A stretch of DNA of 64,000 nt from Saccharopolyspora sp. NFXS83 (lineage in GTDB: Bacteria > Actinomycetota > Actinomycetes > Mycobacteriales > Pseudonocardiaceae): the NCBI RefSeq assembly GCF_026241095.1, contig NZ_JAPFGB010000034.1, positions 1-64,000 of the forward strand, given 5' to 3'. The position numbers and the translations under genes are program-made. Numbering within the stretch: the first letter of the stretch is position 1; each line of letters opens with the position of its first letter. The notes beneath the pieces are model-generated. The model saw nothing but the letters and a program-made list of their open reading frames with translations. It did not search any database and was not told the DNA's origin. Positions 1-64,000 of the stretch are shown here, piece after piece.

Positions 1-133
1 CCGACGCGATCATCTCCAGCGTGTTCTGCTGACGGCCGAGTTCAGCGCCCACAGCACTGGCCACCTCCGGATCCACCACCGAGAGCTGGTCGTTGAAGAC
101 GTCTACGGCACTCGCATTGCTGGACGGACTCAT
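1..133 (-). CDS. glyA: Serine hydroxymethyltransferase, N-terminal fragment
   Basis: Only the first 44 codons lie in the window; the gene runs off the left edge. The start is ATG with a strong GGAAGGAG ribosome binding site 5 bases upstream. The peptide contains LSVVDPEVASAVGAELGRQ followed by QNTLEMIAS, the characteristic N-terminus of PLP-dependent serine hydroxymethyltransferase. The enzyme interconverts glycine and serine with 5,10-methylene-THF. Here it would turn the glycine left after betaine demethylation into serine for the serine ammonia-lyase encoded at 4778-6151. It is transcribed away from the dimethylglycine oxidase gene and shares the same putative operator motif upstream. Sarcosine oxidase genes often follow glyA in such clusters and could lie just outside the window (inference). 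Confidence 0.9.
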   Translation of the reverse strand, partial: MSPSSNASAVDVFNDQLSVVDPEVASAVGAELGRQQNTLEMIAS

Positions 134-217
134 GGGACTCCTTCCGCGCTGGGAACCAGCAGAGGAGATCGACGAGCGAGCGAACGCGGCAGCACCCTGC
201 CCTCGCCTGAGATTCAA

Positions 218-229
218 CTGACATATCAG
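218..229. promoter_or_regulatory. Putative GntR operator, site A (glyA)
   Basis: CTGACATATCAG, an inverted repeat 85 bases upstream of the glyA start. It matches three other sites in the window next to betaine-catabolism genes, including the gntR gene itself. FCD-type GntR regulators commonly bind short AT-centred palindromes; assignment to the local regulator is inference. Confidence 0.6.
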
Positions 230-473
230 ATGACTTTCACAGCGTAAGCAGCTCGAATCGCACGGTCAAGAGGGTTCGAAATCCCGATCACCGACACCTC
301 GCGAGCCGTCGCCGATCCCGCGCCCACCACGAGGTTTCCCCGCCGCGAACGGCTTTTCAGGCACGACCCGCCGGGCGCGTCCTCCACTCGGCGGCGTGTC
401 GCGCGCCAGGCCTCCCCGATTTTCGACGGACCCCTTGACCCCGCACCCACCAGTGCCTACCTTGCTGTCCAGT

Positions 474-484
474 TGATATATCAG
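474..484. promoter_or_regulatory. Putative GntR operator, site B (dmgO)
   Basis: TGATATATCAG inside the longer GTTGATATATCAGC, about 240 bases upstream of the dimethylglycine oxidase start. TGATATATCA is a perfect 10-bp palindrome. It is one of four related sites (see 218, 10489, 13253). Confidence 0.6.
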
Positions 485-716
485 CTGTCCTCATTTCTCC
501 CGGCTCCAGAAGGCCGGTCTCCCCGCTTCGCCACCCGACCTCGCGTCGGCACCGACTTCCCAAGTCGATGGAGCCTCCAGCCGCGGCCGGCCGCGCCTCG
601 CGCACCGGCTTCGGCGATCACGAGCCCCCAGCCGCTCTGCAGCCGGATCCGTTGCGGCTCAGGGCAAAAACTCCCGAACAGCGCCGTCCTCGTAGCGGTC
701 GTCAGGCCGCCGTTAG

Positions 717-3191
<2,475 letters not shown>

Positions 3192-3220
3192 CCGCGCCCG
3201 CAGACCCCGGAGGACTCCGC

Positions 3221-3841
3221 ATGCGCACGGACACGATCGACTCCTTCTTGCACGACCTCGCCGCCAGGGTGCCCGCGCCGGGCGGCGGGGCCACCTCCGC
3301 GCTGCACGCGGCGCAAGGTGCCGCGCTGGTCGCGATGGTCGCCCGCTACAGCGACGGTGCGCGCTACGCCGCGCACGCCGCGGCCATCACCGAGATCCGG
3401 GACGCCGCCGACGAGCTGCGCGCGTCCGCGCTGGCGCTGGCCGAGCAGGACGCCGTGGCGTTCGGCTCCGTCGGCGCCGCCTACGGCCTGCCCAAGTCGA
3501 ACGACGACGAGAAGGCCGCCCGCACCCGAGCCATCACCGCCGCTCTCGCGGAGGCCGGGCGGGTGCCCGCCCGCGTCATCGCCGTCGCCGCTCAGGTGCT
3601 CGACCTCGCCCAGGGGCTGCGCCCGATCGGGAACACCAACGTGATCGCCGACATCGCCGCGGCGGCCGACGCCGCGCGGGCCGCGGCCTCCACCGCGCGG
3701 GTCAACATCGAGATCAACCTCGCCGGGATCACCGACGTCGCGATCCGCGCCGAACTGGGCGAGTCGCTGGAGCGGGCCGCCGACGTCTTCCCGCGAGCCG
3801 ACCAGGTCACCTCAGCCGTCCGGGAGCACATCCTGCGATGA
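3221..3841 (+). CDS. fchA: Cyclodeaminase/methenyl-THF cyclohydrolase-like protein
   Basis: A 206-residue protein of the formiminotransferase-cyclodeaminase C-terminal (FTCD_C) family. It has the glycine-rich PAPGGGATSALHAAQG motif near residues 18-33 and the helical tail VNIEINLAGITD. Stand-alone members hydrolyse 5,10-methenyl-THF to 10-formyl-THF, or deaminate formimino-THF. There is no formiminotransferase domain and no histidine-degradation gene nearby, so the cyclohydrolase role (FchA-like) fits best. The start is ATG with GGAGG upstream. The stop overlaps the FolD start by 4 bp (ATGA), implying translational coupling. The pairing matters because the neighbouring FolD lacks the cyclohydrolase lysine. 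The exact reaction is inferred from context. Confidence 0.78.
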   Translation: MRTDTIDSFLHDLAARVPAPGGGATSALHAAQGAALVAMVARYSDGARYAAHAAAITEIRDAADELRASALALAEQDAVAFGSVGAAYGLPKSNDDEKAARTRAITAALAEAGRVPARVIAVAAQVLDLAQGLRPIGNTNVIADIAAAADAARAAASTARVNIEINLAGITDVAIRAELGESLERAADVFPRADQVTSAVREHILR

Positions 3842-4710
3842 CCACCGCACAACGAGAACCCGCCACCCGAGCCCTCGACGGCACCGGCCTCGCCCGCGCG
3901 ATCCGCGCCGAGGTCGCGGCCACCGCCGCCGCGCTGTCCCAGCGGGGCACCACGCCGAAGCTGGCCGTCGTCGTCGCCACCGACGACGAGACCAGCGCCT
4001 GGTACGTGCGCTCCATCGCCAAGACCGCCGCCAAGGCGAACATCGACTGCGAAGTCGTCGACCTCGGAGCCGACGGCTCCCCCGCGCAGGTCCGCGCGGC
4101 GCTGGACTCGCTCAGCGCCGCCGACTCGGTGCACGGGATCATCCTGCAGACCCCGCTGCCCGCCGGCGCGAGCTTCGAGGAGCTCGCGTCGGCCATCGCA
4201 CCGGACAAGGACGTCGACGGCGCGAACCCGGTGTCGCTGGGCCGCCTCACCGCCGGCTCCCGCGCCTTCGCCCCGGCCACCGCCGCGGCGGTGCTGGAAC
4301 TGCTCGACCACCACGAGATCCCGCTGGCTGGGCGCAGCTGCGTGGTGGTCGGCCGCTCCAACGTCGTGGGGAAACCCGCCGCCCAGCTGCTGCTGCGGCG
4401 GGACGCGACGGTGACGATCTGCCACCGCCACACCGCCGACCTCGCCCGGTTCACCAGCGACGCGGACGTCCTGGTGGTCGCGGTAGGGCGACCCGGCCTG
4501 ATCGGCTACGCGCACGTGCGCGAACGCTCGATCGTCATCGACGTCGGCACCAATCCCACCGCCGGCGGCGGACTCGTCGGCGACGTCGACGAACCCGCCG
4601 TCACCGGCCGGGTCGCCGGGTTGACCCCCGTTCCGGGCGGCGTCGGTCCCGTCACCACGGCGCTGCTGCTCCGGCACACCGCGGCAGCGGCGGCGCGGGC
4701 TTCGACGTGA
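3838..4710 (+). CDS. folD: FolD-family methylene-THF dehydrogenase, catalytic Lys absent
   Basis: A 290-residue FolD-like protein that would oxidise the 5,10-methylene-THF released by dimethylglycine oxidase to methenyl-THF. The substrate-site motifs LQTPLPAG and KDVDGANP and the NAD(P)-binding GRSNVVGKP, with the terminal [11 protein letters not shown], are intact. The family motif YVxxK, whose lysine drives the cyclohydrolase step (K54 in E. coli FolD, K56 in the human enzyme), reads YVRSIAK here, with Ile60 in place of Lys. The protein may therefore be dehydrogenase-only, with FchA upstream supplying the hydrolysis. The start overlaps the fchA stop by ATGA. A second, housekeeping FolD would be expected elsewhere in the genome. 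Confidence 0.85.
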
Positions 4711-4777
4711 CGGCGCACCGATCCGCCACCGCACCGCCGCGGGAAGGACTCCGCGCACGACCAGGTTGGGAGCGCAC

Positions 4778-6151
4778 GTGACCCTCTCGGTCTTCGAGCT
4801 GTTCAAGGTCGGCATCGGCCCGTCCAGTTCGCACACGGTCGGCCCGATGCGGGCGGCCCACCTGTTCGTCGAGCACCTGCGCGGCTCGGGCGAGCTCCCC
4901 CGCGTCGCGGGCGTCCGCTGCGAGCTGTTCGGATCGCTCGGGGCGACCGGGCACGGCCACGGCAGCGTCGACGCCGTGGTGCTCGGGCTGGCCGGGGAGC
5001 AGCCGCACCTGGTCGATCCGGTCGCCGCCGAACCGGAAGTGCGGACGGTGCGGGAGGAGAACCGCATCAGCCTCGGCGGCGAGCAGAAGATCGCGTTCTC
5101 GGTCGTCGAGGACATCGTCCTGCACCGCACCGGGCGGCTCGACTTCCACAGCAACGGCATGGTCTTCGAGGCGTGCGACGGCGACGGCGCCCGCATCGAC
5201 CGCCGCGAGTACTACTCGGTGGGCGGCGGATTCGTGCTCGACCAGGACGAGGCCGGGCGCCCGGTGCTGGCCGAGGACGAGACGCCGGTGCCCTACCCGT
5301 TCCGCACCGGGCAGGAACTGCTCGCGCACGCCTTCGGATCCGGTCTGCGGATCAGCGACATCATGCTGGCCAACGAGCTGTCCTGGCGCACCGAGCAGGA
5401 GGTCCGCGACGGGCTGCTGCACATCTGGTCGGTGATGCGGCAGTGCGTCGAGCAGGGCTCGCACACCAGCGGCACGCTGCCCGGCGGGCTCAAGGTGCGC
5501 CGCCGGGCCAACGAGCTGCGCGAACGGCTGGAGGCCACCACCGACGAGCACGACGCGCTGCACGCCATGGAGTGGGTCACCCTCTACGCCCTCGCCGTGA
5601 ACGAGCAGAACGCCGCGGGCGGCCGGGTGGTGACCGCGCCGACCAACGGCGCCGCCGGCATCGTGCCCGCGGTCCTGCACTACGGCGAGCGGTTCCTGCC
5701 GTCGTTCTCCGCCGACGCCGCGGTGCGCTTCCTGCTGACCGCAGGAGCCATCGGCGTGCTGTTCAAGGAGAACGCCTCCATCTCCGGAGCGGAGGTCGGC
5801 TGCCAGGGCGAAGTCGGCTCGGCCTGCTCCATGGCCGCCGCCGGGCTCGCCGAGATCATCGGTGGCACCCCGGAGCAGGTCGAGAACGCCGCCGAGATCG
5901 GCATCGAGCACAACCTCGGCCTGACCTGCGACCCCGTCGGCGGTCTCGTGCAGATCCCCTGCATCGAGCGCAACGCGGTGGCCTCGATCAAGGCGATCAC
6001 CGCGGCCCGGATGGCGGTGCGCGGCGACGGCAAGCACCACGTCTCGCTGGACAAGGCGATCAAGACCATGCGCGAGACCGGGGCGGACATGAAGGACAAG
6101 TACAAGGAGACCGCCCGCGGCGGCCTCGCGCTCAACGTCGTCGAATGCTGA
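4778..6151 (+). CDS. sdaA: L-serine ammonia-lyase (iron-sulfur type)
   Basis: A 457-residue single-chain L-serine dehydratase converting serine to pyruvate and ammonia with a 4Fe-4S cluster. It opens with [20 protein letters not shown], the hallmark N-terminus of the family. The C-terminal domain has cysteines in [24 protein letters not shown] and IPCIERNA, which supply cluster ligands in the family. GTG at 4778 is chosen because GGGAG sits 7 bases upstream; an in-frame TTG 12 bases earlier is possible. It lies 67 bp after folD in the same operon and closes the route betaine, dimethylglycine, sarcosine, glycine, serine, pyruvate. A repeat element begins two bases after its stop codon. Confidence 0.93.
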
Positions 6152-6153
6152 AA

Positions 6154-6392
6154 GCCTGTCTTTGATCATGTCGTTCCAGTGAGCGGCGGTGGTGGTCGTT
6201 GTCTTGTCAGCGGCAGAGCCGCTGAGCAGTGACCAGCTTGAGCAAGATGACCACCGGCGGGTTCTCAGCGGCTTCCTCGTGAGGACAGCGATTTCGCCGT
6301 GTACGGCATACATCAGAAATCGATCCCGCAGCGAGGAAGCCGCTGAGGTTCCGCTGAGTGACCCGCTACGCAGGCCAAGATCAAAGACAGGC
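6154..6392. mobile_element. Dispersed MITE-like repeat, copy 1 (best preserved)
   Basis: A 239-bp non-coding element bounded by perfect 14-bp terminal inverted repeats, GCCTGTCTTTGATC (6154-6167) and GATCAAAGACAGGC (6379-6392). Inside are a small palindrome, CAGCGGCAGAGCCGCTG, near 6208 and a long hairpin with arms CTCAGCGGCTTCCTCG (6264-6279) and CGAGGAAGCCGCTGAG (6332-6347). The hairpin continues inward with CGATTTC/GAAATCG and GCCGT/ACGGC. It sits between sdaA and purU, splitting what is otherwise a continuous operon. Four further copies occur in the window. No transposase is encoded, so any mobility would need help in trans. Confidence 0.75.
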
Positions 6393-6407
6393 ACTGAGGA
6401 GGATCCG

Positions 6408-7256
6408 TTGACCCGCTCTTTCACGCTCACCTTGAGCTGCCCCAACCGCAGCGGCATCGTGCACGCCGTCAGCTCGTACCTCTTCCAGCACGGCTGCGAC
6501 ATCGGCGAGCACCAGCAGTTCGACGACCCGGTGCGCGGCAGGCTGTTCCTGCGCACCCACGTCACCGCCGGGCACGACATCGACATCGATGAGATCTCGC
6601 GCGGCTTCGAACCCGTCGCCGCCGACTTCGAGATGACCTTCGCCTTCGCCGCCGATCGCAACGCGCGGATCCTGGTGATGGTCTCGAAGCTCGGGCACTG
6701 CCTCAACGACCTGATCTACCGCTGCCGCGCGGGCAGCCTCGGCGCCGACATCGTCGCGGTGGTGTCCAACCACGAGGACCTGCGCCCCATGGCCGAGAAC
6801 GCGGGCCTGCCGTTCATCCACATCCCCGTCACCCGCGACACCAAGCCCGAAGCGGAGGCCCGGCTGCTGCGGGTCGTGGAGGAGCACGACGCCGAGCTCG
6901 TGGTCCTCGCCCGCTACATGCAGGTGCTGTCCGACCAGACCTGCAAGGCCTTGCACGGCAGGGCCATCAACATCCACCACTCGTTCCTGCCCGGGTTCAA
7001 GGGCGCGAAGCCCTACCACCAGGCCTACGGGCGCGGGGTGAAGCTCGTCGGGGCCACCGCGCACTACGTCACCCCGGAACTCGACGAAGGACCGATCATC
7101 GAGCAGGAGGTGATCCGCATCGACCACACCCACGACCCGAAGGCCTTGCAGACGGTCGGCCGCGATGCCGAGGCGCTGGCGCTGTCCCGCGCCGTGCGCT
7201 GGCACTGCGAACGGCGCCTGCTGCTGAACGGGCAGAGCACGGTGGTCTTCCAGTGA
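6408..7256 (+). CDS. purU: Formyltetrahydrofolate deformylase
   Basis: A 282-residue protein that hydrolyses 10-formyl-THF to formate and THF, recycling folate loaded by dimethylglycine oxidase. An ACT domain spans about residues 1-85 (TLTLSCPNRSGIVHAVSSYL), followed by a formyltransferase domain with AINIHHSFLPGFKGAKPYHQ and the ATAHYVTPELDEGPIIEQ loop carrying the family's Asn/His/Asp catalytic residues. The start is TTG at 6408, chosen for the GAGGAGG ribosome site 5 bases upstream. This signal lies just outside the inserted repeat, so translation would survive the insertion. PurU next to dimethylglycine/sarcosine oxidation genes is the known Arthrobacter arrangement. Confidence 0.93.
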   Translation: MTRSFTLTLSCPNRSGIVHAVSSYLFQHGCDIGEHQQFDDPVRGRLFLRTHVTAGHDIDIDEISRGFEPVAADFEMTFAFAADRNARILVMVSKLGHCLNDLIYRCRAGSLGADIVAVVSNHEDLRPMAENAGLPFIHIPVTRDTKPEAEARLLRVVEEHDAELVVLARYMQVLSDQTCKALHGRAINIHHSFLPGFKGAKPYHQAYGRGVKLVGATAHYVTPELDEGPIIEQEVIRIDHTHDPKALQTVGRDAEALALSRAVRWHCERRLLLNGQSTVVFQ

Positions 7257-7498
7257 GCGCCCTCGAACCGCGCGCATGACGGAGATCGACGTCCCTGCCG
7301 CCGATTCCTCCTGCCGCCCTTGACATCCGGCTTCCGGCGCGCTGCTATGTGTAGCGCATCGCGCATCGGGTTGCGTCGTGCGCAACTCCCTTGATCCTGC
7401 TCACCTGCTCCCCTCCGGGGAGCCACGGCCCCACCTCGCCGAGCGCTCGTCCGGAGCGCCTTGACGCGAATCCGTCCTCTCGAGCAAGGAGCACTTCC

Positions 7499-8644
7499 AT
7501 GACGACCGGTGAGCTCTCCGCATCCGTTGAGGAGCAAGGACTCCCCGCGAGCCTGCGGGAAACACTCGCGGGCCACTACTACACCGATCCCGAGATCTTC
7601 CGCGCGGAACAGGACTCGATCTTCGAGGCGGGCTGGTTCTGCTCCGTGCTCAGCGCCGACCTGGCCCGTCCCGGCCAGTACGAGACCGTGCAGATCGGCC
7701 GGGAGAGCGTCATCGTCGTCCGAGGGCGCGACGGCGGCGTCAACGCCCACCTCAACGTGTGCCGGCACCGCGGGGCCCGGTTGTGCACCGAGGAGCAGGG
7801 CGAGGTGCGGCGGTCGTTCCAATGTCCGTACCACGCCTGGACGTACGCGCTGGACGGCAAGCTGATCGCCGCGCCGAACCTCACCGCGATGCCCGACATC
7901 GACCGAGCCGAGTACGGACTGCACCGGGTGCACGTCCGCGAGTGGCTCGGCTACGTCTGGCTGTGCCTGGCCGAGGACCCGCCGTCGTTCGAGGACACCG
8001 TCGTCAACGACGTCACCAACCGCCTGGGCACACCGGACGCGATCGTCGGCTACCAGGTCGCCGACCTCAAGCTCGGCAGGCGCATCGAGTACGACGTGAA
8101 GGCGAACTGGAAGCAGATCGTCGAGAACTTCATGGAGTGCTACCACTGCGCGACGATCCACCCGGAGCTGACCGAGGTGCTGCCGGAGTTCGCCGACGGA
8201 CTCGCCGCCCAGTACTTCGTGGGCCACGGCGCGGAATTCGGCGAGAACATCCAGGGCTTCACCGTCGACGGCTCCGAGGGCGTCGAACGGCTCCCCGGCG
8301 TCAACGAGGAGCAGGACCGGCGCTACTACGCCATCACCGTCCGGCCGCAGGTCTTCATCAACCTGGTGCCCGACCACGTGGTCTTCCACCGCATGTTCCC
8401 GGTCGCCGTGGATCGGACCATCGTGCGGTGCGACTGGCTGTACCTGCCGGAGGTCGTCGACTCGGACGTCGACATCGAGCGCTCGGTGGAGCTGTTCCAC
8501 CGGGTCAACAAGCAGGACTTCGACGCCTGCGAGCGCTGCCAGCTGGCGATGGACTCTCGGTCCTACAAGAGCGGTGGCGTGCTGGTCCCCAGCGAGCACC
8601 ACATCGAGGAGTTCCACGACTGGGTGCGCGCCCGCGTCGGATGA
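7499..8644 (+). CDS. gbcA: Rieske oxygenase, probable glycine betaine monooxygenase
   Basis: A 381-residue ring-hydroxylating-type oxygenase alpha subunit. The Rieske 2Fe-2S motif CxH-x18-CxxH is complete (Cys88, His90, Cys109, His112). The mononuclear iron site is in NFMECYHCATIHPEL, with His216 and His221. Homologous oxygenases (GbcA/BmoA type) demethylate glycine betaine to dimethylglycine, the substrate of the enzyme encoded at 726-3191. A choice between glycine betaine and another betaine such as stachydrine cannot be made from sequence alone, but the pathway context favours glycine betaine. The start is ATG behind AAGGAGCAC. It is followed by a perfect 14-bp hairpin. Confidence 0.85.
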   Translation: MTTGELSASVEEQGLPASLRETLAGHYYTDPEIFRAEQDSIFEAGWFCSVLSADLARPGQYETVQIGRESVIVVRGRDGGVNAHLNVCRHRGARLCTEEQGEVRRSFQCPYHAWTYALDGKLIAAPNLTAMPDIDRAEYGLHRVHVREWLGYVWLCLAEDPPSFEDTVVNDVTNRLGTPDAIVGYQVADLKLGRRIEYDVKANWKQIVENFMECYHCATIHPELTEVLPEFADGLAAQYFVGHGAEFGENIQGFTVDGSEGVERLPGVNEEQDRRYYAITVRPQVFINLVPDHVVFHRMFPVAVDRTIVRCDWLYLPEVVDSDVDIERSVELFHRVNKQDFDACERCQLAMDSRSYKSGGVLVPSEHHIEEFHDWVRARVG

Positions 8645-8655
8645 CCCCTGGCACC

Positions 8656-8685
8656 GGCCCCGTGCGGACGTGTCCGCACGGGGCC
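8656..8685 (+). terminator. Hairpin after the Rieske oxygenase gene
   Basis: A perfect inverted repeat: GGCCCCGTGCGGAC, two-base loop, GTCCGCACGGGGCC, starting 11 bases after the stop codon. There is no strong U tract, as is common for terminators in high-GC actinobacteria. Confidence 0.7.
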
Positions 8686-8759
8686 CTCGTGCTGCGCCGA
8701 AAAGGCGCCCGCACCGCAGGAACCCGTCCCGGTACGGGAGAATCACGTCGTACGTCCTA

Positions 8760-8955
8760 CCGGCCCGCGCTCCAACGTCCCGTCAGCGGCGAAGCCAACG
8801 TGCCGCGACCACCGGAGCACGACGACCCCCGGCGGGTTCTCAGTGGCTTCCCCGCGAGGACAGCAAACGCGCGCATGGCGCAAGCCGCTCGAATAATCGA
8901 TCCCGCAGCGAGGGAGTCGCTGAGGTTCCGCCACCCGACCACCGCGCAAGCCATC
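8760..8955. repeat. Dispersed repeat, copy 2 (degenerate)
   Basis: Carries the shared blocks GTCAGCGGCGAAGCC, GGCGGGTTCTCAGTGGCTTC, CGATCCCGCAGCGAGGGAG and CGCTGAGGTTCCGCCACCCG in the same order as the copies at 6154 and 52966. Terminal inverted repeats are not recognisable and the apical part of the hairpin has diverged. It lies between the oxygenase terminator and the 3' end of the MHS transporter gene. The boundaries are approximate. Confidence 0.7.
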
Positions 8956-8967
8956 CGGGAAGGCGCG

Positions 8968-10401
8968 TCACTGGCGGGGTTGCTCCAAGGGGACGCCCTC
9001 GTCGGACAGCGGCGGGGCGGGGAGCTCGGCGCTGGAGGTCAGCGGGGCTGCGCCGTCGAGGGGGCGTCCGGCCTGCTCCTTCAGGAAGTGGGTGCTGATG
9101 ACGCCGATGACGCCCGCGCCGACCAGGTAGAAACCCGGCCAGTCGAGGTTGCCGGTGGCCGTCACCGCCGCCTCGATGATCGTCGGCGCGGTCCCGGCGA
9201 ACAGCGAGACCGCCAGGTTGAAGATCACGGCCAGGCTGCTGTAGCGGATCATCGTCGGGAACAGCGCGGGCAGCGTCGAGGGCGACACCGCGGCGAAGCA
9301 CACCAACGACATCCCCATGATCAGGAGCCCGGCGACCTGGCCGGCCAGCCCTTCGCGGAGCAGCCACACGGCCGGCAGCCCGAAGAAGATCAGTGACAGG
9401 CTTCCCGCCATGAGAACGGGTTTTCGCCCGATTCGGTCGCTGAGCCGGCCGACGGACACGATCACGCACAGCATCAGGACCATGACGGCGACCTGCAGGG
9501 TGGCCGCCACCGCCTGGCTGCTCCCACCCGCGCCGTTGCGCGGGAGCGTCGCGGCCAGGTAGGTGGGAACGTAGTTCGTCATCACGTAGTTGGTCACGTT
9601 CCACGCGACGATCACACCGGTCGCGACCAGCGCGGCGGAGCGGTAGTGCACCACGACGATCTGCAGCGCGCGCCGCGCGGACATCGTGCTCAGCGCCGGA
9701 GAACGCTCCATCAGCTGCCGGAACGCCGGGGTGTCCTCCAGCCGCATCCGCAGGTAGATGCCCGTCAGGCCCAGCGGCAGCGCGAGCATGAACGGCAGCC
9801 GCCAGCCCCACGACAGCAGGTCGCCCTCCGGCACGGCGGCGATCACCGCGGCGCACACCCCGGCGCCCAGCGCGTATCCGGCCAGGGTGCTGAATTCCAG
9901 CCAGCTGCCGAAGAATCCGCGCCGCCGGTCCGGGGCGTACTCGGCGATGAGGGTGAGGGCACCCGTGTACTCGCCGCCGACGGCGAACCCCTGCAGCATC
10001 CGGACGAGCAGCACCAGCAGCGGAGCGGTGAGGCCGATCGTGCCGTGGCTCGGGACCAACCCGAGCAGCACCGTCGCGACCGCCATCAGCAGCATCGTCG
10101 CCGAGAGCACCTTCGTGCGGCCGATCCGGTCCCCGAGCCGCCCGAACACGAACCCGCCGAGCGGGCGCATCAGGAACGCGGCGGCGAACGCGGCGAGCGT
10201 GTACGCGGTCGCCCACTGGCCGCCGTCGGGGAACAGGACCCGGTCCAGCACGGCGGCGGCCAGGTAGGAGTAGATGCCGAAGTCGTACCACACGGCGACG
10301 TTCCCGACGGAAGTCGCCGCGACCGCCCGGTGGACGGTGCGTTCCTCTTGCACGACAGGAGGAGTCAGGCCCCGCCTGCGACGTCTCGGTTGCTCGGTCA
10401 T
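8968..10401 (-). CDS. MHS-family (ProP-like) proton symporter
   Basis: A 477-residue major facilitator with about 12 membrane segments, of the metabolite:H+ symporter group. It has GNVAVWYDFGIYSYLAA near the N-terminus, the loop GRLGDRIGRTK, and GFAVGGEYTGALTLIAEYAP in helix 5. ProP-type members import glycine betaine, proline or related osmolytes. Here it would bring in the pathway substrate, though the substrate is inferred from context. The start is ATG with GGGGAG upstream. A TGATATATCTG operator-like site lies 88 bases upstream, at nearly the same distance as in front of glyA, which suggests shared control. Confidence 0.82.
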   Translation of the reverse strand: MTEQPRRRRRGLTPPVVQEERTVHRAVAATSVGNVAVWYDFGIYSYLAAAVLDRVLFPDGGQWATAYTLAAFAAAFLMRPLGGFVFGRLGDRIGRTKVLSATMLLMAVATVLLGLVPSHGTIGLTAPLLVLLVRMLQGFAVGGEYTGALTLIAEYAPDRRRGFFGSWLEFSTLAGYALGAGVCAAVIAAVPEGDLLSWGWRLPFMLALPLGLTGIYLRMRLEDTPAFRQLMERSPALSTMSARRALQIVVVHYRSAALVATGVIVAWNVTNYVMTNYVPTYLAATLPRNGAGGSSQAVAATLQVAVMVLMLCVIVSVGRLSDRIGRKPVLMAGSLSLIFFGLPAVWLLREGLAGQVAGLLIMGMSLVCFAAVSPSTLPALFPTMIRYSSLAVIFNLAVSLFAGTAPTIIEAAVTATGNLDWPGFYLVGAGVIGVISTHFLKEQAGRPLDGAAPLTSSAELPAPPLSDEGVPLEQPRQ

Positions 10402-10488
10402 GAGGTCTCCCCAGGTGCGAACTGCGGCGCTCCGCGACAGTGTCGCAACCTCAGCAGCCCCATCACCCTGATCGCGGGGATCGACGGT

Positions 10489-10499
10489 TGATATATCTG
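10489..10499. promoter_or_regulatory. Putative GntR operator, site C (transporter)
   Basis: TGATATATCTG within GTTGATATATCTGT, 88 bases upstream of the MHS transporter start and about 340 bases upstream of the divergent ferredoxin gene. It is the fourth-best match to the shared TGAYATATCAG motif, with one change in the last half-site. Confidence 0.55.
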
Positions 10500-10839
10500 T
10501 GCACGATAAGACAGCGGTCGGGCTGGGTCAACGCCCCGATCGGCTAGTCGATCCGACGCTCCGGACACGGCCCGCCGGGGACGAAACCCGTGCGCTACAA
10601 GCAGATCCCCGCTCCGGTAACGCGAGCGACCCGCTCGACGACGCTCCATCGAGAGCATCCGGCCGAGCGCGATCCCGCGAGCGGCCCAGCCGGCACCGGC
10701 CCTCGGGGTCGTTGCGCGGAGCGCAACCGGGCGCTCGGATTCGCCGCCGAAATTCCATCGTTGACGACCAAGGGGGCGAGCCGCATTCTGTCTGTTGCGA
10801 ATTGCACTACGGGTTCCGCCATCTGCAACAGGAGGCAAC
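10500..10839. other. Non-coding stretch before the ferredoxin gene
   Basis: About 340 bp with no supportable gene. It is the shared control region of the divergent transporter and ferredoxin/reductase genes. Near its right end TTGCGAATTGC precedes the AGGAGG ribosome site of the ferredoxin. I see no clear promoter or second operator copy. Confidence 0.5.
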
Positions 10840-11172
10840 ATGATCTTCGTAGGTGAGCTCGCCGACCTCCCTCCCGGGGAGTCGGCCCGCGTCCAGGGCG
10901 AGGCACCCATCGCGGTGTTCAACGTGGACGGTGAACTGTTCGCGATCGACGACACCTGCACGCACCAGGACGCGTCCCTCTCCGACGGCTGGCTGGAGGG
11001 CTGCGCGGTCGAATGCCCCTTGCACGCGGCCTGTTTCGACCTGCGCACGGGCCGCCCCAGCGGGCCTCCCGCGAAGAAACCCGTTCGCACCCACCAGGTG
11101 TCCGTCGACGACGGCCTGATCTACGTCCTCGAGTCGACGCGGGTCGACGCGGCAGCGGAAGGGGTGAGTTGA
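10840..11172 (+). CDS. Rieske-type [2Fe-2S] ferredoxin
   Basis: A 110-residue soluble ferredoxin of the BphF/BphA3 type. Cluster ligands are Cys40-x-His42 and Cys59-x2-His62 (CTHQDAS and CPLHAACFDLRTG). It should shuttle electrons from the FAD reductase encoded two bases downstream to the Rieske oxygenase at 7499-8644. Pseudomonas GbcB is a single reductase carrying a plant-type ferredoxin domain, so a separate Rieske ferredoxin makes this a three-component system. The start is ATG with a perfect AGGAGG site. The opposite orientation of the transporter gene places a shared control region upstream. Confidence 0.88.
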   Translation: MIFVGELADLPPGESARVQGEAPIAVFNVDGELFAIDDTCTHQDASLSDGWLEGCAVECPLHAACFDLRTGRPSGPPAKKPVRTHQVSVDDGLIYVLESTRVDAAAEGVS

Positions 11173-11173
11173 T

Positions 11174-12337
11174 TTGCGGGACATCACGATCGTCGGGGCG
11201 TCGCTGGCCGGCCTGACGACCGCCCGCTCCTTGCGGGAGCAGGGTTTCGACGGGCGGATCGTCGTGATCGGCGACGAGGAGCACGCGCCCTACGACCGCC
11301 CGCCCCTGTCCAAGGAGTTCCTGGCGGGCACCTCCTCCGAGGACGACATCGGCCTGACCGAGCCGGAGGACTCCGGGCTGGGCATCGAGTGGCGGCTGGG
11401 CAGCAGGGCCGAAGCCCTCGACACCGGTGAGCGCGCGGTGCTGCTCGACGACGGGGAGCGCATCACCGCCGACGGTGTCGTGCTGGCCACCGGGGCGCGG
11501 GCGCGCACCCTGCCGGACTCGGTGCCCGAAGGCGTGCACACCCTCCGCACGCTCGACGACGCCCGCGCGCTGCGCAAGGAACTCGTGCCCGGGGCGCGGC
11601 TGATCGTCATCGGAGCCGGGTTCATCGGAGCCGAGATCGCCTCGACCGCGGTCGGGCTCGGCTGCGAAGTGGACATCGTCGAAGCGGCGGCCGTTCCCCT
11701 GCAACGAGCGCTGGGCACCGACATGGGCGCGGTGTGCGGCCGGCTGCACGCCCGCAACGGCGTCCGGATGCACCTGCGGGCCGGTCTGGCCGAACTGGTC
11801 GGCGAGCTCCGCGTGACGGCCGTCCGGCTCGAAGACGGGCGCGAGCTGCCCGCCGACGTGGTGGTGGTCGGCATCGGCGCCCAGCCGAACGTGGAATGGC
11901 TGGCGGACTCGGGAATCCCGTTGCACAACGGCGTTCTCACCGACGAACGGGGCCTGACCGACGTCCCCGGCGTCGCGGCCGTCGGCGACTGCGCCAACTC
12001 GCACCGGTCCTACACCGCGGAATCCATGCGGCTGGAGCACTGGACGAACGCGCTGCAGCAACCCGCGGCGGCCGTCGCGGCGCTGCTGGGCCGGGAGCAC
12101 GCCGCACCCGCCCACCACGCGGTCCCCTACTTCTGGTCCGACCAGTACGGCCACCAGATCCAGTTCGCGGGGCACCGCACGGCGGACTGCTCGATCCAGG
12201 TGGAAGAAGGAGATCTCGACTCCGGCGACTTCCTGGCGCTCTACGTCGACGGCGCGGGCGCTCCGGTCGGAGTGCTCGGCATCGACCGCCCCCGCGCGTT
12301 CGGCCGATGGCGCCGACGCCTCGCGGGCAGACTCTGA
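11174..12337 (+). CDS. Ferredoxin reductase, NAD(P)H/FAD-dependent
   Basis: A 387-residue BphA4/rubredoxin-reductase-type flavoprotein. It has an N-terminal FAD-binding VGASLAGLTTARSLREQG, the typical YDRPPLSKEFL segment, a second dinucleotide fold VIGAGFIGAEIAST, and VAAVGDCAN for FAD binding near residues 270-280. It would transfer electrons from NAD(P)H to the Rieske ferredoxin encoded immediately upstream (one base between stop and start). The start is TTG at 11174 with GGGGTGAG upstream; the spacing to the ferredoxin stop implies coupled translation. The dedicated electron chain supports an oxygenase partner in the same cluster. Confidence 0.9.
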   Translation: MRDITIVGASLAGLTTARSLREQGFDGRIVVIGDEEHAPYDRPPLSKEFLAGTSSEDDIGLTEPEDSGLGIEWRLGSRAEALDTGERAVLLDDGERITADGVVLATGARARTLPDSVPEGVHTLRTLDDARALRKELVPGARLIVIGAGFIGAEIASTAVGLGCEVDIVEAAAVPLQRALGTDMGAVCGRLHARNGVRMHLRAGLAELVGELRVTAVRLEDGRELPADVVVVGIGAQPNVEWLADSGIPLHNGVLTDERGLTDVPGVAAVGDCANSHRSYTAESMRLEHWTNALQQPAAAVAALLGREHAAPAHHAVPYFWSDQYGHQIQFAGHRTADCSIQVEEGDLDSGDFLALYVDGAGAPVGVLGIDRPRAFGRWRRRLAGRL

Positions 12338-12479
12338 CCGCTCACCGACGCGACGCGCTCCCCAGGCAGCACCGCCGTCCGCACCGGGCTCCGCGCGGAC
12401 CCGGTCGGAGTCCTGCACGAGCCGGCACGCCGTCGGACGACATCACCCACGCGTTCCGGCGCTGCGACACGGGCTCGGA

Positions 12480-12507
12480 CGGGAACGCGACCCAGGTCTC
12501 GTTCCCG
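12480..12507. terminator. Hairpin between convergent reductase and gntR genes
   Basis: CGGGAACG and CGTTCCCG around a 12-base loop, lying between two genes that converge. Probably a weak bidirectional terminator. The other 170 bases of this gap contain nothing else recognised. Confidence 0.45.
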
Positions 12508-12536
12508 CTCGCCTACCCCGGTCGCTCCGGCGGGTG

Positions 12537-13199
12537 TCAGACCACCGCCCGGATCGCCTTCTCGAAACCCAGCACGTGCTCGCGGGCGAGCCGCTCGGAC
12601 TCGGCGGAGTCGCGCGCGCCGATCGCCCGCAGCAGCGCGGTGTGCTCACCGACGTGGCTGTCGAAGTTCACCATCCGGTCCAGGAACAGGCAGAAGATCC
12701 GAGTCGCCAGGTTGTCGTAGCGCACCAGGGTGTCCTCCAGGTGCGGATTCCCCGCCGCCCTGTAGATGGCGCGGTGCACGTGCAGGTCCCAGCGCATCAA
12801 CTCGTCCCGGCTGAGCGAGCGCACGTCGACCCGGTCCAGGGCATCGGCCAGCTCGGCCACCTCGCCCAGCTTCGCCGCGTCCGCGGATTCGGCGGCCCGC
12901 CGAGCCGCCAGCGGTTCCAACTGCGCCCGCAGCTCGGAGATGTAGGCGAGGTCGGTGATGTCGACGGCCGTGGCGAAGGTGCCCCGCCGCGGGTAGGACA
13001 CCACGAGCCGGTCGATCTCCAGCCGCTTGAGCGCCTCGCGCACCGGAGTCCGGCCGATGTCCAGCGATCCGGCGAGGGCCACGTCGTCGATCGCGGTCAT
13101 GGGCGGGATGTCGAGCATGATCAGTCGGTCCCGGATGGCCGCGTACGCCTTGTCGGCCATCGAGGTGTACACCGGTTCACCGCTGGTCACAGCGCCCAT
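12537..13199 (-). CDS. GntR-family regulator with FCD ligand domain
   Basis: A 220-residue regulator. The winged helix occupies about residues 15-75 (AYAAIRDRLIMLDIPPM, then IGRTPVREALKRLE, the classic GntR recognition region). The FCD domain has DLHVHRAIYRAAGNPHL and a later EH pair; FadR/VanR-type FCD domains bind metal plus a carboxylate with such Asp/His residues. It sits at the end of the betaine island and has a TTGACATATCAG site 54 bases upstream of its own start. That suggests autoregulation and control of the glyA, dmgO and transporter promoters carrying the same motif. The effector is unknown; a pathway intermediate such as dimethylglycine or glycine betaine would be natural. Confidence 0.85.
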   Translation of the reverse strand: MGAVTSGEPVYTSMADKAYAAIRDRLIMLDIPPMTAIDDVALAGSLDIGRTPVREALKRLEIDRLVVSYPRRGTFATAVDITDLAYISELRAQLEPLAARRAAESADAAKLGEVAELADALDRVDVRSLSRDELMRWDLHVHRAIYRAAGNPHLEDTLVRYDNLATRIFCLFLDRMVNFDSHVGEHTALLRAIGARDSAESERLAREHVLGFEKAIRAVV

Positions 13200-13252
13200 C
13201 CCGTCCTCGGCGTCGTCGACGGGCAGCAGCTTCCGAAGGTGCCGAGATGACT

Positions 13253-13263
13253 TGACATATCAG
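13253..13263. promoter_or_regulatory. Putative GntR operator, site D (gntR itself)
   Basis: TGACATATCAG within CTTGACATATCAGC, 54 bases upstream of the regulator start. It is followed by a second partial half-site, GTATCTG, at about 13268. Closest match: site B upstream of dmgO. Confidence 0.6.
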
Positions 13264-13463
13264 CAGTGTATCTGTTGGCGCTCCACCGATGCCTGGTCGT
13301 GGTGGCCCGCGTCACCGGTTCGGCCGGTCTCGGGGACGCCGTCGGAGCAACCGGGCCGGAACCGCCGTCGCCTTTCCGGTCGAGCGCGGAGGAAGAGCGC
13401 TGGTCCGCTGCGCCTTTCGGGCCGGGTGGGGAATTTCCGCCGATCTCGCCCCGGATCCTCGGT

Positions 13464-14219
13464 TCAGCCAGGCGTCCGATTCCTCCGCACTCCGCGGTTT
13501 CCCGCTCCGAGACCGCGCCGTGCGAGCGCCTCCCGGCCTGGCGCTGCGCCCTCCCCTGCCGGGCTCGTCCACCACGAGTCGGCCCGCTCGCGGAACAGTT
13601 CCGGGGCGAGTCCTCCAGCGCCTTCGGGGATCGCGCCGGTGATCGGGACTCCGGTGACGCGGGGCAGCTCGGTGCGGTTGCAGCGCTCGGCCAGCCCGAG
13701 CTCCGCCGGGACCGAGCCGAGCACCAGGCCGTCCGGTTCCAGTCCGCGCGAGCGCAGCGCGTCCACGGTCAGCTCGGTGTGGTTGAGGGTGCCGAGACCG
13801 ATCCTCGCCACGACGTGCACCCGCACCGGGTGGTCCGCGGCCAGGTCCGCGGCGAGGTCCCGGATCGTGCCGCCCGCGGTGTCGAGGCGGACCCGGACGC
13901 CGCCCGCTCCCTCCACGATCACGGTGCCGCGAGTCCCGGCCAGGTCGCGGATCCTGGCCGCGTGCTCACCGACGGTCGGGATCGCCTCGCCGCGCAGCCG
14001 GGCCGCCGTGTCCGGCGCGAGCGGATCCGCGAGCCGGGTGAACTCGGCGACCTCGCATCCGGCCAGCCGCCGCACGACGGAGATGTCCGGTTCGTCGGGG
14101 CCGACGCCGGTCTGCGCCGGTTTCACGACGATCGTCCCCGGCCCGGATCGGACGGCGAGCGCCGCGGTGGTCACGGTCTTGCCGACACCGGTGTCGGTGC
14201 CGACGACGAAGACGATCAC
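13464..14219 (-). CDS. bioD: Dethiobiotin synthetase
   Basis: A 251-residue ATP-dependent enzyme that closes the ureido ring of dethiobiotin from diaminopelargonic acid and CO2. The P-loop GTDTGVGKT has Lys14; VVKPAQTGVG and VIVEGAGGVRVRL are the usual substrate and Mg motifs. The start is GTG, overlapping the bioF stop (GTGA). The C-terminal 30 residues are arginine- and glycine-rich and extend past the usual end of the family, probably read-through of low-complexity sequence to the next stop. Last gene of the bioBAFD operon. Confidence 0.9.
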   Translation of the reverse strand: MIVFVVGTDTGVGKTVTTAALAVRSGPGTIVVKPAQTGVGPDEPDISVVRRLAGCEVAEFTRLADPLAPDTAARLRGEAIPTVGEHAARIRDLAGTRGTVIVEGAGGVRVRLDTAGGTIRDLAADLAADHPVRVHVVARIGLGTLNHTELTVDALRSRGLEPDGLVLGSVPAELGLAERCNRTELPRVTGVPITGAIPEGAGGLAPELFRERADSWWTSPAGEGAAPGREALARRGLGAGNRGVRRNRTPG

Positions 14220-15355
14220 GATCGTTCCCGGTGGTCGTCTACAACGTGGGACAGCACGTCGACGGCGACGGCCCAGCGGTCCTCGCCGACCCCGGCTCGG
14301 GCGGTGATCCGGAGCCGGGAGATGCCGTCCGGCACCGAGGGCGGCCGGAAGCAGCCGACCCGGACACCCGCCGCCAGCGCCGCGGCCTGGGCGGCGACGG
14401 CGACCTGCGGGGACGGCATCGGCGCCGAGAGCACCGCGCCCGCCGAACGCGGCACGCCGAGCCGCTCGGCGAGTTCACCGCCGCGCCGGTGGATCACCGA
14501 GGGCAGCTCCGGCCGCCACCGCAATCGGCGCAGCGCGTCCAGCGCACCGGCGGTGGGAGCCGGTGCGAGGCCGGTGTCGAAGATGAACGGGCGGGCGCGG
14601 TTGGTGAGGTGGTCGATCAACGCCGCGGAGCCCAGCACCGCGCCGCCCATCGCGCCGAGCGACTTCGACAGCGTCGCGGTGACCACGACCTGCGGGTGCC
14701 GCGCCAAGCCGTGAGCGTGCACCGATCCCCGGCCGCAGTCCCCGACGACGCCGATCCCGTGGGCTTCGTCGACGAGCAGCAGCGCGTCGTGCTCGGCGCA
14801 CGCCGCGGCCAGCTCCGGGAGCGGCGCGGCATCGCCGAGCACCGAGAAGATCGACTCGGTGAGCACGATCGCGCGCCGGTCCCCCGCTGCCGCCAGCGCG
14901 GCACGCACGGCCGACACGTCGTTGTGCGGGACGACCTCGATCGCCGCGCGGGACAGCCGCGCGGCGTCGATCAGCGAGGCGTGCGCGTGCGCGTCGGAGA
15001 CGACCAGCGACCGCTTGTCGGCCAGCGCGGTCACCGCGGACAGGTTCGCGTGGTATCCGGTGGAGAACACCAGCGCGGCCTCGCGGCCGGTGAACTCGGC
15101 GAGCTCGCGCTCCAGCTCGGCGTGCAGCTCGGTGGTGCCCGTGACCAGCCGGGAGGCCCCGGCGCCCGCGCCCCACAGGAGGGCGGCATCGGCCGCGGCA
15201 CGCCGCACTCCGGGGTGCGCGCCGAGGCCGAGGTAGTCGTTGCCCGCGAGGTCGATGACCGCCTCGGTCGCCGGCCTCGGCCGCAGCGCGCGCTGCACTC
15301 CGGCGTGCTCGCGCGCGGAGCGCTGCGCGGCGAACCAGTCGTCCCAGCCGCTCAT
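14216..15355 (-). CDS. bioF: 8-amino-7-oxononanoate synthase
   Basis: A 379-residue PLP enzyme condensing pimeloyl-ACP/CoA with L-alanine. Motifs are [18 protein letters not shown] near the N-terminus, [14 protein letters not shown] (PLP Asp) and [11 protein letters not shown], containing the Schiff-base lysine. The start is ATG overlapping the bioA stop by 4 bp, and its own stop overlaps the bioD start. Coupled translation throughout the operon is evident. Confidence 0.93.
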
Positions 15356-16611
15356 CCGGCCTCCGCCGCAGCTGCGATCCCGCCGCACACGGCGGCGATG
15401 TCCTCGTCGGTGCACACGTACGGCGGCATGGTGTAGATCAGGTCGCGGAACGGCCGCAACCACACGCCGTGCGCCAACGCGGCTTCGGTCGCCGCGGCCA
15501 CGTCGATCTCGTGGTCGAGCTGGACGACGCCGACCGCGCCGAGCACGCGCACGTCGGCGGCCGGAATCCCGTGCAGCGCCTGCAAACCCGCGTTGATCCG
15601 GCGCACGTCGGCCGCCCAGTCGCCGTTCACCAGCAGGTCCAGGCTGGCCGTGGCGACCGCGCAGGCCAGCGGGTTGCCCATGAACGTGGGGCCGTGCATG
15701 AGCACCCCGGACTCCGAGGCGGACAGCCCGCGCGCCACCTCCGCCGTGCACAACGTGGCCGCCAGCGACAGGTAGCCGCCGGTGAGCGCCTTGCCGACGC
15801 ACAGGACGTCCGGCCGCACCGGCCCCGCGTCCCCGGCGAACAGGGTGCCGGTGCGGCCGAAGCCGGTCGCGATCTCGTCGAAGACGAGCACCAGGCCGTG
15901 CTCGTCGGCGACCTCGCGGAAGACCGCCAGGCAGTGCGCGGAGTAGGGCCGCATCCCGCCCGCTCCCTGCAGCAGCGGCTCCACGATCAGCCCGGCGAGC
16001 CGGTCGGCGTGCTCGGCCGCGAGCGCGCGGAACCCTTCCGCCCAGGCGGCGACGTCGGCGTCGTGGCGCGGCGGACGTGCGCCGAACACCTGCTCCGGCA
16101 GCGCACCGGACCACATCGCGTGCATGCCGCCGTCGGGATCGCACACGCTCATGCAGTCGAACGTGTCGCCGTGGTAGCCGCCGCGCACCGTGAGGAACCG
16201 GGTCCGCCCCGGCCGACGGGCACCGCGCTGGTACTGCAGCGCCATCTTCATCGCCACTTCGACGCTCACCGATCCGGAGTCGGCGAGGAAGACGCGGTCG
16301 AGCCCGTCGGGCGTGAGGTCGACCAGGCGGCGGGCCAGTTCGACGGCCGGTTCGTGGGTGAGCCCGCCGAACATCACGTGCGACATCCGCTCGACCTGAC
16401 CGCGCACCGCCTCGTCCAGCGCGGGATGCCGGTAGCCGTGGACCGCCGACCACCACGACGCCATCCCGTCCACGACCTCACCGATGCCGTCGATGCTGAT
16501 CCGGCTGCCGCGGGCGCCGGTGACCAGGCGGGTCGGCGCCGGGTCGGTCATCGACGTGTACGGGTGCCACAGGTGCGCGCGGTCGAACGCGAGCTGCTCG
16601 TCGGGAGTCAT
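15352..16611 (-). CDS. bioA: Adenosylmethionine-8-amino-7-oxononanoate aminotransferase
   Basis: A 419-residue class III aminotransferase transferring the amino group of S-adenosylmethionine to KAPA. It starts with the family-typical [16 protein letters not shown]. It has [30 protein letters not shown] (PLP Asp) and [15 protein letters not shown] (PLP lysine). Length is normal for BioA. It begins three bases after the bioB stop and overlaps bioF by ATGA. Confidence 0.95.
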
Positions 16612-16614
16612 CGG

Positions 16615-17673
16615 TCAGGCGTTGGGCAGCAGGTCGGTTCCGGCGCCGCGGCGGCGGATCACCGGTCCCGCGGCTCGCTGGGCGAGGTCCTGCTCGGAGC
16701 CGAGCACGACGAAACCGTTGTCCCGGATCATCTCCAGGTCGGCTTCGGCGGCCTGGCCCTCCGAAGTCAGGTAGTCGCCGAGGAAGATCGAGTTGGCCAC
16801 GTGCAGCGCGATCGGCTGCAACGACCGCAGGTGGACCTCGCGACCACCGGCGATCCGGACCTCCTTGTCCGGGCAGACGAATCGCGCCATCGCCAGGATC
16901 AGCAGGCACCGCGCCGGGGTGAGCTCCCAGGTGTTCTCGAACGGGGTGCCGTCGAACGGCAGCAGGAAGTTCACCGGGATCGAGTCCGCCCCCAGCTCCC
17001 GCAGCGCGAACAGCGCCTCGACAAGCTGCTCGTCGGACTCCCCCAGCCCGGCGATCAGCCCGGAGCACGGGGACAGCCCCGCGTCCTTGGCCTTGCGCAC
17101 GGTGTCCACCCGGTCCGCGTAGGTGTGGGTCTGGACGATGTTGTGGTGGTGGCTCTCGGCGGTGTTGATGTTGTGGTTGTACGCGTCCACCCCGGCGGCC
17201 TTGAGGCGTTCCGCCTGATCGTCCTTGAGCAGCCCCAGGCAGGCGCAGATCTCGACGTCCGGGTGCTGCCGCTTGAGCGCACCGGCCATCTCCGCGACCT
17301 TGTCGATGTCCCGGGTGGACGGTCCGCGGCCGGAGGCGACCATGCACACCCGGCTCGCGCCGCCTTCCAGCCCGGCACCGGCCTGCGCGAGCGCGGCGTC
17401 CTGGGACAGCCACGAGTACTTGAGGATCGGGGCCGCGGAGCCGATGGCCTGCGAGCAGTAGTTGCAGTTCTCCTGGCACAGCCCCGATTTGAGGTCCACC
17501 AGGTAGTTCACCTTCACCGCGTTGCCGAAGTGCGCGCGGCGCAGCCGACCGGCGGCGGCCACCACGGACATCAGCTCGTCGTCGGGGGCCCGCAGCACGG
17601 CGAGCGCGTCCTCGGTGGTCGCCGGGCTCCCGGCGAGGACGTCGTCGGCGAGCTGGTCGAAGGTGGTGGTCAT
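16615..17673 (-). CDS. bioB: Biotin synthase
   Basis: A 352-residue radical-SAM enzyme inserting sulfur into dethiobiotin. The radical-SAM cluster motif CQENCNYC is at residues 66-73 (Cys66, Cys70, Cys73). Further family signatures are [25 protein letters not shown] and [11 protein letters not shown]. First gene of bioBAFD. The promoter region contains two tandem BioQ-type palindromes and a divergent bioQ regulator. Confidence 0.96.
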
Positions 17674-17704
17674 CGCTTCTCCCCGGGGTCGGCTGACGCG
17701 GCGA

Positions 17705-17734
17705 CCTGAACAGCGTTCAGGTGAACAGCGTTCA
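17705..17734. promoter_or_regulatory. Two tandem BioQ-type operators
   Basis: Two copies of TGAACAGCGTTCA (17707-17719 and 17722-17734), centres 15 bp apart, in the 103-bp gap between divergent bioB and bioQ. The motif fits the TGAAC-N3-GTT-type palindrome described for actinobacterial BioQ. Tandem placement would let two dimers bind the same region and control both directions. Confidence 0.85.
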
Positions 17735-17776
17735 GGTTAAACTGGGAGGACGGATCGGTCAACGGGAAGGATTCGC

Positions 17777-18331
17777 GTGCGCTACCACCGCGCCGACATC
17801 GTCGATCGCGCCCTCGCGGTGCTCGACGAGTACGGGCTGGAATCGCTGACGATGCGCAGGCTCGCGGCCGAGCTCGGCGTGCAACCCAGCGCGCTCTACC
17901 ACCACGTGCCGAACAAGCAGACGCTGCTGGCCGCGATCGCCGACGAGATCTTGCGCCGCGGCCGACGACCGCACCGGGCCACGGAGTGGGACGGGCGCGT
18001 CGTCGAGCTCTGCGGGCAACTGCGGGACGCGATGCTCGCGTACCGCGACGGCGCCGAGGTCGTCGCCACGGCGCACACCTTCGGCCTCGGCCGGGACGAC
18101 ACCGCCGGCAGGCTCCGCGACGCGCTGCGCGACGGCGGCCTGCCCGCGGACCTGGTGGACCTGGCCACCCGCACCTTCCTGCACCTCGTGTTCGGGCACG
18201 CCACCGAGGAGCAGACCGCGCTGCAGGCCGCGAGCGCCGGTGCGATCGATCGCGACCCCGGCGGCCCCGACGACTTCGAACGAAGCCTGGAACTCGTCCT
18301 CGACGGACTTCGGGCCAGGACTCTTCCTTGA
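17777..18331 (+). CDS. bioQ: TetR-family biotin regulator BioQ
   Basis: A 184-residue TetR protein. The helix-turn-helix is in about residues 5-48 (IVDRALAVLDEYGLESLTMR, AAELGVQPSALYHHVPNKQT), followed by an all-helical ligand domain. The start is GTG behind GGGAAGG. Divergence from bioBAFD with the two palindromes between them identifies it as BioQ, the actinobacterial repressor of biotin genes. No biotin-ligase domain is present, so biotin status must be sensed some other way. A member of the dispersed repeat family follows directly after the stop codon. Confidence 0.85.
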   Translation: MRYHRADIVDRALAVLDEYGLESLTMRRLAAELGVQPSALYHHVPNKQTLLAAIADEILRRGRRPHRATEWDGRVVELCGQLRDAMLAYRDGAEVVATAHTFGLGRDDTAGRLRDALRDGGLPADLVDLATRTFLHLVFGHATEEQTALQAASAGAIDRDPGGPDDFERSLELVLDGLRARTLP

Positions 18332-18334
18332 CCT

Positions 18335-18510
18335 GAGCACGGCGCGGACGGCGGAACCTCAGCGGATTCCGCACTGCGGGACCGAGTTCGCGAGCGGCTC
18401 CGCCACGCGCGACATCGCCGCCCTCACGAGGAAACCGCCGCGGGTCGACCTGCCCTGGTGGCCGCCGCTCAGCGGCTTCGCCGCCGGCAAGACCGCGCGC
18501 CACGAGAGGT
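18335..18510 (-). repeat. Dispersed repeat, copy 3 (inverted, divergent)
   Basis: On the minus strand it reads GGCGGCGAAGCCGCTGAGC, GGTTTCCTCGTGAGG, GGCGATGTCGCGCGTGGCGG, CCCGCAGTGCGG and CCGCTGAGGTTCCGCC, in the same order as the other copies. It is the most diverged copy. It occupies the gap between bioQ and the decayed cupin gene, next to the deletion scar at about 18690. Confidence 0.6.
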
Positions 18511-18692
18511 TCAGTCGTCGAGGGTGATCCTGGCGTCTTCCGCTACCGCCACCAGGAGGACCTTCGTGTCACCGGTGAGCAGTTGCCAGCTGTGGCGGAT
18601 TCCGCCGGAGCAGTAGAGGGCGTCGCCTTCGGCGAGGTCGTGCTCCGCCGCGCCCGCCACCACTCGGGCCGCGCCGCGGACCACGCCTCTAC
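18511..18692 (-). pseudogene. Cupin-type regulator, C-terminal remnant
   Basis: The minus strand reads an uninterrupted tail, VVRGAARVVAGAAEHDLAEG followed by DALYCSGGIRHSW, ending in ARITLDD and a stop. This is the last two-thirds of a cupin barrel, as found at the C-terminus of XRE-cupin transcriptional regulators (AEGDxLYxxGxxxH-type motif). Upstream the cupin sequence stops abruptly near 18690, where an oppositely oriented sulfotransferase-like frame begins, also without its N-terminus. No HTH domain or start remains. The two look like a divergent regulator/target pair fused by a deletion. Confidence 0.6.
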
Positions 18693-19415
18693 GCCGCCGC
18701 CGAACCCGTGGACCCCGCGCTCGTGCCCGGCGGAGTACCGGACACCGAGGCCGACGGCGTGCTCTACGCCGACGTGCTCCGGGAGGTCGGCCCCGACGGC
18801 GAGCTGCTGTGGGAGTGGCGGGCGATCGAGCACCTGCCGCCCGAGGACTACCCGCTGCAGCCGCACTACTGGCGGGAGCACTGGCCGCTGGTCAACAGCG
18901 TCTCCGAGCTCGCCGACGGCAACATCGTCGCGAGCCTGCGCAGCGTCTCCGCGGTGATCGTGATCGAGCGGGCGACCGGGAACGTGCTGTGGCGCTTGGG
19001 TTCCGACGTGGTCGCCCAGCAGCACTGCGTGTCCGAACTGGAGGACGGCAAGCTGCTGATCTTCGACAACGGCACCTTCCGCGCCAGGGAGAGCGTGACG
19101 TTCTCGCGGGTCGTCGAGGTCGACCGCGCGACGTCCGAGATCACCTGGGAGTACCACGACTCCACCCGCGAAGCGTTCTTCACGCCGTTCATGGGCAGCG
19201 CGCAGCGGCTGGGCAACGGCAACACGATGATCACCGAGTCCGCCTTCGGCCGGATCTTCGAGATCACCCCGGACGGCCGGGTGTGCTGGGAGTTCGTCGT
19301 GCCGCAATTCTCGCGCTACCACGAGCCCGAAGCGGCTCGGGTGTTCCCGAGCGAGTCGAACGCACTGTTCCGGGCCTACCGGTACTCGGCGGCGGAACTG
19401 CCGTGGCTGCGGTGA
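18690..19415 (+). pseudogene. Arylsulfotransferase-like protein, 5'-truncated
   Basis: The open frame reads from about 18690 (YAAAEPVDPALVPGG) to a stop at 19415, about 240 residues. Motifs such as GELLWEWRAIEHLPPEDY, VNSVSELADGNIVASLRS, VLWRLGSDVVAQQHC and GNGNTMITESAFGRIFEIT are the repeated beta-propeller blades of ASST-type arylsulfotransferases. Complete members are substantially longer; here the signal region and first blades are missing. A GTG at 18708 has no ribosome site. Its 3' end overlaps the permease start (GTGA), suggesting an ancestral operon. Expression from a fused upstream promoter cannot be excluded. Confidence 0.65.
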
Positions 19416-20683
19416 GCCCCTCGGGCGAAGCGGTGCCGCTCAAGACGCTCGCGCCGCTGGCCGTGCAGCACCTGCTGGTGATGATCACCGGGCCGATCTC
19501 GTCGGTGTTCCTCGTCGCGCACGCGCTGGACCTCGACGCGGATTCCTCCGCGCGGTTGCTCGCGGCGTTCTTCCTGGTCTCGGCGATCGGCACGGCCTTC
19601 CAGTCGACCGGTTTCCTGCGGGTGGGCGCGCGGTTGCCGTTCGTGATGCTGCCTGGTGGCGCCGTCGTCGTGCTGTTCATCCAGATCGCGCAGCGCACCG
19701 ACGCGCGCACGGCGAGCGGGGCCGTGGTGCTCACCGGGCTCGCCTGCTTCGCGCTCGCCCCCGTGTTCCTGCGGATCGTGCGGTTCTTCCCACCGCTCGT
19801 GCTCGGCGTCATGGTGATCGTGATCGGTGTGAACCTGCTGCGCATCACCGCCCAGCTCGTGGCCGGGCCTGCGGGCTCGGCGGAGCCCTCGTCGCTGTGG
19901 CTGATGGCGGCGACGATCGTGCTGACGGTGGTGCTGTTCCGCTTCCTGCGCGGCGGCTGGCGCCGGGTCGCGGTGCTGCTGGGCATGGTCGGCGGCATGC
20001 TGCTCGGGTTCGCGACGGGCCAGCTCGGCGAGATCACCGGCGGCCCGGTCTTCGCGTGGCCGCAGCCGTTCCCGTTCGGCGTGCCGCACTTCGACCTGCT
20101 GGCGACCGTGCCGATGCTGCTGTTCGCGATCGGCGCGATGGCCGAGGCGACGGGCCAGACCGTGCTCAACGCGGAAGCCGTGGGCACCCCCGTCGACCGC
20201 AAGCGCCACATCGGCGGCACGATCCGCGGCGATGCCGTCGCTTCGCTGCTGAGCGGCGCGTTCGGCGGTCCGGTGATGGTGACCAGCGGCGAGAACGTCG
20301 GCATCGTGCGCATCACGCGGGTGCGCAGCCGCTACGTCACGCTCGGCACGGCCGTGCTCCTGGCGGTGATCGCATTCCTCGCGCCGGTGGCCCGGCTGAT
20401 CAACGCCGTGCCCGCCGCCGTCGTCTGCGGCACCGGGCTGGTGGTGTTCGGCATGATCACCGGGCTGGGCGTGAAGATGCTGCGCGAGGTCGACTTCGGC
20501 CAGGACGGCAACCTGATGGTCGCCACGGCGGCGCTGGTCGCCGGGCTGCTGCCCGTCGTCGCACCGGACCTGTACCAGGCCCTACCGCCATCGCCGGGTC
20601 TCATCCTCGGCAGCGGCGTGACCATGGCCGCGCTCGTCGGAGTCCTCGGCAACCTGCTGTTCTCCGCACGCGCGCCAGAGTGA
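19412..20683 (+). CDS. NCS2 (xanthine/uracil-type) permease
   Basis: A 423-residue membrane transporter of the nucleobase-cation symporter-2 / SLC23 family, with 12-14 hydrophobic segments. The first helix carries LAVQHLLVMITGP, a variant of the family QH motif. The signature loop is TSGENVGIVRITRVRSRY, corresponding to the NCS2 QNxGxxxxTxxxSR motif. The start is GTG overlapping the stop of the truncated sulfotransferase by 4 bp. Because the upstream gene has lost its promoter side, expression of this permease may now depend on another promoter. The substrate could be xanthine, urate or uracil; sequence alone does not decide. Confidence 0.85.
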   Translation: MSPSGEAVPLKTLAPLAVQHLLVMITGPISSVFLVAHALDLDADSSARLLAAFFLVSAIGTAFQSTGFLRVGARLPFVMLPGGAVVVLFIQIAQRTDARTASGAVVLTGLACFALAPVFLRIVRFFPPLVLGVMVIVIGVNLLRITAQLVAGPAGSAEPSSLWLMAATIVLTVVLFRFLRGGWRRVAVLLGMVGGMLLGFATGQLGEITGGPVFAWPQPFPFGVPHFDLLATVPMLLFAIGAMAEATGQTVLNAEAVGTPVDRKRHIGGTIRGDAVASLLSGAFGGPVMVTSGENVGIVRITRVRSRYVTLGTAVLLAVIAFLAPVARLINAVPAAVVCGTGLVVFGMITGLGVKMLREVDFGQDGNLMVATAALVAGLLPVVAPDLYQALPPSPGLILGSGVTMAALVGVLGNLLFSARAPE

Positions 20684-20690
20684 TCGAGCC

Positions 20691-20725
20691 GGACCAGATC
20701 GGTCCACGATGGACCGTTCTGATCC
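20691..20725. terminator. Hairpin between convergent permease and hydrolase genes
   Basis: GGACCAGATCGGTCCA and TGGACCGTTCTGATCC around a CGA loop: a 16-bp stem with two mismatches, 7 bases after the permease stop. Probably bidirectional. Confidence 0.6.
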
Positions 20726-20751
20726 GCGCCAGGGTGCCGCTTCGGGGGCGT

Positions 20752-21642
20752 TCAGCCGGAGGCCGGCTCCCCGTGCGGGCTCCATCCGCCGTGCTCGACG
20801 CGGCCCAGTTGCTGGTCGGCGAAGTGCATGCCGAATCCGAGGGTGCCTTCGCCGCTGAGGCGTTCGACCAGCCGCCGCCGGGAGCGCTCCGCCGCGGAAC
20901 GGTTGGCGTCGAACAGGACCTCCCAGTCGGGGTGGCGGACCTGCGCGGGCGAGTGCAGCGCGTCACCGAAGGCCACGACCTCGCGGCCGTCGCCGGTGTC
21001 CAGCACCCACGCGGTGTGGCCGGGAGTGTGGCCGGGCAGCGCCCACGCCCGGACGCCCGGGACGACCTCCGCCCCGTCGTCGACGGTGACCACGCGGTCG
21101 GCACCACCGGCGAGTGCCGGATCGCCGCCGGGCTCGACCTCCGCCCACTCGCCGCGGCCCACCAGCCAGCGCGCCGCCGGGAACAGCCCGCGACCGTCGT
21201 CGGTGGCGTCCGGCCTGGCCCAGCCGGTGTGGTCGGGGTGGAGGTGGGTGAACGCGACGACGTCGACGTCGGCCGGGACCACCCCGAGGTTCGCCAGCGC
21301 GCCGGGCAGATCTTGCACGTGCTCGAAGTGGTCCGCGAAGTCCGGCACCTCGTCCGCGGGGATGCGCCCGTGCCCGGCGTCGATGAGCAGCCGCGTCGAG
21401 CCGCGCTCCACGAGCAGCGCCCCGCAGCCCATGGTGAGCAGGCCGTCCCCGGTCCGGTGCTCCCGCTCGTCGTGCCAGTCGTGCTCACCGGTGGACGGGT
21501 ACACCTTGGGCGGGATCATGTGCAGGCCCGCGTCGGGGATGTGGGTCAGGGTGAGTTCGCCGAGGGTGGCTCGCCACCGGCCGGGAACCCGGCGGGCGGG
21601 GTGATCGTCCGAATCGGCGTGCTCGGCTGCGGGACGGGTCAT
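20752..21642 (-). CDS. Metallo-beta-lactamase-fold hydrolase
   Basis: A 296-residue MBL-fold protein. The metal motif HxHxDH is present as THLHPDHTGW, with further ligands in LPGHTPGH and AFGDALHSP. It resembles the AHL-lactonase/AttM-like and general MBL hydrolase groups, but no substrate can be assigned. ATG at 21642 is preferred because GGAG lies 8 bases upstream; an earlier in-frame start would add a basic, low-complexity leader. It converges on the permease and diverges from the secreted glycosidase-like gene. Confidence 0.8.
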   Translation of the reverse strand: MTRPAAEHADSDDHPARRVPGRWRATLGELTLTHIPDAGLHMIPPKVYPSTGEHDWHDEREHRTGDGLLTMGCGALLVERGSTRLLIDAGHGRIPADEVPDFADHFEHVQDLPGALANLGVVPADVDVVAFTHLHPDHTGWARPDATDDGRGLFPAARWLVGRGEWAEVEPGGDPALAGGADRVVTVDDGAEVVPGVRAWALPGHTPGHTAWVLDTGDGREVVAFGDALHSPAQVRHPDWEVLFDANRSAAERSRRRLVERLSGEGTLGFGMHFADQQLGRVEHGGWSPHGEPASG

Positions 21643-22025
21643 GGCGTCGTCTCCGATGCGGTCGGTGCGGGTGGGACTGCGGTCGCGGACGGCCGCTGCT
21701 CGGGTCGATGTCGACGACCGGCGCCGGGCCACCTCTCCGGGTGCCGCGCCGCTCGATGACCACGCGGTGCGCGAGCCGGGTACGCCCGTGCTCCCGGCCT
21801 CGGCACGAGGTCGAGCCCACCGTAACCACCCGCCGGGCCTCGCCCCCTCCGATCGCCCTCGGACGCACCGAATTCGGCCCGTTCGGTTCAGCTCCGAACC
21901 GGCCGCCCGACGGAGCGGACGTTCGACCGCGGCGAGAACTCGCCGCCGCTCGGGTGCGGGACTCGACGCGAGCTATACAGGTCGGCGGGTGCGCCGAGGC
22001 ACCGCGTCCGACGACGGGAGTGCTC
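21643..22025. other. Divergent intergenic region
   Basis: About 380 bp between the MBL hydrolase and the secreted glycosidase-like gene. It contains an inverted repeat around 21876-21902 (CGGTTC/GAACCG) but no recognisable gene or operator family. Confidence 0.4.
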
Positions 22026-24068
22026 ATGGTCCGCCGTTCGCTGCTCGCCGTCGTCGCCGCCGCGCTGCTGGCCGGGTCGGCCCCGGCCGTCGCCGCGCCG
22101 CACCCCGACGCCGGTCCCGGCACGCGGCTGATCGACCGGGACGCGAAGCTCGACGGGTTCGTCGATCCCGCCTGGTACCGGGCGAACATCCCGTTCGTGG
22201 ACCTGCCCGGCGCCGAGATCGAGGACACCTACTACTACCGCTGGCGGACCTTCAAGGAGGCGTTGAAGTACACCGGCCCCGAGGACGGCTGGATCGTCTC
22301 GGAGTTCCTCGGGCCGGTCGGCTACTCCGCGCCCGGCGGCGGGATCTCGGCCGCGGCGGGCCACCACCTCTACGAGGGTCGCTGGCTGCGCGACACCCGC
22401 TACCTGGACGACTACCTCGACTACTGGCTGACCGGCAGCGGCGCGGGCCCGAAACCGGCGACGGAACCGCTGAACCCGAACACGACCGATTGGGCTCATC
22501 AGTACTCGTTCTGGGTGTCCGACGCGGTCGTCGCCCGCGCGTCGGTCGACGGGCGCTGGGACCGCGCGACCGCGGCGCTGCCGGAGCTCGTCGAGCAGTG
22601 GGAGGGCTGGGATTCGCAGTTCGACCCGGAACTCGGCCTCTACTGGCAGACACCGGTGTGGGACGCGATGGAGCACACCGCGAGCTCGTACCAGAGCGAC
22701 GACCCGTACCACGGCGGCGAAGGGTTCCGGCCGACGATCAACGCCTACCAGTACGGCGACGCCAGGGCGATCGCGAACCTGCTGCGCCGTACCGGCGACC
22801 TCGACGGCGCCGCGGAATTCGAGACCCGGGCGGCCCACCTGAAGTCCAATGTGGACGAGCACTTGCGGGACGGCGACTTCTACAAGCACGTCATGCGCGA
22901 CGGCAACCCGGCGCGCGAACCGATCGCCGACCGCGAGCAGATCGGCTTCGTGCCCTGGTACTTCGGCATGGCACCGCCCGAAGCCGATTCGGCGTGGTCC
23001 CAGCTCACCGACCCGCAGGGCTTCGCGGCGCCGCACGGCCCGACCACGGTGGAACGCCGCAGCCCCTGGTACCTGCACGAGGCCGAGGAGGGCTGCTGCC
23101 GCTGGTCCGGGCCGAGCTGGCCCTACGCGACCTCCCAGACGCTGACCGCGCTGGCGAACCGGCTCCACGACCGCCCGGAGCAGCCCCACGTCGACCGGCA
23201 GGACTACTACGACCTGCTGCGCGGCTACGCCTCGACGCAGCGCAAGGACGGCCGCCCCTACGTCGCGGAGGCGCACCACCCCGACGAGGACCGCTGGCTC
23301 TACGACGCGCGCGGCCACAGCGAGGACTACAACCACTCGACGTTCACCGACCTCGTGCTCTCCGGCCTGCTCGGCATCCGGCCGCAGCAGGACGACACCG
23401 CGCGGATCGCCCCGCTCGTCCCGGCCGGCTGGGACCACTTCGCGGTCGAGGACGTGCCTTACCGCGGGCACGACCTGAGCGTGTCGTGGGATCGCGACGG
23501 GTCGCACTACGGGCAAGGCTCGGGGCTGAGGATCTCGCTGGACGGCGGCGAGATCCACCGGCAGGACGACCTGGGCCCGGTGACCGTTCCCGTGACCGGG
23601 GCCGCGAGCGAACCGCCCCGCATGGTCGACGACCTGGTCAACGCGGACGGAACCGGATTCCCCGAAGCGACCGCGTCCTACAGCGGGGAGGCCGACGATC
23701 CGGGTGAGGCGATCGACGGCCAGGACTTCCACCTGGACGTGCCCGGCACCCGGTGGACGAACCACGGCAGCCCGAACCACACCGACCACCTGCAGGTCGA
23801 CCTGGCCGAGCCGATCGACGTCTCGGACGTGCGGATCTCCTTCTACGACGACGGAAAGGGCGTCCGCACCCCGGACTCGTACCGGCTCCAACACCGCCGG
23901 GACGGCGAGTGGGTGGACCTGCCGACGAGCCCACCCCGCCCCGGCGAACCCGGCAGGGTCGTCGTGGACCCGCCGGTGCGCACCGACGCGCTGCGCGTCA
24001 CGCCGCTGCGCGAGGACGGCGGAGCCGTCGGCATCACCGCGTTCCAGTCCTGGCGCCCGGCGGAGTGA
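22026..24068 (+). CDS. Secreted MGH1-like glycoside hydrolase with discoidin domain
   Basis: A 680-residue exported protein. The signal peptide is RRSLLAVVAAALLAGSAPAV with likely cleavage after AVA. Residues of about 30-520 resemble the (alpha/alpha)6-barrel MGH1/GH63-like glycosidase domain: RWRTFKEALKYTG, EFLGPVGYSAPGGGISAAAG, HEAEEGCCRWSGPSWPYATS and GHSEDYNHSTFTDLVLSGLLG. The last 130 residues (ATASYSGEADDPGEAIDGQD, VDLAEPIDVSDVRISFYDDG) look like an F5/8 type C (discoidin) carbohydrate-binding domain. The substrate is unknown. The start is the first ATG before the signal peptide. No neighbours hint at the glycan involved. Confidence 0.72.
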   Translation: MVRRSLLAVVAAALLAGSAPAVAAPHPDAGPGTRLIDRDAKLDGFVDPAWYRANIPFVDLPGAEIEDTYYYRWRTFKEALKYTGPEDGWIVSEFLGPVGYSAPGGGISAAAGHHLYEGRWLRDTRYLDDYLDYWLTGSGAGPKPATEPLNPNTTDWAHQYSFWVSDAVVARASVDGRWDRATAALPELVEQWEGWDSQFDPELGLYWQTPVWDAMEHTASSYQSDDPYHGGEGFRPTINAYQYGDARAIANLLRRTGDLDGAAEFETRAAHLKSNVDEHLRDGDFYKHVMRDGNPAREPIADREQIGFVPWYFGMAPPEADSAWSQLTDPQGFAAPHGPTTVERRSPWYLHEAEEGCCRWSGPSWPYATSQTLTALANRLHDRPEQPHVDRQDYYDLLRGYASTQRKDGRPYVAEAHHPDEDRWLYDARGHSEDYNHSTFTDLVLSGLLGIRPQQDDTARIAPLVPAGWDHFAVEDVPYRGHDLSVSWDRDGSHYGQGSGLRISLDGGEIHRQDDLGPVTVPVTGAASEPPRMVDDLVNADGTGFPEATASYSGEADDPGEAIDGQDFHLDVPGTRWTNHGSPNHTDHLQVDLAEPIDVSDVRISFYDDGKGVRTPDSYRLQHRRDGEWVDLPTSPPRPGEPGRVVVDPPVRTDALRVTPLREDGGAVGITAFQSWRPAE

Positions 24069-24080
24069 TCGGGCTGCGGT

Positions 24081-24959
24081 CTACCGCCCGCGCTGGGGAG
24101 CGCGGGTTCCGGTGTCGCCGGTGAGGTTCCAGCTGGCGAGCAGGTTCAAGGCGTCGTGCGACGCCGAACCGGCTTCCGCGGTGTAGAGGAACAGCGTCGT
24201 GTCCGGATCGCCGGGCGGCACGAAGGTCTCGTACTGGACCGTCAGCTCTCCGACGACGGGATGGCGCAGCCGCTTCGACCCGTGGGTGCGCTGGTGGACG
24301 CGGTGCTCGTCCCACCACCGGCCGAACTCGGGGCTGCGTTCGCGCAGCTCGGCGACCAGCGCGATCGCCGCCCTGTCGTCGGGGTCCGCGCCGACGTCCA
24401 AGCGCAGCGCCTCGACCGTCGTGCGGGCGTGCTGCTCCCAGTCCGCGAACAGCGCGCGCACGTCGTCGTCCAGGAACATCCAGCGCGCGTAGTTCCGCTC
24501 CGCCGCCGGGATCCGGTCGAAGTCGGTGAACAACGCCCTGGCCATCCGGTTGCTCGCCAGCACGTCCGTGCGGCGGCCGAGGATCAGCGCTGGCTCGCCG
24601 TCGAGGGCGTCGAGCAACCGGTGCAGGCCGGGCCGCACCCGTTGGACCCCGCGCGCCCGCTGCCGCCCCGAACCGGCGGAGCGCTCGATCAGGGCTTCGA
24701 GATGCGCGCGTCCGGCGTCGTCGAGTTCGAGCGCGCGGCCGATGGCCGCCACCACCGGCGGGGACGGCACGATCCGCCGTCCCTGCTCCAGGCGCGCGTA
24801 GTAGTCGGTCGACACCCCGGCGAGCAGGGCGACCTCCTCCCGCCGCAGGCCGGGAACCCGCCGCACCCGGCCATCGGCGGGCAGGCCGGCGCGGGCGGGG
24901 TCGCCGAGGCTGCGGGCTCGCCGCAGGAAGTCCGCGAGCTCGCGGTTGGTCCGGGCCAT
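24081..24959 (-). CDS. XRE-family regulator with MmyB-like ligand domain
   Basis: A 292-residue regulator. An N-terminal helix-turn-helix (LRREEVALLAGVSTDYYARL, EQGR) is followed by the MmyB-like PAS-type domain with ALILGRRTDVLASNRMARAL, RNYARWMFLD and TLFLYTAEAGSASHDALNLL. This group is abundant in actinomycetes and typically controls a divergently encoded oxidoreductase or stress gene. Here the divergent neighbour is the DJ-1/PfpI-family gene at 25166, which is the probable target. Its 3' end converges on the glycosidase-like gene. Confidence 0.85.
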   Translation of the reverse strand: MARTNRELADFLRRARSLGDPARAGLPADGRVRRVPGLRREEVALLAGVSTDYYARLEQGRRIVPSPPVVAAIGRALELDDAGRAHLEALIERSAGSGRQRARGVQRVRPGLHRLLDALDGEPALILGRRTDVLASNRMARALFTDFDRIPAAERNYARWMFLDDDVRALFADWEQHARTTVEALRLDVGADPDDRAAIALVAELRERSPEFGRWWDEHRVHQRTHGSKRLRHPVVGELTVQYETFVPPGDPDTTLFLYTAEAGSASHDALNLLASWNLTGDTGTRAPQRGR

Positions 24960-25165
24960 GCGCCCATTGTCGCCGCCGCGGCTCGTCCGCGGGTGGTCCG
25001 CTGCGTCCTAGGTTCGCCGGGCCGGGTCCGCGCAGGGCGCGACGAAGGTCCCCGGGAACGCTTTTCGGGCGGCAGCCTGGGAATCGACCTCGGATGCGAG
25101 CCGCGAGCCACCCTCCGGGTGCGCTGCGCCGCCCGCGACCTCCCGATCCCCGAAAGGCCTGCTCC

Positions 25166-25858
25166 GTGAGCAAGATCCTGATCATCATGTCCGCCGCCGA
25201 CACCTGGGAGCGCGCCGACGGTTCGTCCTACCCGACCGGCTACTGGGCCGAAGAGCTCGCCGCGCCCCACGAGAAGTTCGCCGCCGCCGGTCACGCGGTC
25301 GACTTCGCCTCCCCCGGCGGCGTCCTGCAGCCGCTGGACCGGCACAGCGCAGACCCCGAGATCGCCGGCGCGGACTGCGCCCGCCACGTCGCGCACGCCG
25401 CGACCGCGCTGCGCGACTTCGGATCGCCGCTGCCGCTGGACGAGGTCGACATCGACGAGTACGCCGCCGTGCTGCTGCCCGGCGGGCACGGGCCGGTCGT
25501 CGACCTGCACCAGGACCAGGACCTGGGGCGCCTGCTCATCCGGGCCGACGACACCGGCAAGCTCATCGGCGCGGTCTGCCACGGACCGGCGGGCCTGCTC
25601 AGCGCCGTCGACGCCGCGGGCGACTGGCGGTTCGCGAACCGGCGGATGGCCGCTTTCACCGATGAGGAGGAGCAGCTGTTCGGCACCGCCGAGGGCGCTC
25701 CGTGGCTGCTCGCGGCCCGGCTCCGTGAGCGGGGCGCGAAGCACGAGTCCGGCCCGGCTTACGCGGCGCACACCGTCCGGGACGGCAACCTGTTCACCGG
25801 CCAGAACCCCGCTTCCAGCGGGCCGCTGGCCGACGACATGCTCGCCGCGCTGAGCTGA
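25166..25858 (+). CDS. DJ-1/PfpI-family protein (type 1 GATase-like)
   Basis: A 230-residue Hsp31-like member of the DJ-1/PfpI superfamily. The nucleophile elbow is GAVCHGPAGL, with Cys138-His139, and the oxyanion region is VLLPGGHGPVVDL. Glu29 in GYWAEELAAPHEKF would complete the usual Glu/Cys pair. Relatives act as glyoxalase III, deglycase or redox chaperones; the exact activity is not resolved. The start is GTG at 25166, a few bases after a weak GAAAGG. Probably induced through the divergent XRE/MmyB regulator. Confidence 0.82.
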   Translation: MSKILIIMSAADTWERADGSSYPTGYWAEELAAPHEKFAAAGHAVDFASPGGVLQPLDRHSADPEIAGADCARHVAHAATALRDFGSPLPLDEVDIDEYAAVLLPGGHGPVVDLHQDQDLGRLLIRADDTGKLIGAVCHGPAGLLSAVDAAGDWRFANRRMAAFTDEEEQLFGTAEGAPWLLAARLRERGAKHESGPAYAAHTVRDGNLFTGQNPASSGPLADDMLAALS

Positions 25859-25864
25859 TGAGCC

Positions 25865-25901
25865 GGTGCTCGCCGCGCCGGGCGAAGGCACGGCGAGCAC
25901 C
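25865..25901. terminator. Hairpin between convergent DJ-1 and hydrolase genes
   Basis: GGTGCTCGCCG and CGGCGAGCACC around a 15-base loop, 7 bases after the DJ-1 stop. Likely bidirectional. Confidence 0.6.
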
Positions 25902-25928
25902 GCCGGTGCGCGGATCACGCGGGCGGGA

Positions 25929-26885
25929 TCACCCGTCGAGCTCGCCCAGCCAGCCGGTGACGGTCGAGACGTAGGTGGCCGGATCGTGGCCGTGCATCGA
26001 GTGCGGCATGTCCGGGAAGGCCCGGTAGGTGAACGAGTTCCCGGCTCCTTCGATCAGCCGCCGGGCGTGCTCGACCTGCTGGCCGGAGATCGCGCCGATC
26101 AGGTTGCCGGTCTCCGGGTCGGCGTGGTGGAAGTGGTGGGTGAACAGCACCGGGACCCGCACCCGCGACAGCATGGTCTCGTGGTCGCAGCCCAGCGCGA
26201 CCCGGCCGGAGGCGAAGGCGTCGCCCCACTCCGGGTCGTACTCGCGCAGGTTCTGCGGCACACCGGCGGATTCGCCTTCGGCGACGGCGCCCAGCATCGC
26301 GGACATCCGGCTCGGCAGCTCCGTCGCCATCGCCGCGCGCATGCCCGCGACGTCGCCGATGGACCACTGCGGCCCGAGCCACTTGTGCCAGAGCCGGAAG
26401 ATCGGGCCCGCCCCCTGTCGGATGGACGTGCCGACCGCCGGGTCGAGCTCGGAGGAGAACAGCGGCGGGTCCTCGTAGACGGCGGCGCGGACCTGTCCGG
26501 GCGCGGCGAAGGCGGACAGCCACGCGGCGATCACCCCGCCGGAGGACAGGCCGCTGACCACCACCGGACGGCCGATGACCCGATCGATGAACCGGACGAG
26601 GTCGCCGCCGAAGAGGTCCAGGCTGTAGCGGCCCGGCGTCCACGTGGACCTGCCCTGCCCGCGCAGGTCGACCGCGTAGACCTGGTACCGGTCGGCGAGC
26701 AGCCGCATCGCCTCTTCGTACCCCCACCACGATTCGCTCTGGCCGGGGACGAGCAGCAGGGCTGGGTTCGCGGGGTCGCCCGCCACCGCGTAGTTCATGC
26801 GGATCTCGCCGAGATCCGCGATGTGCTCCGGATATCCGTGCTCGACGAAGATGTCCGGGTGGTCGGACTGTTCCAGGTACGGCAC
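25929..26885 (-). CDS. Alpha/beta hydrolase
   Basis: A 318-residue alpha/beta-hydrolase fold protein. The nucleophile elbow is VSGLSSGGVIAAW (GxSxG), the oxyanion region is LLLVPGQSESWWGYEEA, and the C-terminal catalytic histidine is in DMPHSMHGHDP. VDLRGQGRSTWTPGRYSLDL is the usual strand-4 region. GTG at 26885 is chosen because GGAAGGAG stands 8 bases upstream; an in-frame start at 26957 would add 24 residues but has no clear ribosome site. The substrate is unknown; epoxide hydrolase, esterase or haloperoxidase-like roles are possible. Confidence 0.8.
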   Translation of the reverse strand: MPYLEQSDHPDIFVEHGYPEHIADLGEIRMNYAVAGDPANPALLLVPGQSESWWGYEEAMRLLADRYQVYAVDLRGQGRSTWTPGRYSLDLFGGDLVRFIDRVIGRPVVVSGLSSGGVIAAWLSAFAAPGQVRAAVYEDPPLFSSELDPAVGTSIRQGAGPIFRLWHKWLGPQWSIGDVAGMRAAMATELPSRMSAMLGAVAEGESAGVPQNLREYDPEWGDAFASGRVALGCDHETMLSRVRVPVLFTHHFHHADPETGNLIGAISGQQVEHARRLIEGAGNSFTYRAFPDMPHSMHGHDPATYVSTVTGWLGELDG

Positions 26886-27195
26886 CGTGGCCGCTCCTTC
26901 CGAAGTGCTGAGATCGGCGGTCGCCGACGGTGGAACCGCTGACGCCGTCGAAAACATTCCGGCGTCCGCGCACAGCTCTGCGAGCCGCCGAACCCGAACG
27001 GATCAACCCGAACCACAAAACTACGTTAAGTGATCATGTGGACCGAATTTGATCAACCGTTCGTCGCTACGAGGCGACCGCACGGCGGCGAATCGACGAA
27101 CGAACGTTGCTGTGTGTGATCACCAGTGATGTTCTGATGCTCCATTCGGGGAGGGGTTCATCCGGAAGTTGGCATCAGCACTGGAAGGAACGCTC
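26886..27195. other. Relatively AT-rich intergenic region
   Basis: About 310 bp upstream of both the alpha/beta hydrolase (minus) and the 59-residue gene (plus). It contains lower-GC segments (for example 27010-27060 and 27110-27140, with GTGATCACCAGTGATG) that would suit promoters. No gene is recognisable. Confidence 0.4.
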
Positions 27196-27375
27196 ATGAA
27201 AGCCGAGATCTTGCACGACGGAATCACCCACCGCGCAAACGTCTCCTGGTGGAACGACCTGGCGATCTCCGCGTGCGGCAAGGCGTTCCCGGAGAAAACG
27301 TACAAGCCGAAGACCTTCCACGGCGGCGTGAACTGCCCTGACTGCAAGCACGCCAAGCGGCAGGAGCGGGCCTGA
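27196..27375 (+). CDS. Small zinc-ribbon-like protein, 59 aa
   Basis: A 59-residue soluble protein with cysteines in SACGKAF and a CPDCK knuckle near the C-terminus, preceded by WWND and followed by a basic tail (KHAKRQERA). The start ATG follows AAGGAA at good spacing and the frame ends just before a strong hairpin, so it looks like a genuine monocistronic gene. Two other tiny proteins in this window (59617 and 59856) share the Cx(n)CPxC layout. Such small CxxC proteins are common in actinomycetes; function unknown. It may bind zinc. Confidence 0.65.
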   Translation: MKAEILHDGITHRANVSWWNDLAISACGKAFPEKTYKPKTFHGGVNCPDCKHAKRQERA

Positions 27376-27403
27376 ACCTCCTCCGCGAGCACCGCTCGTC
27401 CAC

Positions 27404-27428
27404 GACCGCGCCACCACGTGGCGCGGTC
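27404..27428 (+). terminator. Hairpin after the 59-aa gene
   Basis: GACCGCGCCAC and GTGGCGCGGTC, 11-bp perfect stem with a CAC loop, 29 bases after the stop codon. A second hairpin (GCGCCCGCC/GGCGGGCGC, GGA loop) follows at 27470-27490. Confidence 0.65.
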
Positions 27429-27817
27429 GCGCTCGCGCGCAAGAGCACGCGACGGACCAAGGACCGACGGCGCCCGCCGGAGGCGGGCGCTCTCGTTCGG
27501 ACCACCGCCGCGCGCCGACGGGACGCTCACCGTCCCGCTCTGGCCTCCGGACGCGCCGGATCTGCGATGACGGGCCCGAATTCCGGCGCTCACCGTGTTC
27601 GCTCGACGACTCAACGCGACCGCGCCGCATCCGGTTCACCAGACCTGCACCGGAGGGTTCCGGAACATGCGGGCGAATTCACCGAGTGCGGGATCAGGAA
27701 CGCTGCGCGAAAAAGGCCGATTCCGGGCGTGTCCTAGCGCACAACCCCGCCCTGAGCACTCTGGACGGACCACCGCGGCGACCCTAGGCTCGGCCGCTTC
27801 CGAGTGGAGGGTGTTCC
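27429..27817. other. Intergenic region upstream of the protease
   Basis: About 390 bp with a second hairpin at 27470-27490 and otherwise no recognisable gene, repeat or operator. The protease gene begins at its right edge behind GGAGG. Confidence 0.4.
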
Positions 27818-28594
27818 ATGCGCCTGTGTCTGTCCATCGCCGCGATCGCGGCATCGTTGCTGGTCACTCCGGCCGCCATGGGTGCCCAGATGGCACCCGC
27901 GATCATCGGCGGCAAGACGGTGACCGACTCGTACGACTTCATGACGAGCCTCGATCACGACAAGAAGTTCTTCTGCGGCGGTTCGCTCGTCGCCCCCGGC
28001 TGGGTGCTCACGGCGGCGCACTGCGTCACGGACACCGGCCAGAACGGCGAGTCCATCCCGCGCTCGCCCCAGGGCGTGACCGCGCGGATCGGCAGCGATG
28101 ACCGCACCGCCGGCGGCAGCACGGCCACCGTCAAGCAGATCGTCGTGAACCCCGGCCACAAGGGGTCCGCCGCGGACCTCGCGCTGCTCCGGCTGGACCA
28201 CGCGGTGCCGAACAAGCCCGCCGGACTCTCGGCCGACCCCGAACCTCCCCAGGACCGCTCGGCGCGCGCCATCGGCTGGGGCCGGACCAACGAGAGCACC
28301 CAGGACATTCCCCAGAAGCTGCAAGAGATCAGCACTCGGATCGTCCCCGGTGACCGGTGCACGACCGACATGGACCGGAACCGCAACTTCTGCGCCGAAG
28401 GAGCCGTTCCCGGCACCAGCGCCTGCGAAGGCGACTCCGGCGGCCCGCAGATCCGCGGAAGGGAGGGCGACTGGGAACTGATCGGCGTCACCAGCGGACC
28501 CGCCGACAACGACGGGAAGTGCAGCACCGGCTACGGCCAGTGGACCAAGGTGGAGTCCTACCGCGACTGGATCAACACGACGATCCGCGGGTGA
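27818..28594 (+). CDS. Secreted trypsin-fold serine protease (S1)
   Basis: A 258-residue exported S1-family protease. The signal peptide is residues 1-23 or so (AAIAASLLVTPAAMGA). The mature enzyme starts near IIGGKTV, the usual zymogen-cleavage N-terminus. The catalytic triad is His68 (LTAAHC), Asp120 (DLALLRL) and Ser207 (GDSGGP). The residue six before Ser207, which sets the S1 pocket, is Ser201 rather than the Asp of trypsin, so chymotrypsin-like specificity is more likely than trypsin-like. Cysteine pairs typical of the fold are present (53/69, 181/192, 203/226 region). The start is ATG with GGAGG upstream. Confidence 0.9.
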   Translation: MRLCLSIAAIAASLLVTPAAMGAQMAPAIIGGKTVTDSYDFMTSLDHDKKFFCGGSLVAPGWVLTAAHCVTDTGQNGESIPRSPQGVTARIGSDDRTAGGSTATVKQIVVNPGHKGSAADLALLRLDHAVPNKPAGLSADPEPPQDRSARAIGWGRTNESTQDIPQKLQEISTRIVPGDRCTTDMDRNRNFCAEGAVPGTSACEGDSGGPQIRGREGDWELIGVTSGPADNDGKCSTGYGQWTKVESYRDWINTTIRG

Positions 28595-28851
28595 GGAGTT
28601 CCTCCGTCCCGCGCAGGGGCCGGTCAGCGGCGGATCGGAGCCGTCGCACCCGAGGGCGACCACGGCCTGCGGGATCGCCGAACGCGGCGACCGGGTCCGG
28701 TTCGCGTCGCCGAGAGGACGGCCGAACGGCCGGCGAGCACCAGGACGGCGCGGAGCGGCGCGGTCAGGAGGACCACGCCGCGAGGGCGGGCGCGACTCCT
28801 CCGAAGTCACCTGCCCGATCACTTCGCCGGATTGAAGGACGTGGACGTGAT
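28595..28851. other. Intergenic region between convergent genes
   Basis: About 257 bp between the protease stop and the terminator hairpin of the dehydrogenase. GC-rich; I see no gene, operator or repeat copy in it. Confidence 0.4.
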
Positions 28852-28893
28852 CGCACCGCGACCCGCGCCAGCGCCGGCGCGGGTCGCGGTGCG
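28852..28893 (-). terminator. Strong hairpin after the hydroxyacid dehydrogenase
   Basis: An 18-bp perfect stem, CGCACCGCGACCCGCGCC and GGCGCGGGTCGCGGTGCG, with a 6-base loop, about 10 bases downstream of the dehydrogenase stop on the minus strand. Confidence 0.7.
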
Positions 28894-28903
28894 CGTGCGC
28901 GGA

Positions 28904-29899
28904 TCAGGCCCTGGTCACCACGTTGCGCAGGTGCTCGCCCGCGGTGAGCCGGCGGATGTTCTCGACGATGTCCGCGGAACGACCGGCGAAGGTCTGGCGG
29001 GTCAGCCCCGAGGAGTGCGGGGTCATGAGCACGTTGCCGAGTTCGTGGAACGGCAGCGAACTCGGGTGCTTCACCTCGCCCGGAACCGGGTAGTCGTACC
29101 AGACGTCGATGGCCGCGCCGCCGATCACGCCGTCGCGCAACGCCTCGTACAGCGCCCGCTCGTCGACGATGGGTCCGCGACCGACGTTGACCAGGACCGC
29201 GGTGTCGCGCATCCGCTCCAGTTCGGCCGCGCCGATCAGCCCGGTCGTCTCGGGCGTGAGCGGGGTGGAGAGCACCACGACGTCCGAGATCTCCAGCAGT
29301 GCGCCCAGATCCGAGATGGTGGAGGTCCACTCCAGGCCCTCCGCGGCGGCGTCGACCTCGCCCCGGCGGGTGACGGCGACGCCCTGCGCCTCGAAGGCGC
29401 GGAACCGCTGCCAGGTGATCTTGCCGATGTGCCCGAAGCCGACGAAGCCGACGGTCGCGCCGGTCAGCGCGTTCACCCACGGCGCTCGTCCGCTGTAGAC
29501 GGGAGTGTCCCAGCGGCCCGAGCGCAGCGCCTCGTCCTGGCTGCGGAAGTCGCGGCGCACCATGGTGCTGGCGGCGACGACGTACTCGGCGATGGACTTC
29601 TCGTGGTGGAAGGTGTTCGCCACGATCGTGCCGCTCGGCAGGGCCCGCACCGCGATGCCGTCGGTGCCCGCACCGGCCGCGTGCACCAGCTTCAACCGCT
29701 CCCCCGCCTTGGCCAGGTCCTCCGGGAGGTTGCCCGAGACGTACACGTCGGCGTCGGCCACGGCGGCCCGCATCGCCTCGGCGTCCTGCCGGTCCGGCCA
29801 GCTCACCCGCGTCCCCGCGGGCAGGCTCGCCTCGATCTCCGCGCGCAGCGGCAGCAGGTTGGTGTCGGCGATGACGACGTTCAGGCCGGGGGCACTCAT
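28904..29899 (-). CDS. D-2-hydroxyacid dehydrogenase
   Basis: A 331-residue NAD(P)-dependent dehydrogenase of the D-isomer 2-hydroxyacid family. The dinucleotide motif is GFVGFGHIGKITWQRF; the catalytic Arg is in VLVNVGRGPIVDERALYEAL, the acidic residue is in AIDVWYDYP, and His is in TPHSSGLTRQT. Substrates in the family range from glycerate and phosphoglycerate to phosphite and lactate; length and motifs do not resolve which applies. The start is ATG with GAGGAGAG upstream. A 28-bp perfect palindrome ends 15 bases before the start. Confidence 0.85.
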   Translation of the reverse strand: MSAPGLNVVIADTNLLPLRAEIEASLPAGTRVSWPDRQDAEAMRAAVADADVYVSGNLPEDLAKAGERLKLVHAAGAGTDGIAVRALPSGTIVANTFHHEKSIAEYVVAASTMVRRDFRSQDEALRSGRWDTPVYSGRAPWVNALTGATVGFVGFGHIGKITWQRFRAFEAQGVAVTRRGEVDAAAEGLEWTSTISDLGALLEISDVVVLSTPLTPETTGLIGAAELERMRDTAVLVNVGRGPIVDERALYEALRDGVIGGAAIDVWYDYPVPGEVKHPSSLPFHELGNVLMTPHSSGLTRQTFAGRSADIVENIRRLTAGEHLRNVVTRA

Positions 29900-29914
29900 G
29901 CGCTCTCCTCACTG

Positions 29915-29942
29915 GCGCCGGTTCGACGTCGAACCGGCGCCG
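29915..29942. promoter_or_regulatory. 28-bp perfect palindrome upstream of dehydrogenase
   Basis: Arms GGCGCCGGTTCGAC and GTCGAACCGGCGCC meet with no spacer, immediately 5' of the ribosome site of the dehydrogenase gene. Candidate operator for an unlinked regulator, or a leader hairpin. The lack of a loop makes a plain terminator less likely. Confidence 0.5.
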
Positions 29943-30164
29943 CACGCTGTGGATCCGGGCGGCGCGGCGAACCGCCGCCCACTCCCATCGTCGCAGCCCA
30001 GCGGCGGTGCCCGGCGTAAATCGGACGAGGATCACGGGGTACCGCCGCAGGTCGCCGACGCGCGAGCGCGGCGGCGGTTGAGCGACCGGTGGCCACCCCG
30101 CAGGTTACCCACCGGTAATGTTCTGCCTCGGCAACGACGTCCGCGCACCCGAAGGAGACCGACG

Positions 30165-30650
30165 ATGCCCTCGACGCTGGAGATGTGGCGCAAGTTCTCA
30201 CCGCGTCCACTCGGGACCAGGCTGTTCTCCTGGGGAGTGTGCCTGCGCGCGCCGTACTTCCGGACCGTCCGGCCGCACATCGTCCGGCTGGAACCGGGCT
30301 ACTGCGAGGTGCGCTCGAAGAAACGCCGCGCCGTGCACAACCACATCGGGACCTTCCACGCGATCGCCGCGTGCAACGTCGCGGAGGTCGCCGCCGGGGT
30401 GCTGGCCGAAGCGAGCGTCCCGGCCACGCACCGGTGGATCCCGGTCGGGATGGCGGTGCGCTACGTGGCCAAGGCGAGCACCGACGTCGTGGGCGTCGCC
30501 GAGCTGAACCCGCTGCCGGAGCCCGGCGACGAACCCGCCGAGTGGGTGGTGCCGGTGCGGATCCTCGACACCTCCGGGGAGCCGGTCGTCACCGCGGACA
30601 TCACGTTGCGGGTGTCGCCGAAGAAGAAGACCGCCGCCGCGAAGTCCTGA
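30165..30650 (+). CDS. DUF4442 hotdog-fold protein (thioesterase-like)
   Basis: A 161-residue protein matching the DUF4442/PaaI-like hotdog family. Its layout is MWRKFSPRPLGTRLFSW, RSKKRRAVHNHIGTFHAIAA, WIPVGMAVRYVAKASTDV and VVPVRILDTSGEPVVTADI. Members are predicted acyl-CoA thioesterases or acyl-binding proteins, with a conserved Asn-His pair (NHIGTFH) near the active site. The start is ATG with GAAGGAGA upstream. It ends 38 bases before a strong bidirectional terminator; no operon partners. Confidence 0.75.
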   Translation: MPSTLEMWRKFSPRPLGTRLFSWGVCLRAPYFRTVRPHIVRLEPGYCEVRSKKRRAVHNHIGTFHAIAACNVAEVAAGVLAEASVPATHRWIPVGMAVRYVAKASTDVVGVAELNPLPEPGDEPAEWVVPVRILDTSGEPVVTADITLRVSPKKKTAAAKS

Positions 30651-30687
30651 CCCCGCTCCCGCCGTGCGCGCGAGGCCGGGCGCCGAA

Positions 30688-30728
30688 ACGGCGGAGCCGG
30701 CGCCCCTCGTGGGGGCGCCGGCTCCGCC
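30688..30728. terminator. Bidirectional terminator
   Basis: An 18-bp perfect stem, CGGCGGAGCCGGCGCCCC and GGGGCGCCGGCTCCGCCG, with a TCGTG loop, between the convergent DUF4442 and MFS genes. Confidence 0.8.
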
Positions 30729-30831
30729 GAATGTTCTCAGCACTTCCCGTGCGGCGGGTGACGTCGCAGGGGAACGTCCGAGTTCGCGTCGTTTCGGCTC
30801 TCCGGGGGGACGAGCCGCGTCCGACTGGTGG

Positions 30832-32160
30832 TCAGTGCGCGACCACGGTGTTGTCCTCGGGCAGCTCCGCGGCTTCGCGCTGAGCTTCCGCGCTGGGCTC
30901 GCGAATGATCATCGCGAGCGCGGCGCTGGCCAGGTGCAGCACGGCGTAGATCCACATGACGCCCTGGATGCCGATGATGCCGATGAACGCGGTGCCGATG
31001 GCCGGGCCGACGGCCTGGCTCGCACCGGCGCCGAGGGTGTAGGTCGACATGACCTGGCCCTTGCGACCGGGGGCGTGCTGGGTCATCAGCGGGGGCAGCG
31101 GCACGTAACCGGCGAGACCGACGCCGAAGATCGCCACGGTGATCGCGACCGGGATGTAGCTGTGCCCCACGGCGTTGGGCACGTAGTACAGGCCGAGGCA
31201 GGCGACCGCGCCGAGCACACCACCGAACCAGACGATGGTCTTGTGCCTGCTCCACCGGTCACCGAGCGCGCCGAAGGCGACCACGCCGACCAGGTTCGAG
31301 CCCATCATGATCATCAGCAGCGTGGACCACTCCTCGGAGTTGAATCCGACCTGCTCGATCAGGTAGAGCGGGGTGAAGACCCACACGCCGAACTGCGACG
31401 TGGTGTTGATCAGCCGGGTCAGCGCGCCCAGGCCGACTCGCGGCCGGGAGAACATGATGGTGAAGCAGCCGACGAGCGTCTGGACCATGCTGGAGCCGTC
31501 GGCGGCCAGCGGCGTGAAACCGGAGCGCTCCTTGAGCATCGTGAACACGATGAGGGAACCGGCGGCGATCAGCGCGAGCGACACCCACAGCGTCGGGTAG
31601 AAGCCCAGGGCCGGCTTGAGCCCGGAGACCAGCGCGGATCCCAGCACCGGGTAGCCCATGGTGAACGCGAACCAGTACCAGCCGAGCGCCTTGCTGATCT
31701 GCTTCTCCGGCGCCCCGACCATGATCCAGACGAGGAAGCCGTAGGCGAACAGCGGGTAGCCGAGACCGCGCACCCCGTAGGTGAGCAGGATCATCACGTA
31801 GTTGCTGGTGGGGATGCCGATGGTCAGCATCAGCACGTGGCAGACCGCCCACAGGGCGGCGCCCACCATCATGACCTTGCGCGGTCCCCACTTGTCGGAC
31901 AGGCCGCCCGCGAGGAAGGCTCCGACCGCTGCGGCGAGGCCGTACACGGTGAACACGATGCCGACGCTGGACTCCGAGAAGCCCAGGTCGACCTTGAAGT
32001 AGGTGGAGAGGTAGCTGGTCTCCACTCCATCGCCGATCATGAACAGCAACATCCCGACGTAGCCCCAGAGCAGGGTTCGCGGGATGCCGATGCGATCGAA
32101 GAACGTCGCCCCGCCGCTGGACGACGCGGATGCGGGGGGTTCGTGGTCGGTAGACACCAC
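30832..32160 (-). CDS. MFS transporter, RbtT/CsbX polyol-permease type
   Basis: A 442-residue major facilitator with 12 predicted membrane segments. It resembles the RbtT/DalT/CsbX polyol permease group: IPRTLLWGYVGMLLFMIGDG, GGLSDKWGPRKVMM, RGLGYPLFAYGFLVWI and GYVPLPPLMTQHAPGRKGQV. Likely substrates are pentitols or related sugars/acids. The start is GTG with GGAGG 8 bases upstream. The divergently encoded DeoR-type regulator and a perfect palindrome in the gap suggest inducible expression. No polyol dehydrogenase or kinase gene adjoins it. Confidence 0.82.
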   Translation of the reverse strand: MVSTDHEPPASASSSGGATFFDRIGIPRTLLWGYVGMLLFMIGDGVETSYLSTYFKVDLGFSESSVGIVFTVYGLAAAVGAFLAGGLSDKWGPRKVMMVGAALWAVCHVLMLTIGIPTSNYVMILLTYGVRGLGYPLFAYGFLVWIMVGAPEKQISKALGWYWFAFTMGYPVLGSALVSGLKPALGFYPTLWVSLALIAAGSLIVFTMLKERSGFTPLAADGSSMVQTLVGCFTIMFSRPRVGLGALTRLINTTSQFGVWVFTPLYLIEQVGFNSEEWSTLLMIMMGSNLVGVVAFGALGDRWSRHKTIVWFGGVLGAVACLGLYYVPNAVGHSYIPVAITVAIFGVGLAGYVPLPPLMTQHAPGRKGQVMSTYTLGAGASQAVGPAIGTAFIGIIGIQGVMWIYAVLHLASAALAMIIREPSAEAQREAAELPEDNTVVAH

Positions 32161-32346
32161 GGTGAGGACCTCCTGACGGGCTTCGGTGCCCGGTTCGGTG
32201 CAGCCGGATCGCCTCGCTGCAACGCAGGGCGGTCCGGGTGTTTTTACTGGTCATCCACCTTGCGGTGGTGGCCTTGGATACCTCCGGCGGGTCGCGGTAG
32301 CCGCGGCGGTCAGCCGGTTGTGTGGGATCAAGATGCTAGATTTCTC

Positions 32347-32363
32347 AGATCTTTTCAAGATCT
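32347..32363. promoter_or_regulatory. Palindrome, probable DeoR operator
   Basis: AGATCTTTTCAAGATCT, perfect 7-bp arms with a TTC centre, in a distinctly AT-rich 60-base patch between the divergent MFS and DeoR-type genes and 44 bases upstream of the regulator start. Confidence 0.65.
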
Positions 32364-32406
32364 TCACGCAAAATGTGGGATAAATTAGGGCTGAGGGGAG
32401 GCGACG

Positions 32407-33204
32407 ATGTCGAGCAGGAAGTCCAGGGCCGAGGTGGAGCAGCGCCGCCAAGCGGTCCTACGTCATGTCGGGAAGGGCGGGGAGGTGCGCATCGACGACC
32501 TCGCGGCCCGGCTGGGCGTGAGCCTGATGACGATGCACCGCGACCTCGACGACCTGCACGAGCGCAAGCTGCTGCACAAGCGCCGCGCCGTGGCCATCGC
32601 GCTGTCCACCGTGGACATCGAGAGTTCGCTGCGGTTCCGGGAGAACATGCACCGCGAGGCCAAGGCGGCCATCGGCGAGGAGCTGCGCCACCACGTCACC
32701 CCCGGCAGCACCGTGCTGCTCGACTGCGGCAGCACCCTGTTCCCGCTCGCCCGGTTGCTCGGGCAGACCGAGGACACCCACGTGATCACCAACTCGCTGC
32801 GGGTGGCCTACCTGCTGTCCGAGTCCACGACGCAGGTGACGCTGCTCGGCGACCGCTTCTACCCGGACTTCGAGTCCTGCGCGGGCCCCGAGGTGGTGCG
32901 CCAGCTCGAACGGTTCCACGTGGACGTCGCGTTCCTCACCGCGACCTGCGTCCACGAAGGACGGCTCTCGCACCCGATGCGGGAGTACGCCGAGAACAAG
33001 GAGGCGTTCCTGCACTCGGCGCGGCGGGCGGTGCTCGCCGTGGACCACAGCAAGTTCGGCCGCTCCGCCACCTACGCCCACGGCGACGTCAGCGGCTACG
33101 ACACGCTGATCACCGACGACGCGGCACCACCCGGCGAGACCGCGGTGGCCCAGGCCCTCGGGGTCAAGGTGCACGCCGTCGCCCAAACCTGGGACGACGC
33201 CTGA
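32407..33204 (+). CDS. DeoR-family transcriptional regulator
   Basis: A 265-residue DeoR/GlpR-type regulator. The winged helix is in residues 10-65 (RRQAVLRHVGKGGEVRIDDL, GVSLMTMHRDLDDLHERKLL). The sugar-isomerase-like sensor domain has VLLDCGSTLFPLARLLG, ITNSLRVAYLLS, DVAFLTATCVHEGRLSHP and VDHSKFGR. Such proteins sense phosphorylated sugars or polyols. It is divergent from the polyol-permease-like gene and very probably represses it. The start is ATG at 32407 with GAGGGGAGG upstream. Confidence 0.88.
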   Translation: MSSRKSRAEVEQRRQAVLRHVGKGGEVRIDDLAARLGVSLMTMHRDLDDLHERKLLHKRRAVAIALSTVDIESSLRFRENMHREAKAAIGEELRHHVTPGSTVLLDCGSTLFPLARLLGQTEDTHVITNSLRVAYLLSESTTQVTLLGDRFYPDFESCAGPEVVRQLERFHVDVAFLTATCVHEGRLSHPMREYAENKEAFLHSARRAVLAVDHSKFGRSATYAHGDVSGYDTLITDDAAPPGETAVAQALGVKVHAVAQTWDDA

Positions 33205-33289
33205 GGATTCCGCTCGGGAGGACAGGCCGGGCCGCCTTGCCGAGTGCGGCCAGGGCGCGGCCCGACGTGGAACGTGCTCGTTTCCCGCG

Positions 33290-33420
33290 GCTGGAGCGCT
33301 GCTCCTCCGCCGGCGAAGTCCGGCGCAACCGGGCGTTGACGAACTCCCCCGTCCTCCGACGGCCGAAACGGGAGCGCTTCACACCACCGAACGGCAGCTC
33401 CGGCGGGGTGGTCCCGTGCC
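33290..33420 (-). pseudogene. Aldehyde dehydrogenase C-terminal relic
   Basis: The minus strand encodes PPELPFGGVKRSRFGRRRTG followed by EFVNARLRR, matching the C-terminal PELPFGGVKRSGFGREL...EFVN signature of NAD-dependent aldehyde (succinate-semialdehyde type) dehydrogenases. The conserved ELGRxGI linker is missing and no upstream catalytic Cys region is recognisable in any frame. The rest of the 400-bp gap (33205-33602) shows no gene. A decayed fragment is the simplest reading. Confidence 0.5.
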
Positions 33421-33602
33421 TCTCGGCGGCCCGTTCGAAGGTCGCCGTCGTCGAGCACGACGAACGCGGTCGGCAGGTCCCGCCGCCCGCCGCCCGCCGA
33501 CGGGAGATGAGGAACCGGTTGCCCCACCGCGTGATCCGGGAGCGTCGACGAGGGCCGCGGTCGCGTCCGTGCGCCCGTTCCGGAGTCAGGCCGAGTCCCG
33601 GC

Positions 33603-34559
33603 TCAGCTCCACGCTCCGGTGACGTCGATGAGCCACTGCCACGGGTCGGATCCGGTGGCGGGCTGCGAGTTGAAGTACTCCCAGCCGGTCACCCCGGCGA
33701 AGTTCGGGTGCTCGGCCTGCAACGCCGACAACGTGGCCCGCAGCCCTTCGACGTCGACGTACCCGGAGCCGCCGTTGCCCTGGTTCGTCAGCGCGGTCAC
33801 CGAGATCCGCTCCGCCGGGATCACCCCGCGCTCGACGATGGCGTCGAAGTCCGCCGTGGACGAGGCGTCGCCCCAGCCGTTGTAGAACTGGGCGTTGAAC
33901 CAGGCGATCTCGCCGCCGACCTCGCGGTAGAGCTGGTCGTAGTCGAATCCGGAGAGGTTGCCGCCGCCGGACAGCGCGCTGGCCACCGGTCCCATCGTGA
34001 TGAGGAAGTCCGGGCCGAAGTCGGCGCGCAGCGCGGTGATGAGCCGCTGGATGCCCTGCTGCGACATCTCCTCCTCCACGTTGAGGTCCACGCCGTCGAG
34101 CCCGCGCGTGCTCAGGAAGTCCTTCAGCAGCGGGTAGTACGTGTCGAACTCGGTGTCCAGCCGCTGGAAGCTGCCGTGCGCCGCACCGCCCACCATGCCG
34201 AGCACCTGCACGCCGCCGTCCTGCAGCGAGCGCAGGTCCGCCCACATCTGCTCGTACTTCGCGGCGTCCGGCGGATCGTCGTTGAGGTGGACCTCCGTCG
34301 GCGAGTTCAGGTGGACCGCGCCGACGATCACGTCGGTCACCGGTGCGCCGTTGGCGGTCAGCTCCAGTGGCGAGACGTACCGGTCGCCGTCGTACTGCGT
34401 CTGGTAGTAGACCGCCGCGTGCTTGCCGTCCACCGCGCTCGCCGGTGGCTGCACCGCGACCAGCAGCGCGACCGTCACCGCCGCTGCCACCGCGACCAGC
34501 GCGATCAGCACGGCCCGGACACCGCCGACCCGCGTGGGCGACGCGAAGTGGAGACTCAT
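33603..34559 (-). CDS. GH18-type endoglycosidase-like protein, exported
   Basis: A 318-residue protein with an N-terminal membrane/signal segment (residues 14-37, VRAVLIALVAVAAAVTVALL). The barrel has GH18 signatures VIVGAVHLNSPTEVHLND, VLGMVGGAAHGSF and LDGVDLNVEEE. The catalytic motif DxxDxDxE is present as D155-GV-D158-L-N160-V-E162: the proton-donor Glu is kept but the third Asp is Asn. It most resembles GH18 chitinase/endo-beta-N-acetylglucosaminidase-type proteins. The Asn may lower or change activity. Substrate unknown. Confidence 0.72.
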   Translation of the reverse strand: MSLHFASPTRVGGVRAVLIALVAVAAAVTVALLVAVQPPASAVDGKHAAVYYQTQYDGDRYVSPLELTANGAPVTDVIVGAVHLNSPTEVHLNDDPPDAAKYEQMWADLRSLQDGGVQVLGMVGGAAHGSFQRLDTEFDTYYPLLKDFLSTRGLDGVDLNVEEEMSQQGIQRLITALRADFGPDFLITMGPVASALSGGGNLSGFDYDQLYREVGGEIAWFNAQFYNGWGDASSTADFDAIVERGVIPAERISVTALTNQGNGGSGYVDVEGLRATLSALQAEHPNFAGVTGWEYFNSQPATGSDPWQWLIDVTGAWS

Positions 34560-34682
34560 CTCGGGATTCCTCGTTCCTCGACGGGGAGCACCACGACCGG
34601 CTCTCCGGCGTGATCACCCATCAGAGCGCGTCCGGCATCCCCGGTCAACAACGCGAACGGAGCAATGCGCTCCCGTTTGCCG

Positions 34683-36017
34683 TTAGGCGTCGCTGGCGTC
34701 GGTGAGGTCCCGGTTCAGGGTTTCCGGGCTGCGCAACGTCGCGATGAAGCTGATCAGCGCGACCACGGACATGTAGATCGCGACCGGGATCCACGACCCG
34801 GCGAACGCGGCGACCAGCGCCGTGCACAGCAGCGGTGCGACACCGCCGCCGAGCACCGAGGAGAACTCGCGGCCCAGCGTCACGCCCGCGTAGCGGTAGC
34901 GGGTGCCGAACAGCTCCGGGAAGTAGCTCATCTGGACGCCGACCCCGCCGTGGCAGGCGAGGATGAAGCCCAGCACGATCACCACGATGATCGCCGTGGT
35001 GGAACCGGTGCTCAGCGCGATGAAGCTCGGTCCGGGCAGCAGGACCAGCACGCCCATGATCGTCGCGTACACGGGCTTGCGCCCGAACCGGTCGGACAGG
35101 GCGCCGAACCCGGCGGCGGCCACACCACCGCAGAGCGCGCCGATCAGCAGCACCTTCGGGACGAGCTCGGCGTCGACGCCCACGGAGGACACCAGGTACG
35201 AGGCCATGAACACCTGGTAGGTGTAGGACTGGGCGCTCGCGCCCACGTTCATCAGGAACACCAGCAGCAGCGGGCGCCTGCCGCTCCGGAATACCTCCGC
35301 CACCGGTCGGCGCGGTTCCGCTTCCTGCTGCTGGATCTCCTGGAACACGGGGCTTTCCGCGAGCCTGCGCCGCAGGATCAGCGCGGCGATCGTCACGAGG
35401 AGGCTGCTGGCGAACACCAGCCGCCAGCCCCAGCTCATCAGCTGGTCCTCGGGCAGCAGCTGCGCCAGCACCCAGGCCACCGCGCCGACCGCGGTGCCCA
35501 GCGCCGCGCCGGTCATCACCAGCGCGGCCAGCCGCCCCCGGCGGCCGGGCGCCGCGGTCTCGGTGAGCAAGGTGGCGCCACCGGCCTGCTCCGCTCCCGC
35601 GCCGAGCCCCTGCAGGCAGCGGCACAGCAGCAACAGCACCGGGGCCAGCAGCCCGACCTGGTCGAACGTCGGCAGCAGGCCGATCGCCAGCGTGGAGCCG
35701 CCCATCAGCAGCAACGTCGTCACCAGCACCCATTTGCGCCCGAGCCGGTCCCCCAGTCGGGAGAAGAACAGGCCGCCGAGCGGGCGCGCGGCGAAGCCGA
35801 CCGCGTAGGTGCTGAAGCTGGCCAGCAGTCCGGCCGCCGGGGACACCCCGGGGAAGAACAGCTCGCTGAACACCAGCGCGGAGGCGGTGCCGTAGATGAC
35901 GAAGTCGTACTGCTCCAGCGCGGTGCCGATCAGGCCCGCCCACGCCGCTCGGCGCACCGAGCGCGGGTCGGCGGGCTGGGACGGCGCGGCGGTGCCGGCG
36001 GGTGCTCTGCTGTCCAT
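34683..36017 (-). CDS. MHS-family transporter (uronate operon)
   Basis: A 444-residue major facilitator of the metabolite:H+ symporter group with 12 hydrophobic segments. Motifs are GTALEQYDFVIYGTASALVF, FSRLGDRLGRKWVLV, GLGAGAEQAGGATLLTE and GALSDRFGRKPVYATI. It is the last gene of the LacI-ManD-reductase operon, 63 bp after the reductase, so it probably imports a sugar acid such as glucuronate, mannonate or fructuronate. The start is ATG with GAGGAC upstream. Substrate assignment rests on the operon. Confidence 0.82.
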   Translation of the reverse strand: MDSRAPAGTAAPSQPADPRSVRRAAWAGLIGTALEQYDFVIYGTASALVFSELFFPGVSPAAGLLASFSTYAVGFAARPLGGLFFSRLGDRLGRKWVLVTTLLLMGGSTLAIGLLPTFDQVGLLAPVLLLLCRCLQGLGAGAEQAGGATLLTETAAPGRRGRLAALVMTGAALGTAVGAVAWVLAQLLPEDQLMSWGWRLVFASSLLVTIAALILRRRLAESPVFQEIQQQEAEPRRPVAEVFRSGRRPLLLVFLMNVGASAQSYTYQVFMASYLVSSVGVDAELVPKVLLIGALCGGVAAAGFGALSDRFGRKPVYATIMGVLVLLPGPSFIALSTGSTTAIIVVIVLGFILACHGGVGVQMSYFPELFGTRYRYAGVTLGREFSSVLGGGVAPLLCTALVAAFAGSWIPVAIYMSVVALISFIATLRSPETLNRDLTDASDA

Positions 36018-36080
36018 GCGTCCTCGAATGGATCAGGTCGCGACGGTGCGCGACGGCGGGGTGGTCCTGCGGGGATTCGT

Positions 36081-37559
36081 TCAGGTGGCGGTGGTCTCCA
36101 GGACCGCGGCGGCCGGGCCGTGCCGGGTGATGAGGTCGACGAGTTCGGCGACCCGCGCGGCGAACTCGCCGTGCCCGGCGAGTTCCGCACCGAGCAGGCC
36201 ACCGCCGAGCACGTCGTCCACGAAGGACCGGGTGGAACCGTTGCGGCGCGCGGACTCCACGAGCGCGTCCCGCGCCGGGTCGGACATCGCCGCCGCGTGC
36301 GGACCGGCGTCGGCGGCCGGCGCCAGGCAGCACAGGTAGGCGGCGACCGTCAGCGCCAGCTGCTGCGGGACCCGCCCGGAACGCAGGTGCGCCAGCGCGG
36401 GATCGGGCACCCGCTGGGCGAGCTTCACCGAGCCGTCCGAACCGACCTGGCGGGTCCGGTGGCGCAGCGCGGAGTTCGCCCACCGCTCGAAGAGCCGCTC
36501 GACGTAGTCGTCGGCGTCGATCGCGTCGGGCACCTCCAGCGTCGGCAGGTAGTCGTCGCGCAGCGCCCGCCGGGCGGCGTCGGCGATGAACGGCCGCCCT
36601 ACCGCCTCGGGGATCGTGTCGCACCCGTCGAGGGCGCCCAGGTAGGCGATCAGCGAGTGCGTTCCGTTGAGCAGCCGCAACTTCAGCAGCTCGTAGGCCT
36701 CGACGTCGTCGGTGAATAGCGCGCCCGCGTGCTCCCACGCGGGCCTGCCCGCGGCGAACTCGTCCTCCAGCACCCACATGCTGAACGGTTCGGCGGGGAC
36801 CGGGACCGCGTCGCGGGCTCCGAGCAGCGTGCGGGCCGCGTCGCGGTGCTCGTCGGTCGTGGCGGGCACGATGCGGTCGACCATGCTGTTCGGGAAGGTC
36901 ACCGACTCGGCCACCCACGGTTCGAGCTCGTCCCGTTCGGCTGCGGGGAGTTCGGCGATGAACTCCCGCACCAGCCGCCGGGTCCGCCGCCCGTTGGCTC
37001 CGAGGTTGTCGCAGCTGAGCACGGTGATCGGCCCGGATCCGGCGCGCGATCGGCGTTGCAGACCGCGCGCGATCTGCCCGATGGTGGTGCGCGGCGGCGC
37101 GTCGCCGCGCAGGTCGGCGCGCACCGGCTCGGAGTCGACGTCGAGCGCGTGGGTGCGCGGCGAGTAGGTGTAGCCGCGTTCGGTGACGGTGATCGTCACG
37201 ATCCGGGTGTCGGGCGCGGCGATGGCGTCGAGCACCGCGTCGGTCTGGCGCGCCGCGACGAGCACTCCGGTGTGCACGGCGGGAACGGTGGCGGCGCTGC
37301 CGTGCGGGGACAGCTCCAGCACGGAGTAGCGCAGGTCCTGCTCGCGCATCGCGTCGGCGACCTCGGTGGAACGCCCGGCCACGCCGAGGATTCCCCAGGG
37401 ACCATCGGTGTGCGCGAGGGCCTGCGCGGTGTGCACGGCCTGGTGCGCGCGGTGGAAGTTACCGAGTCCTAAGTGGACGATTCCGGTGCGCTCCGGCGGA
37501 GCGGTCCGCAGCAGCGCGGCCGGGGGCACCGTGCTCGCCGCGAGGCGGGGCGTGGTCAT
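36081..37559 (-). CDS. Long-chain mannitol dehydrogenase family (fructuronate reductase-like)
   Basis: A 492-residue NAD-dependent dehydrogenase of the mannitol dehydrogenase / UxuB / UxaB family. The N-terminal Rossmann motif is IVHLGLGNFHRAHQAVH. The family catalytic motif is YELLKLRLLNGTHSLIAYLG, with the Lys-Asn-His set. SVTFPNSMVDRIVPATT is another hallmark. Beside a mannonate dehydratase gene, fructuronate reductase (fructuronate to mannonate) is the natural role; mannitol 2-dehydrogenase is the alternative. It begins 4 bases after the ManD stop. Confidence 0.85.
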   Translation of the reverse strand: MTTPRLAASTVPPAALLRTAPPERTGIVHLGLGNFHRAHQAVHTAQALAHTDGPWGILGVAGRSTEVADAMREQDLRYSVLELSPHGSAATVPAVHTGVLVAARQTDAVLDAIAAPDTRIVTITVTERGYTYSPRTHALDVDSEPVRADLRGDAPPRTTIGQIARGLQRRSRAGSGPITVLSCDNLGANGRRTRRLVREFIAELPAAERDELEPWVAESVTFPNSMVDRIVPATTDEHRDAARTLLGARDAVPVPAEPFSMWVLEDEFAAGRPAWEHAGALFTDDVEAYELLKLRLLNGTHSLIAYLGALDGCDTIPEAVGRPFIADAARRALRDDYLPTLEVPDAIDADDYVERLFERWANSALRHRTRQVGSDGSVKLAQRVPDPALAHLRSGRVPQQLALTVAAYLCCLAPAADAGPHAAAMSDPARDALVESARRNGSTRSFVDDVLGGGLLGAELAGHGEFAARVAELVDLITRHGPAAAVLETTAT

Positions 37560-37563
37560 CTGC

Positions 37564-38784
37564 TCACCAATCCGTCATCGAACCGTCGCGGCGGCGCGCG
37601 ACGGGCAGGTAGGCGGGTTCGTACGGGAACTTCGCGGCGACGTCCTCGTCCACGGCGACGCCCAGGCCCGGCTCGTCTCCGGGGTGCAGGTGGCCGTCGG
37701 CGTAGCGCCAGGAGTGCGGGAAGACCTCGTGCACCGCCTCGCCGTAACCCATGTACTCCTGGATCGCGAAGTTCGGCGTGCTCAGGCCCACGTGCAGCGA
37801 CGCGCCCAGCGCCACCGGCGACACGTCCGACGGGCCGTGCGGTCCCAGCTTGATCTGCCACAACTCCGCGAGCGCCGCGATCCGCCGCAGGTGCGTGATC
37901 CCTCCCGCGTGGGTCACGCAGGTGCGGACGAAGTCGATGAGCTGCTCGGTGATCAGCGCCTGGCACTCCCACACGGTGTTGAAGACCTCGCCGATGGCCA
38001 GCGGAGTCGTGGTGTGCGCGCGCACGCGGCGCAGCACCTCCTGGTTCTCGGCAGGCGTCACGTCCTCCAGCCAGAACAGGTCCACCGGTTCCAGCGCCCT
38101 CCCCAGCCGCGCCGCCTCACCGGGCGTGAGCCGGTGGTGCGCGTCGTGCAGCAGGTGCAGCTCCGGGCCGACGTGCTCGCGCACCCCGGCGAGCACCTCC
38201 GGGACGTGGCGCAGGTAGGCGGCGGTGTCCCACACCTCCTCGTGCGGCGCGGCGCCCCGACCCGCCGGCTCGTAGCCGGTGCCGCCCCGGTGCACCCCGT
38301 AGACGGTGTCCAGGCCCGGCACGCCCGATTGCGCCCGCACCGCGCGGAAACCGCGGTCCCGCTGGGCGTCCACCGAGTCGAGCAGCTCCGGCAGGTCCCA
38401 CCCGGACGCGTGGGTGTAGCTCAGCACCCGGTCGCGGACCGCGCCGCCGAGCAGTTCGTACACCGGCAGCCCGGCGGTCTTGCCCTTGATGTCCCACAGC
38501 GCCAGGTCCACGGCGCCGATCGACGTCATCGTGACCGGCCCGCGCCGCCAGTACGCGCCCCGGTAGAAGTACTGCCAGGTGTCCTCGATGCGCGCCGGAT
38601 CGCGGCCGATCAGCAGCGGCGCCAAGTGATCGCGCAGGTAGGCGGCGACGGCGAGTTCGCGGCCGTTGAGCGTCGCGTCGCCCCAGCCGACGACGCCATC
38701 GACCGTGGTGATCTTGAGGGCGACGTAGTTGCGGCCGGGGCTGGTGATCAGCACCTCGGCCGCCGCGATCCGGTCGCGGCTCAT
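37564..38784 (-). CDS. manD: D-mannonate dehydratase (ManD, enolase superfamily)
   Basis: A 406-residue enolase-superfamily dehydratase converting D-mannonate to 2-keto-3-deoxygluconate. The acid-sugar dehydratase signature is complete: [16 protein letters not shown] (Asp and His), [12 protein letters not shown] (Glu), [11 protein letters not shown] (Glu), [12 protein letters not shown] (His/Asp), and C-terminal [16 protein letters not shown]. Length equals that of characterised ManD/RspA enzymes. The start overlaps the LacI stop (ATGA). It pairs with the downstream fructuronate reductase-like enzyme; the KDG kinase and aldolase must be encoded elsewhere. A low-efficiency ManD subgroup using gluconate is an alternative. 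Confidence 0.88.
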
Positions 38785-39773
38785 GCGATCCCCTCTCGGA
38801 CGGGCCCGGTGGTGCCGCGCACCACGAGCTGGGTGGGCAGGTGCACCGTGCGCGGCAGGCGCCGCTCACCGGCGACGGCGCGGTGCAGCAGTTCCACGCT
38901 CACCGCCCCGGCGCGGTCCATCGGGGCAGCGATGCTCGTCAGCGCCGGGTGGGTCACCTCGGCCAGCGGGATGTCGTCGAAGCCGACGACGCTCAGGTCC
39001 GCCGGGGCGCGCACGCCCAGAGTCCGCGCGCCCGCGACGATGCCGAGCGCCACCAGGTCGTTGTGCGCGATCACCGCGGTGGCCCCGCCCGCGACGACCC
39101 CGGCCGCCGCCGCGGTACCGCCCGCGACCGTCTCCGCCTGGTGGCCCAGCACCTCGAGCCGCACCCCGGCCTGCTCGGCGAGCGCGGTGACGATGCCGAG
39201 CCGGTGGGTGTTCGACCAGGACCGGGCGGAACCCTGCACGTAGGCGAGGTGGCGGTGCCCGAGCGCGACCAGGTAGTCCACGGTCTGGCGCAACCCGTCG
39301 GTCGCATCGGTGAGCACGCAGTCGACGCCGGTCGTCTCCCGGTTCACCAGCACCGCCGGGGTCCGCCCGCACAGCGCTGGCAACTCCTCGGCGTCCAGCC
39401 GCGGTGAACACACGACGATGCCGTCGGCGCGGTCCCGCATCCGCGCGATCATGTCCCGCTCGCGGTCCCGGTCGAAGGCCGTGTCGGCGAGCACCACGGT
39501 CTGCTCGCGGTGCCTGCCCTCGCCCTGGGCGGCTTTGACGAAGGCGCCGAACACGGGGTTGGCGATGTCGGGCACGACCACGGCCACCGTGGTGCCGCGC
39601 GGCGTGCCGCCCGCGCGGCGGGAACGTCCGGGTTCGTAGCCGAGTTCCTCGGCGGCGGCGAGCACCTTGTGCAAGGTGTCCGCGCCGAGCCTGCCCGGTT
39701 CGCCGAACGCGCGGGACGCCGTGGACAGCGCCACGCCCGCGTGCTCGGCCACCTCGGTCAGCGTTGCCGCCAC
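38781..39773 (-). CDS. LacI-family regulator (uronate operon)
   Basis: A 330-residue LacI regulator. The HTH is residues 3-25 ([20 protein letters not shown]), followed by the hinge [14 protein letters not shown] and a periplasmic-binding-type sensor domain with [16 protein letters not shown] and [20 protein letters not shown]. The start is GTG behind GGAGGCG. First gene of the ManD/reductase/transporter operon and its probable repressor. A LacI-type operator lies about 65 bases upstream. Confidence 0.88.
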
Positions 39774-39836
39774 ACCGCCTCCGCTCCGTCGCGCCGCACC
39801 ACCGGATCAGTGCGGCGCGAGTCATCGAACGCCCCC

Positions 39837-39853
39837 TTGCGCAACGTTGTCAA
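39837..39853. promoter_or_regulatory. Candidate LacI operator (uronate operon)
   Basis: TTGCGCAACGTTGTCAA, with a GCAACGTTGT core centred on CG as in LacI-family operators, 64 bases upstream of the regulator start. Outer half-site symmetry is partial. Confidence 0.5.
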
Positions 39854-40059
39854 CGCCTTGCCACGACCTTGCCGCCCTCGCCCCGCCACACCTGCCCCCA
39901 CCCCCGCGCTTCCGGGAGAGGTCGAGGAAGTCGCCCGCAGGCGCGGGATTCGTCCGCAGATCCCCGCAGAGCGGCTCGTGGATCAGCGGCGGTTGAGCCG
40001 TGTCGATCAAGACGCGATCTGCGGGCGGGCGCCCGCGAAGCCCCGGACGAGGCCCTGCG

Positions 40060-40512
40060 TCAGGACGACGTGCTGAGGCGCAGGTGGAGCAGCGGGTAGG
40101 GGCGACCCGCGTCATCGGTCTCGCTCCGGCCGACGACCTCGAACCCGCGGTGGGCGTAGAAGCCCGCGGCAAGCACGTTCTGCTCGTTGACGTCGAGCCT
40201 GGTCACGCCGTGCTCCGTGATCGCGTGATCGAGGAGCGCGGTTCCGATCCCGCCTTCGCGGCGAGCGGCGTCGACGAAGAGCATCTCCAGCCTGCCGTCG
40301 AGCGTGCCGGCGAAGCCGACCGGATCGCCGTCGACCTCCGCGACCGAGAGGACGACGGCGGGGAAGTGGTCCGACGCCAGGTGCCGCTCGATCTCGTCGC
40401 GGTCCGCTGCGGCGAGGAAGGTGTGCGTCGCATCGACGGCGCTGCGCCAGATCGCCACGAGCGCCCGGTGCTCAGCGGCTCCGATCGACGGGCGGATGTT
40501 CAACTCGGGCAC
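40060..40512 (-). CDS. GNAT-family N-acetyltransferase
   Basis: A 150-residue GNAT protein. The acetyl-CoA loop is LFVDAARREGGIGTALLDHA (R/QxxGxG/A), then NEQNVLAAGFYAHRGFEVVG, and the C-terminal beta strand PYPLLHLRL. Single-domain, substrate unknown; it resembles the YjaB/PhnO-like branch of small acetyltransferases. The start is GTG with a strong GAGGAGG. It stands alone between the uronate and sugar-acid operons. Confidence 0.85.
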   Translation of the reverse strand: MPELNIRPSIGAAEHRALVAIWRSAVDATHTFLAAADRDEIERHLASDHFPAVVLSVAEVDGDPVGFAGTLDGRLEMLFVDAARREGGIGTALLDHAITEHGVTRLDVNEQNVLAAGFYAHRGFEVVGRSETDDAGRPYPLLHLRLSTSS

Positions 40513-40614
40513 GACGGGCCTCCTCGGGGTCGATGCGGGGTCACCATCTCATCCTGCAGCCGAGCACCCCGGTCCCGATCAGGCGGACCTCGCCGCGATC
40601 CGCTGATCCATGGG

Positions 40615-41481
40615 TCAGGTGGTCGCGTAGGGCAGGACCGGCAGGCCTCGGCCGGCGTCGCGGAGCACGAACAAGGCACCGGCCTCCGGGTGGCGGCGCA
40701 GGTCCGTCTCCTGGCGGGAGGTCGTGATGTAGAGGTCCGCCAGGTCGCTGCCGCCGAAGGTGCACGCGGTCACGCGCGGCACCGGCAACTCCACCACGGC
40801 GAGCAATCCGCCGTCCGGCGCGTAGCGGTGCACCGCCGCACCACCCCACAGCGCCACCCACACGCAGCCCTCGGCGTCCACCGCCAACCCGTCCGGAGCG
40901 CCCAGCGCCGGGTCGATGCGCACCAGCCGCCTCCGATCGGTGAGCTCGCCGTCGCGGTAGGCGAACGCGTCCACGCACTGCGTCGGCGTGTCCACGTAGT
41001 AGGCGCCGGCGCCGTCCGGGCTCCACGCCAGGCCGTTGGAGATCGTCACCCCGTCCAGCACCACCTCCGCGTGCCCGGAAGCGTCGAGCCGGTAGAGCCT
41101 GCCCGCGCCGGGAGTGGCCGCGTAGGCCATCGACCCGCAGTAGAACCGGCCGTGCGGGTCGCAACCGCCCTCGTTCATCCGCACTCCCGGATCGGCCCAC
41201 AGCTCCCCGCACGGGCGCACGTCGGCGAGGTCGTCCTCGGCGAGCGCGAAGCCCCGCTCCACCGCGAGCACGGCGCCGCCACCGGCCCTCGGCCGCAGCG
41301 CGGCGGCGACGGAACCCACGTGCGCGCGCCGCACGGTTCCGCCGGGCAGCAGCGTGAGCACGTCGCCCGCGAGCATGTCCACCCACCGCAGCCCCGGCCA
41401 GCCCTCGTGCCACACGGGTCCTTCCCCGTGCTCGGCGCACGCCTCGGTGATCTGCTCCGCCCGATACCGCCGCACACCCAT
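40615..41481 (-). CDS. SMP-30/gluconolactonase-family lactonase
   Basis: A 288-residue six-bladed beta-propeller of the SMP-30/gluconolactonase/LRE family, hydrolysing sugar lactones to sugar acids with a divalent metal. Metal-ligand motifs are EHGEGPVWHEG (Glu20), NEGGCDPHGRFYCGSM, ISNGLAWSPDG and APDGLAVDAEG. The start is ATG with GGAAGGGG upstream. It lies downstream of the sugar-acid operon but is separated from it by three large palindromes, so it may have its own promoter. A lactonase between a sugar dehydrogenase and an acid-sugar dehydratase gives an oxidative (DeLey-Doudoroff-like) pathway. Confidence 0.88.
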   Translation of the reverse strand: MGVRRYRAEQITEACAEHGEGPVWHEGWPGLRWVDMLAGDVLTLLPGGTVRRAHVGSVAAALRPRAGGGAVLAVERGFALAEDDLADVRPCGELWADPGVRMNEGGCDPHGRFYCGSMAYAATPGAGRLYRLDASGHAEVVLDGVTISNGLAWSPDGAGAYYVDTPTQCVDAFAYRDGELTDRRRLVRIDPALGAPDGLAVDAEGCVWVALWGGAAVHRYAPDGGLLAVVELPVPRVTACTFGGSDLADLYITTSRQETDLRRHPEAGALFVLRDAGRGLPVLPYATT

Positions 41482-41509
41482 CCGACCCCTTCCCACTGCA
41501 CCGCGGCCG

Positions 41510-41561
41510 GAGTGAGCGGACCGTTCGACCAACCGGACTGGACGAACGGTCCGTTCACTCC
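41510..41561. repeat. Large palindrome 1 of 3
   Basis: GAGTGAGCGGACCGTTCGACC, a short loop, then GGACGAACGGTCCGTTCACT: a nearly perfect 20-bp stem. Each arm itself contains a near-palindrome (CGGACCG / GAACGGTCCGTTC). It lies 28 bases upstream of the SMP-30 start codon. Confidence 0.8.
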
Positions 41562-41616
41562 ACCCCCTGCCCACCCCCTCAGAAGATCAACACTGCCGCC
41601 GTTCCCTGTCGGGTTC

Positions 41617-41667
41617 GAGTGAACGGACCGTTCGTCCCATCGGATTGGGCGAACGGTCCGTTCACTC
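41617..41667. repeat. Large palindrome 2 of 3
   Basis: GTGAACGGACCGTTCGTCCC and GGGCGAACGGTCCGTTCAC around an 8-base loop; the stem has a single G:T-type change. Same unit as the palindromes at 41510 and 41740. Confidence 0.8.
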
Positions 41668-41739
41668 CGACAAGCTCGTGCGCCGTGCGGGAGTGTGTCG
41701 CACGTTGCGATGTGCGATGCATCGGTGCGGGTGTGGTTC

Positions 41740-41792
41740 GGGGTGAACGGACCGTTCGTCCAGCGGGATTGGACGAACGGTCCGTTCACCCC
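41740..41792. repeat. Large palindrome 3 of 3
   Basis: GTGAACGGACCGTTCGTCC and GGACGAACGGTCCGTTCAC around a 9-base loop, flanked by GGG/CCC, giving a perfect stem of more than 20 bp. It ends 21 bases downstream of the alcohol dehydrogenase stop codon (minus strand), where a terminator would be expected. Confidence 0.8.
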
Positions 41793-41812
41793 GATCGCTC
41801 GCGGGGCGGGGC

Positions 41813-42829
41813 TCATCGGTGGGGGTTGAGGAGGATCTTGCCGATGTGGGGGCCGGGTTCCTCCAGGGTTTTCAGGGCTTCGGCGGCGTCGGGCAGGGCG
41901 AACTCGTGGGTGATGATCCGCGCCGGGTCCAGCACTCCGGCGGTGAACAGGCGCACCACGTGCGACCAGGCCCGGGAAGGTGCGCCGAACACGGTGTGCA
42001 CGGTGAGCTGCGCGGACACGAGCCGCGCCGTGGACAGCGAATCCGACTCGGGCGGCACGCCGGTCAGCACCACCCGCCCACCGCGCCGGGCCAGCCGGGT
42101 GGCGAGGTGCGCGGTGCCGGGCGATCCCGCGGTTTCGAGCACCGCGTCGAACCGGCCGCACCGCCGCACCGCTTCCAGCGGGGTGAGCACGGTCGTGGCC
42201 CCGCAGGACTCGGCGATCTCCCCTCGCCCCGTTCTCGGCTCCACGACGACGAGTTCCGCCGGGCCGGTGGCCGCGAGCAGTTGCGTCCCGAGCAGCCCGA
42301 GGCTGCCGCCGCCGACGACGGCGACCCTCTCCCCGGCCACCCCGCCGAGCCGCAGGCAGGCCTCGCCGACGCACGCCGCCGGTTCCAGGACGGCCGCCGA
42401 CCGCAGATCCGCTTCCGGTGGCAGCACGTGCAGCAGGCGGGCGGGCAGCACCAGGTGCCCGGACCACGCGCCGGGCAGGGTGAACCCGGTTTCCTCGTAG
42501 CCCGCCCCGCACAGGTTGTTCTCGCCGCGCCGGCACGCGTCGCAGGACTGGCAGCCGCGGAATCCCTCGCCGACGACGTGGTGGCCCACGTAGTCGGTGG
42601 TGACGCCGGGCCCGACCGCGAGCACCGTGCCGGACCACTCGTGGCCGGGGATCACCGGGTACCGCACGAATCCCTCGGGCCGGCCGCCGGTGAACACCTC
42701 CCGGTCGGAGCCGCAGATGCCGCTCCACGCCACCCGCACCAGTGCCTCGCCGGGGCCGGGCCCGACCGCTTCGACGGGACCGAGCCGCAGCTCCCCCGGC
42801 CGATCGATGATCACCGCGCGATCGTTCAC
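41813..42829 (-). CDS. Zinc-dependent alcohol dehydrogenase (MDR)
   Basis: A 338-residue medium-chain dehydrogenase. Catalytic zinc ligands are in SGICGSDREVF and PVIPGHEWSG; the structural zinc site is the four-cysteine loop GCQSCDACRRGENNLCG. The NAD(P) motif is AVVGGGSLGLLGTQLL. The start is GTG overlapping the upstream dehydratase stop (GTGA). In this operon it would oxidise a sugar (galactose, fucose or similar) to a lactone for the SMP-30 lactonase, or act on a keto-deoxy acid. The substrate is not determined. Confidence 0.88.
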   Translation of the reverse strand: MNDRAVIIDRPGELRLGPVEAVGPGPGEALVRVAWSGICGSDREVFTGGRPEGFVRYPVIPGHEWSGTVLAVGPGVTTDYVGHHVVGEGFRGCQSCDACRRGENNLCGAGYEETGFTLPGAWSGHLVLPARLLHVLPPEADLRSAAVLEPAACVGEACLRLGGVAGERVAVVGGGSLGLLGTQLLAATGPAELVVVEPRTGRGEIAESCGATTVLTPLEAVRRCGRFDAVLETAGSPGTAHLATRLARRGGRVVLTGVPPESDSLSTARLVSAQLTVHTVFGAPSRAWSHVVRLFTAGVLDPARIITHEFALPDAAEALKTLEEPGPHIGKILLNPHR

Positions 42830-43983
42830 GCGGAGCCCCCGGTGCCGCGGAACTGCCAGTCTTGGGCGTACAGGTCGAAGTGCGCCCCTTCCGGCGGGTG
42901 TTCGCGCACGAAGTCCACGTCGAGCTCCACGCCGAGACCGGGCGCTTGGGGCAACGGGAAGTAGCCGTCGGAGACCTCGGGCAGTCCGGGGGCCGCCTGC
43001 TTCACGTGCCGGTCGGCGAAGTCGTTGAAGTGCTCCTGGATCTTGAAGTTCGTGGTGGCCGCCGCCAAGTGCAGGTTGGCGGCGGTGAGCACCGGCCCGC
43101 CCACGTTGTGCGGTGCGATCAGCACGTAGTGGGTTTCGGCGGTGGCGGCGACCTTGCGGGTCTCCAGGATGCCGCCGAAGTGCCCGATGTCGGGCTGGAT
43201 GACGTCCGCGGCGCGCCGCTCGAACAGTTCGCGGAACTCGGTGCGATCGTGCACGCGTTCGCCGGTGGCCACCGGGATGCTCACCTTCTCGGCCACTGTG
43301 GACAGCGCGGCGAAGTTCTCCGGCGGCACCGGTTCCTCGATCCAGCTCGGGGAGAACTCGGTGAGCTCGCCCGCGATGCGCACCGCTTCGGCCGGGGTGA
43401 AGCGGCCGTGCATCTCCACGAGCAGTTCCACGTCGGGACCGACTGCGTCGCGCACCGCTTCGACCAGCGACACCGAGCGGCGCCGCTCGGCGGGCTCCAG
43501 TTCCCAGCGGCCCGGCCCGAACGGGTCGAACTTCAGCGCGCGGTAGCCGCGGCGCACCACCTCCCGCGCGGCGGCGTGGAACTCGTCGGGTGACCGCTCC
43601 ACCGTGTACCAGCCGTTGGCGTAGGCCTTGATCCGATCGCGCACCTTGCCGCCGAGCAGCCGCCACACGGGCTGGCCGAGCGCCTTGCCGATGATGTCCC
43701 AGCACGCCATCTCGACGCAGCCGATGCCGGACATCGCGATCTCCCCGGCACGCCCGTAGTCGCCGTGCTTCATTCGCCACACCAGCGATTCCAGGTCGAA
43801 CGGGTCGGTGCCGACGATGTGCCGGGGCGCCGCTTCGCGCAGGTAGCCCAGCAGCGCCTGGGTGTGCCCGAGCATCCGCGTTTCGCCGACTCCGACCAGT
43901 CCGTCGTCGGTGTGCACGAGGACGTAGGTCAGGTCCCGCCACGGGGTGCCGAGCACGAAGGTGTCCAGGTGGGTGATCTTCAT
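42826..43983 (-). CDS. Acid-sugar dehydratase, enolase superfamily (galactonate-type)
   Basis: A 385-residue mandelate-racemase/muconate-lactonizing-type enzyme. Motifs are YRALKFDPFGPG (KxD), LLVEMHGRFTPAEA (Asp/Glu-His), SWIEEPVPPENF (Glu), IPVATGERVHDRTEF (Glu), QPDIGHFGGI and LIAPHNVGGPV (His). These match galactonate dehydratase-like members. Start and stop overlap the neighbouring genes by 4 bp each. It probably dehydrates a sugar acid to the 2-keto-3-deoxy acid; which acid (galactonate, gluconate, fuconate) is open. Confidence 0.85.
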   Translation of the reverse strand: MKITHLDTFVLGTPWRDLTYVLVHTDDGLVGVGETRMLGHTQALLGYLREAAPRHIVGTDPFDLESLVWRMKHGDYGRAGEIAMSGIGCVEMACWDIIGKALGQPVWRLLGGKVRDRIKAYANGWYTVERSPDEFHAAAREVVRRGYRALKFDPFGPGRWELEPAERRRSVSLVEAVRDAVGPDVELLVEMHGRFTPAEAVRIAGELTEFSPSWIEEPVPPENFAALSTVAEKVSIPVATGERVHDRTEFRELFERRAADVIQPDIGHFGGILETRKVAATAETHYVLIAPHNVGGPVLTAANLHLAAATTNFKIQEHFNDFADRHVKQAAPGLPEVSDGYFPLPQAPGLGVELDVDFVREHPPEGAHFDLYAQDWQFRGTGGSA

Positions 43984-44963
43984 TGCGCTCCCCCGTCGGT
44001 CGCGTGCTCGCTCATCCAGGAAGTGGCTTCGGCCCGGTTGCGCGGTTGCGGCAGCGCCAGCCCGTCCGCTCCCGGCACGGAGGTGCGCACGTCCGGCGTC
44101 TGCCGGGCGAGCAGGTCCAGGCCGATGCGGGCGCGTCGCACCCGTTCCCGCCCCAAGGCCACCGCGGTCGGCGTCAGGTGGGTGCCGCTCGGGTAGATGT
44201 TCGGCGCGTTGCGCAGCCCGAACTTGACGTAGACGGGCGCGGCGACCCGCACGATCTCGCCGATCTCCTGGTGCCGCACGAATCCGCCCAGGTCGTCGGG
44301 CGCCTCGATGTAGACGTCCAGCGGCAGGTCGGTGGCCGCGCGGATCGCGGCGAGCTGCCCGATGGTGAGATCGGTCGGCACGTTGTAGGTGTCGGCGCCG
44401 AAGTCTTCGGCGACGCGCACCGAAGCCGGGTTCGCCAGGCCCATCTGCACGCTGATCTTGAACCGCAGATCCGTTGGCAGGTCGCCGGATTCCCGCATCT
44501 TCGCGGCGACCCGCAGCACCCCGAGGTCGGTGATCAGCACGCTGCGCACGCCCGCCTCGGCGCTGCGGTGGATGTCGTCCACCGCGTGCACGAGCCCGTC
44601 GGTGCCGCGGGCCTGCGCCGCGACGGGACCACCCCCGGAGGCGGTGGCCATCGCCCCGGTGCCCCAGCCGGCCAGCGGCCGGGCGAACAGGCTCAGCTCG
44701 ACGGAGGCGTCCGCCGCCGTGCCCGCCATCCGGGCCAGCTCCACGTCGGTGAGCAGCAGCGCCCCGCTGCCCTGGGAGATCCGGTGCACCACCACTTCTC
44801 TGGCGCGGGCCTCCTCGAGCACCGCGTCCAGCACTTCCGGGCCTTCGGTGCTGGGGATCTCCACGCGGTAGTGCGCCCCGTCGGGGAAGCGCTTCACGCT
44901 GGTGGCGGGGGAATCGTCGGCGGCGAAACCGTGTTCGGCGAGGAACCGTCGGGTGTGCGGCAA
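43980..44963 (-). CDS. U32-peptidase-like TIM-barrel protein of the sugar-acid operon
   Basis: A 327-residue protein resembling proteins annotated as U32 family peptidase. It has TSVKRFPDGAHYRVEIPSTE, VVVHRISQGSGALLLTDVEL, RSVLITDLGVLRVAAKM, FKISVQMGLANPASVRVAED and VYVKFGLRNAPNIYPSG. No protease active site is recognisable, and the placement between a symporter and an acid-sugar dehydratase suggests a metabolic barrel enzyme, perhaps a racemase, aldolase or synthase, rather than a peptidase (inference). TTG at 44963 is chosen because AAAGGA lies 7 bases upstream; ATG at 44978 lacks a ribosome site. Confidence 0.6.
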   Translation of the reverse strand: MPHTRRFLAEHGFAADDSPATSVKRFPDGAHYRVEIPSTEGPEVLDAVLEEARAREVVVHRISQGSGALLLTDVELARMAGTAADASVELSLFARPLAGWGTGAMATASGGGPVAAQARGTDGLVHAVDDIHRSAEAGVRSVLITDLGVLRVAAKMRESGDLPTDLRFKISVQMGLANPASVRVAEDFGADTYNVPTDLTIGQLAAIRAATDLPLDVYIEAPDDLGGFVRHQEIGEIVRVAAPVYVKFGLRNAPNIYPSGTHLTPTAVALGRERVRRARIGLDLLARQTPDVRTSVPGADGLALPQPRNRAEATSWMSEHATDGGAQ

Positions 44964-44994
44964 GGATCGTCCTTTCATCCGGGACGTCGAAGGA

Positions 44995-45306
44995 TCACTC
45001 CTGGTTCGGCGGCTCGGCCCGCAACGGCCGGGTCTTCAGCCACAGCAGGAAGAATCCACCGACCAGCAGCATCGCCAGCCCGGTCCACAGGTTGATGTTG
45101 ATGCCCTGCGCCTTCGCCAGCGCGTCCTCGTCGGTGAACAGCCCGGCGGCGCCGATCAGCAGCCCGTAGAACACGAACAGCCCGCCGATCACGCTGCGGA
45201 TGTCGAACAACCGGGCCGCGGTGCCGGATTTCCGCTCCAGCTCCGCGATGTCGGCGGCGTGCTCGTCCGGTGTGCCGTGCCGTTCCGGGCGGTCGGGTTC
45301 GGTCAT
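44995..45306 (-). CDS. Small two-helix membrane protein linked to the symporter
   Basis: A 103-residue protein: a charged N-terminal half (residues 1-36, EPDRPERHGTPDEHAADIAE), then two membrane helices (SVIGGLFVFYGLLIGAAGLF and LWTGLAMLLVGGFFLLWL). It is encoded between the SSS symporter and the U32-like gene, 29 bp after the symporter. A strong AAAGGAGG ribosome site supports the start. It could be an accessory subunit of the symporter. No known domain recognised. Confidence 0.7.
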   Translation of the reverse strand: MTEPDRPERHGTPDEHAADIAELERKSGTAARLFDIRSVIGGLFVFYGLLIGAAGLFTDEDALAKAQGININLWTGLAMLLVGGFFLLWLKTRPLRAEPPNQE

Positions 45307-45335
45307 GGTGGCCTCCTTTCAGGTGCGGGATTCGC

Positions 45336-47000
45336 TCAGAACGAGAACGGGAGGTAGCACGCCGCGGCGAGCACGATCGCGCCCCAGCCCAGCAGCGCCG
45401 GGCGGCGGTACCACGCGGAGTCGCCGGGCAGCTCCTCACCGCGGTCGTTCGCCGCGGCCCTGGTGTAGACGAGCCCGCGCAGTTCGGCGTCCGGTTTCGG
45501 CGCGGTGGCCAGCGCGACGGGCACGCTGACGGCCACGTCCACGGTGAACGCGATCATCGACGAGATCATGTTCGCGCCCTGGTCGGTGGCGATCGGCACG
45601 ACGCCGGTCTTGTACGCCACGTAGAAGGTGATCGGCGCGATCGTGCCCGCCAGCAGCCCGTAGAAACCGGCCTTCGCGGTCATCCGCTTCCAGAACAGCG
45701 CCAGGATGAACGTCGCGAACAGCGGCACGTTGAAGAACGAGAACAGCGTCTGCAGGTAGTTCATGATGTTGCTGAACGAGGCCGCGATGAACGCCGTGCC
45801 CATGCCGGCGAGCACGCCCACCGCGGTGACGACGCGGCCCACCCGCAGGTAGTGCGCGTCCGGCATGCCCGGTTTCAGGTAGGGGCGCCAGATGTCGGTG
45901 GTGAACACCGTGTTGAAGCTGGACACGTTCGCGGCCATGCCCGCCATGAACGAGGCCATCAGCCCGGTCACCGCCAGCCCCAGCACCCCGTTGGGCAGCA
46001 GGTCCCGCATCAGCAGCGGGATCGCGTCGTTGTAGTCGTAGGCGCCACCGGCCTGCCCGATCTGCGGGTACACCAGCAGCGCGATGATGCCGGGCAGCAC
46101 CACGATCAGCGGGATGAACATCTTCGGGAACGCCGCGATCAGCGGGGTGCGCCGCGCCGCCGAGAGGTTGCGCGCCGACAGCGAGCGCTGCACCTCGGCG
46201 AAGTTCGTCGTCCAGTACCCGAACGACACCGCGAAGCCGAGCCCGAGGGTGATGGTCAGCCAGTTCGCGCCCAGCGGGTTGTCCTGGCCGAACCCGGTTC
46301 CGCCCCACGCGGTGAGGAACTCCGGCCCCGGACCGGCGAAGACGTGGTCGATGAAGCCGCCGATGCCGCCGACCCTCGCCAGGCCGAGCACGGTCAGCGG
46401 GACCAGAGCGGCCACGATGACGAAGAACTGCAGCACCTCGTTGTAGATCGCCGAGGACAGCCCGCCGATGATGATGTAGGCGAGCACGAACACGCCCGCC
46501 ACGCCGATCGACACCGGCAGCGGCCAGCCCAGCAGCGCCCGCAGCACGATCGCCAGCGCGTACAGGTTGACGCCGGCGATCAGCACCGAGGCCACCGCGA
46601 ACAGAGCGGCGCTGAGCAGGTGCGAGGAGCGGCTGAAGCGCAGCAGCAGGAACTCCGGGACGCTGCGCACCTTCGAGTTGTAGTAGAACGGCATCATCAC
46701 CAGGCCGAGGAACACCATCGCCGGGATCGCGCCGATCAGGTACCAGTGGATCGTGTAGGCGCCGTACTGCGCCCCGTTCGCCGCCATGCCGAGGATTTCC
46801 GTGGCGCCGAGGTTCGCCGACACGAACGCCAGCCCCGTCACCCACGCGGGTAGCGATCGGCCGGAGAGGAAGAAGTCCAGGCTGTTGCGAACGCTGCGCT
46901 TCGCGGCCAGGGCGATGCCCAGCACCACCGCGAAGTAGACGATCAGGATGAGGTTGTCCATCCAGTTCATGGACAGCCGTAAGCCATCGGCAGTGAGCAT
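45336..47000 (-). CDS. Sodium:solute symporter (SSS family)
   Basis: A 554-residue membrane protein with 13-14 hydrophobic segments. Typical SSS motifs are FFLSGRSLPAWVTGLAFVSA, NLGATEILGMAANGAQYG, YNEVLQFFVIVAALVPLTVL and GLMASFMAGMAANVSSFNTV (Na-site region). It resembles the SGLT/sugar branch rather than the proline permease branch. Second gene of the sugar-acid operon, behind the LacI regulator, and the likely importer of its substrate. The start is ATG at 47000. Confidence 0.88.
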   Translation of the reverse strand: MLTADGLRLSMNWMDNLILIVYFAVVLGIALAAKRSVRNSLDFFLSGRSLPAWVTGLAFVSANLGATEILGMAANGAQYGAYTIHWYLIGAIPAMVFLGLVMMPFYYNSKVRSVPEFLLLRFSRSSHLLSAALFAVASVLIAGVNLYALAIVLRALLGWPLPVSIGVAGVFVLAYIIIGGLSSAIYNEVLQFFVIVAALVPLTVLGLARVGGIGGFIDHVFAGPGPEFLTAWGGTGFGQDNPLGANWLTITLGLGFAVSFGYWTTNFAEVQRSLSARNLSAARRTPLIAAFPKMFIPLIVVLPGIIALLVYPQIGQAGGAYDYNDAIPLLMRDLLPNGVLGLAVTGLMASFMAGMAANVSSFNTVFTTDIWRPYLKPGMPDAHYLRVGRVVTAVGVLAGMGTAFIAASFSNIMNYLQTLFSFFNVPLFATFILALFWKRMTAKAGFYGLLAGTIAPITFYVAYKTGVVPIATDQGANMISSMIAFTVDVAVSVPVALATAPKPDAELRGLVYTRAAANDRGEELPGDSAWYRRPALLGWGAIVLAAACYLPFSF

Positions 47001-47078
47001 GGTTCTCGTTTCCTCGTCGTCGTTGGCGAAGTCGGATCCAGCGCGTTCTTGCGGGTGTTGGTGCGTCGGGTGGGCGGG

Positions 47079-48137
47079 TCAGCGAGCTCCGGTGCTGTCC
47101 CGCACGACGAGTTCGGCCGCGACGATCGATCGGCCGGGCACGTCCGTTGCTCCTTCGACCAGCCGGAGCAGCTGGTCGAACGTCTTGCGCCCCAGGGCGA
47201 GGAAGTCCTGGCGCACCGTGGTCAGCGGTGGGGAGAAGTAGGCGGCTTCCGGCACGTCGTCGAACCCGACCACCCGCACGTCGCCCGGCACCGACCGGCC
47301 CGCTTCGGACAACGCTCGCAGCAGGCCGAGCGCCATCTGGTCGTTGGCCGCGAACACCGCGTCCGCGCCCGGATACCGCAGCAGCTTCCGGCCCGCCTCG
47401 TACCCGGAGCGCGGGCTCCAATCTCCGCGCAGCACCGGAGGCACCGCGGCGCCCCTCGCTTCCAGCGCGGCCCGCCACGACTGCTCGCGGGCCTCGGTCT
47501 CGAACCAGCCGTCGGGTCCGGAGATGTGCCAGACCGTCTCGTGCCCGAGCGCGAGCAGGTGTTCGGTGGCCTGGCGTCCGCCGTCGCGCTGGTCCACGGC
47601 GACCACCGGGACCGGCGCCTGCTCGGTGTCGGCCACCGCGACCACCGGGACGTCGGCGGGGACGTCGGCGAGCGCCCGTCCCGTCTCCGCGTGCGGTGCG
47701 ATGACCACTATCCCCGCCACGCCCTGCGCGCAGAGCGCGTCGACGGCCTCACCGATGCCCGCTCTGCCCGGTTCGCGGACGCTGGCCACCGAGATGCCGA
47801 ATCCGGAGTCGCGGGCGGCGTTCTCGATGCCGAACAGCGTGCTCGCCGGGCCGTAGAGCACCGAGTCCAGCGCCACCACGCCCAGCACCCGCGACCGGCC
47901 GGTGGCCAGTCCCCGGGCGTGCGGGTTGGGCCGGTAGCCGAGCCGCCGCACGGCGTCGAGCACCCGCCGCCGGGTGTCGGCCCGCACCGGCCCGGTGCCG
48001 TTGACGACGCGGGACACCGTCATGTGCGAGACCCCGGCGAGCCGGGCGACATCGGCCAGCGAGGCCCGCTGCCCCGGGCCGGGCGCACCGGCCGCCGGAC
48101 CGCCGGATTCCCTGGCCATCGCCGCCCCCGCTTCCAC
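47079..48137 (-). CDS. LacI-family regulator (sugar-acid operon)
   Basis: A 352-residue LacI regulator. The HTH is at about residues 25-48 (ASLADVARLAGVSHMTVSRV), with hinge LGYRPNPHARGLATGRS. The sensor domain has GVVALDSVLYGPASTLFGIE and VRVVGFDDVPEAAYFSPPLT. First gene of the operon running down to 41813. A perfect palindrome 22 bases upstream of the start is the expected operator. The first 20 residues are a low-complexity extension, and an internal start at MARESGG (residue 7) is possible. Confidence 0.88.
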   Translation of the reverse strand: MEAGAAMARESGGPAAGAPGPGQRASLADVARLAGVSHMTVSRVVNGTGPVRADTRRRVLDAVRRLGYRPNPHARGLATGRSRVLGVVALDSVLYGPASTLFGIENAARDSGFGISVASVREPGRAGIGEAVDALCAQGVAGIVVIAPHAETGRALADVPADVPVVAVADTEQAPVPVVAVDQRDGGRQATEHLLALGHETVWHISGPDGWFETEAREQSWRAALEARGAAVPPVLRGDWSPRSGYEAGRKLLRYPGADAVFAANDQMALGLLRALSEAGRSVPGDVRVVGFDDVPEAAYFSPPLTTVRQDFLALGRKTFDQLLRLVEGATDVPGRSIVAAELVVRDSTGAR

Positions 48138-48158
48138 CTCGACCGGATCGAGCCGCCA

Positions 48159-48174
48159 GTGTTAGCGCTAACAC
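48159..48174. promoter_or_regulatory. LacI-type operator, sugar-acid operon
   Basis: GTGTTAGCGCTAACAC, a perfect 16-bp palindrome with the TGTTAGCGCTAACA core typical of LacI-family sites, 22 bases upstream of the lacI-type gene. Autoregulation of the operon is the likely meaning. Confidence 0.85.
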
Positions 48175-48430
48175 GGAGGTGGTCAAGGTCCTCCGGGGTG
48201 AATTGCTCCGTCCGCTGCGGCGGCACTGCGATGGACGGCCGCGCCGCCCACTCCGTCGGACGCAGCCGCGTGCACTTCGCGCCCGGCGCCCGGGATGGCG
48301 CGCTCAGCGCCGATCTCCGGAGCAGCGGTCGCGGAGCCCGATCGCCGCCTCCGCCCCGGATGCGCCCCCGCATACCTGGCGCCCGCGGTTCCGCTGGGAG
48401 CCAGCGGGTCGGCGCCGGTGCCGTGCGCGC
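48175..48430. other. Gap downstream of the ABC permease genes
   Basis: About 256 bp between the second permease and the LacI operator. An ATP-binding subunit would be expected here; neither Walker motifs nor a C-signature can be found in any frame. Nothing else recognised. Confidence 0.6.
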
Positions 48431-49228
48431 TCAACTGGTTCGGGTGCGGGGTCCGCGGCCGGTCGCCAAGTGGTGGTCGACGGTGAGATTGATGCCGGTG
48501 CAGAGGGCGACCAGCAGGGCAGCCGGGACGAGGACCGCGCACGGTTGCAGGAACAGCGCCTCCTGATTGCGCTCGACCAGCACCGCCCAATCGGCGGTGG
48601 CGGGGTCGAGTCCCAGGCCGAGGAAGTTCGCCGAGGCGACGAGGTACAGCACCAGGCTCAGCCTGCCGCCCGCGTCCACGGCGACGGGCGCGAGCACGCC
48701 GCGACCGATGTAGCCGAAGTGGATGCGCCACCACGATTCCCCTTGCAGCGCCATCGCTTCCACCGCGCCGCGCCGGCCCGCGTCGAGCGCCGCGCCGCGC
48801 ACGATCCGCACCACGGCGGGAAGTTGCAGCACCGCCACGGCGACCACGAGCGCGCCCGCCGTCCGGGTTCCGGTGGCGGCCAGCACCATCAGCACCAGCA
48901 ATCCGGGCAGCGCCAGCACCAGGTCCAGGCCGCGGGTGAGCCACCGGTCCGCCCAGCGGTACGGCTGGCCCACCGCGGCCAAGGCCAGCGGCACCCCGGC
49001 CAGGTAGGACAGGGCGAGCGCTCCCCCGGCCAGCGCCAGCACCGATCCGCCGCCGTGCAGCGCCAGGCCGAGCACGTCCCGGCCGAGCACGTCGGTGCCG
49101 AGCGGGTGCGCGCCGCCGGGGGGCAGCAGCGGGATGCTCGCCGCGCGCACCGGCCCGGCCGACAGCGGCCCGGCCAGCGCCGCCAGCAGCGGCACGCCGA
49201 GCAGCACCCAGCCGAGGACGCGGCTCAT
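48431..49228 (-). CDS. ABC permease, DppC type
   Basis: A 265-residue inner-membrane permease of the peptide/nickel type. It has GGAHPLGTDVLGRDVLGLAL, typical of DppC/NikC, and the EAA-like loop REAMALQG-type segment GAVEAMALQGESWWRIHFGY. About six membrane segments. The start is ATG overlapping the dppB-type stop (ATGA). It forms the heterodimeric channel with the upstream permease. Slightly shorter than typical DppC. Confidence 0.82.
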   Translation of the reverse strand: MSRVLGWVLLGVPLLAALAGPLSAGPVRAASIPLLPPGGAHPLGTDVLGRDVLGLALHGGGSVLALAGGALALSYLAGVPLALAAVGQPYRWADRWLTRGLDLVLALPGLLVLMVLAATGTRTAGALVVAVAVLQLPAVVRIVRGAALDAGRRGAVEAMALQGESWWRIHFGYIGRGVLAPVAVDAGGRLSLVLYLVASANFLGLGLDPATADWAVLVERNQEALFLQPCAVLVPAALLVALCTGINLTVDHHLATGRGPRTRTS

Positions 49229-50211
49229 CGCGCACCCGCCCGGAACCGGCGCGCCGCCAGGTCGATGACCAGGTTCACTCCGATCGTGATCGCGGCGAAC
49301 AGCAGCGCATGGCCTTGCACCGCGGGCAGATCCCGAGCGCGCACCGCCTCCACGAACCCGGAGCCGAGTCCGTTGAGCGCGAACAGCGCCTCCACCACGA
49401 CCACGCCGCCGAGCAGTCCGTCCACGGTGCGCGCGAGTTGTTGCAGCACCGGGCCGATCGCGTTCGGCAGCACGTGGCGCAGCACGACGCCGCGCTCGCC
49501 GATCCCGGCGCGGCGCGCGTGCGTGGCGAACTCGGCGGAGTTCGCCACCACCACGCCGGTGCGGACCTGCCTCGCAAGCGCGGACAACTGCTTGGCCACC
49601 AGGACCGCCACCGGCAGCACCAGCACCGCGGGTTCGGCCGTCAACGACCACCCGGACAGCCCGGCGGCCGTCGCCGGCAACCAGCCCGCCTGCACCGAGA
49701 ACACGCCCACCAGCAGCAGCGCCAGCGCGAACTCGGGCATCGAGTTCAGCAGCACCACCGCGGAGTTCACCGACCGGTCGAACCGGGATCCGGCGCGCAG
49801 CCCGCTGCGCGCGCCGAGCCACAGCGCCAGCGGCAGCACGATCAGCAGGGTCAGCGCCGCCAGCAGCACCGTCGTCGCGGCGTTGCCCGCGATCTCGTCG
49901 ACCACCGGGCGCCCGGTGCGCAGCGAGGTGCCGAGGTCGCCGTGCAGGATTCCCGCCGCCCAGTCCAGGAATCGGGTGCCCAGCGGCTCGTCCAGGCCGA
50001 GGCGCCGTCGCAGGGCGTCGACCCGCCCGGCGTCGGCGTGCTCGCCGAGCACGACTTCGGCGGTGTCGCCGGGAAGCAGCGCGGTGAGCGCGAACACGCC
50101 GACGGCGACCAGCGCGATCTGCGCCGCCGCGACGCCGATCCGGGACAGCACCGCGCCGAGCACCCGGGCACCGGGGGCCGCCCCGCGCAGCTGCGGAGCG
50201 AGCGCGATCAC
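49225..50211 (-). CDS. ABC permease, DppB type
   Basis: A 328-residue permease with the DppB/NikB layout: an N-terminal helix (IGVAAAQIALVAVGVFALTA), LLPGDTAEVVLGEHADAGRV, RRLGLDEPLGTRFLDWAAGI, GDLGTSLRTGRPVVDEI, and the EAA loop AGIGERGVVLRHVLPNAIGP. The start is GTG at 50211, overlapping the binding-protein stop by GTGA. Transcription should depend on the cobalamin riboswitch leader upstream of the binding-protein gene. Confidence 0.85.
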   Translation of the reverse strand: MIALAPQLRGAAPGARVLGAVLSRIGVAAAQIALVAVGVFALTALLPGDTAEVVLGEHADAGRVDALRRRLGLDEPLGTRFLDWAAGILHGDLGTSLRTGRPVVDEIAGNAATTVLLAALTLLIVLPLALWLGARSGLRAGSRFDRSVNSAVVLLNSMPEFALALLLVGVFSVQAGWLPATAAGLSGWSLTAEPAVLVLPVAVLVAKQLSALARQVRTGVVVANSAEFATHARRAGIGERGVVLRHVLPNAIGPVLQQLARTVDGLLGGVVVVEALFALNGLGSGFVEAVRARDLPAVQGHALLFAAITIGVNLVIDLAARRFRAGAR

Positions 50212-51731
50212 CCCACGCTCACCCGGTCGAACCGGGCCCAGTCCAGCGAGTTCGGCGGTGCGCCGCGCACTCCGGACACCTGGTCGGAGGTGGCGACGTT
50301 CCAGCCGCTGAAGCCCCACACCACCATGCCGCTGTGCTCCCGCGACAACCGCTGCGCCCGCGCCAGCAGCTCCGCGCGCCGCGATTCGTCCGCTGTGGAC
50401 AGAGCTTCGGCGTGCAGCGCGTCGAACTCGGCGGAGCGGTAGCCGGTGTAGTTGTCGACGCCCGCGTCGGAGGTCATGCGCTGGCCGAGGAACGTCGGCA
50501 CCGGCAACGCGGCGGTCCTGCTCAGCGAGGCCACGCCGTGCTCCTTGATGTCGGAGAAGTACGTTTCCGACGGCCCGATCCGCGGTGTCACGCGCATCCC
50601 GACCTCGCCCAGCTGCTGGGAGATCAGGCTCGCCGCCGACTCGAAGTACGGGTCGACGGAGCTGGTCTGCAATTCCCAGCTGAGCCCGTCGGCGCGGGCC
50701 TCCCGCAGCAGGGACCGGGCGAGCTCCGGGTCACGCGCGGGTTCGGGCAGGTCCGCGGGGTAGAACCGCAGACCGGCGCCGAACAGGTCGTTGCCGATCC
50801 GGCCTTGGCCGCTGAGCGCGATGCGGAGCAGCGCCTCGCGGTCCAGCCCCGCCCGCACGGCCCGCACCAGCCTGGGGTCGGAGAACGGCGGCCGGTCGAC
50901 CTTGAGCAGCAACGACTGCATGGTGCCGAACGGCGCGGAGTGCACGCGCGCCCGGCCGCCCTGCTCCAGCAGGCGCACCGAGTTCGCGCTGACGTCGTGG
51001 GCGTAGTCGACCTGGCCGGACAGCAGCGCGTTCACCCGCGCGCTCTCCTCCTCCATCGGCACGAACTCCAGCTCGGCCGGGGTGGCCGGGCCGGACCAGT
51101 GGCCGTCGAACCGGGCGAACACGGCGGGTTTGCCGGGCTCGAAGGAGACGAAGCGGAACGGTCCGGAGCCGACGGGCGCGGTGAAGTCGGTCGTTCCGGC
51201 GGGCACGATCTCGGTGGCCGGGGCTCCCCACGCCGAGGGGAACTCGAAGTTCGGCGCGCCCAGCACCAGTTCCAGCTCGGTCGCCGAAATCGCTTCGCTG
51301 GCACCGAAATCCACGTCGGCGAAGTGCGCGCTCGCGTGCGCGGCGGTGGAGTCGTCGGCGATGCGCCGGTACGTGCAGAGCACGTCTTCGGCGGTCACCG
51401 GCCGACCGTCGTGGAACTTCGCCGGGCGCAGCCGGATCCGCCAGCGGGTCCCGGTCGGATCCGGCTGCCACGACTCGGCGAGGCGCGGCACCACGCTCAT
51501 GTCGTCGGCGTAGCCGACGAGCGTGTCGAACAGCGCTTTCGCCCGCGCCTGGTCGACGAACAGCGAGCCGGTGTGCGGGTCCAGGGATTCGGTGGCCCCG
51601 CCCGCGGGGAACGCCACCCGCAGCCGCCCCGGGCTCGACCCGGAGCCGCCGGAGCAGGACACCAGGGGCACGGCGGCGAACGCTCCCGCGACACCCGCGA
51701 GCAGCCGCCTGCGGCCGATCACGCCGCTCAC
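50208..51731 (-). CDS. ABC substrate-binding lipoprotein (family 5), B12-regulated
   Basis: A 507-residue SBP_bac_5-type periplasmic-style binding protein. The N-terminus has a twin-arginine-like GRRRLLAGVAGAF and a lipobox ending VPLVSC, so it is probably a lipoprotein. Family motifs are PRLAESWQPDPTGTRWRIRL, FHDGRPVTAEDVLCTYRRI and LEFVPMEEESARVNALLSGQ. GTG at 51731 is preferred: the longer frame back to 51860 starts inside the riboswitch, while this start overlaps the stop of a short leader ORF. Riboswitch control suggests uptake of cobalt, nickel, a corrinoid or a precursor, but the binding-protein family is the peptide/nickel one. Confidence 0.82.
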   Translation of the reverse strand: MSGVIGRRRLLAGVAGAFAAVPLVSCSGGSGSSPGRLRVAFPAGGATESLDPHTGSLFVDQARAKALFDTLVGYADDMSVVPRLAESWQPDPTGTRWRIRLRPAKFHDGRPVTAEDVLCTYRRIADDSTAAHASAHFADVDFGASEAISATELELVLGAPNFEFPSAWGAPATEIVPAGTTDFTAPVGSGPFRFVSFEPGKPAVFARFDGHWSGPATPAELEFVPMEEESARVNALLSGQVDYAHDVSANSVRLLEQGGRARVHSAPFGTMQSLLLKVDRPPFSDPRLVRAVRAGLDREALLRIALSGQGRIGNDLFGAGLRFYPADLPEPARDPELARSLLREARADGLSWELQTSSVDPYFESAASLISQQLGEVGMRVTPRIGPSETYFSDIKEHGVASLSRTAALPVPTFLGQRMTSDAGVDNYTGYRSAEFDALHAEALSTADESRRAELLARAQRLSREHSGMVVWGFSGWNVATSDQVSGVRGAPPNSLDWARFDRVSVG

Positions 51732-51793
51732 GCGACGGGGAAGGACTCGGGGAACCGCCCGGAATCCGGCGTGTACAGCGAGTTCGGGTGCAC
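51728..51793 (-). CDS. Short leader ORF, 21 aa, coupled to the binding protein
   Basis: A GTG codon 6 bases after a strong GAGGAGG begins a 21-codon frame (VHPNSLYTPDSG...) whose TGA overlaps the GTG of the binding-protein gene (GTGA). The binding-protein start has no ribosome site of its own, so translation of the leader probably delivers ribosomes to it. This provides a point where the riboswitch could act by hiding the leader ribosome site. No known peptide family recognised. Confidence 0.6.
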   Translation of the reverse strand: MHPNSLYTPDSGRFPESFPVA

Positions 51794-51840
51794 TTCGTAC
51801 CTCCTCGGGGCTCCGCGACCCCGTGCGAATCGGTACGACG

Positions 51841-52015
51841 ATGCCAGTCTCCTGGCTCATGGATCAGCGCCGCGCCCCGCCTTCCCACCGGTTTCCCGGC
51901 AGTGGCCCCAGTGGACGCGGCTCCCCATTCACAGTGGCGGGACCGCGCCGGATTCGCACCGGCTTCCTGCACACCGTCGCAGTGGAACGTCGCGACAACC
52001 TTTCAGCCTGCGTCG
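51841..52015 (-). ncRNA. Cobalamin riboswitch
   Basis: The minus strand between the DUF899 gene and the ABC operon carries the conserved AdoCbl riboswitch parts in order: GGAAGCCGGTGCGAATCCGG (51951-51967 region), GCGGTCCC, the B12 box GCCACTGTGA (51929-51938), a GGGGAGCC segment, and the distal hairpin GCCAGGAGACTGGC (51843-51856). It ends about 50 bases before the leader ORF. In this class, bound cobalamin represses expression, so the ABC genes should be on when B12 is scarce. The outer boundary near 52015 is approximate. Confidence 0.88.
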
Positions 52016-52108
52016 ATCGTTGTCAAGAAACATGTGAACCACCCGATGCAGGACGACCTGCGGTCATCGCACGACCCCGCTGCGACGGCGTTCCCGACCC
52101 CCCAGTGA

Positions 52109-52867
52109 TCAGTATTCGTCGTGGTAGCGGACCTTGTCGCTCCCGGCCGGGGCTCCGACGACGCTCGCACGCCCCTCCGGTTCCTCCCACTCCTCCTGCC
52201 TGCCCAGTGCGGTCAGGTCGAGCAGGCTGGTGGTGCTGCCGAGGCCGTCGAGTCCGCGCGCGTACGTGGAGTAGGTGTGGAACACGGCGTCACCGTCGCG
52301 CAGGAACACGCTCAGGCCGGGGAGTTCGAACGGCTCGGATCCCTCGACGTAGTAGCCGGCTCCGGACTGCTCCAGCTCGGCCTTGCTGCGGTAGTTGTAC
52401 TCGATCGGCGACACCGACTCGTCGTGGGTGACGTGGAAGTCGTGGTTGAACCGGCCGCCGCCGGACGAGTACCACGGGAAGGCCCAGCCCATCCGCCGCT
52501 TGAACGGTTCGATCTTGTCCAGCGGCGCCCGCGAGACCACGACCAGCGACGTGTCCCGCGCGCGCAGGTGCGTCAGGTCGCCGAACTGGTCGACGAACCC
52601 GGAGCAGCTCGGGCAGCCCGCGTCCCAGCTCGGGTCGAACATGAAGTGGTAGATCAGCAGCTGGCGGCGCTCGTCGAACAGGTCGAGCAAGGTGGCCGTC
52701 CCGTCCGGGCCGTCGAAGCGGTAGTCCTCGTCGATCCGCACCATCGGCAACCGCCGCCGGTCCGCGTTGAGCGCGTCCCGCGCCTTCGTCGCCGCCTTCT
52801 CCCGCGCCAGCAGCTCCTTGCGCGCGGCGAGCCATTCCTCCCGCGACACGACCTCGGGCAAGCTCAT
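52109..52867 (-). CDS. DUF899 thioredoxin-fold protein
   Basis: A 252-residue protein of the DUF899/AhpC-TSA-like group. It opens VVSREEWLAARKELLAREKA, then LPMVRIDEDYRFDGPDG, LIYHFMFDPSWDAGCPSC (redox-like CPSC), SGFVDQFGDLTHLRARDTS and RMGWAFPWYSSGGGRFNHDF. Members are widespread in actinobacteria and probably have thiol-disulfide or peroxide-related functions, unproven. The start is ATG with GAGGAGG. Transcribed away from the DUF6461 pair. Confidence 0.85.
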   Translation of the reverse strand: MSLPEVVSREEWLAARKELLAREKAATKARDALNADRRRLPMVRIDEDYRFDGPDGTATLLDLFDERRQLLIYHFMFDPSWDAGCPSCSGFVDQFGDLTHLRARDTSLVVVSRAPLDKIEPFKRRMGWAFPWYSSGGGRFNHDFHVTHDESVSPIEYNYRSKAELEQSGAGYYVEGSEPFELPGLSVFLRDGDAVFHTYSTYARGLDGLGSTTSLLDLTALGRQEEWEEPEGRASVVGAPAGSDKVRYHDEY

Positions 52868-52965
52868 CGTCGTCCTCCTCGGTTGTCCGTTTCACCGAGG
52901 AGGACCACCCGGCCCGCGAGAACTCATCGCGGGGCGCGCCGGTTCCCCCGAACGGACCACCGAGA

Positions 52966-53184
52966 GCCTGTCTGCGAGCTCGTCTTGGTCCGCGTCTCGT
53001 CAGCGGCGAAGCCGCTGAGCGGTGACCACCCACGCGGACCGACCACCGGCGGGTTCTCAGCGGCTTCCTCGCGAGGACAGCGATTTCCGCGTATCGGACG
53101 TACATCAGATATCGATCCCGCGGCGAGGGAGCCGCTGAGGTTCCGCCACCCGACCCACTGCGCAGACCAAGGTCACAGACATGC
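52966..53184. mobile_element. Dispersed MITE-like repeat, copy 4
   Basis: 219 bp. The left end GCCTGTCT and right end AGACATGC keep recognisable terminal inversion. The internal palindrome CAGCGGCGAAGCCGCTG and long hairpin arms (CTCAGCGGCTTCCTCGC and GCGAGGGAGCCGCTGAG) are as in copy 1, with one G:T pair. It lies between the divergent DUF899 and DUF6461-like genes, in the same orientation as copy 5. Confidence 0.75.
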
Positions 53185-53268
53185 CCTCGGGGTGCTCGCG
53201 AGACTCGTTGTCAGGGGTCTGGTGCAGAGTGTCGCCATCACAAGATCGCCACTCGACGAGGACCACCG

Positions 53269-53937
53269 ATGACAGCACCCGAATTCCCCGCGGACACCTT
53301 GGATTCCGAAGGAGGTCCCGCCTGGCTCTCCGAACTCGGCTCGGGGGACCCGCACCAGCTCGTGCACCTGGTGCGCGACTTGCAGCCGCTCCAGGCGCTG
53401 GAGGTGCTGGGGGCGAAGCTCCAGCACCTCCGGCCGTGCGCCTTGCCGCAGGAGCGCGCCGACGAGCACACCTCGCTGCCGCGCACCGCGCTCGGCGACT
53501 CCGAGTGCAGCGCGGTGCTGCTGGCCGGGCGGATCCGCGGCTGGACCTTCGTCTTCGACGACGCGGGCATGACGTCCGAGGTCTCGGACGTCGGCGGAGC
53601 CTTGGTGACCCCCGCGATGGCGCTGTCCCGGACCGGTGGTGCGGCGCTGAGCCTGGCCAACAACTTCAGCGGACCGAGCTGCGGCCTCGATTTCGCCGAG
53701 CACGGCGCAGAAGTGCTGTGGACGAACTCCGACGACCTCGACGTGATCGCGCCCGGCCTGGAAGGCAGGCTCAAGGACGCCGTCGACGCCGCCGGGATCG
53801 TGGAGCAGGACTACCTGGATCCGGGTGAGCGCGATCCGGAGGCGGTCATCCGCATGGGCTGCGTGCTCGCGGGGATCACCTCCTGGACCTCGGCGGACAT
53901 CCGCGCCGCCGACCTGGTGATGCTGCCGTTCGGTTGA
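53269..53937 (+). CDS. DUF6461-like protein, first paralog
   Basis: A 222-residue cytosolic protein resembling DUF6461: HLVRDLQPLQALEVLGAKLQ, SAVLLAGRIRGWTFVFDDAG, SLANNFSGPSCGLDFAEHG, DYLDPGERDPEAVIRMGCVL. The start is ATG with GAGGAC upstream. It is followed after 79 bp by a clear paralog. No enzymatic motif is visible; the family is unknown, and small acidic Trp-rich proteins of this kind are sometimes immunity or sensor proteins (speculation). Confidence 0.7.
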   Translation: MTAPEFPADTLDSEGGPAWLSELGSGDPHQLVHLVRDLQPLQALEVLGAKLQHLRPCALPQERADEHTSLPRTALGDSECSAVLLAGRIRGWTFVFDDAGMTSEVSDVGGALVTPAMALSRTGGAALSLANNFSGPSCGLDFAEHGAEVLWTNSDDLDVIAPGLEGRLKDAVDAAGIVEQDYLDPGERDPEAVIRMGCVLAGITSWTSADIRAADLVMLPFG

Positions 53938-54016
53938 GCTCGATCGTCGATTCCGCAGGGCGCCGCCGTGCCGAACCGGCAGCGCCCCCACCACTTCCCG
54001 ACTGCGAGGAGATGTC

Positions 54017-54751
54017 GTGCCCACACCCGGTTTTCCGGCTGGAACCCTGGACACCGACGACCGCCCGATCTGGATGTCCGAACTGGACCCGATCGGTCAT
54101 TCCACCGTGCACCTCGTCCGCGACGTGCAACCGCGCGCGGCGCTGGAGCTGCTCGGCCTCGACGCCGGTTCCGCCGTGCCGTGCACGTTGCCCGCGCGGT
54201 CTCCCGACGAGTCCACCTCGTTGCCGCGCGCGGCCCTCGGCGACCCCGACTGCGTCGCGGTGCTGCTGGCAGGCCGGGTCAGCGGCTGGACGCTGGTGTT
54301 CGACGACGCCGGTGCGACCTGCGAGGTCGGCAACCTGGAACGCGCCCGTGCGGTGAACGCGGCGGCCGGCGGCGACTGGTCCGGGCTGGAGTCGATGGCG
54401 GGCAAGCCGCGACCGGCTGTGCAGGACCCGAGCGCAGTCCTGTCCGCCGGGGGCGGACCCGCGGTGACGATCCAGACGAACTTCACCGGGCCCCCGGTCG
54501 GCGTCGGGTACGCGATCGACGGCGAGCTCGTCTTCAGCACCGACGCGCACGACCTGGACCTGCGGGACCCGCAACCGCGGTCCGACGTCCGCGCGGCGAT
54601 CGCGGCAGCGGGCGTCTCCGACGAGGACGGCCTGGACCCCGGCGAGCCGGACATCTTCGGCGTGGCCCGAATCGGCTGCGCCCTCGCGGGCGTCACCTGG
54701 ACGATGGACGACCTGCGAGCGACCGACCTGATCGCGATCACGTTCGACTGA
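54017..54751 (+). CDS. DUF6461-like protein, second paralog
   Basis: A 244-residue paralog of the preceding protein with the same blocks in order: HLVRDVQPRAALELLGL, VAVLLAGRVSGWTLVFDDAG, IQTNFTGPPVGVGYAIDGEL, DGLDPGEPDIFGVARIGCAL, TWTMDDLRATDLIAITFD. An insertion near residue 115-145 (ERARAVNAAAGGDWSG) and divergence throughout show the duplication is old. The start is GTG with GAGGAG upstream. The pair is bracketed by two copies of the dispersed repeat. Confidence 0.7.
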   Translation: MPTPGFPAGTLDTDDRPIWMSELDPIGHSTVHLVRDVQPRAALELLGLDAGSAVPCTLPARSPDESTSLPRAALGDPDCVAVLLAGRVSGWTLVFDDAGATCEVGNLERARAVNAAAGGDWSGLESMAGKPRPAVQDPSAVLSAGGGPAVTIQTNFTGPPVGVGYAIDGELVFSTDAHDLDLRDPQPRSDVRAAIAAAGVSDEDGLDPGEPDIFGVARIGCALAGVTWTMDDLRATDLIAITFD

Positions 54752-54760
54752 GGCGGCCAG

Positions 54761-54954
54761 GCCTTCCCTTCGATCAGCGTCCTGTCAGCGGCGAAGCCGC
54801 TGAGCAGCGCCCCCGGAGCAAGACGACCACCGGCGGGTTCTCAGCGGCTTCCTCGTGAGGACGGCGATTTCTCCCGTGGCGGAGCCACCAGTGGAATCGA
54901 TCTCGCGGCGAGGAAGCCGCTGAGGTCCGCCACCCGCCCCACTGCGCAAGAGGA
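54761..54954. mobile_element. Dispersed MITE-like repeat, copy 5
   Basis: Shares GTCAGCGGCGAAGCCGCTG, GGCGGGTTCTCAGCGGCTTC, GGCGATTTC and CGAGGAAGCCGCTGAGG with copies 1 and 4, with its own apical hairpin (GTGGC/CCAC). The left end GCCTTCCCTTCGATCA is a degraded terminal repeat; the right end is truncated at the HrpB stop codon. Same orientation as copy 4, 1.6 kb away. Confidence 0.75.
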
Positions 54955-57390
54955 TCAGCGGCGAGTCCGGCGGGTGGGGGTGGCGGTGGTGGGATCGTCC
55001 GGCCAGGGGTGCTTCGGATATCTGCCTCGGAGGTCGGCGCGGACCTGCGGGTAGCCGGTGGCCCAGAAGGACTCCAGGTCGGAGGTGACCGCCGCCGGGC
55101 GCCCGGCGGGTGAGAGCAGGTGCAGCACCAGGGGAATCCGGCCGCCCGCGAGCATCGGGACCTGGCGCCAGCCGAACACCTCCTGCACCTTCACCGGCAG
55201 CACGGGCCGATCACCCGAGTAATCGATCTTGATCCGGGATCCGGACGGCACCTCGACGCTCTCCGGCGCGAGCTCGTCGAACCGGGCCGCCTGGTCCCAC
55301 GGGATCAGCCTGCGCAGCCCGCCCCTGGCGGAGATCCGCGCCAGGTCCGCCCGCTTGCGGGCGCGGGACAACTCCGGTTCCAGCCAGGAGTCCACATCGG
55401 ACAACAGCGATTCGTCGTCGACGGCGGGCCACGGTTCGCCGAGCACCGAGCGCAGGAATCCGATGCGGTCCCGCAGCCGGGCCGCGTCCTGGCTCCACCG
55501 CAGCAGGTCCGGCCCGTCGGCGCGGAGCCCGTCGAGCAGCGCCGCCCGCACCAGCGCCGGATCGGGTTCGCGCAGCGGCCTGCTGTCCACGGTGATCGCG
55601 CCGATCCGCTCCTCCCGCACCGCCCGCACGTCGCCGCCGGACCAGCCGACCTCGTCGCGCACGGTGAGCAGCGGGGCCGCCACGCGCCGGGCCAAGTCCT
55701 CGTCGGCGGGAGCGGCGAGTCGCACCGTGCCGTGCGCGGCACCGGGACTGCGGTCGGCGACCGCCACCGCGAGCCACTCCGCGTGCCGCAGCGGCGACCC
55801 GGTCGGCACCTCGACGGCCGTGCCCGACGCCATCAGGTAGATCGGCGAGTCCGGCGCCCGGCGGCGAGCGAGGCGCTCCGGGAAGGCGAGAGCGACGATC
55901 TCGGCCGGGTCCGCCCTCCCCTGCCGCGCCGGCTTCTCCGAGCGCGCGGCAAGCCTGCGGGATTCCCGCCGCCACCGATCGGCGCCGGGCCCGCCGCGGC
56001 GCAGCCGAGCCAACGCGGAGTCCACATCGGACTCGGAGGTCACCGTGTCGTCGTCGAGCAGCGCCACGACCTCGCTCGCCGCCCGAGCCCCGGCCAGTTC
56101 GGTGCCGTCGAGCAGCGCTCGCGCCAGCCTCGGATGCAGCCCGAGCTCGGCCATCCGCCGCCCCCTGCCGGTCACCGCACCATCGGAGTCCAGCGCGCCG
56201 AGCCCGCGCAGCACCTCGTGCCCGGCGGCCAGCGGACCGGTCGGCGGCTCGTCCCACCAGGTCAACGCGGAACCGTCCGGAGTTCCCCAGCAGGCCAGCT
56301 CCAGCGCGAGGCGGGTGAGCTCGGCGGTGCGGATCTCCGGCTCGGCGAACGCGGGCAACGTGCTGTGCTCGTGCTCCGGCCAGCAGCGGTAGGCGAGGCC
56401 CGGCCCTTGTCGCCCGGCGCGGCCCGCCCGCTGCTCGGCGCCCGCCTGCGACACGCGCACCGTGGCCAGGCCCGCCAGCCCGCGCCGGGTGTCCACGCGG
56501 GACACCCGGGACATCCCGGAGTCGACGACCGCGCGCACGCCCGGCACCGTCAGGCTCGACTCGGCGACGGCCGTCGCGAGCACCACCTTGCGCCGCTTCC
56601 CCTCGCGCAGCGCGGAATCCTGCTCGGCGTGCGGGAGTCGGCCGTGCAGCGGGAGGACGTCCACATCGGACAGTCCGGACAGCGCGGCGGCCACGCGGCG
56701 GATCTCGCCCGCACCGGGCAGGAAGGTGAGCACGTCACCGTCCTGCTCGTCGAGCGCGGTCCGCACCGCCCGCGCCACGCACGCCTCGAGCCGCTCGCCC
56801 CGGTTCGGCGGCAGGTAGCGGTGCTCGACCGGGTAGGTGCGCGCTTGCGCGTGCAGCACCGGGGCGCCGCCCAGCACCTCCGCCGCACGGGTGGCCGCGA
56901 TCGTCGCGGAGGTCGCCAGCAGCCGCAGGTCCGGGCGCAGCCCGTCGCGGGCGTCGAGCAGCAGGGCCAGCAGCAGGTCCGCGTCGAGGTGGCGCTCGTG
57001 GCACTCGTCGAGCACCACCACATCGACCCCGGAGAGCTCCGGGTCCGCCTGCAACCGCCGCACCAGCAGGCCCGAGGTGACGACTTCGACGACGGTGCGC
57101 GGCCCCCGCACGTGCTCCCCGCGCACCGAATACCCCACGCGCTCACCGACGTCCTCCCCGACCAGCTGCGCCATCCGGCGAGCAGCCGCGCGGGTCGCCA
57201 GCCGCCGCGGCTCTGCCACCACCACGCGCAGCCCGCGCTGCGCCAGCGCCAGCGGCACCAGCGTCGTCTTCCCGGTGCCCGGCGGAGCGACCAGCACCGT
57301 GGTGCCGTGCTCGGCGAGCGCGTCGGCGACCTCGCCGAGCACCGGGCGCACCGGCAGGTCCGGCAGCGGGAGGGAGGAGAAGTCGGTCAT
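54955..57390 (-). CDS. hrpB: ATP-dependent helicase HrpB
   Basis: An 811-residue DExH-box helicase. Walker A is VAPPGTGKTTLVPLALAQ (Lys41), Walker B is VVVLDECHERH (DECH), motif III is LLATSATIAATRAA, and motif VI is AGAEQRAGRAGRQGPG. The HrpB-specific C-terminal domain is present (ESVEVPSGSRIKIDYSGDRP, LPVKVQEVFGW). Length matches E. coli HrpB. ATG at 57390 is taken as the start because homology begins there; an upstream GTG at 57450 overlapping marR is possible. Role in RNA metabolism is not well defined in actinobacteria. Confidence 0.9.
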   Translation of the reverse strand: MTDFSSLPLPDLPVRPVLGEVADALAEHGTTVLVAPPGTGKTTLVPLALAQRGLRVVVAEPRRLATRAAARRMAQLVGEDVGERVGYSVRGEHVRGPRTVVEVVTSGLLVRRLQADPELSGVDVVVLDECHERHLDADLLLALLLDARDGLRPDLRLLATSATIAATRAAEVLGGAPVLHAQARTYPVEHRYLPPNRGERLEACVARAVRTALDEQDGDVLTFLPGAGEIRRVAAALSGLSDVDVLPLHGRLPHAEQDSALREGKRRKVVLATAVAESSLTVPGVRAVVDSGMSRVSRVDTRRGLAGLATVRVSQAGAEQRAGRAGRQGPGLAYRCWPEHEHSTLPAFAEPEIRTAELTRLALELACWGTPDGSALTWWDEPPTGPLAAGHEVLRGLGALDSDGAVTGRGRRMAELGLHPRLARALLDGTELAGARAASEVVALLDDDTVTSESDVDSALARLRRGGPGADRWRRESRRLAARSEKPARQGRADPAEIVALAFPERLARRRAPDSPIYLMASGTAVEVPTGSPLRHAEWLAVAVADRSPGAAHGTVRLAAPADEDLARRVAAPLLTVRDEVGWSGGDVRAVREERIGAITVDSRPLREPDPALVRAALLDGLRADGPDLLRWSQDAARLRDRIGFLRSVLGEPWPAVDDESLLSDVDSWLEPELSRARKRADLARISARGGLRRLIPWDQAARFDELAPESVEVPSGSRIKIDYSGDRPVLPVKVQEVFGWRQVPMLAGGRIPLVLHLLSPAGRPAAVTSDLESFWATGYPQVRADLRGRYPKHPWPDDPTTATPTRRTRR

Positions 57391-57436
57391 CGCAGCACAG
57401 TGTCCAGGTCGTTCGCCGCAGGCCGGGAGCTCGGGC

Positions 57437-57880
57437 TCATTCGGGGTCACCGGCGAGGTTGTCGGTGCACCGGATCAGCAGGTCCGCCAGCAGGGCACGC
57501 TCCTCGGCGCCGAACCCGGCCAGCATCCGCTCCTCCACCGCGGTCATCACGTCACCCGCCCTGGCCAAGCGCTGTTCGCCGAGCGAGGTCAGCCGAGCCG
57601 GTTTCGCCCGCCCTGCCGCGGGACGGTCGGCGACCTCCACGAGGCCGCCGCCGCGCAGGCCCGCGAGGACGTCCTGCAGCGACTGCCGGGTGACGAAGCA
57701 GAGCCGCGCCAGCTCCGCCGAGGACGCTCCCGGATGTTCGTGGAGGGCGTTGAGCACCGCGTACTGCGAGATCGTGACGCCGCTGTCGCGCAGTTCGCGG
57801 TCGGCTTCGTGGCGCAGCATCTGCTGGACGCGCTTGACCAGGTATCCGGGCCGATGCTCGGTGTGTCCTTCTTGACTCAC
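57437..57880 (-). CDS. MarR-family regulator
   Basis: A 147-residue MarR protein. The winged HTH is in about residues 30-90: ISQYAVLNALHEHPGASSAE, LARLCFVTRQSLQDVLAGLR, GLVEVADRPAAGRAKPARLT. The start is GTG at 57880, just after a partial half-site (AGGATCCTGAC). It is divergent from the monooxygenase-type gene at 57942, separated by a palindrome it probably binds. A longer upstream frame exists but has no ribosome site or homology. Confidence 0.85.
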   Translation of the reverse strand: MSQEGHTEHRPGYLVKRVQQMLRHEADRELRDSGVTISQYAVLNALHEHPGASSAELARLCFVTRQSLQDVLAGLRGGGLVEVADRPAAGRAKPARLTSLGEQRLARAGDVMTAVEERMLAGFGAEERALLADLLIRCTDNLAGDPE

Positions 57881-57906
57881 GTAAGGATCCTGACACAAAC
57901 TGGTGG

Positions 57907-57924
57907 ATGTCAGGAACCTGACAT
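57907..57924. promoter_or_regulatory. Probable MarR operator
   Basis: ATGTCAGGAACCTGACAT, 8-bp perfect arms with an AA centre, in the 61-bp gap between the divergent marR and monooxygenase-type genes. A second half-site, ATCCTGACA, lies at 57888-57896. Confidence 0.75.
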
Positions 57925-57941
57925 ACCGAGAGGATCCGAGA

Positions 57942-58277
57942 ATGCCGAGCACCATCGAGCAGAACGCGCCGCTGGCGACCCTGATCAACGTCTTCACCGT
58001 GCGCCCGGAGCGACAGCGCGAGCTCGTCGACCTGCTCAACCGCGCGACGGAGGAGGTCATGATCACGCTGCCCGGCTTCGTGTCCGCCAACATCCACGCC
58101 AGCACCGACGGCACCAAGGTCGTCAACTACGCCCAGTGGAGCGACGCGGACGCGTTCCAGGCCATGCTCGCCAACCCGGTGGCGCAGCCGCACATGAGCG
58201 CCGCAGCCGAAGTCGCCAAGTCCTACGAACCCCACCTCTACGCGGTCGACGCGGTGCACTCGGTCGACGACATCTGA
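57942..58277 (+). CDS. Antibiotic biosynthesis monooxygenase (ABM) domain protein
   Basis: A 111-residue single ABM domain (ferredoxin-like dimeric barrel): LATLINVFTVRPERQRELVD, GFVSANIHASTDGTKVVNYA, QWSDADAFQAMLANPVAQPH. Related proteins oxidise quinones or aromatic metabolites without a cofactor, or act in stress responses. It is probably controlled by the divergent MarR through the intervening palindrome. The start is ATG with GAGAGG upstream. Confidence 0.82.
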   Translation: MPSTIEQNAPLATLINVFTVRPERQRELVDLLNRATEEVMITLPGFVSANIHASTDGTKVVNYAQWSDADAFQAMLANPVAQPHMSAAAEVAKSYEPHLYAVDAVHSVDDI

Positions 58278-58294
58278 GACCGAGCCGAGCGGGA

Positions 58295-59551
58295 TCAGCG
58301 CGGCGGGAGGCGGTGGCGGATGTGGTCCAGCACGTCGGACAACGTCGAGGGCAACGCCTCCCCCGGCCCCCTGGCGACGGCGCGGCGGAGTCGGTTCTCG
58401 GTCCGGACCGAGTGCATCTGGCCGAGCATCGGCGCCACCGCGATCGCCGCCCGTTCGGCCTCCGCGACGGCACCGGCTGCCAGCGCCGAATCGAGCAGGC
58501 ACGCGCGGTGGATGTAGAGCGCCCACCGCTGGCTCTCCCGCCCGGCTGCCAGGTCCACCGCGCTGCTCAACAACGGCAAGGCTTCCGCGTGCCTGCCGAG
58601 CGACGCGTACATGCTCCCGGCGTGCCCGTCGAGCTCCCGCGCGTTGAACCACCACGCCCAAGCGGGATCGCGGTTGCTGACACCGTCGCCGAACGTCGCT
58701 CGCGCGCGGTCGAACGCGCTCCGCGCCGCCGACTCATCCCCGAGGTGCCCCAGCGCACGCGCCTGTCGAAGCCGGAACAACGCCCGCACCCGAATGGGAA
58801 CTCGGGGCTCCTCACCGAACCGTTCGGAGATCCGGAGCGCCTCCCGCTGCCGCCCGGAGTACGTGCCCGCCAATGCCTGGTTCGACAGGATGAACCACTG
58901 CATCGACGTGTCACCGGCGATCTGCGCCAACATCAGCGCTTCCGAGTTGATCAGCCTCGCCTCGTCGTGGCGCTGCGCGTCGATGAGCATCCACCCCGCG
59001 ACCTCGCCCAGCTCCGCCGTCGCCGCCTCCAGGTCGCGCTCCACCTCCACCCGGTAGCGCCCCGAAGCCAGAACCCGTTGCGCATCGCGGAAACGCCGCA
59101 CCACGGCATCGACCACCTCACCCGAGCCCAGCAGCGAATCCATCCGCACGAACTGCGCGATCGCACCGCGCAGCGAAGCCACGAAGTCCGCGTCGGCGGG
59201 AGGCCCGCCGTCCGCCGAGCCAGGACCGATCGGGTCCAAGACCGCCTCAGCGGGCTCGACGGGTACCTCGTCAGCAGCGGATCGCGTTGGCACGAAGCCC
59301 AATTCCGCATCCGACGACGCGCCCAGCACCGCCCGCAGGGCCGCCCGGTACGGACCCGAAGGGCGGCGCACCGCCCCGCGCTCCCACTTCGCCAGCAGGT
59401 GCGGGTCGAGGTCGTGGCGCTTGCCGGTCTCCCGCCACAACCACGACGACACCGCCGAAGCGAGCTCGGATCGGGACATCGGTTCGCCCGGCGCACGCCG
59501 GGACGCGGTGCGCAACCGCGCCTCCCGCAGGCTTTCGTTGGGTTGACCCAC
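58295..59551 (-). CDS. XRE-type regulator with TPR-like sensor domain
   Basis: A 418-residue protein. The N-terminal helix-turn-helix (EPMSRSELASAVSSWLWRET, LDPHLLAKWERGAVRRPSGP) matches the Xre-like domain used by actinomycete TPR regulators. The C-terminal 250 residues are helical repeats, e.g. ATAELGEVAGWMLIDAQRHD, LSNQALAGTYSGRQREALRI, AGSMYASLGRHAEALPLLSS. The start is GTG at 59551, but the ribosome site is weak. Divergent from three tiny overlapping genes, which are likely targets. Function unknown. Confidence 0.8.
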   Translation of the reverse strand: MGQPNESLREARLRTASRRAPGEPMSRSELASAVSSWLWRETGKRHDLDPHLLAKWERGAVRRPSGPYRAALRAVLGASSDAELGFVPTRSAADEVPVEPAEAVLDPIGPGSADGGPPADADFVASLRGAIAQFVRMDSLLGSGEVVDAVVRRFRDAQRVLASGRYRVEVERDLEAATAELGEVAGWMLIDAQRHDEARLINSEALMLAQIAGDTSMQWFILSNQALAGTYSGRQREALRISERFGEEPRVPIRVRALFRLRQARALGHLGDESAARSAFDRARATFGDGVSNRDPAWAWWFNARELDGHAGSMYASLGRHAEALPLLSSAVDLAAGRESQRWALYIHRACLLDSALAAGAVAEAERAAIAVAPMLGQMHSVRTENRLRRAVARGPGEALPSTLSDVLDHIRHRLPPR

Positions 59552-59616
59552 GGTTACCCATGATGACCACCCGGCCGACCTGGAGTCCACGCACCCTCGG
59601 TGACGATCCTGCGACC

Positions 59617-59859
59617 ATGAGTGATCGAACATCCGAAGTGCACTGGGTCGGCGGCAGGCACGCCGCCGTCGGCCACGCGGTTCCCGCGCGGTGGCGGTGG
59701 TCGCCGGGCTGCACGACGCGGGCCGTGTGCGGCACCGAGATCCGACCGGCGTGGCCCGGCTACCTGCTGCCGCCGGGCGTGTGCCCCGACTGCCGGGCCC
59801 GGACGGGCACCGCACCGCCGCTCGACGAGCGCCGCCCGGCACCGAGGTGGCAGCCGTGA
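59617..59859 (+). CDS. Small CxxC protein, 80 aa
   Basis: An 80-residue protein with a WVGGRHAAVGHAVPARWRWS N-terminus, CTTRAVCGTEI, and a CPDC knuckle (GVCPDCRART). The spacing resembles a minimal zinc ribbon, as in the 59-residue protein at 27196. The ATG is 65 bases from the divergent XRE-TPR start. Its TGA overlaps the next start (GTGA), so the three tiny genes form an operon. Function unknown. Confidence 0.6.
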   Translation: MSDRTSEVHWVGGRHAAVGHAVPARWRWSPGCTTRAVCGTEIRPAWPGYLLPPGVCPDCRARTGTAPPLDERRPAPRWQP

Positions 59860-60071
59860 TCTTCTTCGCCCGCTACCGGAGCACCGCGCTCGGCGTTTCC
59901 GGCTTGATCAGCCACGCCTTCGAGATCCAGCACCCGTCGGCGCGCGGCCGGGAACTGACCTCGCTGTGCGGGCAGACGTTCCCGCCCGGTGTGCTCGCCG
60001 TGCTGCCCGGCTGGACGGGGAACCGCTGCCCGGCCTGCGCACGGCTGAAGTCTCGGAGCGAACACCGATGA
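59856..60071 (+). CDS. Small CxxC protein, 71 aa
   Basis: A 71-residue protein sharing the same plan: a His-rich middle (ISHAFEIQHPSARGREL), then TSLCGQTFPPG and a terminal CPACARLK knuckle. GTG start overlaps the upstream stop (GTGA) and its own stop overlaps the following ATG (ATGA), which argues for real, coupled genes. Function unknown; a zinc-binding accessory of the neighbouring regulator is a guess. Confidence 0.6.
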   Translation: MIFFARYRSTALGVSGLISHAFEIQHPSARGRELTSLCGQTFPPGVLAVLPGWTGNRCPACARLKSRSEHR

Positions 60072-60244
60072 GCTCCGGCGCGGAGTTCACCGCTGACGAG
60101 CGGGCGGATCGTGACGCCCGGACCGGCCACGGCCCGGCCTGGGTCCGCCTGTTCAGCGGCGACCTCGCCGCCGCGGCGCCGCCCGGCGGTGCTCCCGACC
60201 TGGTGACGCTGGGGGTGGTGCTGACCCGGTTGCGGGAACTCTGA
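60068..60244 (+). CDS. Small acidic protein, 58 aa
   Basis: A 58-residue protein, ATG overlapping the upstream stop (ATGA). Sequence includes FTADERADRDARTGHGPAWV, RLFSGDLAAAAPPGG and VTLGVVLTRLREL; no cysteines. It ends 54 bp before the dienelactone hydrolase gene. It resembles no family I know; kept because of the coupled overlap and consistent codon usage. Confidence 0.5.
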   Translation: MSSGAEFTADERADRDARTGHGPAWVRLFSGDLAAAAPPGGAPDLVTLGVVLTRLREL

Positions 60245-60298
60245 CGCCACCCACCCCACCCGCTGCCGACCGCCACCGGGAAGTGGTCCAATCGGGGC

Positions 60299-60997
60299 AT
60301 GGCTGAGAACCCACTGCAGAACGTGACCTTCCCCAGCAACGGGGGCACCGCGCACGGCTACCTCGCGCTGCCCGAGTCCGGGAGCGGCCCCGGAGTCGTG
60401 GTGATCCAGGAGTGGTGGGGCCTGACCGACCACATCGCCGACGTCACCAACCGGCTCGCCGCCGAAGGCTTCGTCGCGCTCGCCCCCGACCTCTACGGCG
60501 GGCGCACCACGCACGACTCCGACGAGGCCGGTCAGCTCATGCAGGACCTGCCGGTGGACAAGGCCGCCACCGACCTCGGCGGCGCGGTGGACTACCTGCT
60601 GTCCCACGACGCCGTCACCAGCAGCAAGATCGGCTCCGTCGGCTTCTGCATGGGCGGCGGGTTCGTGCTGGTGCTCGCGGCTCAGCAGGGCGACAAGATC
60701 GGTGCCGCGGTGCCGTTCTACGGCGTGCTCGGCGAGGACTACCCGAGCTTCGAGAACCTGACCGCACCGCTGCTCGGCCACTTCGGCGAACAGGACTCGA
60801 TGGCCCCGCCGGACGCGGTGGAAGCCCTGGCCGACCGGATCGAATCCGAGTCCGGAACGCGCCCCGACTTCCGGATCTACCCGGCCGGGCACGCGTTCTT
60901 CAACGACGAGAACCACATGGGCACCTACGACCCGGTGCAGGGCGCGAAGGCGTGGGGCGCCACGCTCGAATTCCTCCGCGCCAAGCTGGAGGGCTGA
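60299..60997 (+). CDS. Dienelactone hydrolase family protein
   Basis: A 232-residue alpha/beta hydrolase of the DLH family. The cysteine nucleophile is in GSVGFCMGGGFVLVLA, with QEWWGLTDHIADVTNRLAAE, APDLYGGRTTHDSDEA, GHFGEQDSMAPPDAVEAL (Asp) and YPAGHAFFNDEN (His). Classical members open dienelactones in chlorocatechol degradation, but most actinobacterial paralogs are of unknown substrate. Monocistronic with its own terminator. Confidence 0.9.
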   Translation: MAENPLQNVTFPSNGGTAHGYLALPESGSGPGVVVIQEWWGLTDHIADVTNRLAAEGFVALAPDLYGGRTTHDSDEAGQLMQDLPVDKAATDLGGAVDYLLSHDAVTSSKIGSVGFCMGGGFVLVLAAQQGDKIGAAVPFYGVLGEDYPSFENLTAPLLGHFGEQDSMAPPDAVEALADRIESESGTRPDFRIYPAGHAFFNDENHMGTYDPVQGAKAWGATLEFLRAKLEG

Positions 60998-61005
60998 ACC
61001 CCGCC

Positions 61006-61037
61006 GGCGCCGGTCACCGCACGTCGTGACCGGCGCC
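61006..61037 (+). terminator. Terminator after the dienelactone hydrolase
   Basis: GGCGCCGGTCAC and GTGACCGGCGCC, 12-bp perfect stem with an 8-base loop, 9 bases after the stop codon. Confidence 0.75.
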
Positions 61038-61099
61038 GTGCCCGTCGTCACCCGAACGCGACCGCTGGCGGCGACGCGGAGTCTCCCTAAGCTGGGACG

Positions 61100-61729
61100 A
61101 TGGGCGAACCGCGCAGGCTCGAACCGGCCACAGTGGTGGCCGAGGCGGTGCGGGTGCTCGACGAGCACGGCCTCGACGCGGTCACCCTGCGGGCGGTGGC
61201 CGACCGGCTCGGCGTCCGGATGAACACCGTGCTCTGGCACGTGAAGAGCAAGGCACGACTGCGGGAACTGATGGCGGACGCGCTGATCGGTGAGATCGGC
61301 TTCGACGACCTTCCTGGGCCGTGGGAGCCACGGGTGCGCGAACTGTTCCACCGGCTGCGGCGAGTGCTGCTGGCGCATCGCGACGGCGCCGCCCTCGTCA
61401 CCGGGACCTACGCGCTCGAACCGCACGTCCTGCGCTTCGCCGAAGAGCTCGCCACGACGCTGCTGCGCGGCGGGCTCGCGGCGCGGGAGGCGTCGTGGGC
61501 GGTGTGGACCTCGCTCTACGTCACCCTCGGGCTGGTGCAGGAGGAACAGGCCCCCTCCGGCCCCCGCCCCGCCGCGCTCCGGGAGGCGGTCGACGAGCGG
61601 CGGTACCCGGCGCTGCACGGCATCCTCGGCGAGTTCACCGGAACGGACTTCGCCGCGCGCTTCGACTTCGCCATCACCGCCCAGCTCGCCGCCCTCCGCG
61701 AACACGCCCAGCGTCCCCCGAGCCCGTGA
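61100..61729 (+). CDS. TetR-family regulator
   Basis: A 209-residue TetR protein of the TetR_C (tetracycline-repressor C domain) type. The HTH is residues 10-50: VVAEAVRVLDEHGLDAVTLR, VADRLGVRMNTVLWHVKSKA. The ligand domain has LLRGGLAAREASWAVWTSLY and ITAQLAALREHAQ. No efflux pump gene adjoins it, and the flanking genes are terminated on both sides, so its target is probably elsewhere. ATG at 61100; the ribosome site is weak. Confidence 0.85.
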   Translation: MGEPRRLEPATVVAEAVRVLDEHGLDAVTLRAVADRLGVRMNTVLWHVKSKARLRELMADALIGEIGFDDLPGPWEPRVRELFHRLRRVLLAHRDGAALVTGTYALEPHVLRFAEELATTLLRGGLAAREASWAVWTSLYVTLGLVQEEQAPSGPRPAALREAVDERRYPALHGILGEFTGTDFAARFDFAITAQLAALREHAQRPPSP

Positions 61730-61748
61730 TTCCGCCCGGCGAGCGGGG

Positions 61749-62165
61749 TCAGGTTCCGCAGCCGCCCCCGTCGTCGTCGCGGTCCGGTTCGGAGCTGTAG
61801 CCGAGGTCGCCGCGGTGGACCGGGGCGGCGCGGGCCACGACGCAGTCCTCGTAGCCCCCCGGCTCGCGCGGCTGCGCCGGTTCCGGGGCGGAGATCCACC
61901 CGGGCGCCTGGGCCTCGTAGGTCGCGGCGGGCGGCAGCGTCGGCCGCGGGACGGCCTCCGGTTCGAGCACGTCCGCATCAGGCTCCACCTGCCCGGTCGG
62001 CACCGGCCGGGACGACTCGTCCTCCGGCGGCTCCGCGCACGAGACCGCGAGTCCGACCACGAACAGCAGGGCGAAGACACCACCGATGCCCCACGTCCAC
62101 TGGCGCCGATCCGGCCGCAGGTGTGACGACGCGGTCGGCGACTGCGGGAAGGTCCGCGTACTCAT
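61749..62165 (-). CDS. Membrane-anchored excalibur-domain protein
   Basis: A 138-residue protein with a short cytoplasmic N-terminus, one membrane segment (WGIGGVFALLFVVGLAVSC), a Pro/Glu-rich linker (VPTGQVEPDADVLEPEAVPR) and a C-terminal excalibur-like domain: YEDCVVARAAPVHRGDLGYS then EPDRDDDGGGCGT, with the calcium-binding DxDxDGxxC loop and its paired Cys. The final CE is CG here. Probably an extracytoplasmic calcium-dependent surface protein. ATG at 62165; a longer frame to 62249 lacks a ribosome site. Confidence 0.78.
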   Translation of the reverse strand: MSTRTFPQSPTASSHLRPDRRQWTWGIGGVFALLFVVGLAVSCAEPPEDESSRPVPTGQVEPDADVLEPEAVPRPTLPPAATYEAQAPGWISAPEPAQPREPGGYEDCVVARAAPVHRGDLGYSSEPDRDDDGGGCGT

Positions 62166-62391
62166 GTCCGCTTTCTCTTTTCCGCCCCGGGCAGGGGCGC
62201 ACCGTGCCCGGTGCTGTTCACCGGGCTCGATGACCATGTCGCCGGACACGGACGGTCGTTACGGAATGCACCCTGTCGGCCTAACCGGGCCGCAATGGTG
62301 CACTTGGCCGCCATCGATGGCCCGCACGAACACGGATCGCCCTCCCCGGGACCAGTCGCCGACGGCCGATCGGAGGCATCCCGGCGCGAAG

Positions 62392-62427
62392 CGGGGCCCG
62401 TGGCGCGAACGTGCGCAACGGGCCCCG
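62392..62427 (-). terminator. Terminator after gnd
   Basis: CGGGGCCCGT and ACGGGCCCCG enclosing a nested GCGC/GCGC stem, 34 bases past the gnd stop on the minus strand. Confidence 0.6.
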
Positions 62428-62460
62428 GAGCCTTCGCTCACGAACCGATCACCGGGTGCG

Positions 62461-63897
62461 TCAGGCGGATTCCTCGGTGCGGTTGGTGTCCCACCGGGTG
62501 TGGAACGAGCCCTCGACGTCGGTGCGGCGGTAGGTGTGCGCGCCGAAGTAGTCGCGCTGGGCCTGCGTCACCGCCGCCGGGAGGCGCTGCGCCCGCAGCG
62601 CGTCGTAGTACGACAGCGCGGCGGAGAACCCGGGCGTGGGGATGCCCAGTTCGGCGCCGGTGGCCACCACCCGTCGCCACGCGTCCTGCGCGTCGGCGAG
62701 TTCGCGGGAGAACTCCGCGTCCGCCAGCAGCGTGGGCAGCGAGGGGTCGTTGCCGTAGGCGTTGCGGATCCGGTCCAGGAACGCGGCGCGGATGATGCAG
62801 CCGCCGCGCCAGATCGTGGCCATCGCCCCGAGATCGACGTCCCAGCCGTACTCCCGGCTGCCCACCGAGATCATGTTCCAGCCCTGGGCGTAGGACACGA
62901 CCTTCGACGCGTACAGCGCCTTCTCGACGTCCTCGGCCAGCCGCTTCGCATCCTCAGCGGACAGCTCGGCGGGCTGCGGACCGGCCAGGCCCTGCGCGGC
63001 CTCGCGCAGGTCGCCGTGCCCGGACAGGCTGCGCGCGAACACGGCCTCGGCGATGCCGTTGACGGGCACGCCCAGCTCCAGCGCGGTCTGCACCGTCCAG
63101 CGGCCGGTGCCCTTCTGCTCCGCCTGGTCCTGGATGACGTCCACGAACGCGGAACCGGTGCGGGCGTCGGTGTGCGTGAGGACTTCGGCGGTGATCTCCA
63201 CCAAGTACGAGGCGAGCCTGCCCTGGTTCCAGCCGCGGAACACCTCCGCGATGCGCGCCGGGTCCAGCCCGCCCGCGCGGCGCAGCAGGTCGTAGGACTC
63301 GGCGATCAGCTGCATGTCGGCGTATTCGATGCCGTTGTGCACCATCTTCACAAAGTGCCCGGCACCGCCGGGGCCGACGTGGGTGCAACAGGGCGTGCCG
63401 TCCACGTGCGCGCTGATCTTCTCCAGCATCGGCCCGAGCGATTCGTAGGCCTCGGCGGAGCCGCCGGGCATGATCGACGGCCCGTTGAGCGCGCCCTCCT
63501 CGCCGCCGGAGATGCCGGTGCCCACGAAGTGCAGGCCGCGCCCGCGCAGCTCCTCGTCGCGGCGGCGGGTGTCCTCGAAGTGCGCGTTGCCGCCGTCGAT
63601 GATCACGTCGCCCTCGTCGAGCAGCGGGGCCAGCTCGTCGATCACGGCGTCGGTCGGCCCACCGGCCTTGACCATGATGACGACCCGGCGGGGCCGCTCC
63701 AGCGACGCGACGAGGTCGGCCGCGGACTCGGCGGCGACGAACTCACCTTCCTCCGCGAAGCGCTCCATGAACTCGTGGGTGCGGCCGACGGAGCGGTTGT
63801 GCACGGCGACGGTGTAACCGTTGCGCGCGAAGTTGCGGGCCAGATTGCGCCCCATCACGGCAAGGCCGGTGACGCCTACCTGCGCCAGCTTCGACAT
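62461..63897 (-). CDS. gnd: 6-phosphogluconate dehydrogenase, decarboxylating
   Basis: A 478-residue homodimer-type enzyme of the oxidative pentose phosphate pathway, producing ribulose-5-phosphate, CO2 and NAD(P)H. The coenzyme motif is GVTGLAVMGRNLARNFARNG, with IIDGGNAHFEDTRRRDEEL, GTGISGGEEGALNGPSIMPG, and catalytic GHFVKMVHNGIEYADMQLI (Lys, His, Glu). C-terminal NRTEESA replaces the longer tail of some members. Length matches the long (E. coli/LldGND) type rather than the short GndA. ATG at 63897, behind CGAAAGAGG. Confidence 0.96.
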   Translation of the reverse strand: MSKLAQVGVTGLAVMGRNLARNFARNGYTVAVHNRSVGRTHEFMERFAEEGEFVAAESAADLVASLERPRRVVIMVKAGGPTDAVIDELAPLLDEGDVIIDGGNAHFEDTRRRDEELRGRGLHFVGTGISGGEEGALNGPSIMPGGSAEAYESLGPMLEKISAHVDGTPCCTHVGPGGAGHFVKMVHNGIEYADMQLIAESYDLLRRAGGLDPARIAEVFRGWNQGRLASYLVEITAEVLTHTDARTGSAFVDVIQDQAEQKGTGRWTVQTALELGVPVNGIAEAVFARSLSGHGDLREAAQGLAGPQPAELSAEDAKRLAEDVEKALYASKVVSYAQGWNMISVGSREYGWDVDLGAMATIWRGGCIIRAAFLDRIRNAYGNDPSLPTLLADAEFSRELADAQDAWRRVVATGAELGIPTPGFSAALSYYDALRAQRLPAAVTQAQRDYFGAHTYRRTDVEGSFHTRWDTNRTEESA

Positions 63898-64000
63898 GAA
63901 TACCTCTTTCGGCGTCCGGATGACTCATCGGAACAACTCACCCGCCGGGCCCGGTGTTCCCCGGTGGCCGAGGATCACCTCGACGGGTGGGTCGCCCGCA
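63898..64000. other. Right edge upstream of gnd
   Basis: The last 103 bp hold the gnd ribosome site and GC-rich upstream DNA. On the minus strand a short frame ends at TGA near 63923 and could be the tail of a neighbouring gene, but too little is visible to assign. Confidence 0.3.

Follow-up and report, generated by a model that had tools for sequence, protein, structure and literature searches.

Classical bacterial MITEs include the Correia/NEMIS, RUP and ERIC elements. The MITE traits considered here are those outlined in PMC3049150, where BOX elements are likewise sketched as boxB repeats arrayed between boxA and boxC. REPs are given as 20–40 bp long (PMC3733652), while REPINs, as outlined in PMC3116915, combine conserved boxes with a variable paired spacer that carries compensatory changes. 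The repeat described here resembles the classical MITEs in being short, gene-free and folded and, as far as copy 1 is concerned, in having terminal repeats together with a target duplication. It differs from them in being GC-rich rather than AT-rich, in lacking recognisable ends in most copies, in having no parent IS that could be found, and in a conserved multi-loop fold shared across several genera. As far as the cited outlines go, it is like the REPINs and the REP-RAYT systems of Pseudomonas and E. coli in being intergenic, high-copy and folded, its conserved boxes accompanying a spacer that is paired but variable. In contrast to these, it has no paired inverted short palindromes but a single hairpin of about 97 bp inside a much longer unit of 150–240 bp, and some copies carry terminal repeats and a target duplication. 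The pneumococcal BOX element, going by the same outline, is likewise a small interspersed repeat that is built of modules and folds stably, and its boxB arrays resemble the arrays of small hairpins seen by eye ahead of the main hairpin in one subtype, type B. To the eye, type B copies also combine fixed end modules with internal modules in varying number. This likeness is one of description; unlike BOX, some copies have terminal repeats, and the host group is a different one. Narrow searches of the open-access literature found no description of the family.

Five copies lie in the window, the 64,000-nucleotide stretch of Saccharopolyspora sp. NFXS83 DNA analysed here. Copy 1 (6152–6393, + strand) is a complete type A element of 242 bp, with its ends set by the empty counterpart site in G137. 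That site contains one CTGA only, and comparison with it reveals a CTGA on either side of copy 1 (left 6148–6151, right 6394–6397). The left CTGA contains the TGA stop of a serine dehydratase gene (named by Pfam); this stop codon is the exact insertion point of copy 1, with duplication of CTGA. The element is also absent from the corresponding site in G046, G079 and G101. The perfect 14-bp terminal inverted repeats proposed in an earlier, sequence-only reading were confirmed at 6154–6167 (+ strand, GCCTGTCTTTGATC) and 6379–6392 (− strand), the right being the exact reverse complement of the left. Between them lie SL1, a small 7-bp hairpin (CAGCGGC-AGA-GCCGCTG, 6208–6224, + strand), and the main hairpin (GGGTTCTCAG ... 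CTGAGGTTCCGC, 6259–6354, + strand), with its conserved internal loops and apical stem. The main hairpin includes an 8-nt variable stem block, present in the left arm at 6269–6276 (+ strand, CGGCTTCC) and as its complement in the right arm at 6335–6342 (+ strand). Folding is markedly more stable than that of shuffled sequences, with z −7.8 for copy 1 as RNA (dinucleotide shuffles) and z −7.4 for its hairpin as DNA. Judged by eye, small SL1-like hairpins precede the main hairpin in many copies of other genera.

A single covariance model (R1) matches all five window copies with E values of 5e-38 to 3e-14. It was trained on four of these copies but not on copy 3, whose score is therefore independent. 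Together with the alignment, this confirms the five places and the identical block order given by the sequence-only reading. Copy 1 is matched at 6230–6382 (+ strand, E 4.7e-38). Copy 2 (8805–8958, + strand, E 7.8e-27) and copy 5 (54806–54958, + strand, E 2.5e-33) each comprise the hairpin and flanking linker, with clear terminal repeats absent. Degraded ends had been reported for copies 4 and 5; they are present in copy 4 (52966–53184, + strand, model match 53022–53174, E 4.8e-38), with 10/12 matches at either end, but not clearly in copy 5. Copy 3 (18324–18465, − strand, E 2.7e-14) is degraded and scores weakly at 48 bits. Its hairpin base is partly deleted, 11 bases including GGGTT being missing at the left foot. 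Allowing up to two mismatches, the only window matches to the terminal repeat are those of copy 1 and of a single unrelated site (9388–9401); by this measure, copies 2–5 are thus without it.

Five is the count for the window only, and the family extends far beyond it. The core sequence, with up to three mismatches, was found at 113 places in the own genome (G000) and at none in the reversed control, and 259 kb of this genome contains 21 elements; in this genome, which is related to Saccharopolyspora, the family numbers several hundred copies. A search pattern that makes no use of the stem block detected 75 copies in G000, 271 in G120, 158 in G137, 89 in G101, 12 in G046 and 13 in G079, with no reversed-control match in any of the six. 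Relatives are present in 70 of 297 Pseudonocardiaceae genomes, spanning 14 of 46 genera. A class-wide scan, using strict filters and scoring at most seven candidates per genome, gave covariance model matches in 2 of 394 genomes, both Pseudonocardiaceae. The earlier description as MITE-like finds support in copy 1 and in the smaller part of the type A copies; among the latter type, the terminal repeat matches at 11/16 positions or better at 11/39 left and 6/39 right ends (1.5% and 2.3%, respectively, in shuffled windows). It does not hold for the whole family, as type B has the hairpin in common with type A but lacks its ends (0/25 left and 1/25 right at the same threshold). A phage or plasmid origin was rejected because the pattern had no exact match in IMG/VR and blastn found no match in phages or plasmids. 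A known RNA family was likewise rejected: with 4227 Rfam models the sole match in the window was a cobalamin riboswitch elsewhere, and searches of four family loci at E values up to 1 returned four matches, all under the gathering score.

Constraint on structure, suggested at the outset from the window copies, is borne out by covariation in three of the four helices, seen both within the genus and among copies of other Pseudonocardiaceae genera. Paired cells make up 96.7% of the observed total compared to 83.1% after shuffling, and cells changed on both sides number 214 compared to 61. Changes on both sides occur in 20 of 35 pairs, with equally good shuffles in 0/500, and none of five pairing measures was reached by any of the 500 shuffles; slid controls were 39–54% paired. 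Comparison of the aligned copies thus strongly supports the notion that the fold of the element is under constraint.

The behaviour of the stem block was determined by comparing the sister species G000 and G120, whose aligned flanks are 91–95% identical. Among 21 G000 elements on six synteny segments, five of them centred on a copy picked by a motif containing the common block, 17 have a same-place element in G120, three have none and one is unmapped. Two of the 17 are inverted, including the weak copy 3 (48 bits). A profile detector that disregards the block was applied to the contiguous segments, and 15 of the 17 pairs could be parsed, the other two being dropped for an unparsable block. Unlike in REPINs, no parsed pair has the same 8-bp block in the left arm (15/15 differ), and in the right arm 13/15 differ. 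Same-site divergence is close to that of random pairs in both the left block (0.375 compared to 0.406, p 0.23) and the right block (0.367 compared to 0.408, p 0.18), a comparison of low power at n = 15. With a poorer detector, 10 pairs gave 0.312 compared to 0.408 (p 0.02 in both arms), i.e. some block memory. Despite these differences the outer arms stay locus-specific with pairing kept, the divergence of the outer right arm being 0.281 at the same site and 0.490 for random pairs (0/500). Same-site apical parts are also more alike than random (p 0.018), and hence the hairpin is not wholly memoryless. The 100 listed G120 copies fall into 27 variants of the block, the most frequent of which is carried by 12 copies.

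On balance, we consider this probably an old, non-autonomous, intergenic REPIN/MITE-like chromosomal family of Pseudonocardiaceae, with hairpins exchanged among copies. Copies would have spread via a trans-acting transposase that is now lost, rare or unrecognised, and may have survived where promoters stay intact; the copies examined are intergenic and seldom flanked by divergent genes. The hairpin at a given site would repeatedly give way to one from elsewhere in the family, either via non-allelic conversion or because a new copy inserts into an old stem and the old copy is lost. Such replacement would leave the site inherited, but the stem block hardly so. The fold may be kept because a folded single strand is recognised by the copying machinery, or it may be kept for action as RNA. 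We infer the exchange from the pattern of block turnover.

Signs of mobility are also seen at other loci. Locus L131 has an empty site in G137, with TGA, while exact 5-bp repeats lie outside the ends of L093 in another genus (CTCAG) and of L142 (CTGAG). The target duplication sought at copy 1 is seen as CTGA against the empty site, but a permutation test on 22 candidates was not significant (lowest p 0.08 across 16 settings). The left flanks of terminal-repeat copies match another family member in 6/21 cases (one only at E 0.005) compared to 1/21 in the control; nesting was seen in 0/16 right flanks. Ranking by alignment score, 36 G120 same-site rows (of 37, one without an anchor being left out) include seven without the core and four that align better inverted; the corresponding 18 G137 rows include nine without the core and two inverted. 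At least one row scored as without the core, L162 in G120, can be aligned over its whole length and represents a decayed copy. Only L100 and L120 (G120) and L133 (G137) are firm in-place inversions; L166, L157 and L137 were left out because their inverted match is short.

It is possible, though rather unlikely, that the hairpin itself is mobile, being copied as a folded single strand of either DNA or RNA that homes into resident family copies. If so, the resident hairpin would be replaced and sometimes turned round; insertion sites would be inherited, with the stem drawn afresh from a genome-wide pool. This would amount to a gene-free, self-homing element served by an unfamiliar copying enzyme.

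That the host maintains the repeat as a structured RNA, or as a transcription terminator at gene 3′ ends, with its copying only incidental, appears unlikely. Such a role could account for the covariation across several genera, for the 39 U.G pairs compared to 12 A.C mismatches in the stem block on the + strand, as RNA selection would give (the events counted not being independent), and for the location of copies near gene ends. With home-made gene calls and gene pairs unweighted by spacer length, the 76 of 82 G000 copies that could be placed comprise none in genes, 36 between convergent, 35 between co-directional and five between divergent genes, compared to 11, 24 and 10, respectively, among the 45 pairs of neighbouring genes that the window contains. 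However, copies beside co-directional genes display no clear strand preference (13 ++, 22 −−), and the apical stem lacks the wobble bias (16 compared to 19 in the tally). In addition, related genomes have no element at several of the sites, and no window copy has a T-run downstream of the hairpin (by eye).

A REP/REPIN system, in which single-stranded DNA hairpins are moved by a genome-encoded RAYT-type (Y1, HUH) transposase, is very unlikely. Hundreds of folded intergenic copies with conserved boxes and a compensated variable spacer would fit the outline of REPINs in PMC3116915, but units of 150–240 bp exceed the 20–40 bp given for REPs in PMC3733652. The Y1_Tnp family (PF01797) has no match at E 0.01 in the own genome (97.5% complete), while the same search was positive in 6 of 14 control genomes; a RAYT origin was therefore rejected. 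Copy 1, moreover, is bounded by terminal inverted repeats and by a target duplication of 4 bp, features not expected of HUH transposition. An IS5-type parent was rejected more weakly: DUF4096 has no match in G000, and convincing terminal-repeat ends were found at none of the loci with DUF4096 or DDE_Tnp_1 in G000, G120 and G137. Across 1.7-kb windows at 34 transposase loci, the best candidate matched at 12/16 left with 11/16 right positions and most at 10–11, a weak negative because the scan was run without shuffles. An inverted pair of terminal-repeat matches 949 bp long (C1:127609) was dropped as it lies inside phosphate-transport-like genes. The transposase with matching ends envisaged by the sequence-only reading hence did not emerge convincingly from the three families searched; the end sequence for matching candidates is GCCTGTCTTTGA.

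Little credence can be given to a dead neutral MITE with perfect stems made by template-switch repair of palindromes alone, free of selection: such repair makes the arms of a hairpin match perfectly and would alter the two in concert, as most block changes here do, but alone it yields no shared pool of alternative blocks, the covariation lies in three separate helices, and the internal loops (GAGGACAGC / GATCCCGCAGC, GGTTC) are kept across genera whereas the paired block is not.

The family described here adds a large repeat family to an actinomycete group known for antibiotics. It also offers a sharp test in nature of the way bacterial hairpin repeats change over time: in sister species, shared sites bear near-unrelated stem blocks, yet the pairing and the loops persist. 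At work would be either strong exchange among copies, as in the non-autonomous family with exchanged hairpins that we favour, or an unfamiliar hairpin-copying enzyme.

All five copies named in the sequence-only reading are present in the window and resemble one another. When trained on 50 copies, a covariance model detects all five, including copy 3, which lies on the opposite strand and was outside the training set. The own genome (G000) is a draft of 6.9 Mb in 70 contigs. A 26-base core was found at 113 places with ≤3 mismatches (0 for the reversed pattern), while exact matches to a pattern free of the variable stem block number 75 in the own genome, 271 in the sister genome G120 and 158 in the related genome G137 (reversed control 0). 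A profile search found 21 elements in 259 kb of the own genome; by extrapolation the whole genome would hold near 560, a somewhat high estimate because five of the six searched segments were centred on a known copy, and one to be compared with 5 elements per 64 kb in the window. Several own-genome contigs (C18, C19, C21, C26, C30 and C42) start or stop within or beside these hairpins, as if short-read assembly broke at them, and draft copy counts may therefore be low. A blastn survey with copy 4, scoring at most two candidates per genome, gave a match in 70 of 297 genomes of the taxonomic family, spread over 14 of 46 genera.

The elements fall into two subtypes with a common main hairpin, laid out as GGGTTCTCAG-N8-TCGCGAGGACAGC-apical stem-GATCCCGCAGCGA-N8'-CTGAGGTTCCGC, where N8 and N8' are the arms of the 8-bp stem block. 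Type A, to which all window copies belong, has outer arms that may carry the terminal repeat GCCTGTCTTTGATC; its other parts are a small hairpin (CAGCGGC-GAA-GCCGCTG type), then a linker, the main hairpin and finally a tail. In type B the main hairpin is preceded by small GGCGAAGCC hairpins arranged in an array and by a ATGCGCGAAGCGCATAGCCCACGTCGA module, part of which occurs at 82 places with ≤3 mismatches (9 for the reversed control). Loci L097, L099 and L120 are among the own-genome examples, and a script search found no type B element in the window. The apical part is longer in one copy from G046, a genome of the same genus (G046:C30:265161-265265), and in one from the related genome G079 (G079:C1:4454892-4454996), with a pattern match of 105 bases where most have about 92. 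By eye, GGTTC and GACCACC-like motifs in the alignment of copies flank the main hairpin on both sides, on the same strand and in mirror order; once folded they come face to face, an arrangement that would suit a dimeric binder.

The proposed constraint on structure is strongly supported by covariation. In a sample of 50 sequences and 35 pairs, standard pairs occupy 96.7% of cells and 20 of the 35 pairs show two-sided changes (214 cells). None of 500 shuffles matched the real alignment on any of five measures, a figure that is not a probability because the sequences are related. Sliding the partner by 1–3 columns lowers pairing to 39–54%, a control that flatters the structure since this was derived from the same alignment. 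Over 134 distinct copies the stem block forms a mean of 7.5 Watson-Crick pairs out of 8, compared with 5.6 for shuffled arms. The main hairpin was also recognised by profile in 24/24 loci fetched from other genera (L073-L096), where the loops are conserved and the stem arms vary jointly, in some loci from TCGC/GCGA to TGGC/GCCA or from CTCAG/CTGAG to CTGAG/CTCAG. Covariation of the fold indicates that pairing is important, either for a copying machinery or as RNA; a strand test of RNA against DNA gave a split outcome.

The MITE-like character proposed for the family is supported for copy 1 (6152-6393, forward strand) and a minority of type A copies. CTGA stands on each side of copy 1, and in the empty site of G137 its flanks join with a 4-base CTGA overlap containing the stop codon of the serine dehydratase gene that lies upstream. 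The site also lacks the element in G046, G079 and G101, and is occupied in G120 by a clearly different element. Another empty site that reads cleanly in G137 is that of L131, with TGA at a stop codon. Most other inspected sites could not be read cleanly because their spacers have diverged. Exact 5-bp repeats lie outside the element ends at L093, from another genus (CTCAG), and at L142 (CTGAG); across 22 candidates, repeats outside the ends match no better than permutation. Terminal repeats and target duplication are traits shared with MITEs, and some copies only show them. No helper gene was found among Y1_Tnp in the own genome or DUF4096 and DDE_Tnp_1 loci in G000, G120 and G137.

Of 82 own-genome copies, 76 could be placed relative to genes called by a simple method based on codon composition. 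None lies within a gene; the flanking genes are convergent for 36, co-directional for 35 and divergent for 5, where the 45 adjacent gene pairs of the window divide into 11, 24 and 10, respectively. Such placement is consistent with copies persisting away from promoters and is alone no proof of function.

REPINs, as described in PMC3116915, are likewise intergenic folded units with compensatory spacer changes; they are, however, accompanied by a RAYT gene, and none was found in the own genome. The modular build is shared with BOX elements, as described in PMC3049150. We do not claim membership in REPINs, BOX or MITEs. Five actinobacterial names looked for are all absent from PMC3733652, on tagged palindromes, and narrow searches of an open-access paper library found no prior description of the family.

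Other features of the window include three 54-bp palindromic repeats (GTGAACGGACCGTTCG ... CGAACGGTCCGTTCAC; 41508-41561, 41615-41668 and 41739-41792), the second 85% and the third 87% identical to the first, which by eye form a separate repeat family. A cobalamin riboswitch lies at 51825-52007 on the reverse strand (Rfam RF00174, 98.7 bits). Between copies 4 and 5, adjacent open frames at 53362-53937 and 54107-54751 share 81% identity over 125 bp, and neither has a Pfam match.

Same-site comparison of 36 own-genome copies with G120, 18 of them also with G137, shows G120 flanks mostly 93–98% identical to the own genome. Elements in the same place and orientation in G120 and the own genome share 74–89% identity in local alignment, L133 alone falling to 60%. 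The same-site element was the best match among the 82 own-genome copies in 7/38 comparisons, a figure weakened because consensus-like copies match everything. Three firm whole-element inversions in place were found, at L100 and L120 (G120) and L133 (G137).

A second sample comprised 21 own-genome elements chosen irrespective of stem block, within aligned segments 91–95% identical. In G120, 17 places were occupied (2 inverted), 3 were empty and 1 was unmapped. The 15 parsed pairs retain the left block in no case and the right block in 2. Same-site divergence is 37.5% against 40.6% for random pairs in the left block (p 0.23), 36.7% against 40.8% in the right block (p 0.18) and 18.1% against 21.4% in the apical part (p 0.018), while for the outer arms it is 36.3% against 45.7% (left) and 28.1% against 49.0% (right), both 0/500. 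Hence the insertion is shared and the outer arms are inherited, the stem block being a near-random draw; a poorer detector (10 pairs) gave some block memory (p 0.02). Among the 100 G120 copies listed there are 27 blocks in all, the commonest at 12 sites and 10 of them single, which points to copying among sites and not to free mutation.

Exchange might proceed by nested insertion: left flanks of terminal-repeat copies match another family member in 6/21 cases (control 1/21), right flanks in 0/16. Non-allelic conversion would be another possible route. Our reading is that the elements form a family akin to REPINs and MITEs, non-autonomous, in which copies exchange their hairpins with one another.
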